Assembly: GCA_903813345.2 (NCBI GenBank)
Contig: CAIIXF020000004.1
Coordinates: 10,610,196-10,674,195, forward strand
From: Owenia fusiformis
Lineage: Eukaryota > Annelida > Polychaeta > Sabellida > Oweniidae
Direction: 5' to 3'
DNA length: 64,000 nt
The position numbers and the translations under genes are program-made. The notes beneath the pieces are model-generated. The model made no database searches and was not told the DNA's origin. It worked only from the letters and a program-made list of their open reading frames with translations. Every line of letters starts with the position of its first letter. Position 1 is the first letter of the stretch. This document shows positions 1 to 64,000 of the stretch, piece by piece.

Positions 1-925
1 GTATCCCGTGATTCCCAGTTGCTAGATTGCCCCTACATAGCTTGTGTAAGATGGAGCGAGCTGATTTGTAAACTGGCTCCAAGTTGGAGCCAGTTTTGAA
101 AAATGAGCGGTGCGTTTTTATTTAACGGAAATGCAATGCATAATCTATTCTGATTTAGTGAACGTGATCTAATTCATCGATATTTTTACTAAGGAATAAA
201 TTTTCTCTCATAGTTTTGGCTTGAAATGACTTTTTGCAAAAAATCTTGAAATAAGTTACAATTTTACGTATTTTTCAGTTTTTTCTCATTTTCATGCAAA
301 TTATACGAGAATAAGATGCATAATACACATAGAAATGATCGTGAGACAGTATCCCGTGAATCCCAGTTGCTAGATTGTCCCTACATAGCTTGTGTAAGAT
401 GGAGCGAGCTGATTTGTAAACTGGCTCCAAGTTGGAGCCAGTTTTGAAAAATGAGCAGTGCGTTTTTATAAAACGGAAATGCAGTGCATAATCTGTTCTG
501 ATTTAGTGAACATGATCTAATTCATCGATATTTTTACCTAGACTTCAATTTTCTCTCATAGTTTTGACTTTAAATGAATTTTTGCAAAAAATCTTGAATT
601 ATGTTATAATTTTACATATTTTTCAGTTTTTCCTTATTTTCATGCAGATTATACGAGAATAAGATGCATAATCCACATCAAAATGATCGGGAGACAGTAT
701 CTCGTGATTCCCAGTGGCTAGATTGTCCGTTAATAGCTTGTGTTTAATGGTGCGAGCTGATTTGAAAACTGGCTCCAAATTGGAGCCAGTTTTGAAAAAT
801 GAGCGGTGCGTTTTTATTAAACAGAAATACAATGCATAATATTTTTGGAATTGATGAACGTGATCAAATTCATCGATATCCATGCTTAGAATTCAATTTA
901 CCCATATAGTTTTGCAAAAATATGA
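1..925. repeat. 348-bp tandem satellite, about 2.7 copies
   Basis: Three consecutive copies start at 1, 349 and 697 with gtatcccgtgattcccag or close variants, giving a period of 348 bp; the third copy fades out after about 900. Each unit carries a short inverted repeat (actggctccaa / ttggagccagt) that would form an 11-bp stem. The copies differ at scattered positions only. The array may extend beyond the left edge. Small ORFs inside it are not coding. Confidence 0.9.
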
Positions 926-973
926 CAATACAAACTATATTCAAAAGCCATCTTCCGCAGTACGTCAGTAAGT

Positions 974-1221
974 AAGAAGCCAGTTTTAAAAGCCGGCTTC
1001 TTGGTGACTCCAGAAGCCGGCTTCTGTTGTCCTTCAGAAGCCGGTTTTTAAAAGCCGGCTTTTTGTTGACTGTAGAAGCCGGCTTCTGTAATACGTAAGA
1101 AGCCAGTTTGTAAAAGCCGGCTTCTTGGTGACTCCAGAAGCCGGCTTCTGTTGTCCTTCAGAAGCCGGCTTTTAAAAGCCGGCTTCTGTAGTACGTAAGA
1201 AGCCAGTTTGTAAAAGCGGTT
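974..1221. repeat. Palindrome-rich array of AGAAGCCGGCTTCT units
   Basis: The block repeats agaagccggcttct, itself a perfect palindrome, and half-diverged forms such as agaagccagtttgtaaaagc, separated by short spacers (ttggtgactcc, gttgtccttc, gtaatacgta). A higher-order unit of roughly 120 bp recurs. Every element can pair with every other, so the block could fold into many alternative hairpins. Confidence 0.85.
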
Positions 1222-1363
1222 TTTGCCTTCGAGTACTTCTGATATAGTTAGAGAATAGATACTTGACTTAAGTTAATGCTTGACGTTGCAGAATATTATC
1301 ACTATTGATCTGTTTCATGGAAAGTCATTTAGCAAATCGTATTTCATTTTTATATCATGCACC

Positions 1364-2355
1364 CTGGAATAGCCTGACAACGGTAAAGTCAGATACCGTT
1401 GTCACAAATGGCGGACATAACCGTCACTTCTGTTAGATTTTCATGAACTGTATGTTTAATAGAGCACCTAGACTAAATTCCTTTGGAACATCAATCAATC
1501 AAAGTGGTTTAATACTCATTGTACAATTAATAATGTTCTACCATTGAAATAAAGTCTTTAATTTAACCGATCAAAATGAGATACGGGACAACGGACACTG
1601 TAATAACCATATGCCGTTGTCTTTCTTAATCATAGAAATTCAGATTCCGTTGTCATTGACGATATCGAAGACACTATATTGTGGCGATTCACGACCTAAT
1701 TTGATCGAAAATGGGATTTCATATGATACATTATCACAAGAGCTTAATGCATGCACAGAATTAGCGACGATAAAATCCCATGAAATGAGGACCAAGTGAT
1801 TAAACAGTTGAAGCGACGGTTATGTCCGCCATTTGTGACAACGGTATCTGGCCTGACAACGGTAAAGTCAGATACCGTTGTCACAAATGGCGGACATTAC
1901 CGTCACTTAAATTAGATTTTCATGAACTGTATATTTAATAGAGCACCTAGACTAAATTCCTTTGGAACAACAATCAATCAAAGTGGTTTAATACTCATTG
2001 TACAATTAATAATGTTCTACCATTGAAATAAAGTCTTTAATTTAACCGATCAAAATGAGATACGGGACAACGGACACTGTAATAACCATATGCCGTTGTC
2101 TTTCTTAATCACCGAAATTCAGATTCCGTTGTCATTGACGATATCGAAGACACTATGTTGTGGCGATTCACGACCCGATTTGATCGACAATGGGATTTCA
2201 TATGATACATTATCACAAGAGCTTAATGCATGCACAGAATTAGCGACGATAAAATCCCATGAAATGAGGACCAAGTGATTAAACAGTTGAAGCGACGGTT
2301 ATGTCCGCCATTTGTGAAAACGGTATCTGGCTTTACTGCAGTCAGGCTATTCCGG
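1364..2355. mobile_element. Tandem dimer of a ~480-bp MITE
   Basis: Two copies are offset by exactly 479 bp (gcctgacaac begins at 1372 and 1851). Each copy is bounded by inverted ends built on gataccgttgtcacaaatgg and its complement. The outermost ends add ggaatagcctgac at 1366 and gtcaggctattcc ending at 2353. The two units share the central terminal repeat. The 62-codon ORFs at 1611 and 2090 differ at four positions that all change the residue, so they look like chance ORFs. This is a non-autonomous DNA transposon that probably duplicated in tandem. Confidence 0.8.
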
Positions 2356-3487
2356 TATGTCATGGTTCATTCATGAAAATCAATCTCTATTGAGTGTCTT
2401 ATTATTCTTAAAGATAAAGTACAGTTTATCGTGAATCGCGTTATCTTTACGAATTTGAGATTTCTTTCTTTTCAAGAACTACTTAATGAATACAATTGAA
2501 TTTTTGCACATTTCTAAATATCTGTGCAAAATTCGGTAACGTATTTAGGATGATAACCCTATCCATACTCTAGATATAATTCCCCCTCCACCGATTTTCC
2601 AATTTCACTAACAATTCGTTGCTCGGTTGTTACTAGAATGGACCCAATCATGGACAAAAATTATATTTGAATAATACCAAGTCAAGCATTAATTATATAT
2701 TTTCTTACTACTGACTAGTATTTTATCAAACGAAAGCCTCCAGGAAGAGAGAGAGAGAGAGTTGTTACATTTTGACGAGCACCCAAGAGACTTGTATCAA
2801 AATAATCATTCATACCTTACAAAACAATTTATGGGATTTACCGAGATCAACGGGGTGTCGAAAGGCACTAATTACGATTCATTTATATAGCATTCCTCAT
2901 TTCTTAATTATGGATATCTGCCGTAAGTTTTTTGTTTCTTGACAATAAAAGAATTAATTTCAATAATTATCAAATGTAATAGATATGCGCGAAACAAACA
3001 AAAAAGGCCAAAATGTCAATAAAAAACTTTTGATGGGGTCATGTCGTAATCATGAACATATCGGAACAGCCAAACGCTGAACCATACGTAAGAAATGAAG
3101 AGTGAAAATGAACATGGAAATAGACGACTTTGCAATATTTTGGTGAGCTGTCCATCGGAATATAGACAAAGGGTTTCGATTTCCTCTGCCTTCGGTCGTT
3201 CGAGGTACATTAAACAATTGTGCCCAGCCCTGTGGTATGTATTCGTTAATATTACATCTGCTCTTCGGTCTATATTTCTTAAATAATATATTTGCGTTTC
3301 TCATAAAATATGTTTTATCGATTTATTCATCAAAAATGAATAGCCCTTTTTGCTTAATTGCTTTTAGTGTATTTTTGCTTATAGTGTATTTTTGCTTATA
3401 GTGCAGACTGTTTATGATATAACGTTGTGCAAAGTTTCGATGTAATTCCTCACCAATAACTTGAAACAAAAATTACGAATAACTTAC
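2356..3487. other. No gene recognised; GA microsatellite
   Basis: AT-rich sequence with a (GA) run at 2746-2761. I searched the minus strand here for the exon that should follow exon 15 of the CA-VWA gene. The open stretches at 3050-3304 do not read as a VWA continuation. Nothing else is supported. Confidence 0.5.
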
Positions 3488-3727
3488 TAATATTTAAATC
3501 ATCAAGCAGTTCTGTTGTAAATTCCTTAACCTTCACTAGTTGTGATATTGCAACAGTTTTTCGATGCTCGAAACCTTTAGTTTTAAATGTTCTCCTTATA
3601 GTGCCATCTGCCAAACTTTGTGTAGTGTCGAAGATAAGAACCAGATTAAAATCACGTTCACATTGTGGTATTGTTGTAGTAGTTGGTAATGTGGTAGTAG
3701 TCTGTACTGTGGTAGTCGTAGTTGGTG
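3488..3727 (-). CDS. CA-VWA exon 15: linker and start of second VWA domain
   Basis: Acceptor ttgagttttgattgtag, donor GTAAGTTATTCG, 240 nt, phase 1 to 1. It begins with more Thr-rich linker (PTTTTTVQTTTTLPTTTTIP), then QCERDFNLVLIFDTTQSLAD, a new Cys plus VWA beta-1 strand with a D-T-T-Q-S MIDAS variant. It continues through the first helix to LDDLNI. The next exon was not found in the remaining 3.4 kb, so the gene runs off the left edge. Confidence 0.87.
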
Positions 3728-6700
3728 CTACAATCAAAACTCAATTTAAAATGTGGGCAGTGCCTCGAACTTTTTCGAGGACCTAAATATTGACCAAATG
3801 ATGGGGCGGGGTGACGGACAATTTTCTTCTTTGTAAAGTAAGGGCTCTTTTCGCCCAAGTTGATACGTGGTTTCCTTGGGATTGGAGCCTATTCGTGATA
3901 ATAATAAGAATTGAGAATTTGAGAGTAATTCCTGAAATAGAGACTAACAATATTTTTTACCCTCCGTGCAGAGTCTAGTTAAACTACAGAAGACGAAACT
4001 CTCTAAATTAAGAAGTGAAGTAAAAGGAATGCAAAGGGTAAATGTTTTTGAGTATTATCATTTAATATTTGATACTAATATGGACATTTCTTACCATCTG
4101 TAATAGGAGTACCACCAGTGACAATTTCGGTTAGTGGTTCAGTGGTAGTTGTAGGAGTTGGTGTGGTTGTAGGTTCAGGAGTTGTTGTATATGGGCAAGG
4201 AGTATAATCGTTTATCAAGAGAGAGACTTTTTCTGCTAGATCCGTGTCGTTAATATGGAACACACGTTCAGTTTGGCCTCCCACGAAATTATACATCTCA
4301 GTTTCTCCCTCTTTGCCCCATCTATGGACAGAATATTGCGATGTTAATATTTTACTTGTTTTCTTAATTCAAATTGATGTACCAATTTGTTAATTGATGA
4401 AAACGTACCTGTTGTCCAATTTTATCGAATATATATCCGCCCCTGTGTCTGCTATCTCCCAAGACTTATAGATCGCAGCTAGAATAAGAAACAATATGAG
4501 AAAATAATTTCCCTTTCGAAGAATTGAAAAATATTGTATTCTTGTATTAAAAAGTGGAAACATGTAATTTACAAAGGTATAACAATTGTCAAATGTTGTT
4601 CCTGACTCAGGCATTTTGGAATAATGTTTACTTAAGTTTGGATAAAAAATCAATTTTAAAATTCAACTTTTTTTATCTTTCAAAGGTCACTGAAGGCCAA
4701 TTCTCATTTAAAGTCAGATTCGAACTTCTAAGAACAACTATGTACATACAAGTGCTAAAGGGGAAGGACAAAAACTGTTACAGAACCAAACACGAAAAAG
4801 AAAACATCTAAGTGTACACCAGTCATAAAAAACAAACACCAACTATTCCACACAATAATTAATGCAAACTAAAATGAAACAATGTCGAATACTTCTTCCC
4901 CCATCATCCAAGTTCCATTAATACAATCCAGGAACTAAATTTGAAAAATGGTGAATTAGAAGCAAGTTGAAAAAGACCCCTTTTCACATTGAATATCAAC
5001 TATTTGTTGCCTTGGTAACAGTTACAAGTAGAACTGTGTTGAAAGTCAATACATGTCATCATATATGTGACAGAAAATATTTAAAGTCATCGATCAGTCA
5101 GTACCAACCAAGTTAATGAAAGTTGTAAGAATTTGTTACAGACGCCGATATTTGGAAACCATAACAGTATGTTACAACTTCTGTTGGTGACGGGACATTT
5201 ACTTATTATGACAGATTTAAAACCTTGTATATGGTGGTTGATATGTCAGAAACATCCGAAAAATTGAAGCCAGTTTACAATCATGATGCATTTGCTATGT
5301 AGTTCCCATATATCAAACACGAACAACTTAAATGGTTCAAAAAGATGCACATTGTGTGACCTTTGCGAAACTGAAACAATTAAACATTTTACATTAAGAT
5401 TCATCTTATCCTTTTATATTGTATCTTAAATGTAAACTATATTATACCAAAATGTATTCTCTCATATAAATGAGGCAATAAATATACAATACAATAAAGA
5501 AAGAAAGAGTTTTACTTTTGATAAAAGTGGTTATAATGATTTATTCAAGTATTAGAAAGGATTTCATCATGAGTCAAAAAGATAGTTACAAACAAAAAAG
5601 GAAAAGTAGTCAATTTTTTTTAAAAGATGCATACGTCAACTAAGGAATTTTAAAATACTCACGCCATCTGCCACCATACGGGAACGTCCTGCCGTCTGAG
5701 ACAATAAATACTATATCTTTAGAAAGTGGTAGTTTTCGTACACCATACCGACTACGCATATAGCGACTTAGGAAAAATCTGAAATAATAATAAGACTTAG
5801 GTGAGGAGCTATATACCATGTCATAACTTTGATATTCAAATATGAGCAGTTTTAATGAACTTGATTATGTTGAACAATAAACCGATTTATTTGCAAAACC
5901 AAGTCACAGATTTATATATAGCCATGTGCAGGTAAACATGCCGAGAGTTTCCGAATGATCCGCAACCCGTTTCAATGATGCGATAATACTTTTACCTTTT
6001 AAATTGCATAGAGTTAGCTGTAGTACAATGACGAGCGGCAAATCGTTTCGTTTCAAATAGGAACATGCACAATGTCCGGTGTAAAAGGGTAGGAGGTCCT
6101 ATCAAATTATGGTCCTACTTTCCATTGATTTATATGGTGACCTAAATACAACGCTTTCCCTCGTTACCTTATACGCAATCGGGGCCAGTAAGGGCCGTTA
6201 ACAATGGGGACCATAATCCCTGGGGGACCATCATTTCTTTCACACCGGGTCATACTTGCTCCGAAAAATACTCAAAAATACTCAATCTTCCGGGCGCCAC
6301 GTAGTGAAAACCCCTGGCCAAAGATTCTTTCAAAATCATGCAGTTTTTCACCATTTTGAGCTCTTCTCAAGTGATTTTAGCCATATTTGGGCCAAAATTG
6401 TCAAATGTGAACCCCCCTGGAAATTTTTGAAAACTGACTCCCCCCTTGGGAAATCCTGGCTACGGGCCTGTGTGACCAAGGCATAACTGGAAAACTTGTT
6501 CTGATCCCGGTTGTTTTGTGGAGTCACCATTCACATTTATGCGTGCGCGCGCAGCTCATCCACTGAACGAAACGCCACTTCCCGCAGAAATCACCGGGTA
6601 TTGAATTTTCCCTTGTTCAAACTGAGCTGAGACAAACTTTAGACAGTAGATATCGAGTGCTTGGGTTAAGTGAAAGTGACTAGAATTATCCATACTTTGA

Positions 6701-9700
6701 AAACGATATCAATCAGATTTGGACTCACTGACACTGAGGCTGTATTTTTGTATGCCCGCGGTGCTAGTGAATTGCGTGATGTTTTAAGACCTGCAGTGCT
6801 CATCTGTTTTCAAAAACAATAAGCTCATTCAAGTGTACTAACACACACATAATTATTTTGAAAGACATCATGGTTTATTGCAATTAATCTTCTGTGGTGC
6901 ACTAGCAACAAGCAGCTGTGAAAGAAATTATGGTCCCCGAGGGATTATGGTCCCCTTTCTTAACGGCCCTTACTGGCCCTGATTGCGCATAAGATAATGA
7001 GGGAAAGAGCTGTATTTAGGTCACCATATAAATCAATGGAGAGTAGGACCATGATTTGATAGAACCTCCTACCCTTTTACACCGGCGCGATTGACACGTA
7101 TGGCATTATTTTTGTTTCTTTATTCATTAAATTCAATATATTATTCGATATATGAAATATTGATTTTCGCTAAATTATTTTCCATTCGGTAAAAACGTTT
7201 ATATGTTTGTTACAGCAAATTAAGTTTTAAAAATAGCCAATCACTTAATACTATGTGCATTATATTACACATAATATGCACAATATTGAATTTCAATTTT
7301 GAACCCTACCAAAATAAGTTTGCCTATATTTACCGAATGGTTAATTTTTCTATGACATAGTTAATGCATTTTACCGTAAGCTAATTTGCTATTTACCGAA
7401 TGCAATAAAGTAATATTCGATAACTTTCGTTGTTGTTCGATATTTTGTCACGTGACCTCGAGATTTGCAAAATTGCCGCGCAGCTATTCTACATTGTTCA
7501 AATATATCACTTGACTGAAAGTCTCGTAAAGTATCGAAAAATAACGAAATTTATCGAATGTGGCATTCGGTATTTACCGAATATAAATAATTTAAATACC
7601 GAATGTACAAATAATTAATTGAATTATACGTGCGTTAAGACAAATAGATTCGCTGCATCACACAAATACATGTACACTGTGTATAAATATCAAATGTGAA
7701 TGCCAACACAAAGAACAAGTGAAACTATTTTGCGAATATAAATTTATAGATTATTACATTCGATAAAACAAAAAAACATTCGATAGATTTGGTAAATTGT
7801 TTGTTTTATTTGGTATTTATGGAATATTTAATGTACCGAATAAAGAAGCAGTTTAAACACCATAGACATACGCGAGCAGCCGACAAGGATGCCACAGCGT
7901 AATTAGCGTTTTGATGCAGGAAATATTATCCCTTTGAATATAAAATATATCTCCCCTTTGTTCATTCGGGCCTTTTGGGAGATGTGTATATAGATATTAT
8001 CCTATATGAGGTTCAGGATATTTGGATTATCCCGAGGCCAATGGAATATATCTGCCCAAGTCATACCAATCTAGGTCGTGTCATTATGGTGTAATGGATA
8101 GCACTTCGGACTCGTGTCCTCTAGGCCTGGGTTCGAGTCTAGTCGTTTCAAAACATTTGTTTTTTATTTTTGCTTTATGTCATATTCATCCACAATTAAA
8201 GGAGCAGGTGGGTTATCGCAAACAATTTCAGAAGGTTATATCTTGGATTATGACCATTTTCTGACAATGAAGACAAGTTTATCTTTTAGATCAATTCATT
8301 ATCCCAAAGAAAATCATGCACAGTAATAATAAATTCAAACAAACTCGGAGATATTTAACTAGCAATTAACCCATGCAATCATTTTTTACAATGTTTAACG
8401 CTGTTAAACAATGTAAAACTTTATTGCATTAAATTAAGTGTTCCCGATGTTATTTCTCCATTGAAAAATCTCATGCTATCCATTGGTTTCAGTTCATTTT
8501 TGTCATCCAAATTGAATATCTTTAAAGTCCCTTGAGCAATTAAATTTTCCTTTTAGGAAATCGAACATGTCTCAAAGCACATTCTAATTATACATTCAAC
8601 AATATAATAATAGGTTGCATTTTTGGTGAAAATTAGGTCAACATTTTTGAAAAAGTATGTTGATTGGTCCATTGCCCCTCTAATATCACTTAGGTCTGAT
8701 TAACTAAATTATCATTATATATACTTTTCTTGAAGATAATGAATGGATCTAAAAGATACACCCATGTTCATGATCAGAAAATATTCATAATTCAAGTTAG
8801 AATCGTTTGAAATTGTTTGCGATAACCTACGTGCTCCTTTCCCCCAGTATCACTTTTTTGCTCATATCAAGGGCGGACGTAATACAAAGAATATGCCTCG
8901 TTTGCAAATCAAATATAAATCAGTATACATATTGTACTAAGCCCCGGGTATCAAATCGGCCCTGTCTATTCATATTGTACGGAATGAAACAAAACGATCA
9001 CATTTGAAGTTGTCATTTACCCATTAAAATGTATTCATTTTTCCAATTAAGGATTGGGGTTTACCAATATAACAAGCAAGATTGTCTGTATCAAATATGG
9101 GCTCCGGGCCATCCTAGGACATGGCTAAAATCAATCACGTAATTAGCGATGTGTAATCACTCATCCACACGTATAAACCTGTAACTTTCACGCTTACCTG
9201 TAGAAAGTAGACTAATCCGACGTCATTTTCCTGCGCGCGCATAGAAGTACACGTTCATGCTTTGTTGAATACGCGTCTGTAAATTGCACGAATATGATAA
9301 TCTCATGTAAAAAAAACGTAAACTTTACGCTGGCCCACAGGAAATAAACAAATCTGATGTCATTTTTATGCGCGCGAATTGAAGTTCACGTTCAAGTTTT
9401 GTTAAATACGTGTAGCTTAACCTCTCTATTGGCCCGCCACTATGACGCGTCACATATTACTTAGATCGGACGGCTTGAGATACAGGCTTTATCCCTCGGA
9501 TTATGGGTATCTCGAACCCTGGAACCCTAGAGAATTTCACATATATTTCAATGGATAGACCCTTCATCTAAAACCTCCTGGTATTTTACCCTTTTATTTA
9601 CCTTTCTTTCAACTCAGAGAGGGCTCGGGATGTCCTCGTTTCACATATTTCAGTTTGACCAATTGGTATGTCATTCAAAAGTCTTATCGTCTCTGCATTA

Positions 9701-12700
9701 CTCGTTGTATCCCTTGCATAAAAGTTGTAATACGGCTCTCTATCGAACCTAAATAAATATAACCAAGATTAGCAATCGTACAAATCTTTTACATAAAAAG
9801 CTGTAAGGTGGATATTCATTACACCTAAATGAATATAACCAAATCAACTTCCTATTTGGTTTGTACTTATTTTAAATGAGAAATTATGATTATAACTACA
9901 GGGTGGTCCAAAAATGGGACACTTGTATTTCAAAAATAAATATTGATTTTCTTAATGGAAACATGCCAAATCATGTATCAGTGGATATGGAATAAACTTA
10001 TCATTTCGTTTCAAAACGGGTTTTCTGAAACTCGCAAAAAACATTTTTGTCAACTTTATTTATATAAACAGGCATTCAATATGTCCACCATTTTGATCAT
10101 TATATCCCTCCAGAGTTGACCTTAACTGTTCAAAAGCATCATTGATATGCTGTTGAGGCAATGAATTCCACTTCTCAACAATTCTATTCTTAATAAGGGA
10201 CTGAGTAGACGTTATGGGTTCATGGTGAACCAATTCTGTTTGGACCAACCCGTATACGAGGGTATATCATAAAGTTCTCATAATATCTCTCTATTTTTTA
10301 TTTTTCATTATATTCTGAATGTATAGAATAGAATGCTGTATTAATCTATCAAAAAAATATTCGGTATAACAGAACTATTATTTAAGAAATGGTTGCCCTA
10401 GTAACCGGAAATCAAGGCACCCGGGGCAAATACAAAATTGTGCAAGAATAGGCCCAAGTTCACCATGTTTAAAAGTATAATAAGTTATCAAATAAGCTAT
10501 GAAACACATCAAATTGTTAAATACCATGTATACTTTACTGTTTTGAACTATTATTATGGTTGTGTGAATTGTGCGATCTCATAATAAATAATTGTAACGC
10601 TAATCGACCACACATAGGATGTAATTTTGTTGATATCTTTGCAACATATTTGTTTTAGATCATCTTTAGTAAGAGCAAAGGATTTTTCGAACTAAACTAA
10701 ACCTTTTATTAGTATGAATACTAGTTTTGATCCCTGCGTCTATGTATCATCTTTAATACTTGGTCATTTCTGATCATTAAGCTTTGACTCTCAGAATCCG
10801 GTATCTCATCTAATGAAGCATGTAAGCATACCCTATGACATCACACAATTCACATGATTAATTTAGTTTATAGTAAAAGCAATGTTATAGTAAAATATAT
10901 ATATATTTCATTTATACCAAATATATATTGATAGATTGGTACAGTGTTCTATACTGCAGATTCTATAAAATTTCATTAGAATATATTGAAAAATAAAAAA
11001 ACTTAGAGAGATATTATGAGAACTTTATGGTATACCCTCGTATACCCGTTTTAGCAGCGTCATTTTAATAAGTCACATCTTTTATAAACTTTATACTCAC
11101 TTTTTACAACGGCAAGACAAATAAGGTTCGACTATATAATTACTTTGAAGTATTGTTCATTGTATACTCACTTTAACAGCGACACGACTATAATAGTAGT
11201 TGTGACGCTGATACGATGTGTGTTTAGTTACAATTAGCTGAAAGCAACGGCTATAATACAGAGATACTAGAATTCGGATTATCCGCGCAGCAGCAGAAAA
11301 ATGCAGAATTCCCCTAATTTGTAAGGAACACCTAATGTGAGTTACGAAATATGTTGCCGCGACAAAATGTAGAATTTTTTCAGAATTTTCACATTTTAGC
11401 TTGCAGAATTTTGATTTTTCATGAAGAATTTTGCAATTTGTAGTGCAGAATTCTAGTATCTGTGAAACTCTATATATACTTACTTTACTTTAGTAGCGTC
11501 ATGGCTACTAAGTCCCAGTTATTATAAATAAACAACATACTCACTTTAACAACGTTTCTACTAAGTTAAAGCCATCATACATCTTTTATCACTTAAACGG
11601 CGTCATGCCTACCAATTTACGGCTGGCTAATTATAACATAAATTCACTTGAACAGCGTCAATACTAGCAAATTGCGACCAATTATTTTCCAATACTCACC
11701 TTGACAGCGATCATCAATTTACGGCTAACCATAACTATATACTTACTTCATCAGCGTCATGACTACAGAGTTACGACCAATAATAACTTTATCTGTGACA
11801 TCAAGAAGCATTTGTTTTACTTCATCCATTTGTTCAAACACTGAACAACTTTGATCAATTACCCAAAAGACATTCATACAAGCTGGAATGAAATATTCAG
11901 GAAATTAAGTACCGAAGCCAATTAAGCGATGAAGTTTAAAGGGACTCGATAAAATTTGCTACATTGACCAAAGTGTTAAAATTTTCGAATTAGAAGGGCT
12001 TATTCGTTTTGAAGTTCCTAAATGCTTGCGACTTGACTGTCCCGTTGCTTTCGTAATCTTGGTTAGTTGGTCTGTTGGCAGAGTAGTCCTTCAGGGACGG
12101 CACGTCGCGGGTTCGATTCCTGAAGGATTATATCTGTTTTACTTTTTTGGTCGTAGGCGCGTTTGATATTACGCAGAAATAAACACGTATCAGAGTACTT
12201 TAGCCAGATGATGTCAGTTTTATAAAATATGTAAAATTAGTGTTTCATTCCGTTTTCGATACATGTGTGGGACATTTTGGTTATCTTGAGATGTAGCATT
12301 TCACAGTCCACCAATATATAGTACATACAATGTATTGTACAGGGCGTTCAATAAGTATTGCTAATTTTGTTATAACTTTTGTTATCTTGCATATTTCTTC
12401 ATGAAACTTTTACAACATAAGCAACACATATCTGACCTTATTCTATCCAAATTTTTGGACAACCGACTTAGTATTGACAAAGTTATGGTTACTAGGGTAA
12501 CCGTTGTCATGGATACGCAGGGCAACCTTAAGGGTTTACATGATGAATTATTGTTATACATCAAATAAACACGTTGATGAATAAACTGTTGATATGGTCA
12601 AATCTTGATGTTGTCAGTTTGAATTATATGTATTATCTAACAGCGGTGAAAATAGATCTGAGAGGAATATCGCACTAGAATCTCAATCAGCGGATGTCTG

Positions 12701-15700
12701 CAGTGAACACTGCATATCCCTAGCCACACACTTCAACGTCCTCAAAGAGCAATATCGACCTATACGGTCCACCGGGATAATGGCCCTGCTCACAGATCCT
12801 CTATTCTCCTAAATACAATAACAGAGCTTGGCATGGAAGCATTGCTTGGATTTCCCTAGCAACACATTGTATCTGATGCTACTTCTCAATTGTTGTTTCA
12901 TTTCATTGTTCATTTTGCTTCCATTGGCAATCCTGGCAGCCATGATTTTGATGATGTCATGGAGCAGTGTCTGATGGATCATTCTGGATCATTCCATCTG
13001 TTGTATCATCTGTCTGTGATGTCATAGACTACTGTTGCCATGGTATCATATTTGTGTATGTTGTTGTTATGTTTGTCGTGACTTTCAGCCATAGCAAACA
13101 AAGACATATGCAGCATTAATCTTAATAACAGGATCTTAAGAGGTTCTGGACAAATCATTTGATTCTGGACTTGACATATTTTTTTTCCAACGAAATCACA
13201 TCCAAGGGTTGAATTTTTATTGGATATTTAGAGAGCGAGTCCTGTATTGATTTCAATAAAAAGGTTAAAATAGAACGCTATTTGAGAGTTAATCTTATAC
13301 TTTCATTACATTGATAAATTAAGGCAAATTCTGAAAAATTTTAAAGTGCATTTTTTATGAAATATTATCCAAGTATTTAGATGAAACGGTCTTATTTAAA
13401 TACAAATCATAACATGATGATATTTTTTCATAAAATATTTCTTCAAGAAATTCAATTGAAGGCTCAAGATAAAACGAGCTAATTTAGGTGAAGACCCTTA
13501 CATGATGATGTGTTTTCATGACTTCTTTCATAAAATTCCATCAAGGGGTGAAAATAAAATGATCGAATTTAAGTGATTTAAGGATCATGAGGATAGGTTT
13601 TCTTGGATATTTTCTATGAAATCCCATCCAGTGGTCAAGGTAAAATTTTTATTTGGTATATTTGGTCACGTGTTCGAACCCATAGAACCATATAGGAACG
13701 TCATTTTGAATGTTACGTGATAAATCCATATAAGGCTTTTAGAACAATGTGGGGAAAGATGAGGGGAAACCCCTGACACCTGTTCACGATTTTATCCGAA
13801 CGTTCATCGGATCATTTCGGTTTTTATGCACTTCATTATTTTACCGAAGTTTGCCGATTCGATTCGTCGTATTTCGGAATATTGGGGACAATTTTATACT
13901 CCATTGGGAGTATTTTTAATCTACTTCTTATTACGAAGATTCCCGAACCTTGTTCGGATTAATCCGGATTTTCTGACCTACTTCATCTACCGAGATTTAA
14001 CGAGTTTACATTCGGCTCATTTCGGAATCCTGGTGACAATTTTATACTCCATTGGAGTATTTTTGATCTACTTCTCTGGATTTTTGATCTACTTCTTATG
14101 ACGAAGATTCCCGAATCAGTTCGGATTAATCCGGATTTTCTGACCTACTTTATCTACCGAGATTTAACGAGTTAACATTCGTCTCATTTCGGAATCCTGG
14201 TGACAATTTTATACTCCATTGGAGTATTTTTGATCTACTTTTTCTGGATTTTGCCCTACTTATTATAAGTTGACAGCAAGCAAATCAAAAAGTTCGCCAT
14301 GAACGGGTTTCGATCGACTAACCTAGAGAGTTGAAGCTAAACACGCTAGCCATGAGGCTAACGTTCACCTGTGTGAGATGATAAAAGTATCATATATTTA
14401 TACCGAGCGTCAATTTAGAATGATCTTCGCTTTTGACTCCACTTAGATACAACTCGTCAGTTGTATCCAGAATAGGTGAACGCCTATGGTGTTAGTGAAT
14501 AACCAAATCCCAGGCGAGTGGTTCGTATCCCACCGTGATATGTTATTTTTGCTTTATTAATACGACAGAAAGGAGCAAGGTGTAGGTTTGGAAACAAGAC
14601 GTACGTTTATTTCAATACAGTTTTAGAAACATTAACCTCTGATAATTGAAGGATTTCCACTTCTGAAGCGCGACTAGATCTAAGAAGTTCATTAATCAAG
14701 ACAGTGTAAACCTTTTAGATATATGTTAGACAATGTACACGCCCCGTGTGGAATCAACTAAATGTTACATTTTGGATTTCATTGAGATCCTGTCATAGTC
14801 CTAAAATTTATTTTTCTGGAACATCATTTTTTCAACACTGATACAAATTTCCCTGACATTTCCATGACATGTCTACAGTTTCAAAATTCCCGGACTCTTT
14901 GGCCCTTTTTGACCTTATTTTAAAATTCTCTGACATTTCAGGCACTTGGAAAATTAAATCAAAACCCTGACATTTCCAGGTGTGTACGAACGCTGGAATT
15001 ATTCTTAGAATATCCTTCAAACAAAAGGGGAAAATGCTATGCACAAATACTCTAATTTAGTTTGTATTGTAATGCGTTGTATTACATTGCATTGCATTGT
15101 ATTGTGTATTTATTTGAGTGTCCGTTGACGGTAAAGAAGGCATTTAAAAGTTATTTGTGAAACTTAATAAACTTAATAAACAATACTTTAACAGTATTCT
15201 GTTATGGCAAAGTATATTTCATTTTTTCTCTTGTTCTCTACAATCTGCGTTGAGGACACTGAAGCATATGTCTGTATTTTGTTGGTGGGGAACAGCGTAT
15301 CCTATCGTTCACGGAGCAAATTCAACTCTCGTTCACGAGTACCTTGTTTTTGGGCTCTTGTCCCAAAGATAACGATTGTATAAGGTTGCATAATCAGGAT
15401 TATGAGCTTTCATGTTCTCATAGTTACATCTGTTGTAAAACGAATCTTGTCGCAACCTCTGCGAATCACGACAGCATAACATTTGAATCACGTTGACATC
15501 ATTGCAAAATTAGGCTAAATATGCTAAGTCAAGACGTTAATTAGCCCACGAAAGTTCATGGGTAACTTGAGAACTACAAAATACAACCAAATACTTTTCG
15601 AACGTACAATAGCAATATTTCTCACCTAACGTCTTCATAGTTTTAGGAACGTATTTTAAACGCATGATAGCCAAATATATCAAGATACTATATCTGCCTA

Positions 15701-18700
15701 AATGAAGTTATCTAGTGTTTACAAAGTTTTGAAATATATTATATCCAGATCCATCAGAAATTAACTTATCCATTTACATTACTTTACTAGTTCTAGTATC
15801 TTGCATGACTCGTTCATAAGAATTCTTTAATTCTACCTCGTTCCCAATACGTCCTCAGACAGACAAGAAATTGAAGTCACACCCGTTTGTTTGCATGGCA
15901 TATTTATACGTATACGCACTTTCTCTGATTATTGTCAAACAAATACATTTCAGGAGAAGAACATAAAAAAAATGCCTGAAACGAATGCCGAAACATAAAT
16001 CCCAAGTGATTAAGTATAGAATGTTTTATTCTTTTACGATTTGATAAGAGACCGAGACTAAGAAATTAAATGCGACGAAATATTTTGACAACGTAATTTG
16101 TATACTGTTTTATTCTTAAAGTTCTATGCGATAAATTATTTTATCTGTTTCAAAATGTTTCATTTTATTTTGCCTATATAAAAGAGATTGAAGAAGATAA
16201 GATAAACTGTTCCGTAATATATATTGTGTTTTAATAACCTTTTTTTAGAATCACAATGTAAAATAAATCTCCCGTTCCTGCCATTCTGGTAACGCCATGC
16301 AATGGATGCAATTCAAAGTGAGAGAGAGATCTATGAATAACAGAATGCGTCCATGCCATTAATTTGGCCAAATACATGGCATGAAACTGACGTAAGTTTA
16401 AGTAAGCTACGCCCCCCGCTTTCTCTGGTAAATTATGACTTTATTTTTCGGAGTAATGGGTTTCGGACAACTGGGTTTCGGAGAACTGGGGTGTACCCGA
16501 TTACGCTTTGCACGCCGCTTTAAAATCCCGATGTCTCCAGAGGTAGTTTAATCCGGTAGCCGACAGGCGTTTCTTGCATTATTGAATACAAGCTAACCTT
16601 ATATTCGCGAATGCAACTAACGCCTTCCGGCTACCGGATTAACCCAGTATAATATGACCAAGTCATTTAAATATGAATGGAATAGTGGCAGGTACTATTC
16701 GTATTGACATGAGTTTCCAGTAAAATAATAGGTTAATCCGGTAGCCGACAGGCGTTAGTTGCATTTGCGAAAACAAGCTAAGACTATGATTTGGGAATGG
16801 AAGATTTCAACTTCCGGATTAACCTACCATTCTATGGGCGACTCATTTAAATATGAAAAGAACCTGACAATATTCCATTGATATTTTAATGAATTGCCCA
16901 TAAAATAGTAAAGTAGGTTTATCCGATAGCCGACAGGCGTTAGCGGCATTCGCGAATACAAGCTCCTTTATTTAATAATTTGGGAAATATATATTTTCAC
17001 AATATTGAAATAGATGGTGGTTCAAAGTGGAATACATATCATACAAGTGTCACAGATATTTTTAGTGCATATATGGTCTGTCTTTGCATGACTTTGTAGA
17101 ACATATCAAAACCCTGGGATCCACAGGGTAACAGTAAGTACATTTCGTTAGATCTTCCGAAGTTCATGCTTCAAAGTTGTCAAAGTTGTAAAAGGGTAAT
17201 CCTTTTTTGAGTACGAAAGCGTACTTTTTGTTCAATAGCCTTTCCCAGCTGCTAATCTTTTGAGTGCATCGTGCATTCAACGAATTGTATTCACTTATTA
17301 ACCAATCAGTGCCAGGAACAAAATGCACGCTTACTTTTTGGGCTAAGTTTAGTGTTTTATGAAGCATGCTACATACAAATGTTACGCTTTTACTCATTTA
17401 CTTTGAGAACTATCTATAGGTACACATTACCAATTGACTCCTAGATTTGAGTGAACAAGTATCTCGTATTTTTCATTTTTCGATATTTTGAGATTTGTTG
17501 GCTGATGAGTAACTTGATATTTTATGTCTAAATATATTAAAGTGGTTAATAGTAATAGTTTTATTGTACACCATAAACTGTTAACGTTTTAGAATTGGGA
17601 CACAATATATGATTTGATAATAGAACAATACATGTATATGTCTTACTCTAAACTCGGTGGTTTGTTTGTTAGTATGTTTTCTTAACAGCTCAATAACTGT
17701 TGTATTAATAAGGCGTTATACTATGAAAAAAAGATTGAACGATGTAGGCATAGGCAGAGGGAGTATCACACTACCCTACCACGTGAACACATTTAAAAAG
17801 AATACAGGGTACAGTTAAGTTGCAAATAGAGCGGGTATTCTTTGTCCTTTTCCATAGGACTTTTCTGGTGATAGTGCGTTGCAAACTGCTCGATGAATCT
17901 ATACAATGTAAAATCTAGTATTCCTCCAGAACTATGGAAATAAACAAAGGTCCTCCATTTGCAACTTCACTGTAGCCTGTATTCCTTTTAAAGAAATACG
18001 GGCTACAGTATTGGGGTATAGTAGTTTGATTTTTCAATATATCACTAATCTAGCTTCTTTCCTTGAAAAAACATGAGTTTTGATGTACGTATATCAAACA
18101 TGGGCCACTGCACTATATTGAACCAGGGTGCCGGTGTTACATAATGTGATTTTATGAGCCATCATACAACCACCTCTTGCCCACTTTATTCATGTTTTGG
18201 ATTACAGTTTATACACAATGCATAAACAGCATGAAACAATCATTTCTACTTGTGGATTAGATTTGTATACATCTCTTTGTGAACTGAGTGTTATGTTCAA
18301 TATGTGAAAATATCATGGACTTAAATTGTACTTATATTTATAACCTGACCACATTTGCATATGTTCAACAACTGACTGAGTGATCGAGTTCATCAAACAA
18401 TGTTCGTAATAGAGGTCATGGACTTTGCTTTATTCATAATCCTATTTCTGCAACTGACTCATATTATGCATCTTATTATATAATATTATATGATTTATTT
18501 TGATTAACAGTGTCTCATTAGCCATTGGTGGCTCGAGGCTTTTTGGATGATTGTACAGATGTATATGTATGAAATTAAGCATGCGACACTTAAATAAAAA
18601 ACAATACAATATTAAGCTTATAAACTTGCTGATCATATGATTTTAATATTTTAATACTACATGATACTCATATCAAAATACCAATGTATTTGTGAACAAC

Positions 18701-21700
18701 TCTTACGTTTGATATTGTACGAATTTTCTGATTTGCTGTAGTAGTCGTAAATGCAACATATAACAATGTTATGTTACTTTGTGTCATATGAAAAATAAAT
18801 TCGTACAAAGATGAGTTTTATTTCGTTTGTTATTCAATGTAGAATACACGTTGTACATTATTTCATGTATAGGATATTGACAATAATCAGACTATCGTAT
18901 TACAATACAGAAGAATAAAAGAGATAATGATATATGCATTCTAATTTGAGATTGACATGCGTAAAGGTATCAGTATTTTATCTAGTATTTCATTTTATCC
19001 CTCCCATCCCATCCCACCCGCTCATCAGCAATCCCCAGAAAAATCGTTCGGTGCTTTTAAATGTTAATAGTTCGGTTGGGTTTTAAAAATAAATCTTAAG
19101 CACTTTAAATCTAGATAAAATATTCATGATTTGATTGTGATTATCATTTCTAATTATTACATGACGGTTCCATTACATTCAATGCGTATCTAATCCTCAT
19201 AGTTTATACTCGATTTTCGACAGGTAAAGGTAATATATCAACCCTCGGTCCCTACTATTTCTCGTGTAGATATATTGCATAACTTTCTCAGATATATCCT
19301 GTATATTAAATACATTAAATAACATTATATATGTTAGTCTCAGCCTAGACAGTATATATATCAATTTTATTGGATAATGCCATGGGCTTTCCCACGATAA
19401 TGCGTAAATTCGAATGAACTTGAAATGAAATTCAACATCCAAAATGTGTTAATTTGATCATCCACCGTGTAACTAAAAGCATATTCATGGCCTATTTGCC
19501 TTAAAATACGATTGTGATTATGATTTCGAATTCTGTTCTCCATATGTAAAATCTAGAAACATAACAGAGTTAAGTTACACGAAATTCAGCCAACTTGAAC
19601 ATGAAGTCTTGTCAATTTACTTAATCGTTGATTGATTTCTAAGTTTATTAGAATTAAAAGAACGAACGTTTCATCAAACGAGTCCTATATTCAATATCTA
19701 TTCGTTGGGCCCATTCTTTAAATGTAACTATATTCTTTTAACTTTAAAAGTATCTGTTTAGTGCTACTTTAACATATATTCATTATTTTTATCCGCACAA
19801 CAGTATCAAACGTTAATGCACAACTAGCCATGCCAAGACATGGCCACTACCCTCGTCCAAAGTAAAATACAAGGTCCTCATTCTTTAATGATTATGTTTC
19901 AATTGATTTAGTTTAGTGATTTAAATGTAGGAAAATGAGTCGCTGTGATGTCATATCTGGCGCAGCAATTTCAGAGTCACTGCAAAAAATTGAAACATCA
20001 GTCGGATCATAAGACTAAATAAAAAAGCTATTTAGGGATGAATAACATTCGGTGAAATCCGTGATATCGTTATATCATTCGTTAATTGTCAAAGCTGCGC
20101 CCATTTCTCGGTGCAGGCAGATATAAGGCGGCCAGACTGGGCATACACAAAATGTATTGTATGTGCTCCTTACCCCCCTATCACACCAAACTAGTTCTTA
20201 CCCGTTCTTGCCAGTCCTACGAAAACGTCGTAAAACGGGCTCAATCTGGCTGTGGTCGGGAAATATGTCTGAAATAATTAGCTTCTTCGTTCTTAAACAG
20301 TCTTCAATACGTCCATCTCGTTTGCAGTTCGTTCAGGTCGCACCACGTCGGTGTGCAACGTAGTAGAACGCGTCCCTTAGTCTAGAAGGTCAACATGACC
20401 TGATTACAGAACGGTATGGTCGCCATCGAATTTTGAATCGATTCAAAATTCTAAAATCACATTCCCGTCTGAGAACGTTCATAAAGTTCGTAAATAGACC
20501 TTAGAAAAATGCAGCTACGTTCATTCCGTTCGCACACAGTTTAAAACCAGTTTTGAAGAACGTAGTGGCAACTTGTTTGGTGTGATAGCTATATTTTTGC
20601 TAACTCGTTCATAAGCAGTGTTAAATACGTTCTAAATCAGTTTAAACCCGTTTGCAATTAGTTCTACCTCGTTCTCAACACGTCCTCAGACAGTTCAACT
20701 CGTTGTTAAAACGTCCCTAGTAGGATTGAAGTACGACGGCTCCGTTCGTAGTACGTCCAGCTCGTCGATAGTACGTTGTCACTCGTTCTAATTGTAGAAC
20801 GTGACGACCACGAGAACATTTTGAGCATTGTCTAAGTTCTAGAGGACCTACCCGTTCGAGTACATTCGATGAAGTTTGTAAATAGATCCCAAACGGTTCT
20901 TAGTAGGTCCAGTCCGTTCGTACACAGTTGAAGCCCGTTTTCGAGAACGTAGTGAGAACTAGTTTGGTGTGATAGTAGGGTTAGGTTGCACTCGGGTGCT
21001 ATCAACATCGAACACACACACGTTTAAGATACACAGAGATAATTAAGGGATGAGTGACAAAGGGATGTTAAAAACAGGTGGCTATTGCAATTGATATTTT
21101 AATGTAACTTTAGTATGTAAGAATCTTTTCATCAATAAAAATAACATCTTAGATATTACAGCTACATGTACAATGTGAGTGTATTTAAAAATGTAGTACA
21201 TAGCTAGTTCCATCTATAAAGATGTCTGATGACAAAAAGCTCAATTTTCCTTGATGTCGTGGTCAATGGGACTTTAACACGTGAACTAATGTTTTTTATT
21301 TTTTTGTTTTAAAGTCACTTATAGCAAACCTAATCTAACAATTATCTCACTATATGCTTATGACATATTCATGTATACGTTGTTTGTCTTTTTTTCAAAT
21401 CAACCCACGGAAATATGCAATACACCAAGTTAAAAAAGTGGTACGAATCATAAAAGCGACGTTGGGTGTTTCACTAGTAATTTTTATATGAAAAATCTAG
21501 AAATATTACCCAAATTAAACTATGACTATTCAAAAGAAGACATTCAAATCTATATTATGTAAAAAAATCAAATTTGTCCGAAGCAGGGATAACGCTCAAT
21601 TAGAGTGACGAACTTTGTTCTCCAAACCGAGAATGGTCTTTTATGAAAAAAAGTTATGAAAACACATCACCAGATCATGTAAAGCTGTTTTACCTAAAAG

Positions 21701-24700
21701 ATCGTTTTATCTTCACCCTTCGATTGGATTTCATGAAAAAATATTTTTATGAAAAAATAGGATTTGTAGGATATCGACGCTCTAACATGTAGTTTTAATC
21801 ACACGCAGGTATCTGGTTTTATTGCGTGTAGAATGTATCGATATCAGGACCGCTACATGCCAGTGACCTTGCTCCTTTCTGTCGTATTAAAAAAGCAAAA
21901 ATAACATATCACGGTGGGGTGCGAACCACTCGCCTGGGACTTGGTTATTCACTAGTACCATAGGCGTTCATCTATTCTGGATACAACTGACGAGTTGTAT
22001 TTACGTGCAGTCAAAAGTGAAGATCATTTTGAATTGACGCTCGGTATAAATATATAATACTTTTATCCTTTCGTATCGGTTGCACGTTAGCCTCATGGCT
22101 AACGTGCCTAGCTTCCATGCTCAAGGTTAGTCGATCGAGACCCGTTCATGGCGAATTTTTTGATTTGCTTGTTGTAAAGATATAATAAGTAGGGCAAAAT
22201 CCAGAAAAAGTAGATCAAAAATACTCCAATGGAGTATAAAATTGTCACCAGGATTCCGAAATGAGACGAATGTAAACTCGTTAAATCTCGGTAGATGAAG
22301 TAGGTCAGAAAATCCGGATTAATCCGAACAAGGTTCGGAAATCTTCGTCATAAGAAGTAGATCAAAAATACTCCAATGGAGTATAAAATTGTCACCAGGA
22401 TTCCGAAATGAGCCGAATGTAAACTCGTTAAATCTCGGTAGATGAAGTAGGTCAGAAAATCCGGATTAATCCGAACAAGGTTCGGGAATCTTCGTAATAA
22501 GAAGTAGATTAAAAATACTCCCAATGGAGTATAAAATTGTCCCCAATATTCCGAAATACGACGAATCGAATCGGCAAACTTCGGTAAAATAATGAAGTGC
22601 ATAAAAACCGAAATGATCCGATGAACGTTCGGATAAAATCGTGAACAGGTGCCAGGGGTTTCCCCTCATCTTTCCCCACATTGTTCTAAAAGCCTTATAT
22701 GGATTTATCACGTAACATTCAAAATGACGTTCCTATATGGTTCTATGGGTTCGAACACGTGACCAAATATACCAAATAAAAATTTTACCTTGACCACTGG
22801 ATGGGATTTCATAGAAAATATCCAAGAAAACCTATCCTCGTGATCCTTAAATCACTTAAATTCGATCATTTTATTTTCACCCCTTGATGGAATTTTATGA
22901 AAGAAGTCATGAAAACACATCATCATGTAAGGGTTTTCACCTAAATTAGCTCGTTTTATCTTGAGCCTTCAATTGAATTTCTTGAAGAAATATTTTATGA
23001 AAAAATATCATCATGTTATGATTTGTATTTAAATAAGACCGTTTCATCTAAATACTTGGATAATATTTCATAAAAAATGCACTTTAAAATTTTTCAGAAT
23101 TTGCCTTAATTTATCAATGTAATGAAAGTATAAGATTAACTCTCAAATAGCGTTCTATTTTAACCTTTTTATTGAAATCAATACAGGACTCGCTCTCTAA
23201 ATATCCAATAAAAATTCAACCCTTGGATGTGATTTCGTTGGGAAAAAAATATGTCAAGTCCAGAATCAAATGATTTGTCCAGAACCTCTTAAGATCCTGT
23301 TTAATCAATTTCATTGCATTATAACATTTTTATTAAAGTAAGAAATTGCTCCGCAGAACCCGTATTCACGTTACTATGACAACCATTGTTTTGCCATTAT
23401 TCATCATATCTTATTTAATTTTTCAGGGTTGTTAGAAGAATGTCAAATACTTCTTCACTGAAAATTTGAAAGATAAATGACAAAAAAAAAAGTTTGAGAG
23501 CAAAATTAGCTTTACTTACTGAACGCCCTGTACAAATTTGGCTGAATGTAAGTTAACATGAGATTTTCTACTTGACATAATAGTTTCAAACAGTTTATCT
23601 GGATCCTTGTGTTTCAGATCAGATTTTAAAGTTTCAAGTAAAAGTACCCCACATTCACTACACAACCTTTCACTTGTGTGTTTTGGCTTAAGATTCCGAG
23701 AAGGAAGTGTACGCGATCAATAAGGACAGTATACGAGGTGTATGGCAAGAACCTTTATATCTTTTTTTACCAACGCACTATAGTACCCCACACAAGTTTT
23801 TGATAATAACTTTGACCCGTGATTTGAACACTCTATCCTTAACTATTTGTAATTTACCACACATAAACTAGAGAAGATTTCCAACATTGGATTTTTTTTA
23901 TTAAGCCATATGATTAATAATGGTTAAATGGCAGTAAGTTCAAAATGCTACACAGTTACAAGTGTTTTACCAAATTGCTACATTGTTTGAATGACTATGA
24001 CGTTATAGCTGTACAGTACATTTACTTGTATAGAGTTAAGTTCACTAGAGTCTTCTGAGTACAGAAATGAAAGGATTTGCAAGTGATGAGGCTAACCGAA
24101 GTAAAACATATTCTCAATCTAAATCAAAGGAGATTAAGAAGAGGAAAAGAAACAGTACAAAATCATATACACCACGGAGGCGGATAAGATAATGAGATTC
24201 AAGTCAATAAAATTGTTAAAATGAACAATTCATAGAATGATTTTATGACGTCAATTTGGTGAAAACCCATTAATGACACCCTTGATTTGATTACTTGTAA
24301 TTTTATTGTTATTGAAGTAAAATAAAAACAAAAAATGTCCAATGTTGGAAATTTCCTCTGGTTTATGTGTGCTTAATTTTATAACAAATAGTCAAGGATA
24401 GAGTGTTCAAATCACGGGTCAAAGTTATTATCAAAAACTTGTGTGGGGTACTATGTACATCTAATATCATAGTAATCATGGCGCACACTAAATATGAATA
24501 CAGAAACATGTCTATATTAAGTCTCTTACATTCTTTTAAGTCGTCAACTGGCGGACCATCGTCTATCCTCATACGTGGTGTCAGAAAACTGCGTTTAACC
24601 TCACGTTCATTTAATCTTTGTACGGGCCTACTAAGACCATCGAGAATTGGATTTCCATCGGATCCTAACAGTCTTCGAAAAGCTTCAAACTAAACCGAAC

Positions 24701-27700
24701 AATTTATGATTAACAGGGAAAGACCTATTATAGCTTCAAATTGTCATTGATTTTGAAGAAAACAAACATGCAAGTCATGATACAGTCATCCTCCGATCAC
24801 AGGGCTTCAAAATCCAGAATATCTTCTTTCTTTTTACCCCCTGCTTTAACCAAGTTGGACGCGCCCGATTAAACTGAATCACGTGATCTTATTATGCGCC
24901 GATGACGTATACATGATTTTTGTCGCAGTGTTGCGACAGCCAATCAAATTGCGAGTTCTTAATCGGGGAAATGCTAACTGCTTATAGCAGGGGGAAGAAG
25001 GAGGTACGGATTCTGGACACCTGCTTAGGAGGATGTGATACAGTGAGCCCACATCATTAAAACAAGAACAATACCATTTTGAAAGAAACAATTACCTGGG
25101 CCTTAGACATTTGGATTTTGTCTGCAAATACGATTCGAAGAACATTTTCATCACAGGGTGGGGAAGAGAAACTCCCCTTGTATTGGTAGTATCTGTAATT
25201 AAAACAATGAGACCATTGACATATACTTCGTAAAGTTGAAAGTTCCCGAAGGTTTTTAGGGCATACATCTTGTAAGCCCATTTCAAGCTTGATATTGTTT
25301 TAACTTTAACAATGTATACTAACTATATATTGCAAAACATAGAAAGTGTTTCGATGTGTTCATCACCAGTGGGCTTAATTAAATCATTTGAGATTTCATT
25401 TCAAACGATTTTCAGCTTACATAATTAAGTAGTCATTGTGCATCAAAATCATTCGAAAATAAAGGCATTCTTACAACTAGATTTTACAAAAATAAGTATT
25501 AAGGTGTATTCTTGTATGACCACCTAGGCAAGTAAATTGCGTAATATTTGAACGAGTTTTCTCCAAAGATATCGTGAATAAAACAAAAAGCCCCCGCTGT
25601 GCAAATTACATGGTCATATGTTTTTAACAAAAACAGCGCTACACATACACTCCCTAATATCGCTGTGTCAAAATTGCCAATCACACTCTTGCCGGATAGT
25701 CGCTTATGCACCACGGGAGTTCAATTGCAAGTAGCCTAAATGTCTTTCAAAATAATTCACTCTACTAAACCTTGCATTTAGTGTTCATGAGCATTCCATT
25801 TGGCTTAATAGTAATGATTATGTTATTTGTTTTTATTTGTCTGTTCCTTATGAATGGTTTATCGGAAGACTGATAGATGTTAATAAGGTACTTGCAAAGA
25901 TAAACTAAACAATACAATTAGACAAACAGAGTATCTTATGCATTTCTAGGGGTTAGGTGTAGTAGAGTGAATTATGTGTGTGTAAGTACGCTTGGATGAA
26001 CTAATTTTGTTGAAAACACGTGAGTATGTTTGCACTGCTGGGCTTATTTTAATTATTAGTGATGATTTAGGGAGAAGATTAATCAAAATATTATGCAACT
26101 CACTTGCTCCCCTGACAAGTACATTGTACATATTCCCATGTTTATGATAAAATAAAATGAGATAGAGGGTAGCTCAATAAAAATGTTACAAGCATAAAAA
26201 GCTTAACATTTTTTTTATAATCTTAGCTCTCAGTCTAAAATATATATTTCAGTTCTTGTAGAATAAGCTCTCTCTATTAAATTGACGTCGGCAGATTCAA
26301 AATCCTTCCATTGTTGATTGCATAGGACGAATTGTATTAATTCATGTGAAATCTGACTTGCGTCAATTTCTCATTGGTTGAAGATGTCATGGCTTCCTGG
26401 ATGACATCCTAAGCTTCCAAAGCCATTTATTTCCGGCATGATGTGGAGTTAACAGGACAGCACCTCTGCTCCAAAGGTAAATGGCTGTGACAGAACTCTT
26501 TGGAAATCGGATCATAGCATTGACTATCCTAGCCGAGTGGCCCACAAGGTCACCCGACTTAACCTCCTGTATTTCCTCTTGTGGGACAAAGGTCTTCAAA
26601 GCAATCCCAAATGATCCGAATGAACCTTATCAAAGAATAATTGATAAGGTCAGTGTGGTACGACAAGAAAGGGAGATATTTTCACACGAGATTGTAGGGA
26701 CATGTTGAAGCAAGGACTTGTTTGCATGGATAGGCACAGCAGTCATTTTACGAAAGACAGTAGGACAATTGCAAAATGAATCACTGAAATGTGAATCTTT
26801 AACTGTGAATGGGATTTAAATGTTAAAGGAATGTTTCGTTTTCGTTTGTCCTTTGTTCTTTTTAACCACTGAGTAGTTGGCGCAAGTCAACCATGGAAGG
26901 GTAAATGCCAAAATTATTAAATATATTGATCATTCTTTGCACATGTTTGCATGGATAGGCACATCAGTCATTTTACGAAAGACAGTAGAAAATTGCAGAT
27001 TGGATCAGTAATATGTGAATCTTTAACTGGTTTCCTCCCTGTCCTTCGTTCCATTTAACCACTGAGAAGTTTATGCAAGTCAGATTCCACATGAGTCAAT
27101 AAAATCTATCTTGTGTAGTCAACCATGGAAGGGTAAATGCCAAAATTATAAAATATATTGACCATTTTTATTGAGACACTCTGTATACGATGTACATGTT
27201 CTTCATCAAATAGTTCATTGTTTTCTTATTGTCATGCCACGATATACCTATATACATATGCCAAATAATTGACACAACGTTTTAACTAATGGAAAATATT
27301 ACCTATTTCTTCTTAGGCTAGGTATAATGTAACGTAACTTTAATGCATTGGCATTACTAGGTAGGTCAGCAACGTCACCTGAATAACAGAAGTCAATTTT
27401 CCTAATTATTGTTGACATAAATATTGAAACTTGTCAATGGATTTGAAAACAAACAAAAATCAAATCCTTGTCGGATTCATAATAGCAGCCTCCAAAACAT
27501 GTTCAAAGACGTCATCAAGCAATGGGAACATATTTTCATAAGGGTTAGATATAAGCAACTGCATATCGAAACTTGTTCATTTTGATAAAAACTATAAGCA
27601 AATTAAATATAGAATTTAAAAAGCACTCTGGTATTTTCATCACTTGTTGTTCTGCTTTATCATATCATTGCCAGAAATCGTGTGATTTGAAAAGCTGATT

Positions 27701-30700
27701 TAGTACCATGTGATCAAAAATACCATAGCGTTTTTAAAAATTCCCTCTGACAATTTTCTTTAAAAAAGACGAATTGCCTAGCGTATTGCCCGTCCTGGAA
27801 TTCTGACAACTGCACTGGACGAAAATAAAAATGTTCTTTAATATGATACTTGTACGTAATTATGTTATTTCATTGGTTATTGATATACTAAATGATTTAA
27901 GTAAGTGTCTACGGGTTAATATTCTATGTTTCTTTGAAATGCAAAGTGATCGTAGAGAATGTCTAGTATGGTAAGAATGCTTTTCGCAGCAATTTTTGCG
28001 GGCAATACATACTAAAAATCATTGAAAGATGAACAGGTATTGCTATCCACATCCATAGAAAAAAATGTTTGCCTAATACGCATTGGTACTGCACTCTTTA
28101 AACTAGTTACCAAAACGGATCCGATTCGGTAACAGAATATCGGAACTTCGAAGGTACGATTTTTCTTAATTCCTTATTTCACGTGTTTTATCACGACATT
28201 TTTATCACAAACATGTGCCTGTATCAAATGTTTAAGAAAATCTACACATTTGCGAACATATAGTTCAGAAGACACAGAATCGTCGATTTAATCATTCAAT
28301 ATTGTTACGTAAACGGAACGGGTTAAAAGTGCAGATCTTTACTTTTCTTGTTCTTTTTCTTCCATTGGATGAGTAATATTCTCTTTTACTGGACATCTAT
28401 AGAGGAACATGTTGTCATACGCTGAAGAGAAACGCTAACTAGAAACTCCTATGTCGCGTTTTAGACATGCATCACTAACCTGTATTGGTAATTGAGTATA
28501 AGGTTTTGTTTAATTTCATTAATCGTTGTAGAAATGCTAACTGAGAACTCCGTCAACACGTTTCAAGGCATCATACAATACTAACCTGTATTGGTAATTG
28601 AGTATAAAGTTTTGTTTAATTTCATTAATCGTTGTAGAAATGCTAACTGAGAACTCCGTCAACACGTTTCAAGGCATCATACAATACTAACCTGGATTGG
28701 TAATTGAGTATAAAGTTTTGTTTAATTTCATTAATCGTTGTAGAAATGCTAACTGAGAACTCCGTCAACACGTTTCAAGGCATCATACAATACTAACCTG
28801 AATTGGTAATTGAGTACAAAGTTTTGTTTAATTTCATTAATCGTTGTAGACATGCTAACTGAGAACTCCTGCGACACGTTTCAAGGCATCATACAATACT
28901 AACCTGGATTGGGAATTGAGTATAAGGTTTTGTTTAATGCTTGTAAGTTAGGGTTATCCTTCTCCATTCCCGATTCTGCGACATCTAAAACCTAAAACAA
29001 ATCAGGGGTTTTGAAAATGACGTTGGGACAGTATATTTTGATTGAAAGTTATATCCATTTCACAGCAAAATAAAAACTAAAGAAACAGGCATAACAGCAA
29101 CTTGTTAAGTCATAAGATAATTTACGTCAACGTGTTATGTAATAAACTTCAGGTACTGTCCCTCTCACTTTTTTTCAGGTACGGTCTAATATATAACATT
29201 TTTCCTCAAAATTCTTAATTTGACAAGTAAATCAACGAAGTAGAAAACCTTTAGGACCTTAATTTTACACGTTCACATATAAGTTCTGTTAAAAAGACGT
29301 GGGTAAAGCTCTCCGCTATCGAAAAAGATACATTTTTGAAAAATATCTCAAATTGTTTTTCATGTCACGAAAAGTAATATTTGCATCACTTAATTATGTT
29401 TATAACTGAACAAGAGGTCTATAAAAAGGCGTGGCTTTACCTCCCCACTACCGACATTTAGCAAACTGCTACTAAAATATTATTGCAAATAACGTTTAAC
29501 TTACCGAAAACAGAACGCTAAATATGGCTATCCCATCAGGTTTTCCCACGGCGTCGGTATAGTTATCGTACAATAGTCCATTCCAAGTAACAATTTGCAA
29601 CTGTAAAATGTAAAATGAATACTTCGATCACAGTATCACTCGGAAAAGTCGTGATGCAAAAACAGTATTTTTGTATCAAAATGGCAAGCCTTCCGGTGAC
29701 AGATTTTCGAATGATATTTTGTTTCCCAAATTTAAGCCCTTTTCTTGGATTAGTTTCATCTCTATCATGTTGCATACCTACAGTTAGCGCACGATCTACA
29801 ATTTAAAACAAGACATTAACACTACAAATCTCACCAACTAGTTGCTCACAAAATTATGAGTTCAATCTCAAGTTGTAGATAAGTTTAAATGTATAAGCAC
29901 TAGTGCCAAAGGGAAAGGACCAAAAATTGTAATGGAACTTAGCAAGAAAAAGCAAACTCTAAGTGCATACCAGTCAAGAAAAACAAACCCCATATAGCCC
30001 AAAACCATGATCTAACGTGAAAAGAAACAATGTCTAATGCCCCCTTTCCCCCCACCATTCAAGAACCAATATCACAATCCAAGACCAGAAGACCAAGGGA
30101 CATTTCATTCATACTGAAGTCATTACAATACATGTTGAAGAAAAAATTAGAAATTGATAGTCAATACTCATAACCTCAAAAATATGTGTAGATACAAGTA
30201 CTCATTCAAGATAGAGCACTCAGTCTCAAATGATGTGGGATAGATAAAATCTATAGGCCTTTCAAAGGGTCAACACCCATTCACAAAAGCCATCGCCATA
30301 ATCCATAAAACACAATAATTCACAATGGTGAATTTAAAATAGTCAATTTGAAGCAATTGGAAAAAGACCCTTTCGACCTTAAGAAGGTATTTGAAAAAGT
30401 TGAAAAAGACGTATTATCACCACCTTGCCGAGTCTGTTCTAGAAGTATCAGTGCAAGTTTAGAAGGCATTTATTTTACCGTATTACATAAACCTAGCGAA
30501 CCATTCGTATGGAAGTCAATGGAGCCGAAGGTCGGCAATATATTCCTGTATACCCGCCAAACTTTGTTACCATGACAATTTTATGACGTCATAACATGTA
30601 AACAAAGCGATTTCGATTTGAATCGTGTAAAACTTCGGTCTTTCGATCCCCATTTCTTCATATTATCTTCATGAAATGTTATGTAAATGTACTTTAGGTA

Positions 30701-33700
30701 TGTAATACAACAATTATGTCCGTATCATTGAATATATCCGTCGTCAATATAAGCCTCGCAAGCTCGGGCTGTATTGACGTCAGACTTCAGGCATATATTG
30801 AAAGGGACATAATCAGTGGACAGAAACGCGTCGAGTATTTTCGTCTGGTACAACTTGAAATACTGGACCAGACCTCCATTTTTGATAGGTAGGTTTAATT
30901 TTACTCGGTAGCCTGTGATCGTTTCACAGGGTTTCCTAACCTAAAAATAGGCTCATCAAATTCCGAGTACATTTGGGAACATCCAATTCTTATAAAATAA
31001 CAGCTATCCATCTAGTTTATTTGTGATGTGGGATTGAGCAAAGAAATATTTTGATTTTCAGGAAATACACGAATCGGGGTAAGTGTGTACTGTGTATTGA
31101 GGATGGGGGCCCCTTTGATCATTTATTTTAACTTTCAAGGTAAGACGTCATAACTTTATAGCCTGGTATTTCATTTTTGGACCATACTTTTTATTTTTAG
31201 CGTTATGTTGTTAATACTAAAGGTATTACATTGAAACTTTTAGGTCTTAGAGGCAATATGATGAAGTTATAATACTTCTATACTATTCATAGTTTCTGAG
31301 ATATTAACTCTCAAAGTTCGTGACGTTTTTTATCCATCCGATATATCTTTTTATTTTACCATTTCGTTGACAAGATATGCATTTTTCCTGTATATGAACT
31401 AACAATACAGCCTCCAATCTGCAACTTTTAGCTTAAGGTGCTATGGAAGTGAACAGGAAATGACGAAACAGGAAATGACAATTTTTTTGCATTTTTAGAT
31501 ATTTTTTGAATAAAGATAACAGGGTTCTGGTTTGACCTCCACATATCATTTACATGACCAGGATCACAATGTGCATGGTCAGAATGACCCTAAACATGAT
31601 GATATAACCTTTTTAGCCCTTTGAAAGTGTGACTGAAAAAAGCTAAGAGTAGGAGCGTAGGGATAGTCACTGAACAGAATATTTTGAATTTTTCAGAAAA
31701 TGTGCCCAATATAATGCTTTAACTGATACAATCTTTGAAATTTTAGAAAATTGTCTGAAACAAAAATGGCGGTCATAAAAAGGAAAATTGATCGCTTTTC
31801 AAATCAGTTTTTTCCTTTTTTCCTTTTTCTATGAATGATATCAAATTTTCAAAGATTGTATCGTTTAGAGCAATATATTGGGCACATTTTCTGAAAAATT
31901 CAAAATTAAGTGCGTATAAGAATGGTCATAAGAAGCCCGTGAAGGGTCATGAATGAAAGAAAGCCCTCTGAAATTCCGTCAAAATTGCAGGTTATTTCTT
32001 CATTTTTTGCTAAAATTACATGATTTTGAGGGCCCATATCTCACTGAAATTGCTACAATGTAGCGATTTTTCATTTTTACAGGCTAGATACTCGTGCAAG
32101 GTCAACAGAAACAGTAAGCATGTGTGAATGTTAAATTGCTACGTTGTAGCAATATTTATTTAAAAATACAGCTGTGGGGGAAACTGCTATTTACTTAGAT
32201 TTGGGCGAAAATGGCCTAATTTCAGTCAAAATCCTCGGGACACAGGGCCTTTGTCGTAGATTTAGTCAATGATGCAACTCTTAGTAGAAGGTGTGCCATG
32301 TAGGGAATGAAAGCTGTTTGTCAGAGGTATGATTTTCTTGAATAAACTCAGAGATAGTCAGGTTAGATTTGTGACGTCACAGTGGCAAAGATATACTAGC
32401 ATATTCAGACGTATTTGGGGTAGGGCAAATTAACCCTTTCTAGCCTAAATGGATAAATTTTTCTCATATTCAGCCAGTTCCAACGTTTTTATGCATTTTT
32501 GAACTAAAAATGATATTTTCTGCCAAAAAAAGTTGCAGAGACAAAAATCAGCTTGATGTCATAAAACATTAAGGTATGAGGTTCCATATCCATCCGCCAA
32601 AAGGTATGACCCCTTTATAGTCCATTTAAAAACTTGTGGTTTGTTCTAGATAATCCCATAGTATGCCACTATTTGGTATCAAAATAAAGAGGAGGAGTTC
32701 AACTTTCATTTGAATTACGAAAATGGCGATGTAGGTCAAAATAGTTCCGACCTTGAGCATGTTTACTACGCGTTTGCCCGTCATCTCAGAATTGAGGAAA
32801 TGGTAGCAAACGCGAGTTACAATTAATGGACGCTGATATCTCAAAAAGTAACCTGACTCCCTATAATATGATGTAGATCAATCGAACCCCTATATAAACA
32901 GGTACATAACACTATTGGGGGTAAGCGTTTTATAGTTGATCACGAACGCCATATGTGCAAAGTATTGTTCTGAATTTTCAAATTTGGTGTTGGATTACGG
33001 TACTCAAACCATAATCTATAACCGGAAGTCTGGCCATCTTTATGCATCACGATACCCCTCCCCCAGTGAGTATGACGTTCATGCATTGCCTGTTGTGTCT
33101 ATTTGACTTATAAGATAATAAGACAGTTCCCATTCTATTCGCGATTTCTGATACTCAACTTCAACATCCATTCTTAAATCTAAAATTGAAATCAAAATAC
33201 AAATCATAGCAACAAAACTAGACGCTATAATCGATTGAAATCTTTCGTATTGTAGAATTGGTTACTGCGATTACATTCGGATTACTAGTAGTAAGAATTT
33301 TACCTCAAGTTTTGCCTGGTCGCCATCTATGATATGTTCTGCAGGCAAGTTAAATTTGGCGTCGTGTACCAAAAAAACTCCAGGTAGGTTACCGTCGGAA
33401 AAATCCAGGTGATACCTTCTTGGAATGTTAATCCGAACTGAATATAGAAATTAAGAATTCAGTGAACATTTGAAATATTAGCTTGGTTTTCCTGTTATAT
33501 GTTACTTCATTTTTTAAAAATTGGTCGTAATCACAGCTTCTTTTATCAATGACGGTATGTCTTTTGATCGATTTCGACACATTGAATACTATTATCCATA
33601 ACCTTTTTGGCCAAACAAGGAAAATGGGAATTTTTGCACAACCTTGGAAATTCATGAATGCTTAAATTCGAAAACCAAGACACTCGTGACTGTTACCACA

Positions 33701-36253
33701 CTTTGAATGAGAACAATAAGGATAGCGTTGACTTTTTAAAGCCATTAGCTTTACTCACCAGCATTTCCAATATTCTCTAATGTAGAATTTCGCAATCTGC
33801 TATCTAAACCCCAACTAAATAACTGACTCTCAAGTAGGGCGATGTCTAGTTCAGTATCCTGTGTTGTTATATCGATCGGCGATTGGTTCTGGCCATCGCA
33901 TAATGGATAGTCATCTTTCCAGTTAGAAGGACCTGTTTGAAAATGTATTTGTTTATTTGTTTTCTGTTTATGCCGCCCTTTAAGATTTTGGAAACTGGAA
34001 TTTCAATTTCAGATCTCGAGTGAAAGCCCGTTTGTGTGCCATGAATCTTATAAAAACGCCAAAGAGCATAAATCTTACCCGAAGGTGAACTTGGATCATA
34101 ACTAAAATCTGAAAATGCAAATAATAAACGGTGTAGTAAGTAATTAAAATGAATATCAAGTATTACAGCTAAATGTTCAAAAACAGACTGCTCGGGGCTC
34201 ACACGACTATTCCAAGGGTATTGGACGCATCGAGAGGGAACTTTTCTTAACTCCAGGCCGTCTCGGACCATAGCCTACAAGGAGTAGAGGACCCACTTGA
34301 AGTGGAATAATGTTAAAGCGAGACCGTTTCGGCATTGGGAGCCCATTGCCCATTTCATTGGACTCAAAATTTTGAACCTTTTTTGTGCACTTCACTTCAC
34401 TTTGGAAATACATTTTTATCAAATCAAGTGAAGTACCACGAAAACCATAAAAATACCATTTTTGAATTAGAATTTTGTTGTCAATACTGTCAAATGCCTT
34501 GGAGAAATAAAAAAATACAGACCAATGGCCTTAAGGACTGTCAATAGATGGCGAAAAATTCAGTAGGTTTAATAGCATACTTTAACATGTAAAAAATCCT
34601 CCAAAAATCTCCAAAGATAAATTTTATTGAAAATATCCAAAACTTCTAATTTTGAATCTTAAAACATGTTTGTAAATAATGATGAAGGAAAATATGATAT
34701 TTATTAGATATATCTAAAGAATTTGAAGTTTCAAAACAGGAATATTTACACATTAACCAATGGGCCAGTTGTGGAGAACAACCTAGTAGTTAACTGCCAT
34801 CTATACGAGTTCTGGCTCCCATTGAGTACTCTCCTTGTTCAAAAGATTTCCCTGTTTTTTCGACAAAATTAAGGATAGCCATAAAAGTTGATTTTTTCTC
34901 TAAAACCGAATTGATTGATAATAAAATTTCCATTTTGTCAATAAAAGCAGAGAATCTTTAAAGTTGTTTTAGAAAAAAAACAGGACGATGATAGGACAAG
35001 GATTAGTGAACAATTTCTTTTTTTTTGTAAAAAGGAATGACTTTTGCAACTTTTAGATGATCAGTAAAACACCATTACTAAAAAATAAATTAAAAATATA
35101 CAGAAGGGGTTGTAAAAGTGTGATAGTGGAATAAATAATGACTTGTATATTGGATTGAGTACATTTTCTGAATATAAGGAATGGCATTTTGTCCAACTCC
35201 AATAAAAAACCAAGGTCCCTCGGAGTGATTTATTCCAAAACCAATAGTAACAAATTATATAATTTTTGTCTTGACTCACTTATTCATGTAAGAATGTATT
35301 GTAGAATTGTTTACTGCATTATATATCAATATTAATATCTATGATTTAAATTTAACTTCAAATGCATATCTCACTTATCACCAGTATACATTTTTTATTT
35401 TGAAACACATTTAGGGCAAAACCATTTACACATCTATGACAAATCCAAGATGGCTGTCACAATTTCAGATGCTTGCACATTTGAATAAGTTAAAAATAAT
35501 AAATGGTCCGCAAACAATATTTAGCCAAACTTAAATAGTAGTAGTCAAACCCCAGAGAATCCGGAAATATGTTCTGTTGAAGAACCCCATTTCTTATTAC
35601 TTGGAACTTTTAGTATTGATATTGTTCACTGATTACTGTTTTCCAAAGCAAATCGCCCGTTTTTTTAATCATGGAGGGTTTTAGCAACAGGCGATTCTCA
35701 AGAATTCTTTTCGAAAATGTTCAAAATATATGTTTCTACAGTATATTCATTGACATTAAATACTTATGAGGAACGCAATGATGCCAGACAGAATTAAACA
35801 TACAAAATAAAGGTAGTCAAATGATGTAATCAGATAAGATATATCTTACCTATCTTATCTCACCCCCAAAATGCAATCTGATTTCGGCGTCGTTTTGGTG
35901 CCAAATTTCGGTGCCGTTTCGGCACCATATAATAAAACCTTCATTTTCCTTTTTTCTATGATTTTTACACTGGTTTTCATCACATTTTCTCTTTTTAATC
36001 TTTGACCTTCCTTCTAGTCATGAGAACATCTTCATATTTTGGTGGTGACTCAAAAATTATTTCAATCTAGAGGGTAGTAAATGAGGCCGAATGTCCTTTT
36101 TTAAGAACTATATGATATCCAATTATGGTTTATTGTTATTTGTTCTCCGTGGACATATGCATTTAAAGTCGGACCAGTCAAATAGAAAATGCGAACATAA
36201 CCGTTACCTTGTCCATATGCAAGGAGAGGTAGTAGTAGTAAGATCAACATCAT
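3488..36253 (-). CDS. Secreted carbonic-anhydrase-like / VWA-domain protein (15 exons, 3' end off the window)
   Basis: Joining the 15 exons listed separately gives at least 608 residues: a signal peptide (1-15), an alpha-carbonic-anhydrase domain (about 20-290), a first VWA domain (about 302-485), a Thr/Pro-rich linker (about 488-548) and the first strand of a second VWA domain (from about 550). Junctions have GT/AG borders and matching phases, with one exception at exon 11. The CA domain keeps the QSPIDI and GSFSSPPC landmarks and the cysteine pair typical of secreted alpha-CAs. The three zinc-histidine sites read D, K and Q, so catalysis is not expected. VWA1 has an intact DxSxS MIDAS motif and a later SDG. 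Inference: an extracellular, possibly shell- or skeleton-matrix protein. I know of no named family with this exact layout, so no symbol is given. Introns are long and full of transposons. Confidence 0.85.
4095..4321 (-). CDS. CA-VWA exon 14: VWA1 end and Thr/Pro linker
   Basis: Acceptor aatattctgtccatag, donor GTAAGAAATG, 227 nt, phase 2 to 1. It codes the last VWA helix (INDTDLAEKVSLLI), a Cys (YTPCPY) and then a run of Thr and Pro (TTTPEPTTTPTPTTTTEPL). Such linkers are commonly O-glycosylated spacers between extracellular domains. Confidence 0.88.
4409..4478 (-). CDS. CA-VWA exon 13: VWA1
   Basis: Acceptor gtttcttattctag, donor GTACGT, 70 nt, phase 1 to 2. It codes AIYKSWEIADTGADIYSIKL and then DN, equivalent to the helix-strand pair (A-x-x-x-K-x-x-G-x-x-I-Y-x-I) in the second half of VWA domains. 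Confidence 0.85.
4680..5000. repeat. Dispersed repeat, copy 1 of 3
   Basis: This stretch shares wording with 29820-30410 and 38150-38690, for example aaagtcagattcgaacttct with its variants, and gtgctaaaggggaaggac (compare tgccaaagggaaaggacc). Diverged, no ORF, probably an old transposon family. Confidence 0.6.
5663..5778 (-). CDS. CA-VWA exon 12: VWA1, SDG motif
   Basis: Acceptor attattatttcag, donor GTGAGTATTTT, 116 nt, phase 2 to 1. It codes FFLSRYMRSRYGVRK and then DIVFIVSDGRTFPYGG. A hydrophobic strand ending in (T/S)DG is the VWA beta-4 / second MIDAS-loop signature. Confidence 0.88.
6075..7087. mobile_element. ~1-kb foldback element with ~170-bp terminal inverted repeats
   Basis: Left end ccggtgtaaaagggtaggag from 6077 and right end ctcctacccttttacaccgg ending 7085 are inverted copies. 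The match continues through gttaacaatggggaccataa and its complement, about 170 bp on each side. No transposase is visible. No clear target duplication. It contains a nested segment (6240-6490) related to the hairpin unit at 55.70-55.85 kb and a foldback fragment (6740-6930) related to copies at 25.5 and 36.4 kb. Confidence 0.8.
7130..7860. repeat. AT-rich block with many ACCGAAT / ATTCGGT motifs
   Basis: At least a dozen copies of taccgaat, attcggta, attcgata and tatcgaat occur in both orientations, including the palindromic cluster gcattcggtatttaccgaat near 7565. No ORF of interest. It may be a degraded satellite or a palindromic MITE cluster. Confidence 0.6.
8075..8150 (+). repeat. tRNA-like sequence (SINE head or decayed tRNA)
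   Basis: The stretch tatggtgtaatggatagcac fits a tRNA D-arm/A-box and gggttcgagtc fits a T-arm/B-box at the right spacing (about 35 nt). The anticodon stem and acceptor stem do not pair well, so I do not call a functional tRNA. A tRNA-derived SINE head or decayed tRNA-Gln/Arg-like gene is likely. Confidence 0.45.
9187..9413. repeat. Imperfect ~135-bp direct repeat
   Basis: Two tandem copies share the order ctaatc/caaatc, tgatgtcatttt, tgcgcgcg, gaagt-cacgttca, ttttgtt-aatacg. The first runs 9187-9285 and the second 9324-9413. No gene. The surrounding 8155-9600 stretch otherwise shows nothing I can name. Confidence 0.6.
9602..9749 (-). CDS. CA-VWA exon 11: VWA1 middle, acceptor uncertain
   Basis: The donor is GTAAAT (phase 2). 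The first acceptor, atatttatttag at 9749, is strong, but reading from it in the phase left by exon 10 reaches a TAA just after a TTTTT run. An acceptor 13 nt further in (GATAGAGAG, exon from 9736) gives an open frame: RITTFYARDTTSNAETIRLL and then NDIPIGQTEICETRTSRAL, a good VWA middle. Either the inner acceptor is used or the T-run has gained a base. The domain identity is safe; the exact start is not. Confidence 0.7.
9899..10250 (-). mobile_element. Tc1/mariner-type element remnant with transposase C-terminus
   Basis: A TA at 9897-9898 precedes cagggtggtccaaaaatggg, a typical mariner/IS630-type terminus. The minus strand at 10060-10248 then codes the transposase tail: RIVEKWNSLPQQHINDAF ... 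GGHIECLFI-stop. The W-x-x-(I/L)PQ-x-x-I and C-terminal GGHIE patterns are characteristic. The rest is cut off by the MITE that begins near 10249. Confidence 0.75.
10249..11047. mobile_element. ~800-bp MITE with ~120-bp inverted ends
   Basis: The left arm starts cccgtatacgagggtatatc; the right arm ends gtataccctcgtatacccg at 11047. The match continues about 120 bp (ataaagttctcataatatct and complement). It sits inside the mariner remnant, so it inserted later. The interior is AT-rich and non-coding. Confidence 0.82.
11045..11746 (-). repeat. Degenerate ~50-bp array derived from the exon-10 tail and donor
   Basis: On the plus strand the pattern actcactt-aacagcgtcat-ctac-aa-ttacg recurs at least seven times (near 11047, 11094, 11166, 11486, 11533, 11590, 11645 and 11696), and the real exon end at 11741 has the same layout. 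Read on the minus strand, each copy is an eroded version of the last ~30 nt of exon 10 plus its donor; several keep AAGTGAGT or AAGGTGAGT. Copies are more diverged than those after exon 6, so this array is older. Confidence 0.75.
11747..11882 (-). CDS. CA-VWA exon 10: first VWA domain, MIDAS
   Basis: Acceptor gaatatttcattccag, donor GTAAGTATA, 136 nt, phase 1 to 2. It codes CMNVFWVIDQSCSVFEQMDE and continues to GRNSVVMTLM. The hydrophobic strand followed by D-Q-S-C-S is the VWA beta-1/DxSxS metal-ion-dependent adhesion site; a Cys just before the strand is usual in extracellular VWA domains. The exon tail and donor seed a degenerate repeat array in the following intron. Confidence 0.88.
12061..12131 (+). 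repeat. tRNA-like sequence
   Basis: The stretch gttggtctgttggcagagta fits a tRNA A-box region and gcgggttcgattcctgaagg a B-box/T-arm, with spacing near that of a tRNA. Pairing in the anticodon arm is imperfect. Most likely a SINE head or decayed tRNA. Confidence 0.4.
13124..14582 (+). repeat. Left 1.4-kb inverted arm
   Basis: It begins caggatcttaagaggttctg and ends acgacagaaaggagcaaggt; the reverse complement recurs at 21868-23303 with few differences. It contains two to three internal direct repeats built on tactccattggagtattttt and cggattaatccggattttct (near 13895, 14040 and 14200). It also has two tRNA-like stretches near 14300-14370 and 14475-14540. The 91-codon ORF at 13826 is repeat sequence, not a gene. 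Confidence 0.9.
14832..15110. repeat. ATTGY microsatellite at the end of an otherwise unassigned stretch
   Basis: 15060-15108 carries (attgt/attgc)n, e.g. acattgcattgcattgtatt. Such pentamer tails often mark the 3' end of a SINE or LINE. The stretch 14583-15060 and the following 15110-16540 hold nothing else I can name apart from a short cgttcccaatacgtcctcag motif at 15841, also seen in the element at 20.2-21.0 kb. Confidence 0.5.
16440..16965. repeat. Short hairpin elements, three copies
   Basis: Copy A (16547-16643) is a ~97-bp hairpin: ttaatccggtagccgacagg at the left, ccttccggctaccggattaa at the right. Copies B (16731-16824) and C (from 16916) repeat the left half; B also keeps cttccggattaacc. 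A fragment (gttgcattcgcgaatacaag) is also found at 36330. Just before (16446-16492) are three gggtttcgga-type repeats related to the 45-kb array. Confidence 0.7.
17794..17991. mobile_element. ~200-bp MITE
   Basis: Ends aaaaagaatacagggtacag and its partner ctgtagcctgtattcctttt form ~35-bp inverted repeats, continuing into ttgcaaat/atttgcaa. Non-coding. The surrounding 16966-20085 intron sequence has no other recognisable feature. Confidence 0.7.
20178..20975. mobile_element. ~800-bp element of short-period CGTTC/ACGTCC repeats
   Basis: It is bounded by ctatcacaccaaactagttc and the inverted gaactagtttggtgtgatag. The interior is a near-periodic run (about 11-13 nt) of cgttc, acgtcc and their complements. 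A third copy of the end motif (ttgtttggtgtgatag) lies at 20576-20591, suggesting an internal or nested unit. No coding potential beyond chance. Confidence 0.65.
21868..23303 (-). repeat. Right 1.4-kb inverted arm
   Basis: Reverse-complement partner of 13124-14582. The 84-codon minus-strand ORF at 22348-22602 reproduces the one in the left arm almost exactly, showing very low divergence between the arms. Differences are mostly in the tRNA-like segment (21900-22150), and the left arm carries a short extra segment near 14075. Confidence 0.9.
23783..24451. mobile_element. ~670-bp MITE with ~115-bp inverted ends and TA duplication
   Basis: Left gtaccccacacaagtttttg and right caaaaacttgtgtggggtac are inverted and extend over about 115 bp (to tccaacattgga). 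TA flanks both sides (23781-23782 and 24452-24453), as expected for a Tc1/mariner-mobilised MITE. It lies just downstream of exon 9 in the intron. Confidence 0.85.
24530..24689 (-). CDS. CA-VWA exon 9: end of CA domain and bridge
   Basis: Acceptor gttcggtttag, donor GTAAGAG, 160 nt, phase 0 to 1. It begins FEAFRRLLGSDGNPILDGLS and then RPVQRLNER, the C-terminal alpha-CA block (QLxAFRxL ... RPVQPLNGR). About 20 further residues, rich in Asp, Pro and Arg and ending DDLKE, bridge to the VWA domain. The split codon T+CT joins in frame to exon 10, which supports a true fusion rather than two neighbouring genes. Confidence 0.9.
25096..25192 (-). CDS. CA-VWA exon 8: GSFSSPPC signature
   Basis: Acceptor gttttaattacag, donor GTAATTG, 97 nt, phase 2 to 0. 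It codes YYQYKGSFSSPPCDENVLRI and then VFADKIQMSKAQ. This is the Y-x-GSLTTPPCxExVxWxV block of alpha-CAs. Ser replaces the Thr199 equivalent; the PPC cysteine fits the second half of the secreted-CA disulfide. It is one of the clearest family matches in the gene. Confidence 0.93.
25500..26125. repeat. Foldback element, family also at 6.7 and 36.4 kb
   Basis: The left part (25510-25740: aagtaaattgcgtaatattt ... gaataaaacaaaaagccccc) and the right part (25975-26125: gggcttattttaattatta ... tattatgcaactcacttgct) are diverged inverted copies. The same words recur at 36395-36800 and, in part, at 6740-6930. Non-coding. Confidence 0.65.
26165..27183 (+). mobile_element. Decayed mariner-like element with transposase fragment
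   Basis: TA (26163-26164) precedes gagggtagctcaataaaaat; the right end atttttattgagacactctg ends at 27183 and is followed by TA. The plus strand at 26481-26708 codes a transposase C-terminal stretch: FGNRIIALTILAEWPTRSPD and then LTSCISSCGTKVFKAIPNDP. The W-P-x-R-S-PDL motif is that of mariner/IS630 transposases. The upstream catalytic region is lost or too decayed to read. It lies in the intron between exons 8 and 7 region boundaries, inserted in host intron sequence. Confidence 0.8.
27303..27378 (-). CDS. CA-VWA exon 7
   Basis: Acceptor ttctgttattcag, donor GTAATATT, 76 nt, phase 1 to 2. Joining exon 6 (...NP, G split) gives DVADLPSNANALKLRYIIPS then LRRN and a split Arg. In alpha-CAs this is the L-x-x-LLP segment that precedes Y-x-Y-x-GS. 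The phases lock exactly onto exons 6 and 8. Confidence 0.88.
27460..27558 (-). other. Possible cryptic or alternative exon resembling exon 6
   Basis: After an acceptor-like gatatgcag, an open phase-0 stretch of 32 codons starts LLISNPYENMFPLLDDVFEH and ends NPTRI-stop. Placed after exon 5 it would continue ...IFSVLFS in the same way exon 6 does (a hydrophobic strand, then NP and an amphipathic helix). There is no convincing GT donor before the stop, so it would act as a terminal exon or be a decayed duplicate. It could also be chance. Confidence 0.35.
28440..28898 (-). repeat. 106-bp tandem array copying the exon-6 tail and its 5' splice site
   Basis: The motif ctaacctg, the complement of the exon-6 end plus GTTAG donor, occurs at 28475, 28581, 28687 and 28793, and in the real exon at 28899: an exact 106-bp period. 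Each unit contains about 34 nt of exon-like sequence (NKTLYSI-TNP in frame), the donor, and about 70 bp of intron. Units 1-4 are nearly identical to each other, with a few changes from the true exon tail. A donor in any unit would be reached only after an in-frame TAG directly past the true junction. Confidence 0.92.
28904..28991 (-). CDS. CA-VWA exon 6
   Basis: Acceptor gatttgttttag, donor GTTAGT, 88 nt, phase 0 to 1. It codes VLDVAESGMEKDNPNLQALN followed by KTLYSIPNP, equivalent to the variable helix after GVFL in alpha-CAs (pattern ENPALQKLxDALxSI). The last ~34 nt and the donor are repeated four more times downstream in the intron at 106-bp intervals. Confidence 0.9.
29505..29600 (-). 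CDS. CA-VWA exon 5: CA core with the third zinc ligand lost
   Basis: Acceptor cattttacag, donor GTAAGT, 96 nt, phase 0 to 0. It codes LQIVTWNGLLYDNY and then AVGKPDGIAIFSVLFS. This matches the ELHLVHWN ... AVGKPDGLAVLGVFL block of alpha-CAs. The His119 equivalent (ELH) is Gln in this protein (LELQ across the exon 4/5 join), while the Glu117 equivalent is kept. Confidence 0.92.
29820..30410. repeat. Dispersed repeat, copy 2 of 3
   Basis: It shares caccaactagttgctcacaa with 38160 (caccacctagttgctcacaa), and agtgccaaagggaaaggacc and ttggaaaaagaccctttcga with copies at 4680-5000 and 38150-38690. Non-coding. Confidence 0.6.
30411..33303. other. Intron sequence with small inverted repeats
   Basis: 31681-31744 and 31843-31907 form a ~64-bp inverted repeat (cagaaaatgtgcccaatata and partner tatattgggcacattttctg). 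Small palindromes occur at 30750-30780 and around 32050-32145 (gctacaatgtagc, gctacgttgtagc). No exon is recognised between CA-VWA exons 5 and 4. Confidence 0.55.
33304..33437 (-). CDS. CA-VWA exon 4: CA core with the first two zinc ligands lost
   Basis: Acceptor tttctatattcag, donor GTAAAAT, 134 nt, phase 1 to 0. After INIPRRYHLDF the exon reads VFLVHDAKFNLPAEHIIDG. In active alpha-CAs the equivalent segment is Q-F-H-F-H-W-G ... SEHTVDG. The AEHIIDG half (including the Glu106 equivalent) aligns clearly, but the two histidines of HFHWG fall on D and K; the only nearby His is displaced by one. The exon ends KLE, just before the third ligand. Confidence 0.9.
33759..33932 (-). CDS. CA-VWA exon 3: CA domain start, QSPIDI motif
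   Basis: Acceptor attttcaaacag, donor GTGAGT, 174 nt, phase 1 to 1. It codes a stretch beginning PSNWKDDYPLCDG and continuing QNQSPIDI, the family signature near the N-terminus of alpha-CAs. The Cys in YPLC fits the first half of the conserved secreted-CA disulfide. The exon ends LENIGNA, where active CAs usually have L-x-N-x-G-H; the proton-shuttle His64 equivalent is absent here. Confidence 0.92.
34079..34108 (-). CDS. CA-VWA exon 2 (30-nt micro-exon)
   Basis: Acceptor tttgcattttcag and donor GTAAG bracket 30 nt coding FSYDPSSPS, with split codons at both ends (D before, G after). Phase 1 in and phase 1 out match exons 1 and 3. The residues correspond to the short lead-in (W/F-x-Y ... GP) at the start of alpha-carbonic-anhydrase domains. 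Confidence 0.85.
34207..34875 (-). pseudogene. Decayed LINE reverse-transcriptase fragment
   Basis: Minus-strand reading gives ILNFVEKTGKSFEQGEYS (34800-34870), then KAFDSIDNKILIQKWYFYGF and RGTSLDLIKMYF (34410-34500), the (D)LSKAFDSID block with the following helix of jockey/CR1-type reverse transcriptases. After it an eroded GVPQGSILGPLL-like region is recognisable in IIPLQVGPLLLVGY (34265-34310). Frames shift and stops intervene, and no intact ORF remains. It lies in CA-VWA intron 1. Confidence 0.7.
36208..36253 (-). CDS. CA-VWA exon 1: start codon and signal peptide
   Basis: Two adjacent ATG codons begin MMLILLLLPLLAYGQ, a short hydrophobic leader ending in a plausible signal-peptidase site, then one base before the donor GTAACGG (phase 1). 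A good polypyrimidine-AG (gttcacttttcag) sits just upstream of the ATG on the minus strand, so a 5'-UTR intron and an upstream non-coding exon are likely. The first in-frame ATG was taken as the start. Confidence 0.75.
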
Positions 36254-36394
36254 GTAGGTCCTGAAAAGTGAACATGAAATAATGCTTATAAGCACCGCTA
36301 TAAATGTAAAGGAAACATAGATAGACGTTAGTTGCATTCGCGAATACAAGCTAAGTGACTTGCAAACAACATGACCATGGCTGCGTTTTTGAAC

Positions 36395-36800
36395 TGAATG
36401 TGGTGCTAGTAAATTGCATAATGTTTAATAAGTTTAACCCTAGGTATCACAAAAAAGAACAATAAGCCCCTCTGTGCAAATTACATTTTCACACGTTTTC
36501 AACAAAAACAGTTCATCCAAGTGCACTTACACCGCTAATTACGATGTATCAATTTTGTCGGCTGACCGCATGTGTCAACTGCGCCGGCTCGTTGCTAGTG
36601 CACCACAGGAGTTTGATTGAAATAAACCACGGTGTCTTTCACAAGAATTATGTGAGCGTTAATGTGCTTGGATGTGGTATTTTTTAAAAAACATATGAGC
36701 ATGTAATGAGCACTACAGGGCTTATTGTTCTTTTTAGTGATATCTGGGGAGAACATCAATTACAATATTACGTAATTCACTAGCACCTCGGGCATACGGG
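36395..36800. repeat. Foldback element, third family copy
   Basis: The left arm (gtgctagtaaattgcataat, aagaacaataagcccctctg) and the right arm (cagggcttattgttcttttt, attacgtaattcactagcac) are inverted over about 150 bp. It lies immediately upstream of the CA-VWA start codon region, so it may border or overlap the promoter. Confidence 0.75.
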
Positions 36801-37179
36801 ACAATTTACGATAATTGATATTTTAAAAATCTGTTGTTGTACTAGAGACTGCGACATATATGTTGATTTCATGGACATGCAATGTGTTATTTTTTGTTGA
36901 CCAGACTTTAAGCAATCATTACCACAAGGTACCTGTTTTGAATATTGCTGATCTTTTTAAAAAATATCACTTCAATGATGGATTTTTTGACAATTGAGAA
37001 ATATTTTATTTTTTCGGCAAATATAATCTCGAGTTTCTTAACATAAAATGTATCGATTGCGTTGATATTTTTGAGCAAGTTAATAAAATGTATGTGCTAC
37101 CAACTCTTGAAAGCGGGATGTTTGATATGTCTTGGTCACATAATTAAGTATGTTTTACTATATGTATACGATTTGTCAA

Positions 37180-37530
37180 ATATTTGTATCCTCCAACTCA
37201 TCGGTCATATTAATATACAATATTGATGCATTATATTGGTGAAAGCTATGCCACAAGGTACATTTTGATGACACATCTTCGATTGCAGATAATGGAGATA
37301 TATGATTGGGTGTACGTATTTCTGTCGTGAATTCAAGTTGTCTAGATGAGGCTGTCCAATAATTTGTATCCTCCAAATATTAAAATATCATCTTTGGGAA
37401 AAAAAACTTTTAGATTATTATTTTGAGAAATGAAAGTACTTAATAAAAGTATTTAGATCATCATTATTTAATTTTTGAATTATTTGAATTGTCTTTGTAA
37501 AACTTTATTAAGTATGTGTTGGAGGATACA
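37180..37530. mobile_element. ~350-bp MITE-like unit with TTTGTATCCTCCAAC ends
   Basis: ttgtatcctccaactc near 37184 and gtgttggaggatacaaaatg near 37518 are inverted; a third, direct copy (ttgtatcctccaaatatt) is at 37366. Related words appear at 39550-39590 (attggaggattcatg). Non-coding. Confidence 0.55.
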
Positions 37531-38149
37531 AAATGACTTTAAAATTATTTGAAATATAAACGTTCAATCGAAAGTCAGTTGTATTCATATTTTTATGTTT
37601 ATATTTAAATAACAGCAAAGAATGAGTCATTGCCAAACCAAGAAACATTATATTCCACTCTCAGTTTCACATGTGATCATCTTATAACTTTGTGGGAATA
37701 GCGATGCTTGTAACCTTTACATTTCTATTCAACAAGCTATGCTTTCTTTTTATTTCCATGACCGACACATAACCATACAACTTTGAATGATGTTTCTCAT
37801 TCCCTCATTGCCCACGCTGCATGTTTTTTCATGATATTATATTTTGAATGCCGTTTGTCGTTCCCTATGATGAATGTTGTTTGGCCTTTACCCGAAATGA
37901 AAAATGTTGCTTGCACATCTTAGTCATTGTAAGTGCCAGAATACTTTTATATCGATTCCAATGAAAATGACTGCATCCATTGCAATCTGTAATACTTCAC
38001 ATGCAATATGAGCAAGCCAGCTTTTAGTAAGGGGGGGGGGGTCGAACCCATCCCCCTGCCCACACATAAACATTTTCCACGCTAAAGCAATACCATGTGC
38101 GATCCTGAAAATTCAGAGGGTGGGAGACGAAAACAAGGCATTAACATGA

Positions 38150-38690
38150 CGAAATGTCACCACCTAGTTGCTCACAATATTATTAGTTCAATCTTAAGTC
38201 AGATTTGAATTTCTGAAAAAAGAGATTTTTTGACCCTGACAAGGTCATTGAAGGTGAAATCTAAAATCTAAAATCAGAGTTGAACTTCTGAGAACTTAAA
38301 GATGATTTTGAAAAAAATAATTGATCAATTTGTGGCAAGTTGAAAAAAGAACTTTTTGACCTCGAGAAGGTCAAATATTGTTTTGACCTTGAGAATGTCA
38401 TTGAAGGTCAAATCTATAGTCAGATTTGAAGTTTTGAGAACTTCAAGATGATTTTGAAAAAGGAATTGGTCAATTTGAAACAAGTTGAAAAAATATCTTT
38501 TTGACCCTTTTGGACATTGAGAAGGTCAATGAAGGTCGAATCTCAAATCTAAAGTCAGATTTGAACTTCTGATAACTTGTAGATGATTTGAAAAAAAAGA
38601 ATTGGTCAATTGAAGCAAGTTGAAAAATATCTTTTTGACCTTGAAAAGGTCACCGAATGTCAAATCTTGAAGATCATATAGAAAGAATGC
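38150..38690. repeat. ~120-bp tandem repeat, about four copies
   Basis: Units are built on agtcagatttgaacttctga, gatgattttgaaaaa, ttggtcaattt-aagcaagt and gaccttgagaaggtca. Single-copy relatives occur at 4.7-5.0 and 29.8-30.4 kb. A G11-12 run at 38030-38041 precedes the block. Confidence 0.75.
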
Positions 38691-39220
38691 CGTTCAAGAT
38701 CGCACGAGCATCCAATCCCCCCGCCCCAACATACACAGCCTGGCTAAGGGCCTGAGTAATATAAAGAAGGACTTCAGACAAAAATGTGCGTGCGTGTTAT
38801 TTGGAAAAATAAATTACCCCAGTAACTTAAATTCATGATGGTCATTTCGAAAAAAAGCTCTTTTAGATTAGACGTAATCAAAAGCTACGAAAACAAAATT
38901 TAGTCTCCTGTTTAAAAAGCCCTATTCTTCACTAAATTGGTTAGATTCTAGGTTTGCTCTGTGACATATTTCACCTTCTAACGAGAATGACCAGAATAGT
39001 GGAACCAATTCTAAAAAAATATTAAAAGATACTTCTGGTGGAATGCGCATCGGTTTCTATACGAAAACTAAGACTTTTCTTTATCGTTTAGCTTAGACAC
39101 ATCTTATTTTGCTCGTACAGTACTAGGTTTTAATTTTATTAAGCAAAAGGTAACGGTTAAAAATAGAAAATGGAATTCCATTGCTTCACAAAAAAACGTT
39201 GTAGAAACGAACGTTTGATT

Positions 39221-39254
39221 AATACAATACAATACAATACAATACAATACAATA
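39221..39254 (+). repeat. (AATAC)n microsatellite
   Basis: Seven uninterrupted aatac units end in aatatttcag. Pentamer runs of this kind are often retrotransposon tails. Confidence 0.95.
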
Positions 39255-40108
39255 TTTCAGGATGTCAAAATCCACCTGATTCTAAAAAAGGTCTAAATTC
39301 CATGATGATCACTTAGGCGACAAAAAAGTTTGGACCCGGTCCAATTACTTTCAAAATTAAACTAATTGGAAGACTTAACAAATACAACAAGGCGAAAGGA
39401 ATATATTACATTAAAATACCTTAAAGCATATAAAAGAGTAAAATGAATAAATAGTTTGCTTTCCAATATTATTTATAATGTATAATGTTATAAAGTAGGC
39501 CATGTCATAGTAAAAGGGGTACTCTTGGAATGATTAATGAAGTCTAATATAAATGTATCATCCAAAACAGATGTGTATTGGAGGATTCATGATTATTAGA
39601 CACCCTTTTCTGGAAAAAACAAAATAAATGAAGCCACGAACTTTGTCCTATAGCGAGGGCATCGGAGAAGAACTGTACATGTAAAATTGTATGAACGTAT
39701 CTTGCCCATTTCTTAAGTTATCGCTTTTGACAGAGGGGTCGTTCAAAATAATTTGCGGCTAATAATTTCAAACGATAACGTTGACTTTATTTACATTTTT
39801 ATTTTTACAATGCAATACTAATATCCAAGGAAGCATGTTTATTGTTTGTTTGACAAACACAAATGTGATAAATAATATCTTATTTTAAATTAAACCAGAC
39901 TTTTTGAACGATTAACGAAAATATATTCATTCTTTATTTCTTTGAAAATTGCTCGGTTACGAAATGCCAATATAGTTCCAATGATGCCGCTTACGAATTT
40001 ATAAAATATAATGTGTTTCCTCTGCAATTCGAGCAAAATCAATCGTCATATGAATATTTTAATTTTCGAATTTTGTATTTTTTGAAATATCAATTATCGT
40101 AAATTGGC

Positions 40109-42330
40109 CAATACACAAATACAGCCTATACATAACTGACACACTAAATTAAAAAATAATTGACTAAGGGAATTAAACTGTTAAAGAGACCTGTTCAAAT
40201 AAATAAGGAAAAAATTAGGATTGATCAGTATGAAATATATTTTATGAGGCTGTAGTGTTTTTAGTACATGCGCTCTTAGACAGGCAAAAGTAAAAGGAAC
40301 AAAACTTAACAGGTTTGTGGTTGGCTATATAATATAATGACGTAATTTTATTATAAATTACATAATGTTATATAACAATACTTTTTGCCGATAGGGCTAA
40401 TAAAGCCTGGTTACACAGAATTCGTATTTTCTTTATTGAAATGTATGATCAACATTACTTTTGAAATAATTTGAATTGTTGAATGTTAACTTACCCAGTG
40501 TCGAGCCTGGTGTTCCCGGTAGTTGAATGATTGGCCTCACGATATCCGGTATACATATATAATATCCATCCCTGACGTAATGGTCCGTGAATTGCTAATT
40601 ACTTTTGAATTTCAGATAAAACATCATTTCATGTCATCATGTAATTAATTTCACATTACAAAATATGTTTAGACATCTCACCCTATGTGACTTCATATTA
40701 TAAGACAAATGCATGATCTTTTGGAAAAAGCAATTTTTATTATTTATTTTATTAGAATCAGTGTAACATATTTACCGGCTATAGTCGCTTCAAGCCCCAA
40801 ATGCTAGTAGTAGGTGCAACATAATGGTTTTTACAATGATTTGTAACGTATTATGAGAAATGTACAAATATATGATAGTGTTTGTAATGGAAAAAATTGT
40901 TTTAATGGGCGCATGGTTAAAATCTCTGCTTTAATAACAGGATCGTTTTTTATATATATATTTTTCATTATTTTTGAATGGGCTAAGTATAAAAAATTCA
41001 GATGAACCCCTCTCGGTTTATGGATATCAATAGGAACCAGCATTGGAAAGCTTATTGAAACTAGTGAGGAATTATTGGTCTACAAAAGTGTTTCGGGTCG
41101 GATTGAACTACAAGTAAAATGTTTCGCATTTTGGCGTTTTTTCTTTTTTATAATATTATATTTATTCATGTTTTTATTTATTCAAATATGACAAAGGTGC
41201 AGTTGACAACCAGGCTCAAATATCACCGCACCGATTCCATAATTATTTCTCGCGGAAGGAATTGACGATCTTTTCGCTTTTTGAATATGTTTTATTCATC
41301 TTTTTGTTATTTCAGACATGGTATTTGTTCGTTTTACAAAGCAGGCAATATTTGTCGTCACCTCTGTTCATCCAGTCATTTTTTTCGAAATGAATCTTGT
41401 CCATGTCGCACTGGATTCATTTGTTCAAATGTGTAAATAATTGTGATTGTACAAGTACATTAGGTAATTAATAGACAATTAATCAAGGAAAACACAATCC
41501 AGTCTCATTACTCAATGGCAATTTGAAAGCATGAGTTCACGCAATCGCGCACTTTACGTATGAATGTTGACCCTTTGAATTGCCTAGTGACTTCGAAACT
41601 TGAATTTGCCACATTATTTATCAGTGTTGACCCGTACATGCTAGATGGCAATAGAATCAATACATTGATGTTTAGCAATGTTAGTACAAGACATCTAATT
41701 GATTACAATACATGCTACATACGTTAAAAAGTTGTTGTAGACCTACATGTAAGTTGAATATTAATATTTTCGAATCTTAGCTGGTCGTATTCAATAAAAC
41801 AAAAATAAATAATGTGTCAAGTTCAAATTATTGCTATTTATTAGGGGCAATACTTCACCAAAATGGCAGTTTAAACCTGCATACGATGTTTTGTTCTCAA
41901 AAGCCTCAAAGGCCAAATATGCAGTGAAAAGTATTGTAATTGTAAAAGCAAATGAAAGCTCATAATATCAATTTGACAGTTGGGGAAAACTATTAATAGT
42001 ACAACGGCTCTGGGTCCAATATTTCACTATATTGCCCTGCGAAGTTACGTTATTAGTATTAATACCACCGTTAATGACCAGGACTGGAACAGCAAGAACA
42101 TCTTACGCACTGAACGATATCTAATTTCCCGGGGAAAATTGCCGGTCATTATTTTCATTATTGACCGGCAATATCCACCGCCGCTAGGACGTCACATATT
42201 TGTCAGGTCGATATAGTGCCTTCCTAAACTAGCACAAAAACCCCTAGAACTGACCTGAGAAGGTGGTAATGATAGTAAATATTGCAACGAGACGGAAAGC
42301 TAGTAGGTGTAAATAAAGGTCAAACAGTCG
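40109..42330. other. No gene recognised
   Basis: AT-rich intergenic sequence. The short ORFs at 40831 and 41980 have no recognisable domain or splice context. Nothing else is supported. Confidence 0.5.
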
Positions 42331-42332
42331 AA

Positions 42333-43300
42333 TTTTTTATTTTTTTTATTTATATAGTATTTTAGTCAGTGGCTCGCTCAACTTGACATTATGGGCCATT
42401 TTTAACAGAAATATAGGAGTTGACGTACATCGGTGTTACATAGTTGAAGGTATACAGCCAAGTGAGGCTCGCACGACTAATAGTATGTTGTTGGTGCTCC
42501 AAAGAATGACTCAGCTGGTAGAAAATGCCATGTCTAGATATTTCAGCAAATGATTTGATGATACATGAATTTTCATCTTTATTACAGAGATGATGACCAA
42601 AAAGTAAAGTGTTAGCCTTATTGTTATTGGCTCGTGTTAGAGAGTTAAATTTTTATCATTGGATATTCACGTGTTATTTTATCGTTAAGCAACTCGAAAT
42701 CATCTACATAGAGGGGGCATCTGAAAAGAAAATGGTTGTGTGTTTCTGATTCCAGTTCGCAAGCGCACATTGGGGAATAAACATTATTTAAATCATGTGA
42801 GTGTAGTTGCGCTTTGAGGACTAGGTCGCATCGAAGTTGGTTCAAGAGTTTTTCCCGATGTCTGGTAAGATTTAATGAAAAACTTGCTATTATAGGAGTC
42901 GGTAGTGATTTTGAGGCCATTTACGTTTAAATGTATAAAGTGTGTTTGATTGTTAGATTTGCAGATGTAGATCATTATTTTATACTTCTGAAAACACATG
43001 ATTTTTTAGTTTCAAGCGGTAACCAGTTCAGGCACTTGAGGACTTTGACTGAGCTAGATCCTGAAATGGTACCGGATATGATAATACCAGCTTTGTACAA
43101 TAGTGAGTCTAGGGATTTTAATTTGTTTATATTTGCGCATCCATAGATTATATCACAAAAAGGTGTGGCCTTATGTAGGTATTGTGGATGTTTAATAGGT
43201 GGATACCATTAATTTTTGATTTTAAGACGTTCAGGGGATTGATTAATTTGTCGAATTTATCATTACTGCACAAAGTAATTTGCAACGTGTAAAAAATGTA
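42333..43300 (-). pseudogene. Decayed LINE, 3' end of the RT ORF
   Basis: Minus-strand fragments in order are: LINPLNVLKSKINGIHLLNI (43170-43260), NKLKSLDSLLYKAGIIISGT then LKCLNWLPLE (43010-43120), and CACELESETHNHFLFRCPLY (42700-42780). These match the tail of jockey/CR1-type LINE ORF2, where LLYKA-x-x-IISG is followed by a C-x-C-x7-H-x4-C zinc-finger-like motif. An A-rich 3' end lies at about 42335-42355 (minus). Frameshifts and stops make it non-functional. Confidence 0.75.
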
Positions 43301-44980
43301 TGTACATTACTAAATCAATTGAAGGCGAGTTGATCCAATTGTGTCAAACACTCCATCCTTGCAATCAAGGCTTTCACCTTTTATTCACAGCAATTTGAAA
43401 AAGCTGCTGGTAAAGATGTACATTACATGGCGTTTATAAAATCTCACTCCTGAAAACAAATTACACCAGATGAAAATTATCTGGCTGATGATGTGTTCTC
43501 CATCACAATTGATGTCTTTTAGGCAGATCATGGGTCATGCAACCAATGTTTTCAACGTTGGCAGTCAATTTGTTGCATATGTTAATGTATAAACAGGAAT
43601 AGGGAAGAAGAAAAATGGTCATATAGTTCAGGTGAAGCCGCCCAACTATTAACTTAAGAAATTAAGTCAAATGTATTTGAATTACTCCCTTGGCCCAAAT
43701 GGCCCTCGTGGCTACTTGTTTACCCCGACTTTTTTAAACCTGGTCAAGCTCCTGCTTCTCAATGACTATTGCAAAAAATGAAAACCAAACGGCTGTGTCC
43801 ACAACTGTACACAACTGCCAATGGGTGTGTAATTTATTATATTGCGACGTATTAAGCATTAGATATCTCTTCTAACCATAGCATTTGAAATTGCCGCTTT
43901 TATACACAATTTACTGCCTTCATTCACTATTCGAAATAGGGATGACCCATGGGTACAAATTATATTAGCCGTCTGAAAATCAAAATAATTATGTCAAGTT
44001 TTATGGAAAAAAACTGGCTATATTTATCGGTGTTGATAACCTCAATAAACAGAGAAAGGAGGGGGAGTTGTTTGCTATGAATCGGGGGAGTTTTTTCATG
44101 CATCTCGCTTATACTTTTCATCCAAAAAACATCAATGTACTTTAAAACATGTTATTGACTGTACGATTGCACCATATAATCCAAAATATATTTCTCATTT
44201 TTAAGGATTATCTCTGGATTAACACCCAGGGATTTTCATTTTTCAAACTTCGGAGGACTGGGAATCATAAATCATATTCGCTTTTGAATAGTGTAACTGC
44301 TGTTAATATAAATATAGCTTTCATGTATGCCAATTGCTTCTCAAATTGTGTAAATGGTACACTTCTTAATCCCTATAATTTTCACTTTGAGATCCCATAG
44401 AAATCCAATAGTACAGGTCCAAGCAGATTTTGAGATAACAGGAAAGTAAACCTTAAATAGACACCTTATTGGGTTGTTTTGGTTTAATTCGCAACCGAAA
44501 AAGGTGTGTTTTAAAGATTTTCTTTAGTATATAACTTCAATACATGGACGTGGATCACTGCAGAGGGTTCAATCAAATAAATCCTTGCATCACCGACAAT
44601 TTCAAAATTCTGACGTGGATATTGATGACGCTTATTTCCCTTTGCCCGAAACTCATCGTAGTCACTTTATATACAAAATATTATTTGAATGAACTTATAA
44701 TTTGAGTGACACTTTTGCAGGCCTGATATTGAAATGTCTTTTTTCTAGACTCACTTGACGCGTTAAATGTTAATTTGTCCATGTGACCCTTTTCATGTAT
44801 ATTCGATATCAGATCCTAGCTGATCTTCAATCTAAGGCCCATTGGTTATATTTCTCAAAGCATGGTCATAAATCCCTGCAAAACATATAAACAAGAATGG
44901 CTGATATGAATATGTGACATTTTTGTAAATGTCACAAAAGTCACGATAGGGTAATAGTCACATTCACTCAGTCACGCCAT
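43301..44980. other. No gene recognised
   Basis: The stretch holds only short ORFs (longest 83 codons at 44149, no domain seen) and no convincing repeat. Confidence 0.5.
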
Positions 44981-44984
44981 TGAT

Positions 44985-45505
44985 CCGACTCCCATTGGTC
45001 CGAATCAAAATCGTCCGAATTTTAATCTCCAAAATCCAATGGTCCAAATTTCATTGACTTTAATGGTTTCGAACCGTTTGGTGTCGGACTAATGGGATTC
45101 GGATCATTGGATTTCGGTCGTTAGAGTTCTAACCAATAGGAATCGAACAATTTGGTTAAAGCCTAATACGATTTAGACAATTGGGATTTGGAAATTGGAT
45201 TTCGGACCATTTGGCATCCAGACCATTTGGATTCCGACATTGGGGTTTTAGAACAACAGAGCAGGAGCAATGGGATTAGGACAAAAATAATCCAGGCTGT
45301 CGGGATTCGAACGATATAGTTTCTGACCAGTGGGATTTAGACCAATGGGATTCAAACCATTGGATTTCAGACCAATGGGTTTTGGACCATTGTGCTTCAG
45401 ACCAATGGAAATCAGTCCATTGGCATTTTGACCATTGGGTTTTGCATCAATGGGATTCGGACGATTGAGTTTCAGATCAATGGGTTCCTGATCATTTGCA
45501 TTCGG
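44985..45505. repeat. Degenerate 14-15-bp tandem array
   Basis: More than thirty variants of accattgggattcgga follow each other. The minus-strand ORF 45248-45571 translates this as NGPKPIGLKSNGLNPIGLNP, a by-product of the period being close to a multiple of three. Related short runs occur at 16446-16492. Confidence 0.8.
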
Positions 45506-45599
45506 ACCACTCATGATGTGTGTATGTATTTCCAAAATTAATCGAACCCTTGACGCATGTCCTTTAGACATACATTATGCAGGACTTCATAAAACAATG

Positions 45600-47780
45600 T
45601 ATTTCGAAAAACAATTTAATCGTTAATATCAATATGCGTTGCCATATCCTAAAATCGGAAGATGTTAAGTTTAATCAAACATTGATATTTCATACTCACT
45701 TTACTTATGTTTAACTTTCATATAATTATGATTAAGTACGGAAATAACATATCTCATGTTAAATCGTTACTGTTAAAATGTCATCAATTTCAATATTTTG
45801 ACTGTAAGCTGTTATCTTTGGTTAATTGAGCAGTATGTATCATTTTAGATAAACTACTAGCTAAAAACTTAATATATTTGTAATTAACAAAAAGTTTCAT
45901 CTTCCAAAAGTAATCCGTCAGAATCCTTTTAAACCTATGAGAATATTATGATACAAGAGTGCATTCCTGGAATACTTTTATTCATTCGATATGAGAGGTT
46001 AAGCACGATAATGATAATTGTGATCGCCTCACTGAACGAATATAGAAGAGATGAGAGATTTTTTTGTTCGTTCATTCGCGATCGTTCATCCGTTCGCCAG
46101 CCTGACCGTTTTTTAGTCCGGCGCGGGCTACGGATTTGATTCAAATTACATACTAGGCTTGTGCTTTATGGATGTAGGACCTCTCCTCGATAACGAATGA
46201 ATTTGATAATTGAAATACTTTTTTCAATTATCTTTTTATTCAAATTTTATAAGCTGATAGCAAGAACATAACCAAAATGTAATGCTGTAAGGCCAGAATA
46301 TAATTATTGGGTTACCATTTTCAGTAATCGATATACAGTTTAACAAAGGCATTTCAATCAACTCCTTGTGTAATAATGAATAATATTGCGGTGCTCTTTC
46401 CACAAGAATTTCTTTTTGTGAAGTTCAATCAATCAAAAATATTTATTTGGCTATTGGAATGCGTGCAAATGTGGAACTAATGTATATTTATACTGTAGCC
46501 TTTATAGTAGTTTACAACAACAACTTCTCGATTTAGCGCCAGAATAACTTGGCACACGCTACCATGGTCAGGTGACCTTAAAAAGAGCGCAAAAATAACA
46601 ACATTTCAGAGGTTGACAGTATTATCTTAATAATTCGTGTTGTATGGGAAATATCACAAGCTTTGTAGTCAAAATAACAAAAGGGATGTTATTTGTACTA
46701 AATACAGGATAATAAGAGATTCTGAAATTGGTTTTAGTACAACTTAAAAACTGATATAATACATATAAAAAACATGTATGCATACTGGTATATGGAAAAT
46801 GGATGAGAGTAAACTACAGGATTAGAAAACAAATAACTACTACATACTTAACATATCGATTGTTATGGAAAATGTTGCAGCGTCCTTGTAACGTCATTGA
46901 TTTCAGTTCAGTTATCATTTGTACTCATGGTGAATAAGTTTAAACATATGAACGCCCGGGAAAGTGTCTGATGTTGCGTCGAAAAGTCGTGAGGAATATA
47001 AAATTTCACTGAAAATACAGTTTTCAAATTGCGACTTGTAAATCTCTGGAAATATTACATTATTATTTAAATGATCTAAAACTGTTAAAAAATTGATTCA
47101 ACCCTGCTTGGACAAACAATTTCCAAAATCAACATGTAGTTATCTCGGTATTTACCCAAACAAATTATGAGTAAAATTAATTTTAATTATATGCAACTAT
47201 CCGCCGGTATATAATTAAACATGTATTTTTCCACTTAAAATTCAAATTTGTCTTTTCAAAAACTCTTCTATTTTCAGGAGTCGTAGAACCTGTCACTATA
47301 TGTGGAGTCATTCATAGCAGTAGTAATACTATTGCCTCTTTCTGATAGATATATAATATTACCTTACCCATGGCAATCTATTTTATAAAACCTAAAAGAT
47401 GAATTCATAATTTTAATTTGCCCTTCAAGAGCTAAATTATGCATTTTGTTCGTTATGTATTTTCTAAACTACCATAAAATATTCTTTGTTGAACTAAGGA
47501 CAAATACAAATCACTTATGTTCGATCTCTCAAGTTCAATAAATAATACGAAGCAGCCTGACCCGGCCGTTGTTTTTGAAAAAGGAAATATGCTAGACAAA
47601 TAGTAATTAAAACTACATTAATTTGTTCACGGTTGTTTTGTATGTTTTCATTTCCTAAATAATATGAACTCGTGTTGTTCTAAACTTTTCTTGTTAACGA
47701 CCTTCGTTTTTATTGGCAAAAACCTTAGTGGTTGAAAATGAGTATTGATATAAACAGGAAATGCATAATGAAATTGCCAT
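45600..47780. other. No gene recognised
   Basis: AT-rich sequence. The paired ORFs at 45935-46144 lie on a CG-richer patch (cgcgatcgttcatccgttcg) but show no family resemblance. Nothing supported. Confidence 0.45.
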
Positions 47781-47783
47781 CTA

Positions 47784-48611
47784 CAGGGTGTCAAAAAACA
47801 ACGACAGCCCGCTCTACAGCAAAAAAACTTTATGTTTTATGGTGTGTCATTCCATTTTAAAGATGATTCAATTCCGGAGTTACCTGGAAAGTCTCACGTG
47901 ATAAAACTCTATATTGGGAAAGCTACATAGTTTTAAAGTTTGCTGCTTCAGTACTTAGTTTGCTACTTTTTATTGGTTAAGGGTCAAATCTTGGAAATGA
48001 TGAATATGTATGAAATAGCCCAGATCTCAACTGCACTGAACATAAAGGGTTCAATTGTTAATTTCAGGGTACAGGAATTTTTGAAACAGATACAAAAAGG
48101 ATATAATTCCTAAAAATGTTGTCATATATGTATATTTATATAGTGGTGTGAGACCTTAATCGATAACTGTGGAGGTATAACATACATGTGTGACATCCGG
48201 TTTAAAGAATATAGAACAATTTAAAGTTGTAACTGCTGTTTTCCCTGCTATTCATTATTGATTATTTACAAAGTAAATAGTTGTTAATAGCGTAGCGACA
48301 TTTTTATTATCTTACTATAACTTATTATTAGCGCATGCGTATTTTCATCCGATTTACACTTGTTAGTCATAGTTGAGTAAAGATTTTTGAAATCATATCC
48401 ATCCAATTACGCTGCTGTTCGGTCAGTAAGTGGTGATTTTAAAAACTACTAAAAAATCAGTTGTAAATCTATGAGATTATATGATACAAAAAAGCTGGAA
48501 TAGCTCAGGTAACTCGAGAATCAAATTGTCCTTAAAATGAGATATGACACACCATGTAACATTAATTACTTTTCCCTGTAGAGGGGGTGCCATTGTTTTT
48601 TTGACACCCAG
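47784..48611. mobile_element. ~830-bp Tc1/mariner-type MITE, TA-flanked
   Basis: The left end is cagggtgtcaaaaaacaacg, and the right end ttgtttttttgacacccag is inverted; TA lies at 47782-47783 and 48612-48613. Subterminal blocks (ctctacagcaaaaa and ttccctgtagag) also match inversely. No transposase ORF. Confidence 0.8.
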
Positions 48612-48719
48612 TATATTCAGAAATTAGGTAGGTGTATTTTGTCGTCTGTGAACGTTTTAGTACTTCAATATTTAATACATGGCAATAGACTCATCACATT
48701 TCCAGTATACTGGTCAGTA

Positions 48720-48830
48720 CAAGGGCCGCTCAAAAAGTTGTCCTTTTATCATGCGAAGGTTATGGCCGTCACCTTCGCATTCAAGATGGCGGAGGAGAAG
48801 TGGCGATTTCGGTCGTTTTAGTTTCAATGG
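48720..48830. repeat. Possible solitary mariner-type end with inner palindrome
   Basis: agggccgctcaaaaagttgt resembles a mariner terminus. It is followed by gcgaaggttatggccgtcac and cttcgc, a small inverted repeat. No partner end was found. Confidence 0.3.
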
Positions 48831-49057
48831 AATTAAAGCATTTCATAGTTGATGCAGTGCCAGGGAAACTATATCTTCAAGTATTCTAGTATGATCAATA
48901 GTTCATATTTTGTGCGTATGCGCCATAATTCAACGATATCTTCCACCGTTTACTTAGAAGTAGCACAAGACAAATAAGTAAAATAAAGTAAAACTAAATG
49001 AAGTAAAAATGATTTTTGGAAATCCTGTCTGTCCAGAGAAAGCTATATGAGATCGTA

Positions 49058-49943
49058 CAGGGTGTTAAAAAAAACGCAACCCAAAGAAATCGCTCTATCT
49101 TGAAAAATACTGGTTCAATTATGTTCATATTTTCAGGAAATAAAGAGGAGACTGTGTATGTATAGATCTTGTAAATAGTTAGTTGTAAAACATGATGCCT
49201 TGGACACCTGCTCAAAAGATAGCTGTACTAGGAAAATAGGAAAAACGCAGTCAGGGGTGACTGCAACCGCAAAAAAATTAAATAACTTCCTAGCCATAGT
49301 ATTTTGGCTCTTCAAATTTGGCACAAATCATCTTCATTCACTGTATGGCAAATCTGTAGAGTGAAATTAAAATCACTTCAGGGACTTTACAGTCATGGTT
49401 GAAATGCCTTCAAATCGCAGTCAAACGCCCTGGTTCAGGGAGACTTAAGAAGGCATTTTGACCATGACTGTAAAGTCCCCCTGGAGCGGTTTTGATGAAA
49501 CTTCACAAATTCATCACACATTGAATGAGAATAATTTGTGCCAAATCTGAAGTGCCAAAACACCATGGTTAGAAAGTAATTTGGTTTTATTGCTGTGGCA
49601 GTCACCTCTGACTGGGTTTTCATATTTTCCTAGTACAATTGCCATTTGAGCAGGTGTCCAAAACATCATGTTTAACAAATAACTGACAACAGGAGCTATA
49701 CATGCACAGTCTCTTCTTTCTTTTCCTGAAAAAAATGTACATAATTGAATTTGTATTTTCCAAGATATAGTGATTTTCCATTCGCGTTTTTCGTGTCCAA
49801 GACATCATGTTTTACAACTAACTAACAACAGAGGCTATACACAAACAGTCTCCTCTTTATTTCCTGAAAATCTGAACATAATTGAAGTAGTATTTTCCAA
49901 GATATAGCGATTTCTTTGGGTTGCGTTTTTTTTGAACACCCTG
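49058..49943. mobile_element. ~890-bp foldback element, TA-flanked
   Basis: The ends cagggtgttaaaaaaaacgc and gcgttttttttgaacaccctg are inverted over more than 120 bp (aagaaatcgctctatcttga; ttcaggaaataaagaggaga). TA flanks at 49056-49057 and 49944-49945. A second diverged copy of the right arm lies at 49610-49790, and the central part (49380-49500) is itself inverted (gggactttacagtcatggtt and aaccatgactgtaaagtccc type). So it is a nested or multi-armed foldback. ORFs in it are repeat reading. Confidence 0.85.
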
Positions 49944-50485
49944 TACTTGTGGCATAGAAGATCATTATAGTGCTTGATTAGCACAGCCATTAATGAAATT
50001 AAACAAATTAACAATGTTTCAATGTCTTTTAAACCTAAGATTAATACTTTGCTGGGTAAAAAGAGAATATCATTTTCACCCAAAATTCACCCAACACCAT
50101 ATATAATGTCTCTCTCGACTGACTATATAAAATCGTGAACTTATTCAGGCATTACTGATACTTATTGTAAAATTATCGGTTCGGATATTATCCTGAAATC
50201 TTGATATTTTGCTGTGTGTTAATGCGTGATGAGTCAATCTATATGTCTATTTTCTTATAACATACATCCTGGAACATAGATCCTGGAACGTCATCCATTA
50301 CATATGAAGTTGATATGTCAAAATATAAATCTCCCTTTTATAAATGTGTGACGATCTATGGTATACTATTGCTACATTTTTTTTTTTTTTTTTTTTTTTT
50401 ATAAAATCAAACTTTATTAATAAACATATTTTACATTACATGCATACAATAAGATAAAATACAATTATAGAAATTTCAAGTTACA

Positions 50486-53400
50486 TTACATCTTTCTGAT
50501 CATTATTTCATTATCAAAAATAGCTTTTACATTACTAGCTGTATTGACCCTTTTTTTAAAATCATGTATAGCTTTTTTAATTACCAATGTTTTAAGTAAA
50601 TCTTCTTTTTTAACCATTGCATTTCCAATTCTTTGATCATTTGTAACATTCACATCATCCCAAATTGATTTAATACAGTCACAATTGATAAAGAAGTGGT
50701 CAATGTCATCTTTTACATGTGCGTTACAAAAGTTACAGATGTCAGAGTTTTCAATGTTACATTTCTTCAAATAAATATTTTGAGGGTAAATACCATGTAA
50801 AATTTTCCATTGAATTACCAAAAGGGTAGTATCGGTTGTACATTCAAAAAATTGAGACCAGACTTTATCGTTTAGAATCTCACCATTAAATTTTATGTCA
50901 CACTTTCTCTCTAAAACAATTTTTGTTCTCACAATTCTTGTGTTTAAAAGATGGCTCTCAATGCCTTTAAAAAATAATTTTTTTGTACAGGGTGTTTCCA
51001 TTTCATATTTGATAAGGAGATCTTGTGTTAAACATGCTTTGAGTGCATTATATTGAAGAATTGTTTGGCCATTTCTCCCTATTTTCTGGACAATGTTATC
51101 ATATGCTAACATTTCCCTATCCTGGACAACATCTGAAATATATGTAATACCCTTTTCAATCCAGTTTTCAAAAAATAATGGAGAATTATTGAGAGTTACA
51201 CTTTCATTGTTCCAAATAATGCTCTCATTTTTAAAATCATTGTGTTTTAACCATACATGTAATACATTTTTATAAAAATTACTCAAGTTATGCAAACCTT
51301 TAATTCTATCAAAATCTATGTTTGAATTAAAAATACTGAGTCCATTACCCATTTTTCCATACATGTACATGGGTAAGCCTCTCCAGTGACCATTGCCTCT
51401 TTCTTGCAACTTTTTAACCCATTGTGTTGTATAAGCTATTTGTAAATCTTTAGCATTTATCATTTTTAACCCTCCATATTTATATTCTTGTACCATTACA
51501 TCCCTTTTCACTTTGTCAGGAATCTTTTTCAATTCATCCTCTTTAAATCTGCCTTTTGCCCAAATAAATTTAAACATCATTGTATTAATTCTATTCAAAA
51601 GTTTGTCAGGTAGAATGAAGGCTTGCATGAGATAGGAAAATTGTGATAAAAGTAAAGATTTCACTATAACAACCTTTCCCATAATTGTTAAGTACCTTCC
51701 AGACCACGATTTCATAATGTTTTCACATTTTACAAATTTTGACTCAAAATTCAAGTCATTATCAATAACATGAGTTGAGGTACTAAATGTTACACCTAAC
51801 AGCTTTATACAGTTATGAGGCATTATTTTCCATTGCACATCTCCATGTTTTTCTCTCCTATTTTTCCATTTTCCTAACCACATTGCCTCTGTTTTCTTTG
51901 TGTTGATTTTAAGGCTTGATAAACCATAAAATGTGTTAAAAATTTCAAGTACATTATTAAAAGACTTAATGTCATGCACAAAAACAGTTGTGTCATCTGC
52001 ATATTGTAAAACTTTGGTTTCATCATGATTTCCAGGGGCTTTGATACCTTTAACCTCACTGGATTGTCTTAGTTTACAAGATAAAAGCTCACATGCTATT
52101 AGGTAAATCATCGGAGATAAGGGGCAGCCCTGCCGAATGCCACGCCCTAATTTGATGTCACCTATAAGCCAGCCATTGTTAAAAATATGATTATGTCCAT
52201 TTGTATTAATGACCTCAATCCATTTTATAAATTGGGGACCAAATCCAAAATATTCTAAAGAGTATAACATGAACTCCTTTGAGATTGAATCAAAACATTT
52301 TTCGTAATCAATTGCAAGCATAATGCCCTGTAGGTTATTTGAATCTATATATACCATTAAATCATCAATACCTCTTAAAATAGTAGCTGCACTACGTTTC
52401 TTTATAAATCCTGACTGGTCTTCATGTACTATTTCAGAAATGACCAATCTCAATCTGTTAGCTAACACTTTGGCCAGTATTTTGTAATCTACATTTGTTA
52501 ATGTTAAAGGGCGCCAGTTTTTAAGGTCATCCCTAGGTAAATCTTTTTTTGGAATTAAAACCATCAATCCAGTTTTTTGAGAACATGATAATTCACCTTT
52601 TAGAAAACCCTCATTCAGTGAATCTACGACTAAATTGCCAATCTTATTAAAAAATACCTTATAGAAAGCAGCTGTAATACCATCCAGTCCAGGGCTGGCT
52701 TCATTTTTCATATTTTTCAATGCTGCTGTACATTCCTGGTGTGTTACAAGACCTTCACAAGTTAATCTATTTTCATCATTAAGTTTCTGAATATTTACAT
52801 CATGTAAAAAATCATCAAGATTTGCTTTCCTAAATACAATTTTCTTTTCATATAATGCATTATAAAACCTGTTTATTTCTTCTACAATCTGGTTCTGGTT
52901 ACTTACATTTTGACCATTAATTTTCAATGAATTTATGTTCTTTTTATTTCCCCTAGCTTTCTCTAATTGCAAGAAGTATTTGGTACTTTTTTCCCCTTGT
53001 TCATACCACTGTACCTTGGACCTTATCTGAGCCCCTTTAGCTTCAACTGTTGACAAAATTTCAAATAACAATTTGCATTCATTAACTCTCTGATTCAAAA
53101 TATTATCATTAGGATTTTTACTTAAAACCTTACATGCTTGATCTAACTTCTGTTTCGCAGTTTTGATTTTACACTTATTTACATGGGCTAGATGTTTACT
53201 ATAACCAATAGAGAAATCTTTAATCTGTGTTTTACAATAATCCCAGAGTATTTGTTTATCTAGATTGTTAACATTAATTAATACCCTGTCAACAATTTGG
53301 TTTATTTCATTTACATAAGTTTGGTCAGTGAGTAAGCTATTGTTTAACTTCCAGTAGGAAGGACCCTTCTCATTTTTATCCCATGTTACAGTAGTAGTAA

Positions 53401-54094
53401 CACCTCTATGGTCAGATGTGGGCATATCTGTAATATTGGAGCACATAATTTTATCAAATACACAATCATTAGAAAAAATATAATCAATACGCCTCATAAT
53501 GCTTTTACTTTTATGCTTCCAAGTGTAGCTTTTTTCATTAATGTTATACAATCGCCATACATCATTCAAATCATTATTCTCAACAAATTGTTTAAAAGCG
53601 TAAATATCATTTTTGTTGTGACTTTCTCCAGCTAAGTTATCATTTTTCTCATTCAACACACAGTTAAAATCACCACAAATTATTAAATTCATATCATCTT
53701 TATTAACATTTTTAACGACATTCTGAAGTTCTTGATAGAATATAACCTTATCCTTTGATTTGTTCGGTGCATAAATGCAACCAACCACGAACACCTCATT
53801 CTCATACGTGAATTCCACAAATAAAAGTCTGTCTTGTTTTACAATAACCTGTATATCTTCAATTCCACAATGTTTATCTATTAATATTATTTCTCCCTTA
53901 CTGTGCTTGGTTCCGGGGTTTGCAAATATTTTGCCTCCCCATTCTTTTGCCCATGTATCTATATCATTTTGTGTTATATATGATTCCTGCAAGCAGGCAA
54001 TGTCCATTTTAGCATTTTTAAGATATCTAAAAAATGCATGTCGCGTCATCCTATTCCGAAGTCCTTGTACATTTCCTTGGTATATGTTAAGCAT
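50486..54094 (-). CDS. LINE ORF2: endonuclease-reverse transcriptase
   Basis: 1202 residues with two enzymes that nick DNA and copy the LINE RNA into it. An APE-like endonuclease covers about 1-235, with NVQGLR (8-13), CLQES (34-38), GDFN (141-144), RRIDYIF (201-207) and TSDHR (226-230), all the expected catalytic and metal-binding positions. The reverse transcriptase covers about 460-800, with NWRPLTL (526-532), AIDYEKCFDS (594-603), RQGCPLSP (654-661) and catalytic YADD (698-701). Near the C-terminus CNFCNAHVKDDIDHFFINC is the C-x2-C-x8-H-x4-C knuckle common in LINEs. No stop or frameshift was seen. Confidence 0.96.
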   Translation of the reverse strand: MLNIYQGNVQGLRNRMTRHAFFRYLKNAKMDIACLQESYITQNDIDTWAKEWGGKIFANPGTKHSKGEIILIDKHCGIEDIQVIVKQDRLLFVEFTYENEVFVVGCIYAPNKSKDKVIFYQELQNVVKNVNKDDMNLIICGDFNCVLNEKNDNLAGESHNKNDIYAFKQFVENNDLNDVWRLYNINEKSYTWKHKSKSIMRRIDYIFSNDCVFDKIMCSNITDMPTSDHRGVTTTVTWDKNEKGPSYWKLNNSLLTDQTYVNEINQIVDRVLINVNNLDKQILWDYCKTQIKDFSIGYSKHLAHVNKCKIKTAKQKLDQACKVLSKNPNDNILNQRVNECKLLFEILSTVEAKGAQIRSKVQWYEQGEKSTKYFLQLEKARGNKKNINSLKINGQNVSNQNQIVEEINRFYNALYEKKIVFRKANLDDFLHDVNIQKLNDENRLTCEGLVTHQECTAALKNMKNEASPGLDGITAAFYKVFFNKIGNLVVDSLNEGFLKGELSCSQKTGLMVLIPKKDLPRDDLKNWRPLTLTNVDYKILAKVLANRLRLVISEIVHEDQSGFIKKRSAATILRGIDDLMVYIDSNNLQGIMLAIDYEKCFDSISKEFMLYSLEYFGFGPQFIKWIEVINTNGHNHIFNNGWLIGDIKLGRGIRQGCPLSPMIYLIACELLSCKLRQSSEVKGIKAPGNHDETKVLQYADDTTVFVHDIKSFNNVLEIFNTFYGLSSLKINTKKTEAMWLGKWKNRREKHGDVQWKIMPHNCIKLLGVTFSTSTHVIDNDLNFESKFVKCENIMKSWSGRYLTIMGKVVIVKSLLLSQFSYLMQAFILPDKLLNRINTMMFKFIWAKGRFKEDELKKIPDKVKRDVMVQEYKYGGLKMINAKDLQIAYTTQWVKKLQERGNGHWRGLPMYMYGKMGNGLSIFNSNIDFDRIKGLHNLSNFYKNVLHVWLKHNDFKNESIIWNNESVTLNNSPLFFENWIEKGITYISDVVQDREMLAYDNIVQKIGRNGQTILQYNALKACLTQDLLIKYEMETPCTKKLFFKGIESHLLNTRIVRTKIVLERKCDIKFNGEILNDKVWSQFFECTTDTTLLVIQWKILHGIYPQNIYLKKCNIENSDICNFCNAHVKDDIDHFFINCDCIKSIWDDVNVTNDQRIGNAMVKKEDLLKTLVIKKAIHDFKKRVNTASNVKAIFDNEIMIRKM

Positions 54095-54127
54095 AGAGTG
54101 TTTATATTATCTATTGGTATATCATGC

Positions 54128-55279
54128 TTAGTCCTTGTCATCTGGCGCTGCATTTATGATCTCACTCTGTATAATTGCTGAGTTGTTCACTGGTGAAATA
54201 GAACCTAGTTTGTGTTTCTTATCTTCATTTGGGTCAATAGGGGGGCTTGCTGCTGACCTCTTCAGGTTAAAGTTAGGCAGAGAACCTGACTTCTTAAGAG
54301 GATTCATAACTTGTCTTTTTCTTGCTTTTACTGCAGCGGTACCTGGTTTTGTGAATTGTGGTTTCACGTTGTTAGGTGCTGCTGCTGATACTGCCTGAGT
54401 CCCGGATGTAGAGGGTTCTGGTTTACTCATATTATTAGCCGCATCCTTTGGGGCTGGATCAGTGGGTTGTTGTGGGCCTAACTCAGTCGCAACCTGTGCA
54501 GATTCAGGGCAGTCAATTTGGCGATGCCCTACGATGCCACATTTCCAACAGGTGGTGTCGCGCTTCTTACTCCTTGGACACTCAGATTTCCTGTGGCCCT
54601 GGATGCCACATCCGAAGCAGGTTATAACAGATCGAGAGGGACACTGCTGTGTATCATGGTCCTTACGACATATACGACAGTTGATCGGTTGATTATCATG
54701 GTATATCACAATGTTTACATCAATCAGCGACCCATCTAATGGGTCAGCCATAGAGTAGGTTGTGTATCGATTCTGTGGTGAAGTAATGTTCTTGGCGTAA
54801 CAAAATCTATGTCCTGTTAACAGCCCATTTGTTTGGTCTTTCGGGCCTCTTGAACGTTTGTGCCATTGCACTTCAGATGCCCGTTCAGCAAATGTATTTA
54901 CCCATGCTTCAATCTCCTGGTTTGACACATGAAGGGGGATACCATGAATCGAAATGCGTGTGTGTTTTCTGTGTTTGTATTCGAGAGATTCCTTTTCCAT
55001 TTTGAAGTCGCTCAGGCCATATTGCCTATTATTTACAGTTGCATAACCCATTGAGACAAGTTTAAGCTTTGTAGCTTGGGAGTCAGTGTAGATGATATAT
55101 GCATTCTGGTAAAGTTGTATTCCAAGAATGTTATTTACACTGATTTTTCCACTGCCCAAGTTTAGTTCACAGCTTTTTAAGATTGCATCTCTCAAATCCA
55201 GTTCAGTTATTCTACCAATGCCTTTCGACTCCAGTTTGATCCATAAATCAATATCACTCACTTTATCTTGAATATCCAT
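54128..55279 (-). CDS. LINE ORF1: gag-like nucleic-acid-binding protein
   Basis: 383 residues. The N-terminal half has an RRM-like block (about 105-135, TRISIHGIPLHVSNQEIEAW). Three zinc knuckles follow: C201-x2-C-x3-H-x4-C213, C221-x2-C-x4-H-x4-C234 and C244-x2-C-x4-H-x4-C257. The C-terminal third is low-complexity, rich in Pro, Ala, Asn and Lys. In L1/Tx1-like LINEs ORF1 coats the RNA and acts as a nucleic-acid chaperone. ORF1 ends 33 nt before ORF2 begins, in a different frame, so ORF2 is probably translated by reinitiation. The start is the first in-frame Met, preceded by a 386-nt 5' UTR. Confidence 0.92.
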   Translation of the reverse strand: MDIQDKVSDIDLWIKLESKGIGRITELDLRDAILKSCELNLGSGKISVNNILGIQLYQNAYIIYTDSQATKLKLVSMGYATVNNRQYGLSDFKMEKESLEYKHRKHTRISIHGIPLHVSNQEIEAWVNTFAERASEVQWHKRSRGPKDQTNGLLTGHRFCYAKNITSPQNRYTTYSMADPLDGSLIDVNIVIYHDNQPINCRICRKDHDTQQCPSRSVITCFGCGIQGHRKSECPRSKKRDTTCWKCGIVGHRQIDCPESAQVATELGPQQPTDPAPKDAANNMSKPEPSTSGTQAVSAAAPNNVKPQFTKPGTAAVKARKRQVMNPLKKSGSLPNFNLKRSAASPPIDPNEDKKHKLGSISPVNNSAIIQSEIINAAPDDKD

Positions 55280-55696
55280 AATTGCGTTTTTGAGATGGTC
55301 CCTAAGCTATATTGCTCAGCACTAGTCTTACTGTACTGTGTATTGCTAACTATGTCACCACTGTTCAATACAGGTAAGGCTAATCACTGACTCTATACAT
55401 GAACAATAGAGCCAGCATATAAAAGCACATATAAAAATGTCAGCTCAAAAATAATACAGCAGTGCAGGAAAAGTTTAGATTGATATTCACCTTTATCCAC
55501 ACTGTATGTCCTCACAAAATTCGCACAATGCGGCCACTGACTATTTATAAACAATATCCTACAGTTATATCCTATATAGTCAATATATTTCATGAGAATT
55601 TTGCACTATTTTGAAGACAGATCTTTCCTACATTTTTTCCTCCTTAGGGGGTCATCTCTTGAATGATACTATTGCTACATTATTAGGTAGTGGTCT

Positions 55697-55850
55697 TACT
55701 GCCTGGGTTACATTTGCTCCGATCCATCGGCCGGCACCCGGCCGATTGAGTGTCTTGTTCAATATTGTATTCAGTTTTGAACAAAATACTCAATTGCAAT
55801 CGGCCGGGCGCCGTAGTGAAAATCTGAGCAAATGTGACCAAGGCATTGCA
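55697..55850. mobile_element. ~150-bp hairpin MITE
   Basis: ggttacatttgctccgatcc and, inverted, gagcaaatgtgacc bound the unit; inner arms are gccggcacccggccgattga and caatcggccgggcgcc. Related wording lies at 6250-6480 inside the 6-kb foldback. The LINE inserted about 30 bp to its left. Confidence 0.65.
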
Positions 55851-58159
55851 CAAGGATCTCAAACCTGTTTTTTTAATAGAGACGGTTATGTCCTATCGTT
55901 ATTTCATATGAACATTGTTTTGGAAGTTGTTCAATCACTTATGTGGATCTCCAAGTAAGGTGAATCGCTTAGCCAGGGCAGCTTGACCTGGCCTTGAATT
56001 TGAGGTTTAACCCTAATGTGTTTATTCATAACAACTCGTAAGGGGGTGATTTGGCCTACCCATCTGCGATTTTAATAAACTTTATTCGAATAACTTTGCA
56101 GAAAATATTAAATTTTTCAGAAAATAGGCCATCAAAGCACAAATCGAGGTCAATTTTATCCTAGTACTTTTTGCAATTTTTTTTAATCTCGAACATAGAG
56201 AAACTTATATAACACAGTTTGTTTATGACCTAATTTGATGACCTTGTCCTTTAACCTTAAAAATTCACTTTTCAGACCTCAGTAGATCTTTAGTTATATG
56301 GCTGGCCTAAATTTGAATCCAAAAGTCAACCTATTTAAAACGTTGACCTTATTTCCGAGTAGGCTGGTCATATATCCTAACTGATGATATGATCAGATTT
56401 ACCCAAAGTATTCTAGTTACTGAAAAAACATGATGAGTTGAGGATAAGAATACAGGCAAAAGCAATACAACTTGCAATCGAGAGTCTAATAACAGCAAAG
56501 GTGATTATTTATGTATGTAATATAGTCAATCCTAATTAAGACTTGCACAAAAACACTGCCATTGGTTAAAGAGATACAAAATGTACCCCATCCGCTTATA
56601 ATATATCGACTAATAGCTGTGTGCTTGCAGCTAGTAAAGATAGAACGCTTAACATTAGAACTATACTAGACAGTTTAGCAGAACACGTTGCAATTGATAT
56701 TCATATTAACAAAAAAAAATTAAAATTAATAAATGACTTTCATTGAAAATCTGTTTGAAAGAGAATAAAAATGTTTAATAGCTTAATAAACGATAAAAAA
56801 TTCCAAACGATACACTTGGTGACAAAGAGCGCTGTTTTAGATTAACCTTTAAGAAAAAATAAAAACAGTGGACTTAGTATGACTAAATGGACGCAAAGAT
56901 TACAATAATGAACGACTAATGGTACATATGGTACGTTATTACCAATATGTATAAATACCTGGTATAATTCAAATTTGCATTTACACTTAGGCGTATCCTC
57001 GTAGATTTAGAGTGATGTATAGTTATCAACATATGATTTGTTCACTATGGTGGCGCGTTCTCGAACGGGAAAGAAGGTATGTTTAAAGAATTGTGTACTT
57101 ACACATATTATTTTTGACATGTTGAACATGCAATTGAGTTTGAATATTATCCAAATGATTTATGTATTGATGGTTCAAATGCTCAATTATGTGATTTTGT
57201 TTATTCTATACTTCATAAATGTATGTACTCTATAAAGAAATGCATTTTTAACACATTGATGGCATCTTATCGGGATTTAAATGTATTTGGCTAATCAAAC
57301 TCATGTGATCCCTTTGTTCTTTCATACAAACAGGGATTTTGGACTTTGGGGGTATTTGATAAAAAGAGGAAAATTGATTGAATGTTCCCCTATAATCAAT
57401 AACAATGCATCGTTTTCTAGGAGGAGGTCCTTGATTATACTCCTCAGAAAGCCAAGGACCAGTCTTTTTCCTCATAGGTTTACATGTTAAACCCCATATT
57501 TTTTCAAACTCTATTTTCTAAGCCCGAAACGAAAGAAAAACTAATAATGTAAATCGATATGTACCTTGACTCTATTCTCTATATTTCAGGAAGTTTTCAA
57601 TTCAATCTCTATTACAATAGGTCAAAAAATGATGTCAAAGTTGAGGAATTCAAAAATGGCAGAAGCCATGTAACCAAGGGGAAATGGTGGGTTAGGGGCA
57701 AATCAGATTTTTGGATATCTATTCGGTTAAACATTTATTAATAATAATTTCTGAGTAGACAATTGAATTGTTTCACTTTCTGCATGTTTAGTGTTATACT
57801 TACTTTGTGAGAATCACCGATATAGAGCATCAACTCATTTTGACCCCCTGTGTTATTTCAATGTGAGGTTTATTGAGAACTGATTGAAATGAAATGATGT
57901 AAAACCTGGAGAAACAAATCAATCAACCCTTGTAAGATGCCACCATTGATTTACAATTCAAGGTAGTTAAAATGTAATCGGTTTTTTCGCCTAAACTTTT
58001 CATCACTGTGTAATTCAGGTGCTGCATAGGAAAATTCTCAAAAATATGGTAACTATTCCGTTGCGATGATAAAAAGAAAAGCGGTAGAGGTAAAGACGCA
58101 TTGTGTGACAAAACATACAATTGACTGTAATGAGCAAAATAACAAAACGCAATTAGTAT
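55851..58159. other. Intergenic, no gene recognised
   Basis: No recognisable domain in the short ORFs (up to 75 codons). This region should hold the promoter and any 5' exon of the DEG/ENaC gene, but I cannot place either. Confidence 0.5.
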
Positions 58160-58714
58160 TTGACCACATCATTAATGATAATGGAACATCCAATGATAAA
58201 TACTGATACAATGGCCGATGGAGAAAACGCAATGCAGATTGTAAAAGCTGATGTTGAGAGAAATGCTGACAATATAAATATGGAAGACACAGAATTCGTA
58301 ACGCAGACTGGTAAATTTGATGATAAGAAAAATACTGACAATACAAATAGAGCAGACATAGACAGAGTAACGCAGGCTGTAAATGTTGATAGAAGTAACG
58401 TCAAAGAATCGAGTACTTTCAAAAAGATTGGAAGCCCGGGCATGGTAATTGCTGTTGACATAGATGGGCCAAATATTGAGAGAGCAACAGAAGGCACGAT
58501 AACTGAACAGGCTCTAAATGATGAACACATTGTGAACGATAGGATGAATATTGAAGAATTGATGTCGGACACGCCAATAGTAACTGACCAGACTCAATAT
58601 AACGACACGATTGCTGATGCCTGGGAATTCAAATATAATTCGCTGAAGAAGCAAGTATCGAAATTTTGCGCAAGTCACCTCCATTCAGAGTCTTCTCCAG
58701 GTCCGCAATGCTAA
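58160..58714 (+). CDS. Likely N-terminal part of the DEG/ENaC gene (acidic, Asn-rich), out of frame
   Basis: 184 codons, hydrophilic and rich in Asp, Glu, Asn and Thr; the start ATG is uncertain because upstream splicing cannot be excluded. No known domain. The last part, ADAWEFKYNSLKKQ, looks like the lead into a channel N-terminus, but the ORF then runs out of frame. From 58647 the next frame (two bases back, or one forward) reads YRNFAQVTSIQSLLQVRNAK, which fits the DEG/ENaC pre-TM1 pattern (F-x-x-x-T-S-x-x-G ... S). So the two ORFs were probably one protein, divided by a one-base shift between about 58640 and 58656. Confidence 0.6.
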   Translation: MTTSLMIMEHPMINTDTMADGENAMQIVKADVERNADNINMEDTEFVTQTGKFDDKKNTDNTNRADIDRVTQAVNVDRSNVKESSTFKKIGSPGMVIAVDIDGPNIERATEGTITEQALNDEHIVNDRMNIEELMSDTPIVTDQTQYNDTIADAWEFKYNSLKKQVSKFCASHLHSESSPGPQC

Positions 58715-58718
58715 ATCT

Positions 58719-60473
58719 GTGATCGTTCGAATGATTTGGTTTCTCATAACCCTGTTTGTTAGTAGCCTAACGATAAAAGGAGTCCTTGAAATCACTCAGA
58801 TGTACCTCGGTTATCCCAGTGAAGATATTCTGTATAGCAGGGAGGAATTGGTAACATTTCCATCAGTTACAGTTTGTGGGGTAAAACCTGTTTTCACAGT
58901 TGGGCATATTGGAAAACACTATCGTCCTTCAACACAAACGGGCGATACCGACAGTGCTTGGATATATCATGATTACCGTCTAAAAATGTTGGAATCTCGA
59001 GCTTTTTCAGATGAAAAGGAGAAAGATCAGGAATGCATTAATGCTGTTATGCGAAGAATAGTTTCCAAAGAAAGATATATAGAAAACCTTCACGACTGGA
59101 ACAATTATCGACTCAGAATGTATGACGACCTCATTTTAGAATGTCGCTTTAAAGGGAAACCATGTGACAAAAGAGATTTTAAACAAGTACTGCTTGGACG
59201 CTATGGCAACTGTTTTATGTTCCAACCAAATTCCAAAGATGGCAGGGATATCTTAAGTGAACCTGGGCCAGATGTTGGTTTGAACCTAATGTTGTTCACA
59301 AACGGCTACTCGCCTCTGGATGAATTTACAGCTTCAGATACATTTAAAGTTTTTAGACTGACAACCTCTACTGACTCATCAATACTTGACGAATTCAACA
59401 GTGAATTTTCAACAGCAAGCGATGGAATCAGGTTATTCATTCATGCTCCTGGGACTATGCCTGATCCTGAAAAGGATGGAATTGACCTTTCCGCTGGAAC
59501 ATTCAGTTCTATTGGTCTCGCACAAGATGTACGCACTTTATTGGAACCCCCACATGGACATTGCACAAAAGAACGATTCAACAAACACACAACCTACACG
59601 TATACTCAGAACATGTGCCTCAGACAATGTCAGCAGATTGAAACAATAAAAAGATGTAAATGCATGAATCCAAAACTCCCTTTACCACCACATGCCGAGA
59701 AAGCACATACAATCCAATATTGCGGATACAAAATGAGACAGGAATACGTAAAGGAATCTACAAGGGAACAAACTTATGGTAAATATTTCGAATCAGAAGA
59801 AGTCCAATTTGACTGGAAAATATTCAATGAAAACTTTCAATTGTATGAGTGTGAAAAGGAAGTAGCAGAACTGTTTTCTCTTGGTGGAAAGAACTGTGGT
59901 TGTAAGCGAGAATGTAAAAGCACGGTGTATTATCACTTAAAACACTCGATTCCATGGCCAAATGAAAAATATTATAAAGGTCTCAAACAAAGAAATTTCA
60001 TATCGTTCCTGAGAAACCATCCAAAAGTAGGTCAATTTCTGAACAAAACTTATTGGTCAGGGACAGGACTAAGTCGTCTAAATATTTGTTTGACGGGACA
60101 TAACTTGTTTTCAACTGAAACTTATGATTCCGCCGTGCAAAATGGTGAGTATCCATATCTCACTTGTCCACGGCCCACTTGCAACTTTGAAGAACTTCTG
60201 TCGTTGGACAGATGTTCCCCCATTATAAACTGGTACCCATTTTTCAACAAATTCATTGAAACAAACTTCTTGAAAGTTAACGTATATTTTAGTACTTTAA
60301 ATGTGAACAGAATTGCTGCAGAGCCTAGCTACCCATTCAATAAATGGTTATCTGATTTTGGGGGTATCATCGGGATGAACATGGGTATGTCAGTTGTGTC
60401 TCTTGTAGAGTTAGGATACCTAATGGTATCAATGGCCTTTATTCTTTACTGCAAGCATAAAAGGGGCAGGTAG
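58719..60473 (+). CDS. DEG/ENaC-family sodium channel subunit
   Basis: The coordinates give 584 codons; the frame is actually open from 58647 and the coordinate start is a GTG, while the first ATG is at 58731, too late to include all of the pre-TM1 motif. These channels are trimeric, amiloride-type cation channels opened by peptides, protons or force. TM1 lies at about 4-24; FPSVTVC (47-53) is the post-TM1 signature. Then come YGNCFMF (162-168), GPDVGLNLML (183-192), and the cysteine-rich palm/thumb: C300-x3-C304 ... CKC (313-315) ... CGCKREC (393-399). KVNVYFSTLN (519-528) precedes TM2 (about 548-577), which has the selectivity-filter triplet GMS (556-558). No intron interrupts this stretch. 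The short cytosolic tail ends KHKRGR. Closest subfamily not resolved. Confidence 0.93.
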   Translation: MIVRMIWFLITLFVSSLTIKGVLEITQMYLGYPSEDILYSREELVTFPSVTVCGVKPVFTVGHIGKHYRPSTQTGDTDSAWIYHDYRLKMLESRAFSDEKEKDQECINAVMRRIVSKERYIENLHDWNNYRLRMYDDLILECRFKGKPCDKRDFKQVLLGRYGNCFMFQPNSKDGRDILSEPGPDVGLNLMLFTNGYSPLDEFTASDTFKVFRLTTSTDSSILDEFNSEFSTASDGIRLFIHAPGTMPDPEKDGIDLSAGTFSSIGLAQDVRTLLEPPHGHCTKERFNKHTTYTYTQNMCLRQCQQIETIKRCKCMNPKLPLPPHAEKAHTIQYCGYKMRQEYVKESTREQTYGKYFESEEVQFDWKIFNENFQLYECEKEVAELFSLGGKNCGCKRECKSTVYYHLKHSIPWPNEKYYKGLKQRNFISFLRNHPKVGQFLNKTYWSGTGLSRLNICLTGHNLFSTETYDSAVQNGEYPYLTCPRPTCNFEELLSLDRCSPIINWYPFFNKFIETNFLKVNVYFSTLNVNRIAAEPSYPFNKWLSDFGGIIGMNMGMSVVSLVELGYLMVSMAFILYCKHKRGR

Positions 60474-61799
60474 ACATCACTTTAGTGTTTGATATCGATT
60501 GATCAGACATTATATGTCTTTTGCAAAAGGGTATATGCAGTATGGTTTCCGAAATGATGTACCCTATCCAAAAGAAAAGGTCAACAAACATTATTCGGCA
60601 TGAAAACAATACATACATATATATTATCAATAATATCCACGTGCTCTTTTTGTAATATCCGACACTAAGTATCACACGTGCAGATGACTTGTGATATGTA
60701 TTTTTTATTTTCATCGTTCATTTCCATTTGTACAATTATTTCACATACATACAATCATTTGGAAATCCTTTTAGCTATAAAATGTCCTTACATATACAGC
60801 TCCTGTTCAAGTAAGCACGCTTTTGGGATGTTGTCAACATTATAACTTTTTTATGGGCACAGTATTATTTACGCAATTTCAATATTTGTTTCTTAATTGT
60901 ATATATAGAGGATATCCTATGATTTATGAGTGATATCTAAGTTCAGTAATATTTTGAATCTTTTCATAATATTTGACCAATTGATTGATATTCATTATTC
61001 CGTCTTTGAACAGCTCACGGTGTAACATATTAATTCCCAAGAAGAAATAGGTCGTGTTATGATATCTTTTTCACATTTATAATTCTCTACAAAGTCGCGG
61101 AGTTATTTAACTCAGAAATCAATTGTTTATGATTTTTTTGAATGTGATCTCTTTTACTTAAACTTTCAGAATAAAATATCATACTAGCTAATATAGTAAC
61201 ATCGAAGTAAGAACTATTTTTGTGTTCCTATACTATTGGAGATATGTTCCCGATACAGAAGAAATGTTATTGGAGATTGAATTGGATTTGGAATTCAAAA
61301 GTGTAAATTTTATCAACCATGATACGTGATATCCTCATTTTGAGACTCGATCATAGCCCGCATTTACCTGTTATTTGCATGTGCATGGACTATGATAGAT
61401 CTCTTTGTAAGGCACCTACAGTCGTATTCCTTCAATTTTGTTCATCGTAATATTCCGCGAACTTTAATTACTAATGACAGGTTCCTGGGTTACCATGACG
61501 TATTGTAATTCCGAAAAGTAGATAAAATAATTGCAAAGATGATTACTCATGTACATTATAAGTGATACGAACTACAACACGCGCTAAACCTACTCCTACC
61601 CATTAAATAGAGTGAAAATGGTAATAAAAACAAAATGTATCACCGTTTTAAATAATTGGGCTTGCTAAGTAACCCTGATGTAATGTTATTCCAAAAATAG
61701 ATACAAAAACACAAATGTATACAACATGTCTCAATCAATGGGTGATCCTATATACTGCAAATTTTTCATCCTGAATGCCCCAGACTAATTAGTTGAAAA
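60474..61799. other. Downstream intergenic, no gene recognised
   Basis: AT-rich 3' flank of the channel gene. No clear polyadenylation signal within the first 200 bases. Nothing else supported. Confidence 0.5.
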
Positions 61800-61814
61800 T
61801 ACAATATTTTAAGA

Positions 61815-63335
61815 GAAAAAGTCAATGTGGCCGCCTTAAGATTTAGCAGGACTGCCCAAAGACTAAGTGGTTTGGGATTTTTAATACAAAGAATCATTCG
61901 ATCTGTGAACTGTTTTGCCAGGAAACATGTAGATATGACTTTACAGAGAGGATTTCAGGATGGAAAATCCAAAATGGCCACCTTAGAATTTACCCAGAAT
62001 GCGGAAAAACTAATCGGTTCCAAGATTTTCATACTAAGAATCATCCTTGAAATTGATCCATCAAACAGTAAACCTGAAAACGCAAAGACAAGACTTTACA
62101 GACACGATTTTAGGAGGGAAAATCCAAAATGGTTGCCTTATTATTTACCCAGAATGCTGATAAACTAGTTAGCTCTAGATTTTCATATTATAAATCATTC
62201 CTTAAAATTTGAAATCGATCCGTCAAACTATTATCCTGAAAATGGGCAGACAAGCCTTCACGACACGATTTTAGGACGAAAAACCTGAGTGGCTAACTTA
62301 AAATTTACGTATAATGACGAAAAAAGTAATCAGTTCTAGATTTTGGATTCAAACATGACCGTGCTCTATTCGAATTTCTCAACCAATCAGAATGCAGCAT
62401 AATCAATATAGAACGTTCTCTAATTCTCCATAGATGCACGACCATGCTCTATTCAATCTGCAATTTGCATTGTTTTGAGTGACGTCACATCTCAGCTGCA
62501 CATCTGGGTTTTTCCGGCCGACTTCAGAATCTTGACAGCATGCGTATTCTTCCTTCATGCCCGTTCCACAGACACGGCTTTTACTAATTTTTATGTTTGA
62601 ATCGGAATAAATAATGATAGGCCATTCAATATGGTGAAATTCAGCACTCGTTGGACAGAATGTTAGTACAAATGCACTCACCTTCGGTTCGTGCTTTGTA
62701 CAACATTCTGTCCAACTCGTGCTGAATTTCACCATATTGAATGGCCTATCATTATTTATTCCTTAAATAGATCCCTCAAACAGTTAGCCTGAAAATGCAT
62801 AGACAAGACATTACAGACACGATTTTAGGACGGAAAATCCAAAATGGCTGCCTAACACCCACCAAGGATGTAGAAAAACTAATCACATCTAGATTTTCAT
62901 ACTAAAAATCATCCCTAAAAATTTGAAATTGATCCGTCAAATGGTAAATGAGAAGACAATACTTTACCGACACAATTTTAGGACGGAAAATCCAAAATGG
63001 CCACCTTAAAGTTTACCCAGAATGCCCAAAAGGAGTCAGTTCTACATTATCGTACTAAGAACCATCGCTGAAAATTGAAATTGATCCGTCAAATTGTTAA
63101 CCAGAAAATGCGTAGACTAGACTTTACAGACAAGATTTTATGACGGAAATCCAAAATGGCTGCCTTGACATTTCCCCAAAATGCCAAAGAACTAATCAGA
63201 TCTAGAGTTTTATAGTAAGAATCATCCCTGAAAATGATCTACCCAACGGTTCACCTGAAAACACGTACGTGAGACTCTACGACAAGATTCTAGGATGGAA
63301 AAATCCAAAATGGCCGACAATAAAAAAGGGATAAT
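61815..63335. repeat. ~155-bp tandem array, about eight copies
   Basis: ggaaaatccaaaatggc recurs at 61962, 62117, 62832, 62985, 63145 and 63297 (spacing 152-160 bp). Shared words are gacaagactttacagacacg, ttacccagaatgc, tctagattttcatactaaga and gatccgtcaaa. Copies are roughly 75-85% alike by eye. A different element (62345-62762) breaks the array. The 113-codon ORF at 61827 is repeat reading. Confidence 0.85.
62345..62762. mobile_element. Insertion with a near-perfect 66-bp-stem hairpin
   Basis: 62604-62671 (ggaataaataatgataggcc ...) and 62697-62762 are inverted copies with only a few mismatches. The loop of about 25 nt can pair further (caccttcgg / ccgaagg type). The preceding part (62345-62600) has repeated gctctattcgaat / gctctattcaatctg words. 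It probably is a foldback MITE inserted in the 155-bp array. Confidence 0.75.
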
Positions 63336-64000
63336 ATATTTTTGCTGAATTATTTTTACAAAATTATCGCATATAACTACTGTTGACAATAAAACAGGCT
63401 TTTACAACAAAGTATACCTGCAATTATTTATAAAGATACTAAATAATTAACGTATGAAAACTCAAACAAAGTATTATCGCGCGCTTACTTTTAAGACATT
63501 CAAAATGGCTGCCATGACTGAGCTAACAGGTCCAAAACCTAGTCAGATGTAGAATGAAGTAAGCTGAACAAGATGTTAACGTTTTTTGTATGCACTAAAA
63601 AGTTATCTCTGTAGTGGTTTTGGAGAAAACCGCCGGACGAACGTACGTACGTACGGACGGACGGACCCGCCTAGGCCGACAATATGGCCCCACCCTAAGT
63701 TGTGAGGACATAAAAACTAGATCGCTTAAATTGAACTAAGTTCAATTCTAGACTCCATATTCCAGATTTTTTATTAAAAAGTGATTTTGACATCTGATAT
63801 CGATTAATAAATGAGAAAAAGTATGTGTATATTCTATTCTTACTAAGTTTATAAAAGCAAAATCTTGTACCTTTTCGGGAGATAAAGTCATGAATAAACA
63901 GTTTTTAGTATAAAAACAAAATATTTAAATGAACAAAAGATAATCCCTCATTAAATTCCATTTCTTGCATTTTCATGAGGCCTGGAAAGTCCCGTTGAAA
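63336..64000. other. No gene recognised
   Basis: AT-rich sequence with one more eroded array-like word (cattcaaaatggctgccatg at 63500) and a (acgt)/(ggac) run at 63640-63665. Nothing else is seen to the right edge. Confidence 0.5.

What the first reader, a model, noticed from the sequence alone, without database searches (positions are those of the whole stretch)
3488..36253. Carbonic-anhydrase-like domain fused to VWA domains in one secreted protein
Fifteen minus-strand exons join by splice phase into signal peptide, alpha-CA domain, VWA, Thr/Pro linker and second VWA. The CA-to-VWA join (exon 9 to 10) uses a split Ser codon in matching phase. CA and VWA domains are each known in skeletal matrix proteins; I do not know a named family with this layout. 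It could couple a CO2/carbonate-binding or structural module to VWA-mediated matrix assembly.
Basis: partly seen in the sequence, partly recalled or inferred. Interest (0 to 1): 0.85.

Follow-up and report, generated by a model that had tools for sequence, protein, structure and literature searches.

The report
Dead carbonic anhydrase fused to VWA
An animal genome, probably an annelid worm's, carries seven related genes in which a carbonic-anhydrase fold that has lost its zinc site is joined to an adhesion-type VWA domain, so the enzyme fold has probably become a binding part of a secreted protein.

Summary
The fusion is real; the enzymatic and skeletal reading is not supported. The window holds 14 coding exons of one minus-strand gene. 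With 10 kb from left of the window it closes as 18 coding exons with a stop codon, 801 aa: signal-peptide-like start, full-length alpha-CA domain (Pfam 1-254/254, E 2.7e-48), VWA, Thr/Pro linker, second VWA. Six other loci in the same genome keep CA then VWA in the same order. The join intron is only 133 nt in one of them, which rules out two separate genes there. dN/dS is 0.20-0.37 for three close pairs. None of the seven keeps all three zinc histidines (five keep none, one keeps 1, one keeps 2), while the VWA1 metal site is identical in 7 of 7. Best reading: a secreted matrix or adhesion family with a pseudo-enzyme CA module. The genome resembles Owenia fusiformis, a tube-building worm (circumstantial). 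No paper with CA and VWA on one chain appeared in ten search listings or the passages I opened. Other animal genomes could not be searched. No transcript was available.

The parts
36208..36253 (-). Coding exon 1: MMLILLLLPLLAYGQ, signal-peptide-like
   Evidence: ATG plus hydrophobic core, donor phase 1; a hydrophobic exon 1 candidate found upstream of the other 6 loci too. Assigned by hydrophobicity; no signal-peptide program was run.
33759..33932 (-). Coding exon 2: CA domain N-terminus (GPSNWKDDYPLCDGQNQSPIDI)
   Evidence: (PF00194 2-56, E 4.5e-9), splice sites
33304..33437 (-). Coding exon 3: CA segment that would carry H94/H96; here K and N
29505..29600 (-). Coding exon 4: CA segment that would carry H119; here Q
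28904..28991 (-). Coding exon 5 of the CA domain
   Evidence: exon 5 of locus B aligns at the same phases
27303..27378 (-). Coding exon 6 of the CA domain, found by comparison with locus B
25096..25192 (-). Coding exon 7: YYQYKGSFSSPPCDEN
   Evidence: (PF00194 172-217, E 1.2e-9)
24530..24689 (-). Coding exon 8: end of CA domain, short connector, first base of the split Ser codon
11883..24529 (-). Intron at the CA-VWA join, 12,647 nt, phase 1
11747..11882 (-). Coding exon 9: start of VWA1 (CMNVFWVIDQSCS, MIDAS DxSxS)
9602..9748 (-). Coding exon 10: VWA1, MIDAS Thr
5663..5778 (-). Coding exon 11: VWA1, MIDAS Asp (VSDGR)
4409..4478 (-). Coding exon 12: VWA1
4095..4321 (-). Coding exon 13: end of VWA1 and first part of the Thr/Pro linker
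3488..3727 (-). Coding exon 14: rest of the Thr/Pro linker and start of VWA2 (CERDFNLVLIFDTTQS); the gene continues for 4 exons left of the window to -9497

Best explanation
One gene encodes a multidomain protein: signal-peptide-like start, alpha-CA fold without a zinc site, VWA1, Thr/Pro linker, VWA2. It is one of seven paralogues. Shown by sequence: architecture, order, purifying selection between close pairs, loss of the CA zinc site, conservation of the VWA metal (MIDAS) site. Inferred: secretion, and that the CA fold now serves as a rigid ligand-binding module, as CA-like domains do in receptor phosphatases, while the VWA domains bind matrix partners in a metal-dependent way. Together they would cross-link or organise a secreted extracellular material. 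In an oweniid-like worm the likeliest materials are the tube lining or cement, mucus, or cuticle.
For: Full-length CA and two VWA stretches in the spliced A, B, E and F proteins. Complete reading frames to a stop in 5 of 7 genes (A, B, E, F, G). Join introns A-G 12647, 1395, 295, 314, 133, 387, 1249 nt; join codon Ser in 6 of 7, Ala in G. dN/dS 0.37 (A-B), 0.20 (D-E), 0.20 (F-G). H94/H96/H119 equivalents: A K/N/Q, B I/N/Q, C I/K/Q, D F/F/M, E N/N/T, F H/R/Q, G H/R/H; VWA1 MIDAS residues D, S, S, T, D identical in 7 of 7; the two CA cysteines (C23, C203 positions) in 7 of 7, fitting an oxidising compartment. Control: HFHWG codons occur at 11 of 15 other CA matches of this type in the genome and at 0 of 7 here, Fisher p 0.004 (the 15 were found by the CA profile, so they lean towards intact sequences).
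Against: No transcript or protein evidence; function and tissue are inferred from domains; no structure was predicted. The loci B-G were modelled with A's phases imposed, so equal phase is partly built in. At the join, donor scores are positive in 6 of 7 (F -3.0), but acceptor scores are positive only in A and E (B -3.1, C -1.6, D -0.9, F -6.4, G -2.0), and B has a better-scoring acceptor 16 nt upstream that would break the frame. No VWA2 was found for D. C lacks exon 6 in my model, and its VWA2 continuation about 23.5 kb downstream is assigned by position. F and G lack the Thr/Pro linker. VWA2 of A, B and C has Thr in place of the first MIDAS Ser.
Confidence: 0.62

Rival explanations
1. Two neighbouring genes, a CA-like gene and a VWA gene, joined only by the reader's splicing.
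For: The join intron in the window is 12.6 kb and has a pair of 949-nt inverted repeats inside it. Several join acceptors score poorly. No transcript was seen.
Against: Same order at six other loci with join introns of 133-1395 nt; in E the CA frame reaches a stop within 8 nt of the donor, leaving 133 nt for a gene end and a new gene start.
Confidence: 0.02
2. A secreted bicarbonate or pH sensor: the zinc-less CA pocket still binds bicarbonate or CO2 and changes what the VWA domains bind.
For: PTPRG has a CA-like domain lacking catalytic histidines and is discussed as an HCO3- sensor (PMC8773835, passages). F and G keep one and two of the three histidines.
Against: Pocket residues differ widely between paralogues (T200 position S, H or N; H94 position K, I, F, N or H), which does not suggest one conserved small ligand.
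Confidence: 0.12
3. A biomineral matrix protein: CA and VWA modules recruited to carbonate deposition.
For: CA and VWA domains are both reported in mollusc shell and coral skeleton proteomes (passages of PMC7747718; PMC5379566; PMC11959691; PMC8194122).
Against: Zinc site lost; the likely source animal builds sediment tubes. A tubeworm study reports no CA in its non-calcified tube, although VWA proteins are enriched there (PMC8476170 passages).
Confidence: 0.08
4. An immune or pattern-recognition family: tandem, diverging copies binding varied ligands.
For: Three copies within about 211 kb on C4, two adjacent on C1; variable CA pocket.
Against: dN/dS of 0.20-0.37 over whole proteins shows constraint rather than diversification; site-wise tests were not done.
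Confidence: 0.1

Closest known systems
CA-related (acatalytic) domains of receptor phosphatases PTPRG/PTPRZ
   Same: Extracellular alpha-CA fold without key histidines (PTPRG: PMC8773835 passages), joined to other extracellular modules; PTPRZ chains are among the PDB sequence matches (3jxf, E 1.3e-19).
   Different: No phosphatase or fibronectin-III match in the Pfam scans of A, B, E and F; VWA domains instead. No test for a membrane anchor was run.
Nacrein / N66 mollusc shell CAs
   Same: Secreted CA domain with extra low-complexity sequence (PMC3374290 passages).
   Different: Nacrein carries Gly-X-Asn repeats, not VWA; this family has lost the zinc site.
VWA matrix proteins (Pif/BMSP, collagen VI)
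   Same: Secreted VWA proteins; the only PDB sequence match of the VWA part at E up to 0.01 is collagen VI alpha-3 (E 3.8e-4).
   Different: No chitin-binding or collagen match in A, B, E, F; a CA fold instead.
Carb::Aldo fusion of Colepidae ciliates
   Same: Another CA domain fused to a foreign domain (PMC13344042 passages).
   Different: Canonical catalytic CA domain, aldo-keto reductase partner, ciliates; the passages seen name VWA as a separately expanded family.

Membership tests
Catalytic alpha-carbonic anhydrase | Alpha-CA fold by sequence profile over the whole domain | tested here: met
   PF00194 1-254/254, E 2.7e-48
Catalytic alpha-carbonic anhydrase | Three zinc-binding histidines (H94, H96, H119; numbering recalled) | tested here: not met
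   None of 7 copies has all three; A has none
Catalytic alpha-carbonic anhydrase | CO2 hydration | not testable with these tools
   Needs recombinant protein
CA-related proteins (acatalytic) | CA fold retained with zinc ligands lost | tested here: met
CA-related proteins (acatalytic) | Descent from the vertebrate CARP or PTPRG/Z lineage | not tested
   No animal CA set on hand for a tree; the best of the 60 PDB matches shown (of 239) are named carbonic anhydrases
VWA domain, MIDAS type | DxSxS...T...D metal site (motif recalled) | tested here: met
   VWA1 7 of 7; VWA2 in the 5 full genes, with Thr for the first Ser in A and B
Nacrein-type shell CA | Gly-X-Asn repeat in or beside the CA domain | tested here: not met
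   No such repeat seen by eye in the 7 aligned sequences; feature as in PMC3374290
Pif/BMSP shell matrix proteins | VWA plus chitin-binding domain | tested here: not met
   No chitin-binding hit in A, B, E, F; C, D and G were not scanned with Pfam

The most novel reading that the evidence does not exclude
An undescribed animal protein family, pseudo-CA-VWA-VWA, arose by one fusion and expanded to seven genes. The enzyme fold degraded step by step (G keeps two zinc histidines, F one, A-E none) while the adhesive metal site stayed fixed, turning an enzyme into a structural or adhesive part of a worm's secreted tube or matrix. If its relatives lie in calcifying lophotrochozoans, it would show the CA and VWA halves of the shell toolkit already joined in an animal without a shell.
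Probability: 0.4. Interest if true: 0.66.

Novelty: new variant of a known kind. Interest (0 to 1): 0.52.

Why it matters
CA and VWA domains are among the domains most often reported as shared in shell and coral skeleton proteomes (abstracts or passages of PMC5379566, and PMC11959691). A conserved fusion of the two with the enzyme half inactivated would be a clean case of an enzyme fold recruited as a binding module. It also warns against reading CA plus VWA as proof of biomineralisation, and offers seven paralogues at different stages of zinc-site loss for biochemical comparison.

Tried and rejected
Scanning single frames with Pfam found only two CA exons over the cut-off and one weak VWA exon among ten frames, so the gene was built by hand from phase, splice score and paralogue comparison. 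An exon 6 search for C and for the pairs D/E and F/G under A's phases failed; in D-G the segment reads as merged with exon 7, and C stays unresolved. A search for gene D's VWA2 found nothing nearby. The catalytic reading was rejected on the histidines. None of the listings named a CA plus VWA chain; (exact phrases) found 0 papers. Most listed papers were not opened; of fifteen opened, all by passages or one section, none described such a chain in what I saw. Structure prediction was not used: its rule accepts proteins read letter for letter from the DNA, and a spliced protein is not that. Other animal genomes were not searchable (the genome has no relatives in the tool).

Full report
Observation. 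The window is C4:10610196-10674195 of a 498-Mb genome in 525 contigs. On the minus strand I built a gene from open frames, splice scores and phases. Fourteen coding exons lie in the window, 36253 to 3488, all GT-AG and phase-consistent. Exon 6 (27378-27303) was found only by comparison with a paralogue. Four more exons lie left of the window, and the last ends in a stop codon, giving 801 aa. Pfam on the spliced protein gives Carb_anhydrase 1-254 of 254 (E 2.7e-48) and VWA with two stretches (E 1.8e-23). The exon count is 14 in the window and 18 for the whole gene.

Fusion test. Protein searches of the same genome gave exon matches in the same CA-then-VWA order at six other loci: B C4:10812134-10798108, C C4:10777911 to at least 10742651, D C3:27362949-27369683, E C1:14783603-14798384, F C1:3026288-3040473, G C1:3046236-3067188. 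Five of the seven (A, B, E, F, G) give complete frames with both VWA domains and a stop. C is partial: one CA exon is missing from the model, and matches to the rest of VWA2 lie at C4:10719154-10717837. D shows no VWA2. The paralogue models imposed A's phases, so phase equality is partly built in. The independent facts are the conserved order, the lengths of the join introns (12647, 1395, 295, 314, 133, 387 and 1249 nt for A-G) and open frames running through the join. In E only 133 nt separate the two halves. Against this, join donors score above zero in six of seven, but join acceptors only in A and E. The join codon is Ser in six and Ala in G.

Selection. Codon comparisons give dN/dS 0.37 for A-B over 778 codons, 0.20 for D-E over 510 and 0.20 for F-G over 737; the two deeper pairs tried (A-E, A-G) are saturated at synonymous sites. 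A tree of the seven groups A-B-C, D-E and F-G with support of 100/99 or better; the order within A-B-C is open.

Active site. In the seven-way alignment, positions equivalent to H94/H96/H119 read A K/N/Q, B I/N/Q, C I/K/Q, D F/F/M, E N/N/T, F H/R/Q, G H/R/H (CA II numbering recalled). None of seven keeps three. As a control, codons for HFHWG occur at 11 of 15 other CA profile matches that cover that motif (of 63 listed, combined by hand) against 0 of 7 here (Fisher p 0.004). That control leans towards intact CAs, because the profile found them; of the seven, only F's exon 3 was in that list. HFHWG codons also occur by chance elsewhere: 40 sites in all, 16 for the reversed control pattern. The VWA1 MIDAS residues are identical in 7 of 7, as are the two cysteines of the CA fold. 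So the enzyme site decayed while the adhesion site was held.

Organism. No named match was possible. Nine contigs carry forkhead matches (C1, C3, C4, C5, C6, C8, C9, C10, C11; 38 matches), with close groups on C8 and C10. Owenia fusiformis has 35 Fox genes on nine of 12 chromosomes with tandem foxQ2 copies on two, and a 505.8-Mb assembly with 12 chromosome-scale scaffolds (PMC9539403, section 6; PMC9977687, passages). I did not test that the close groups here are foxQ2, and chromosome numbers differ. All 63 CA matches lie on contigs C1-C5 and C12. This is circumstantial. Tubes of the related Owenia collaris are sediment grains on a secreted lining (PMC4375521, passages); that oweniids lack a carbonate skeleton is recalled.

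Mechanism. Shown: architecture, selection, zinc-site loss, MIDAS conservation. Inferred: secretion (hydrophobic exon 1 candidate at all seven loci), binding role of the CA fold by analogy with PTPRG/PTPRZ (PMC8773835, passages), and matrix cross-linking through metal-dependent VWA contacts and an extended Thr/Pro linker. The linker is absent in F and G, so it is not essential.

Novelty. Ten term and phrase searches of the open-access library gave no listing that named CA and VWA on one chain. In the passages or sections seen of fifteen papers, including shell, brachiopod, coral and tubeworm proteomes, none is described. The library lacks most subscription papers, and protein databases of animals were not on hand, so a described or catalogued relative may exist. 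I call it a new variant of a known kind: a pseudo-enzyme CA module in a VWA protein.

Noticed in passing
window:13127-14075 and 22353-23301: Inside the CA-VWA join intron, inverted repeat arms of 949 nt, 100% complementary, 8.3 kb apart; perhaps a young duplication or mobile element pair.
   Followed up: partly
window:28474-28938: Tandem array, 106-bp unit, 4.4 copies, overlapping the 3' end of CA exon 5 (28991-28904): copies of the exon end and its donor appear to have spread into the intron.
   Followed up: partly
window:50489-55306 (-): LINE-type element with two long open frames: 392 aa with a zinc knuckle, 1206 aa with endonuclease and reverse transcriptase domains.
   Followed up: partly
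window:58647-60470 (+): A 608-aa open frame with a full-length amiloride-sensitive sodium channel (DEG/ENaC) match, E 4.2e-64.
   Followed up: partly
window:1-914 and leftwards in L001; window:1372-2331: 348-bp tandem repeat at the left window edge, with similar frames repeating leftwards inside the VWA2 intron, and a 479-bp two-copy tandem at 97%.
   Followed up: no
C1:37796582-37866941: About 40 VWA matches within 70 kb, many with equal scores and even spacing; perhaps one giant VWA gene or tandem genes.
   Followed up: no
C1:3026288-3067188 (genes F, G): Adjacent CA-VWA copies that keep one (F) and two (G) of the three zinc histidines and have no Thr/Pro linker; candidates for the least changed state.
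   Followed up: partly
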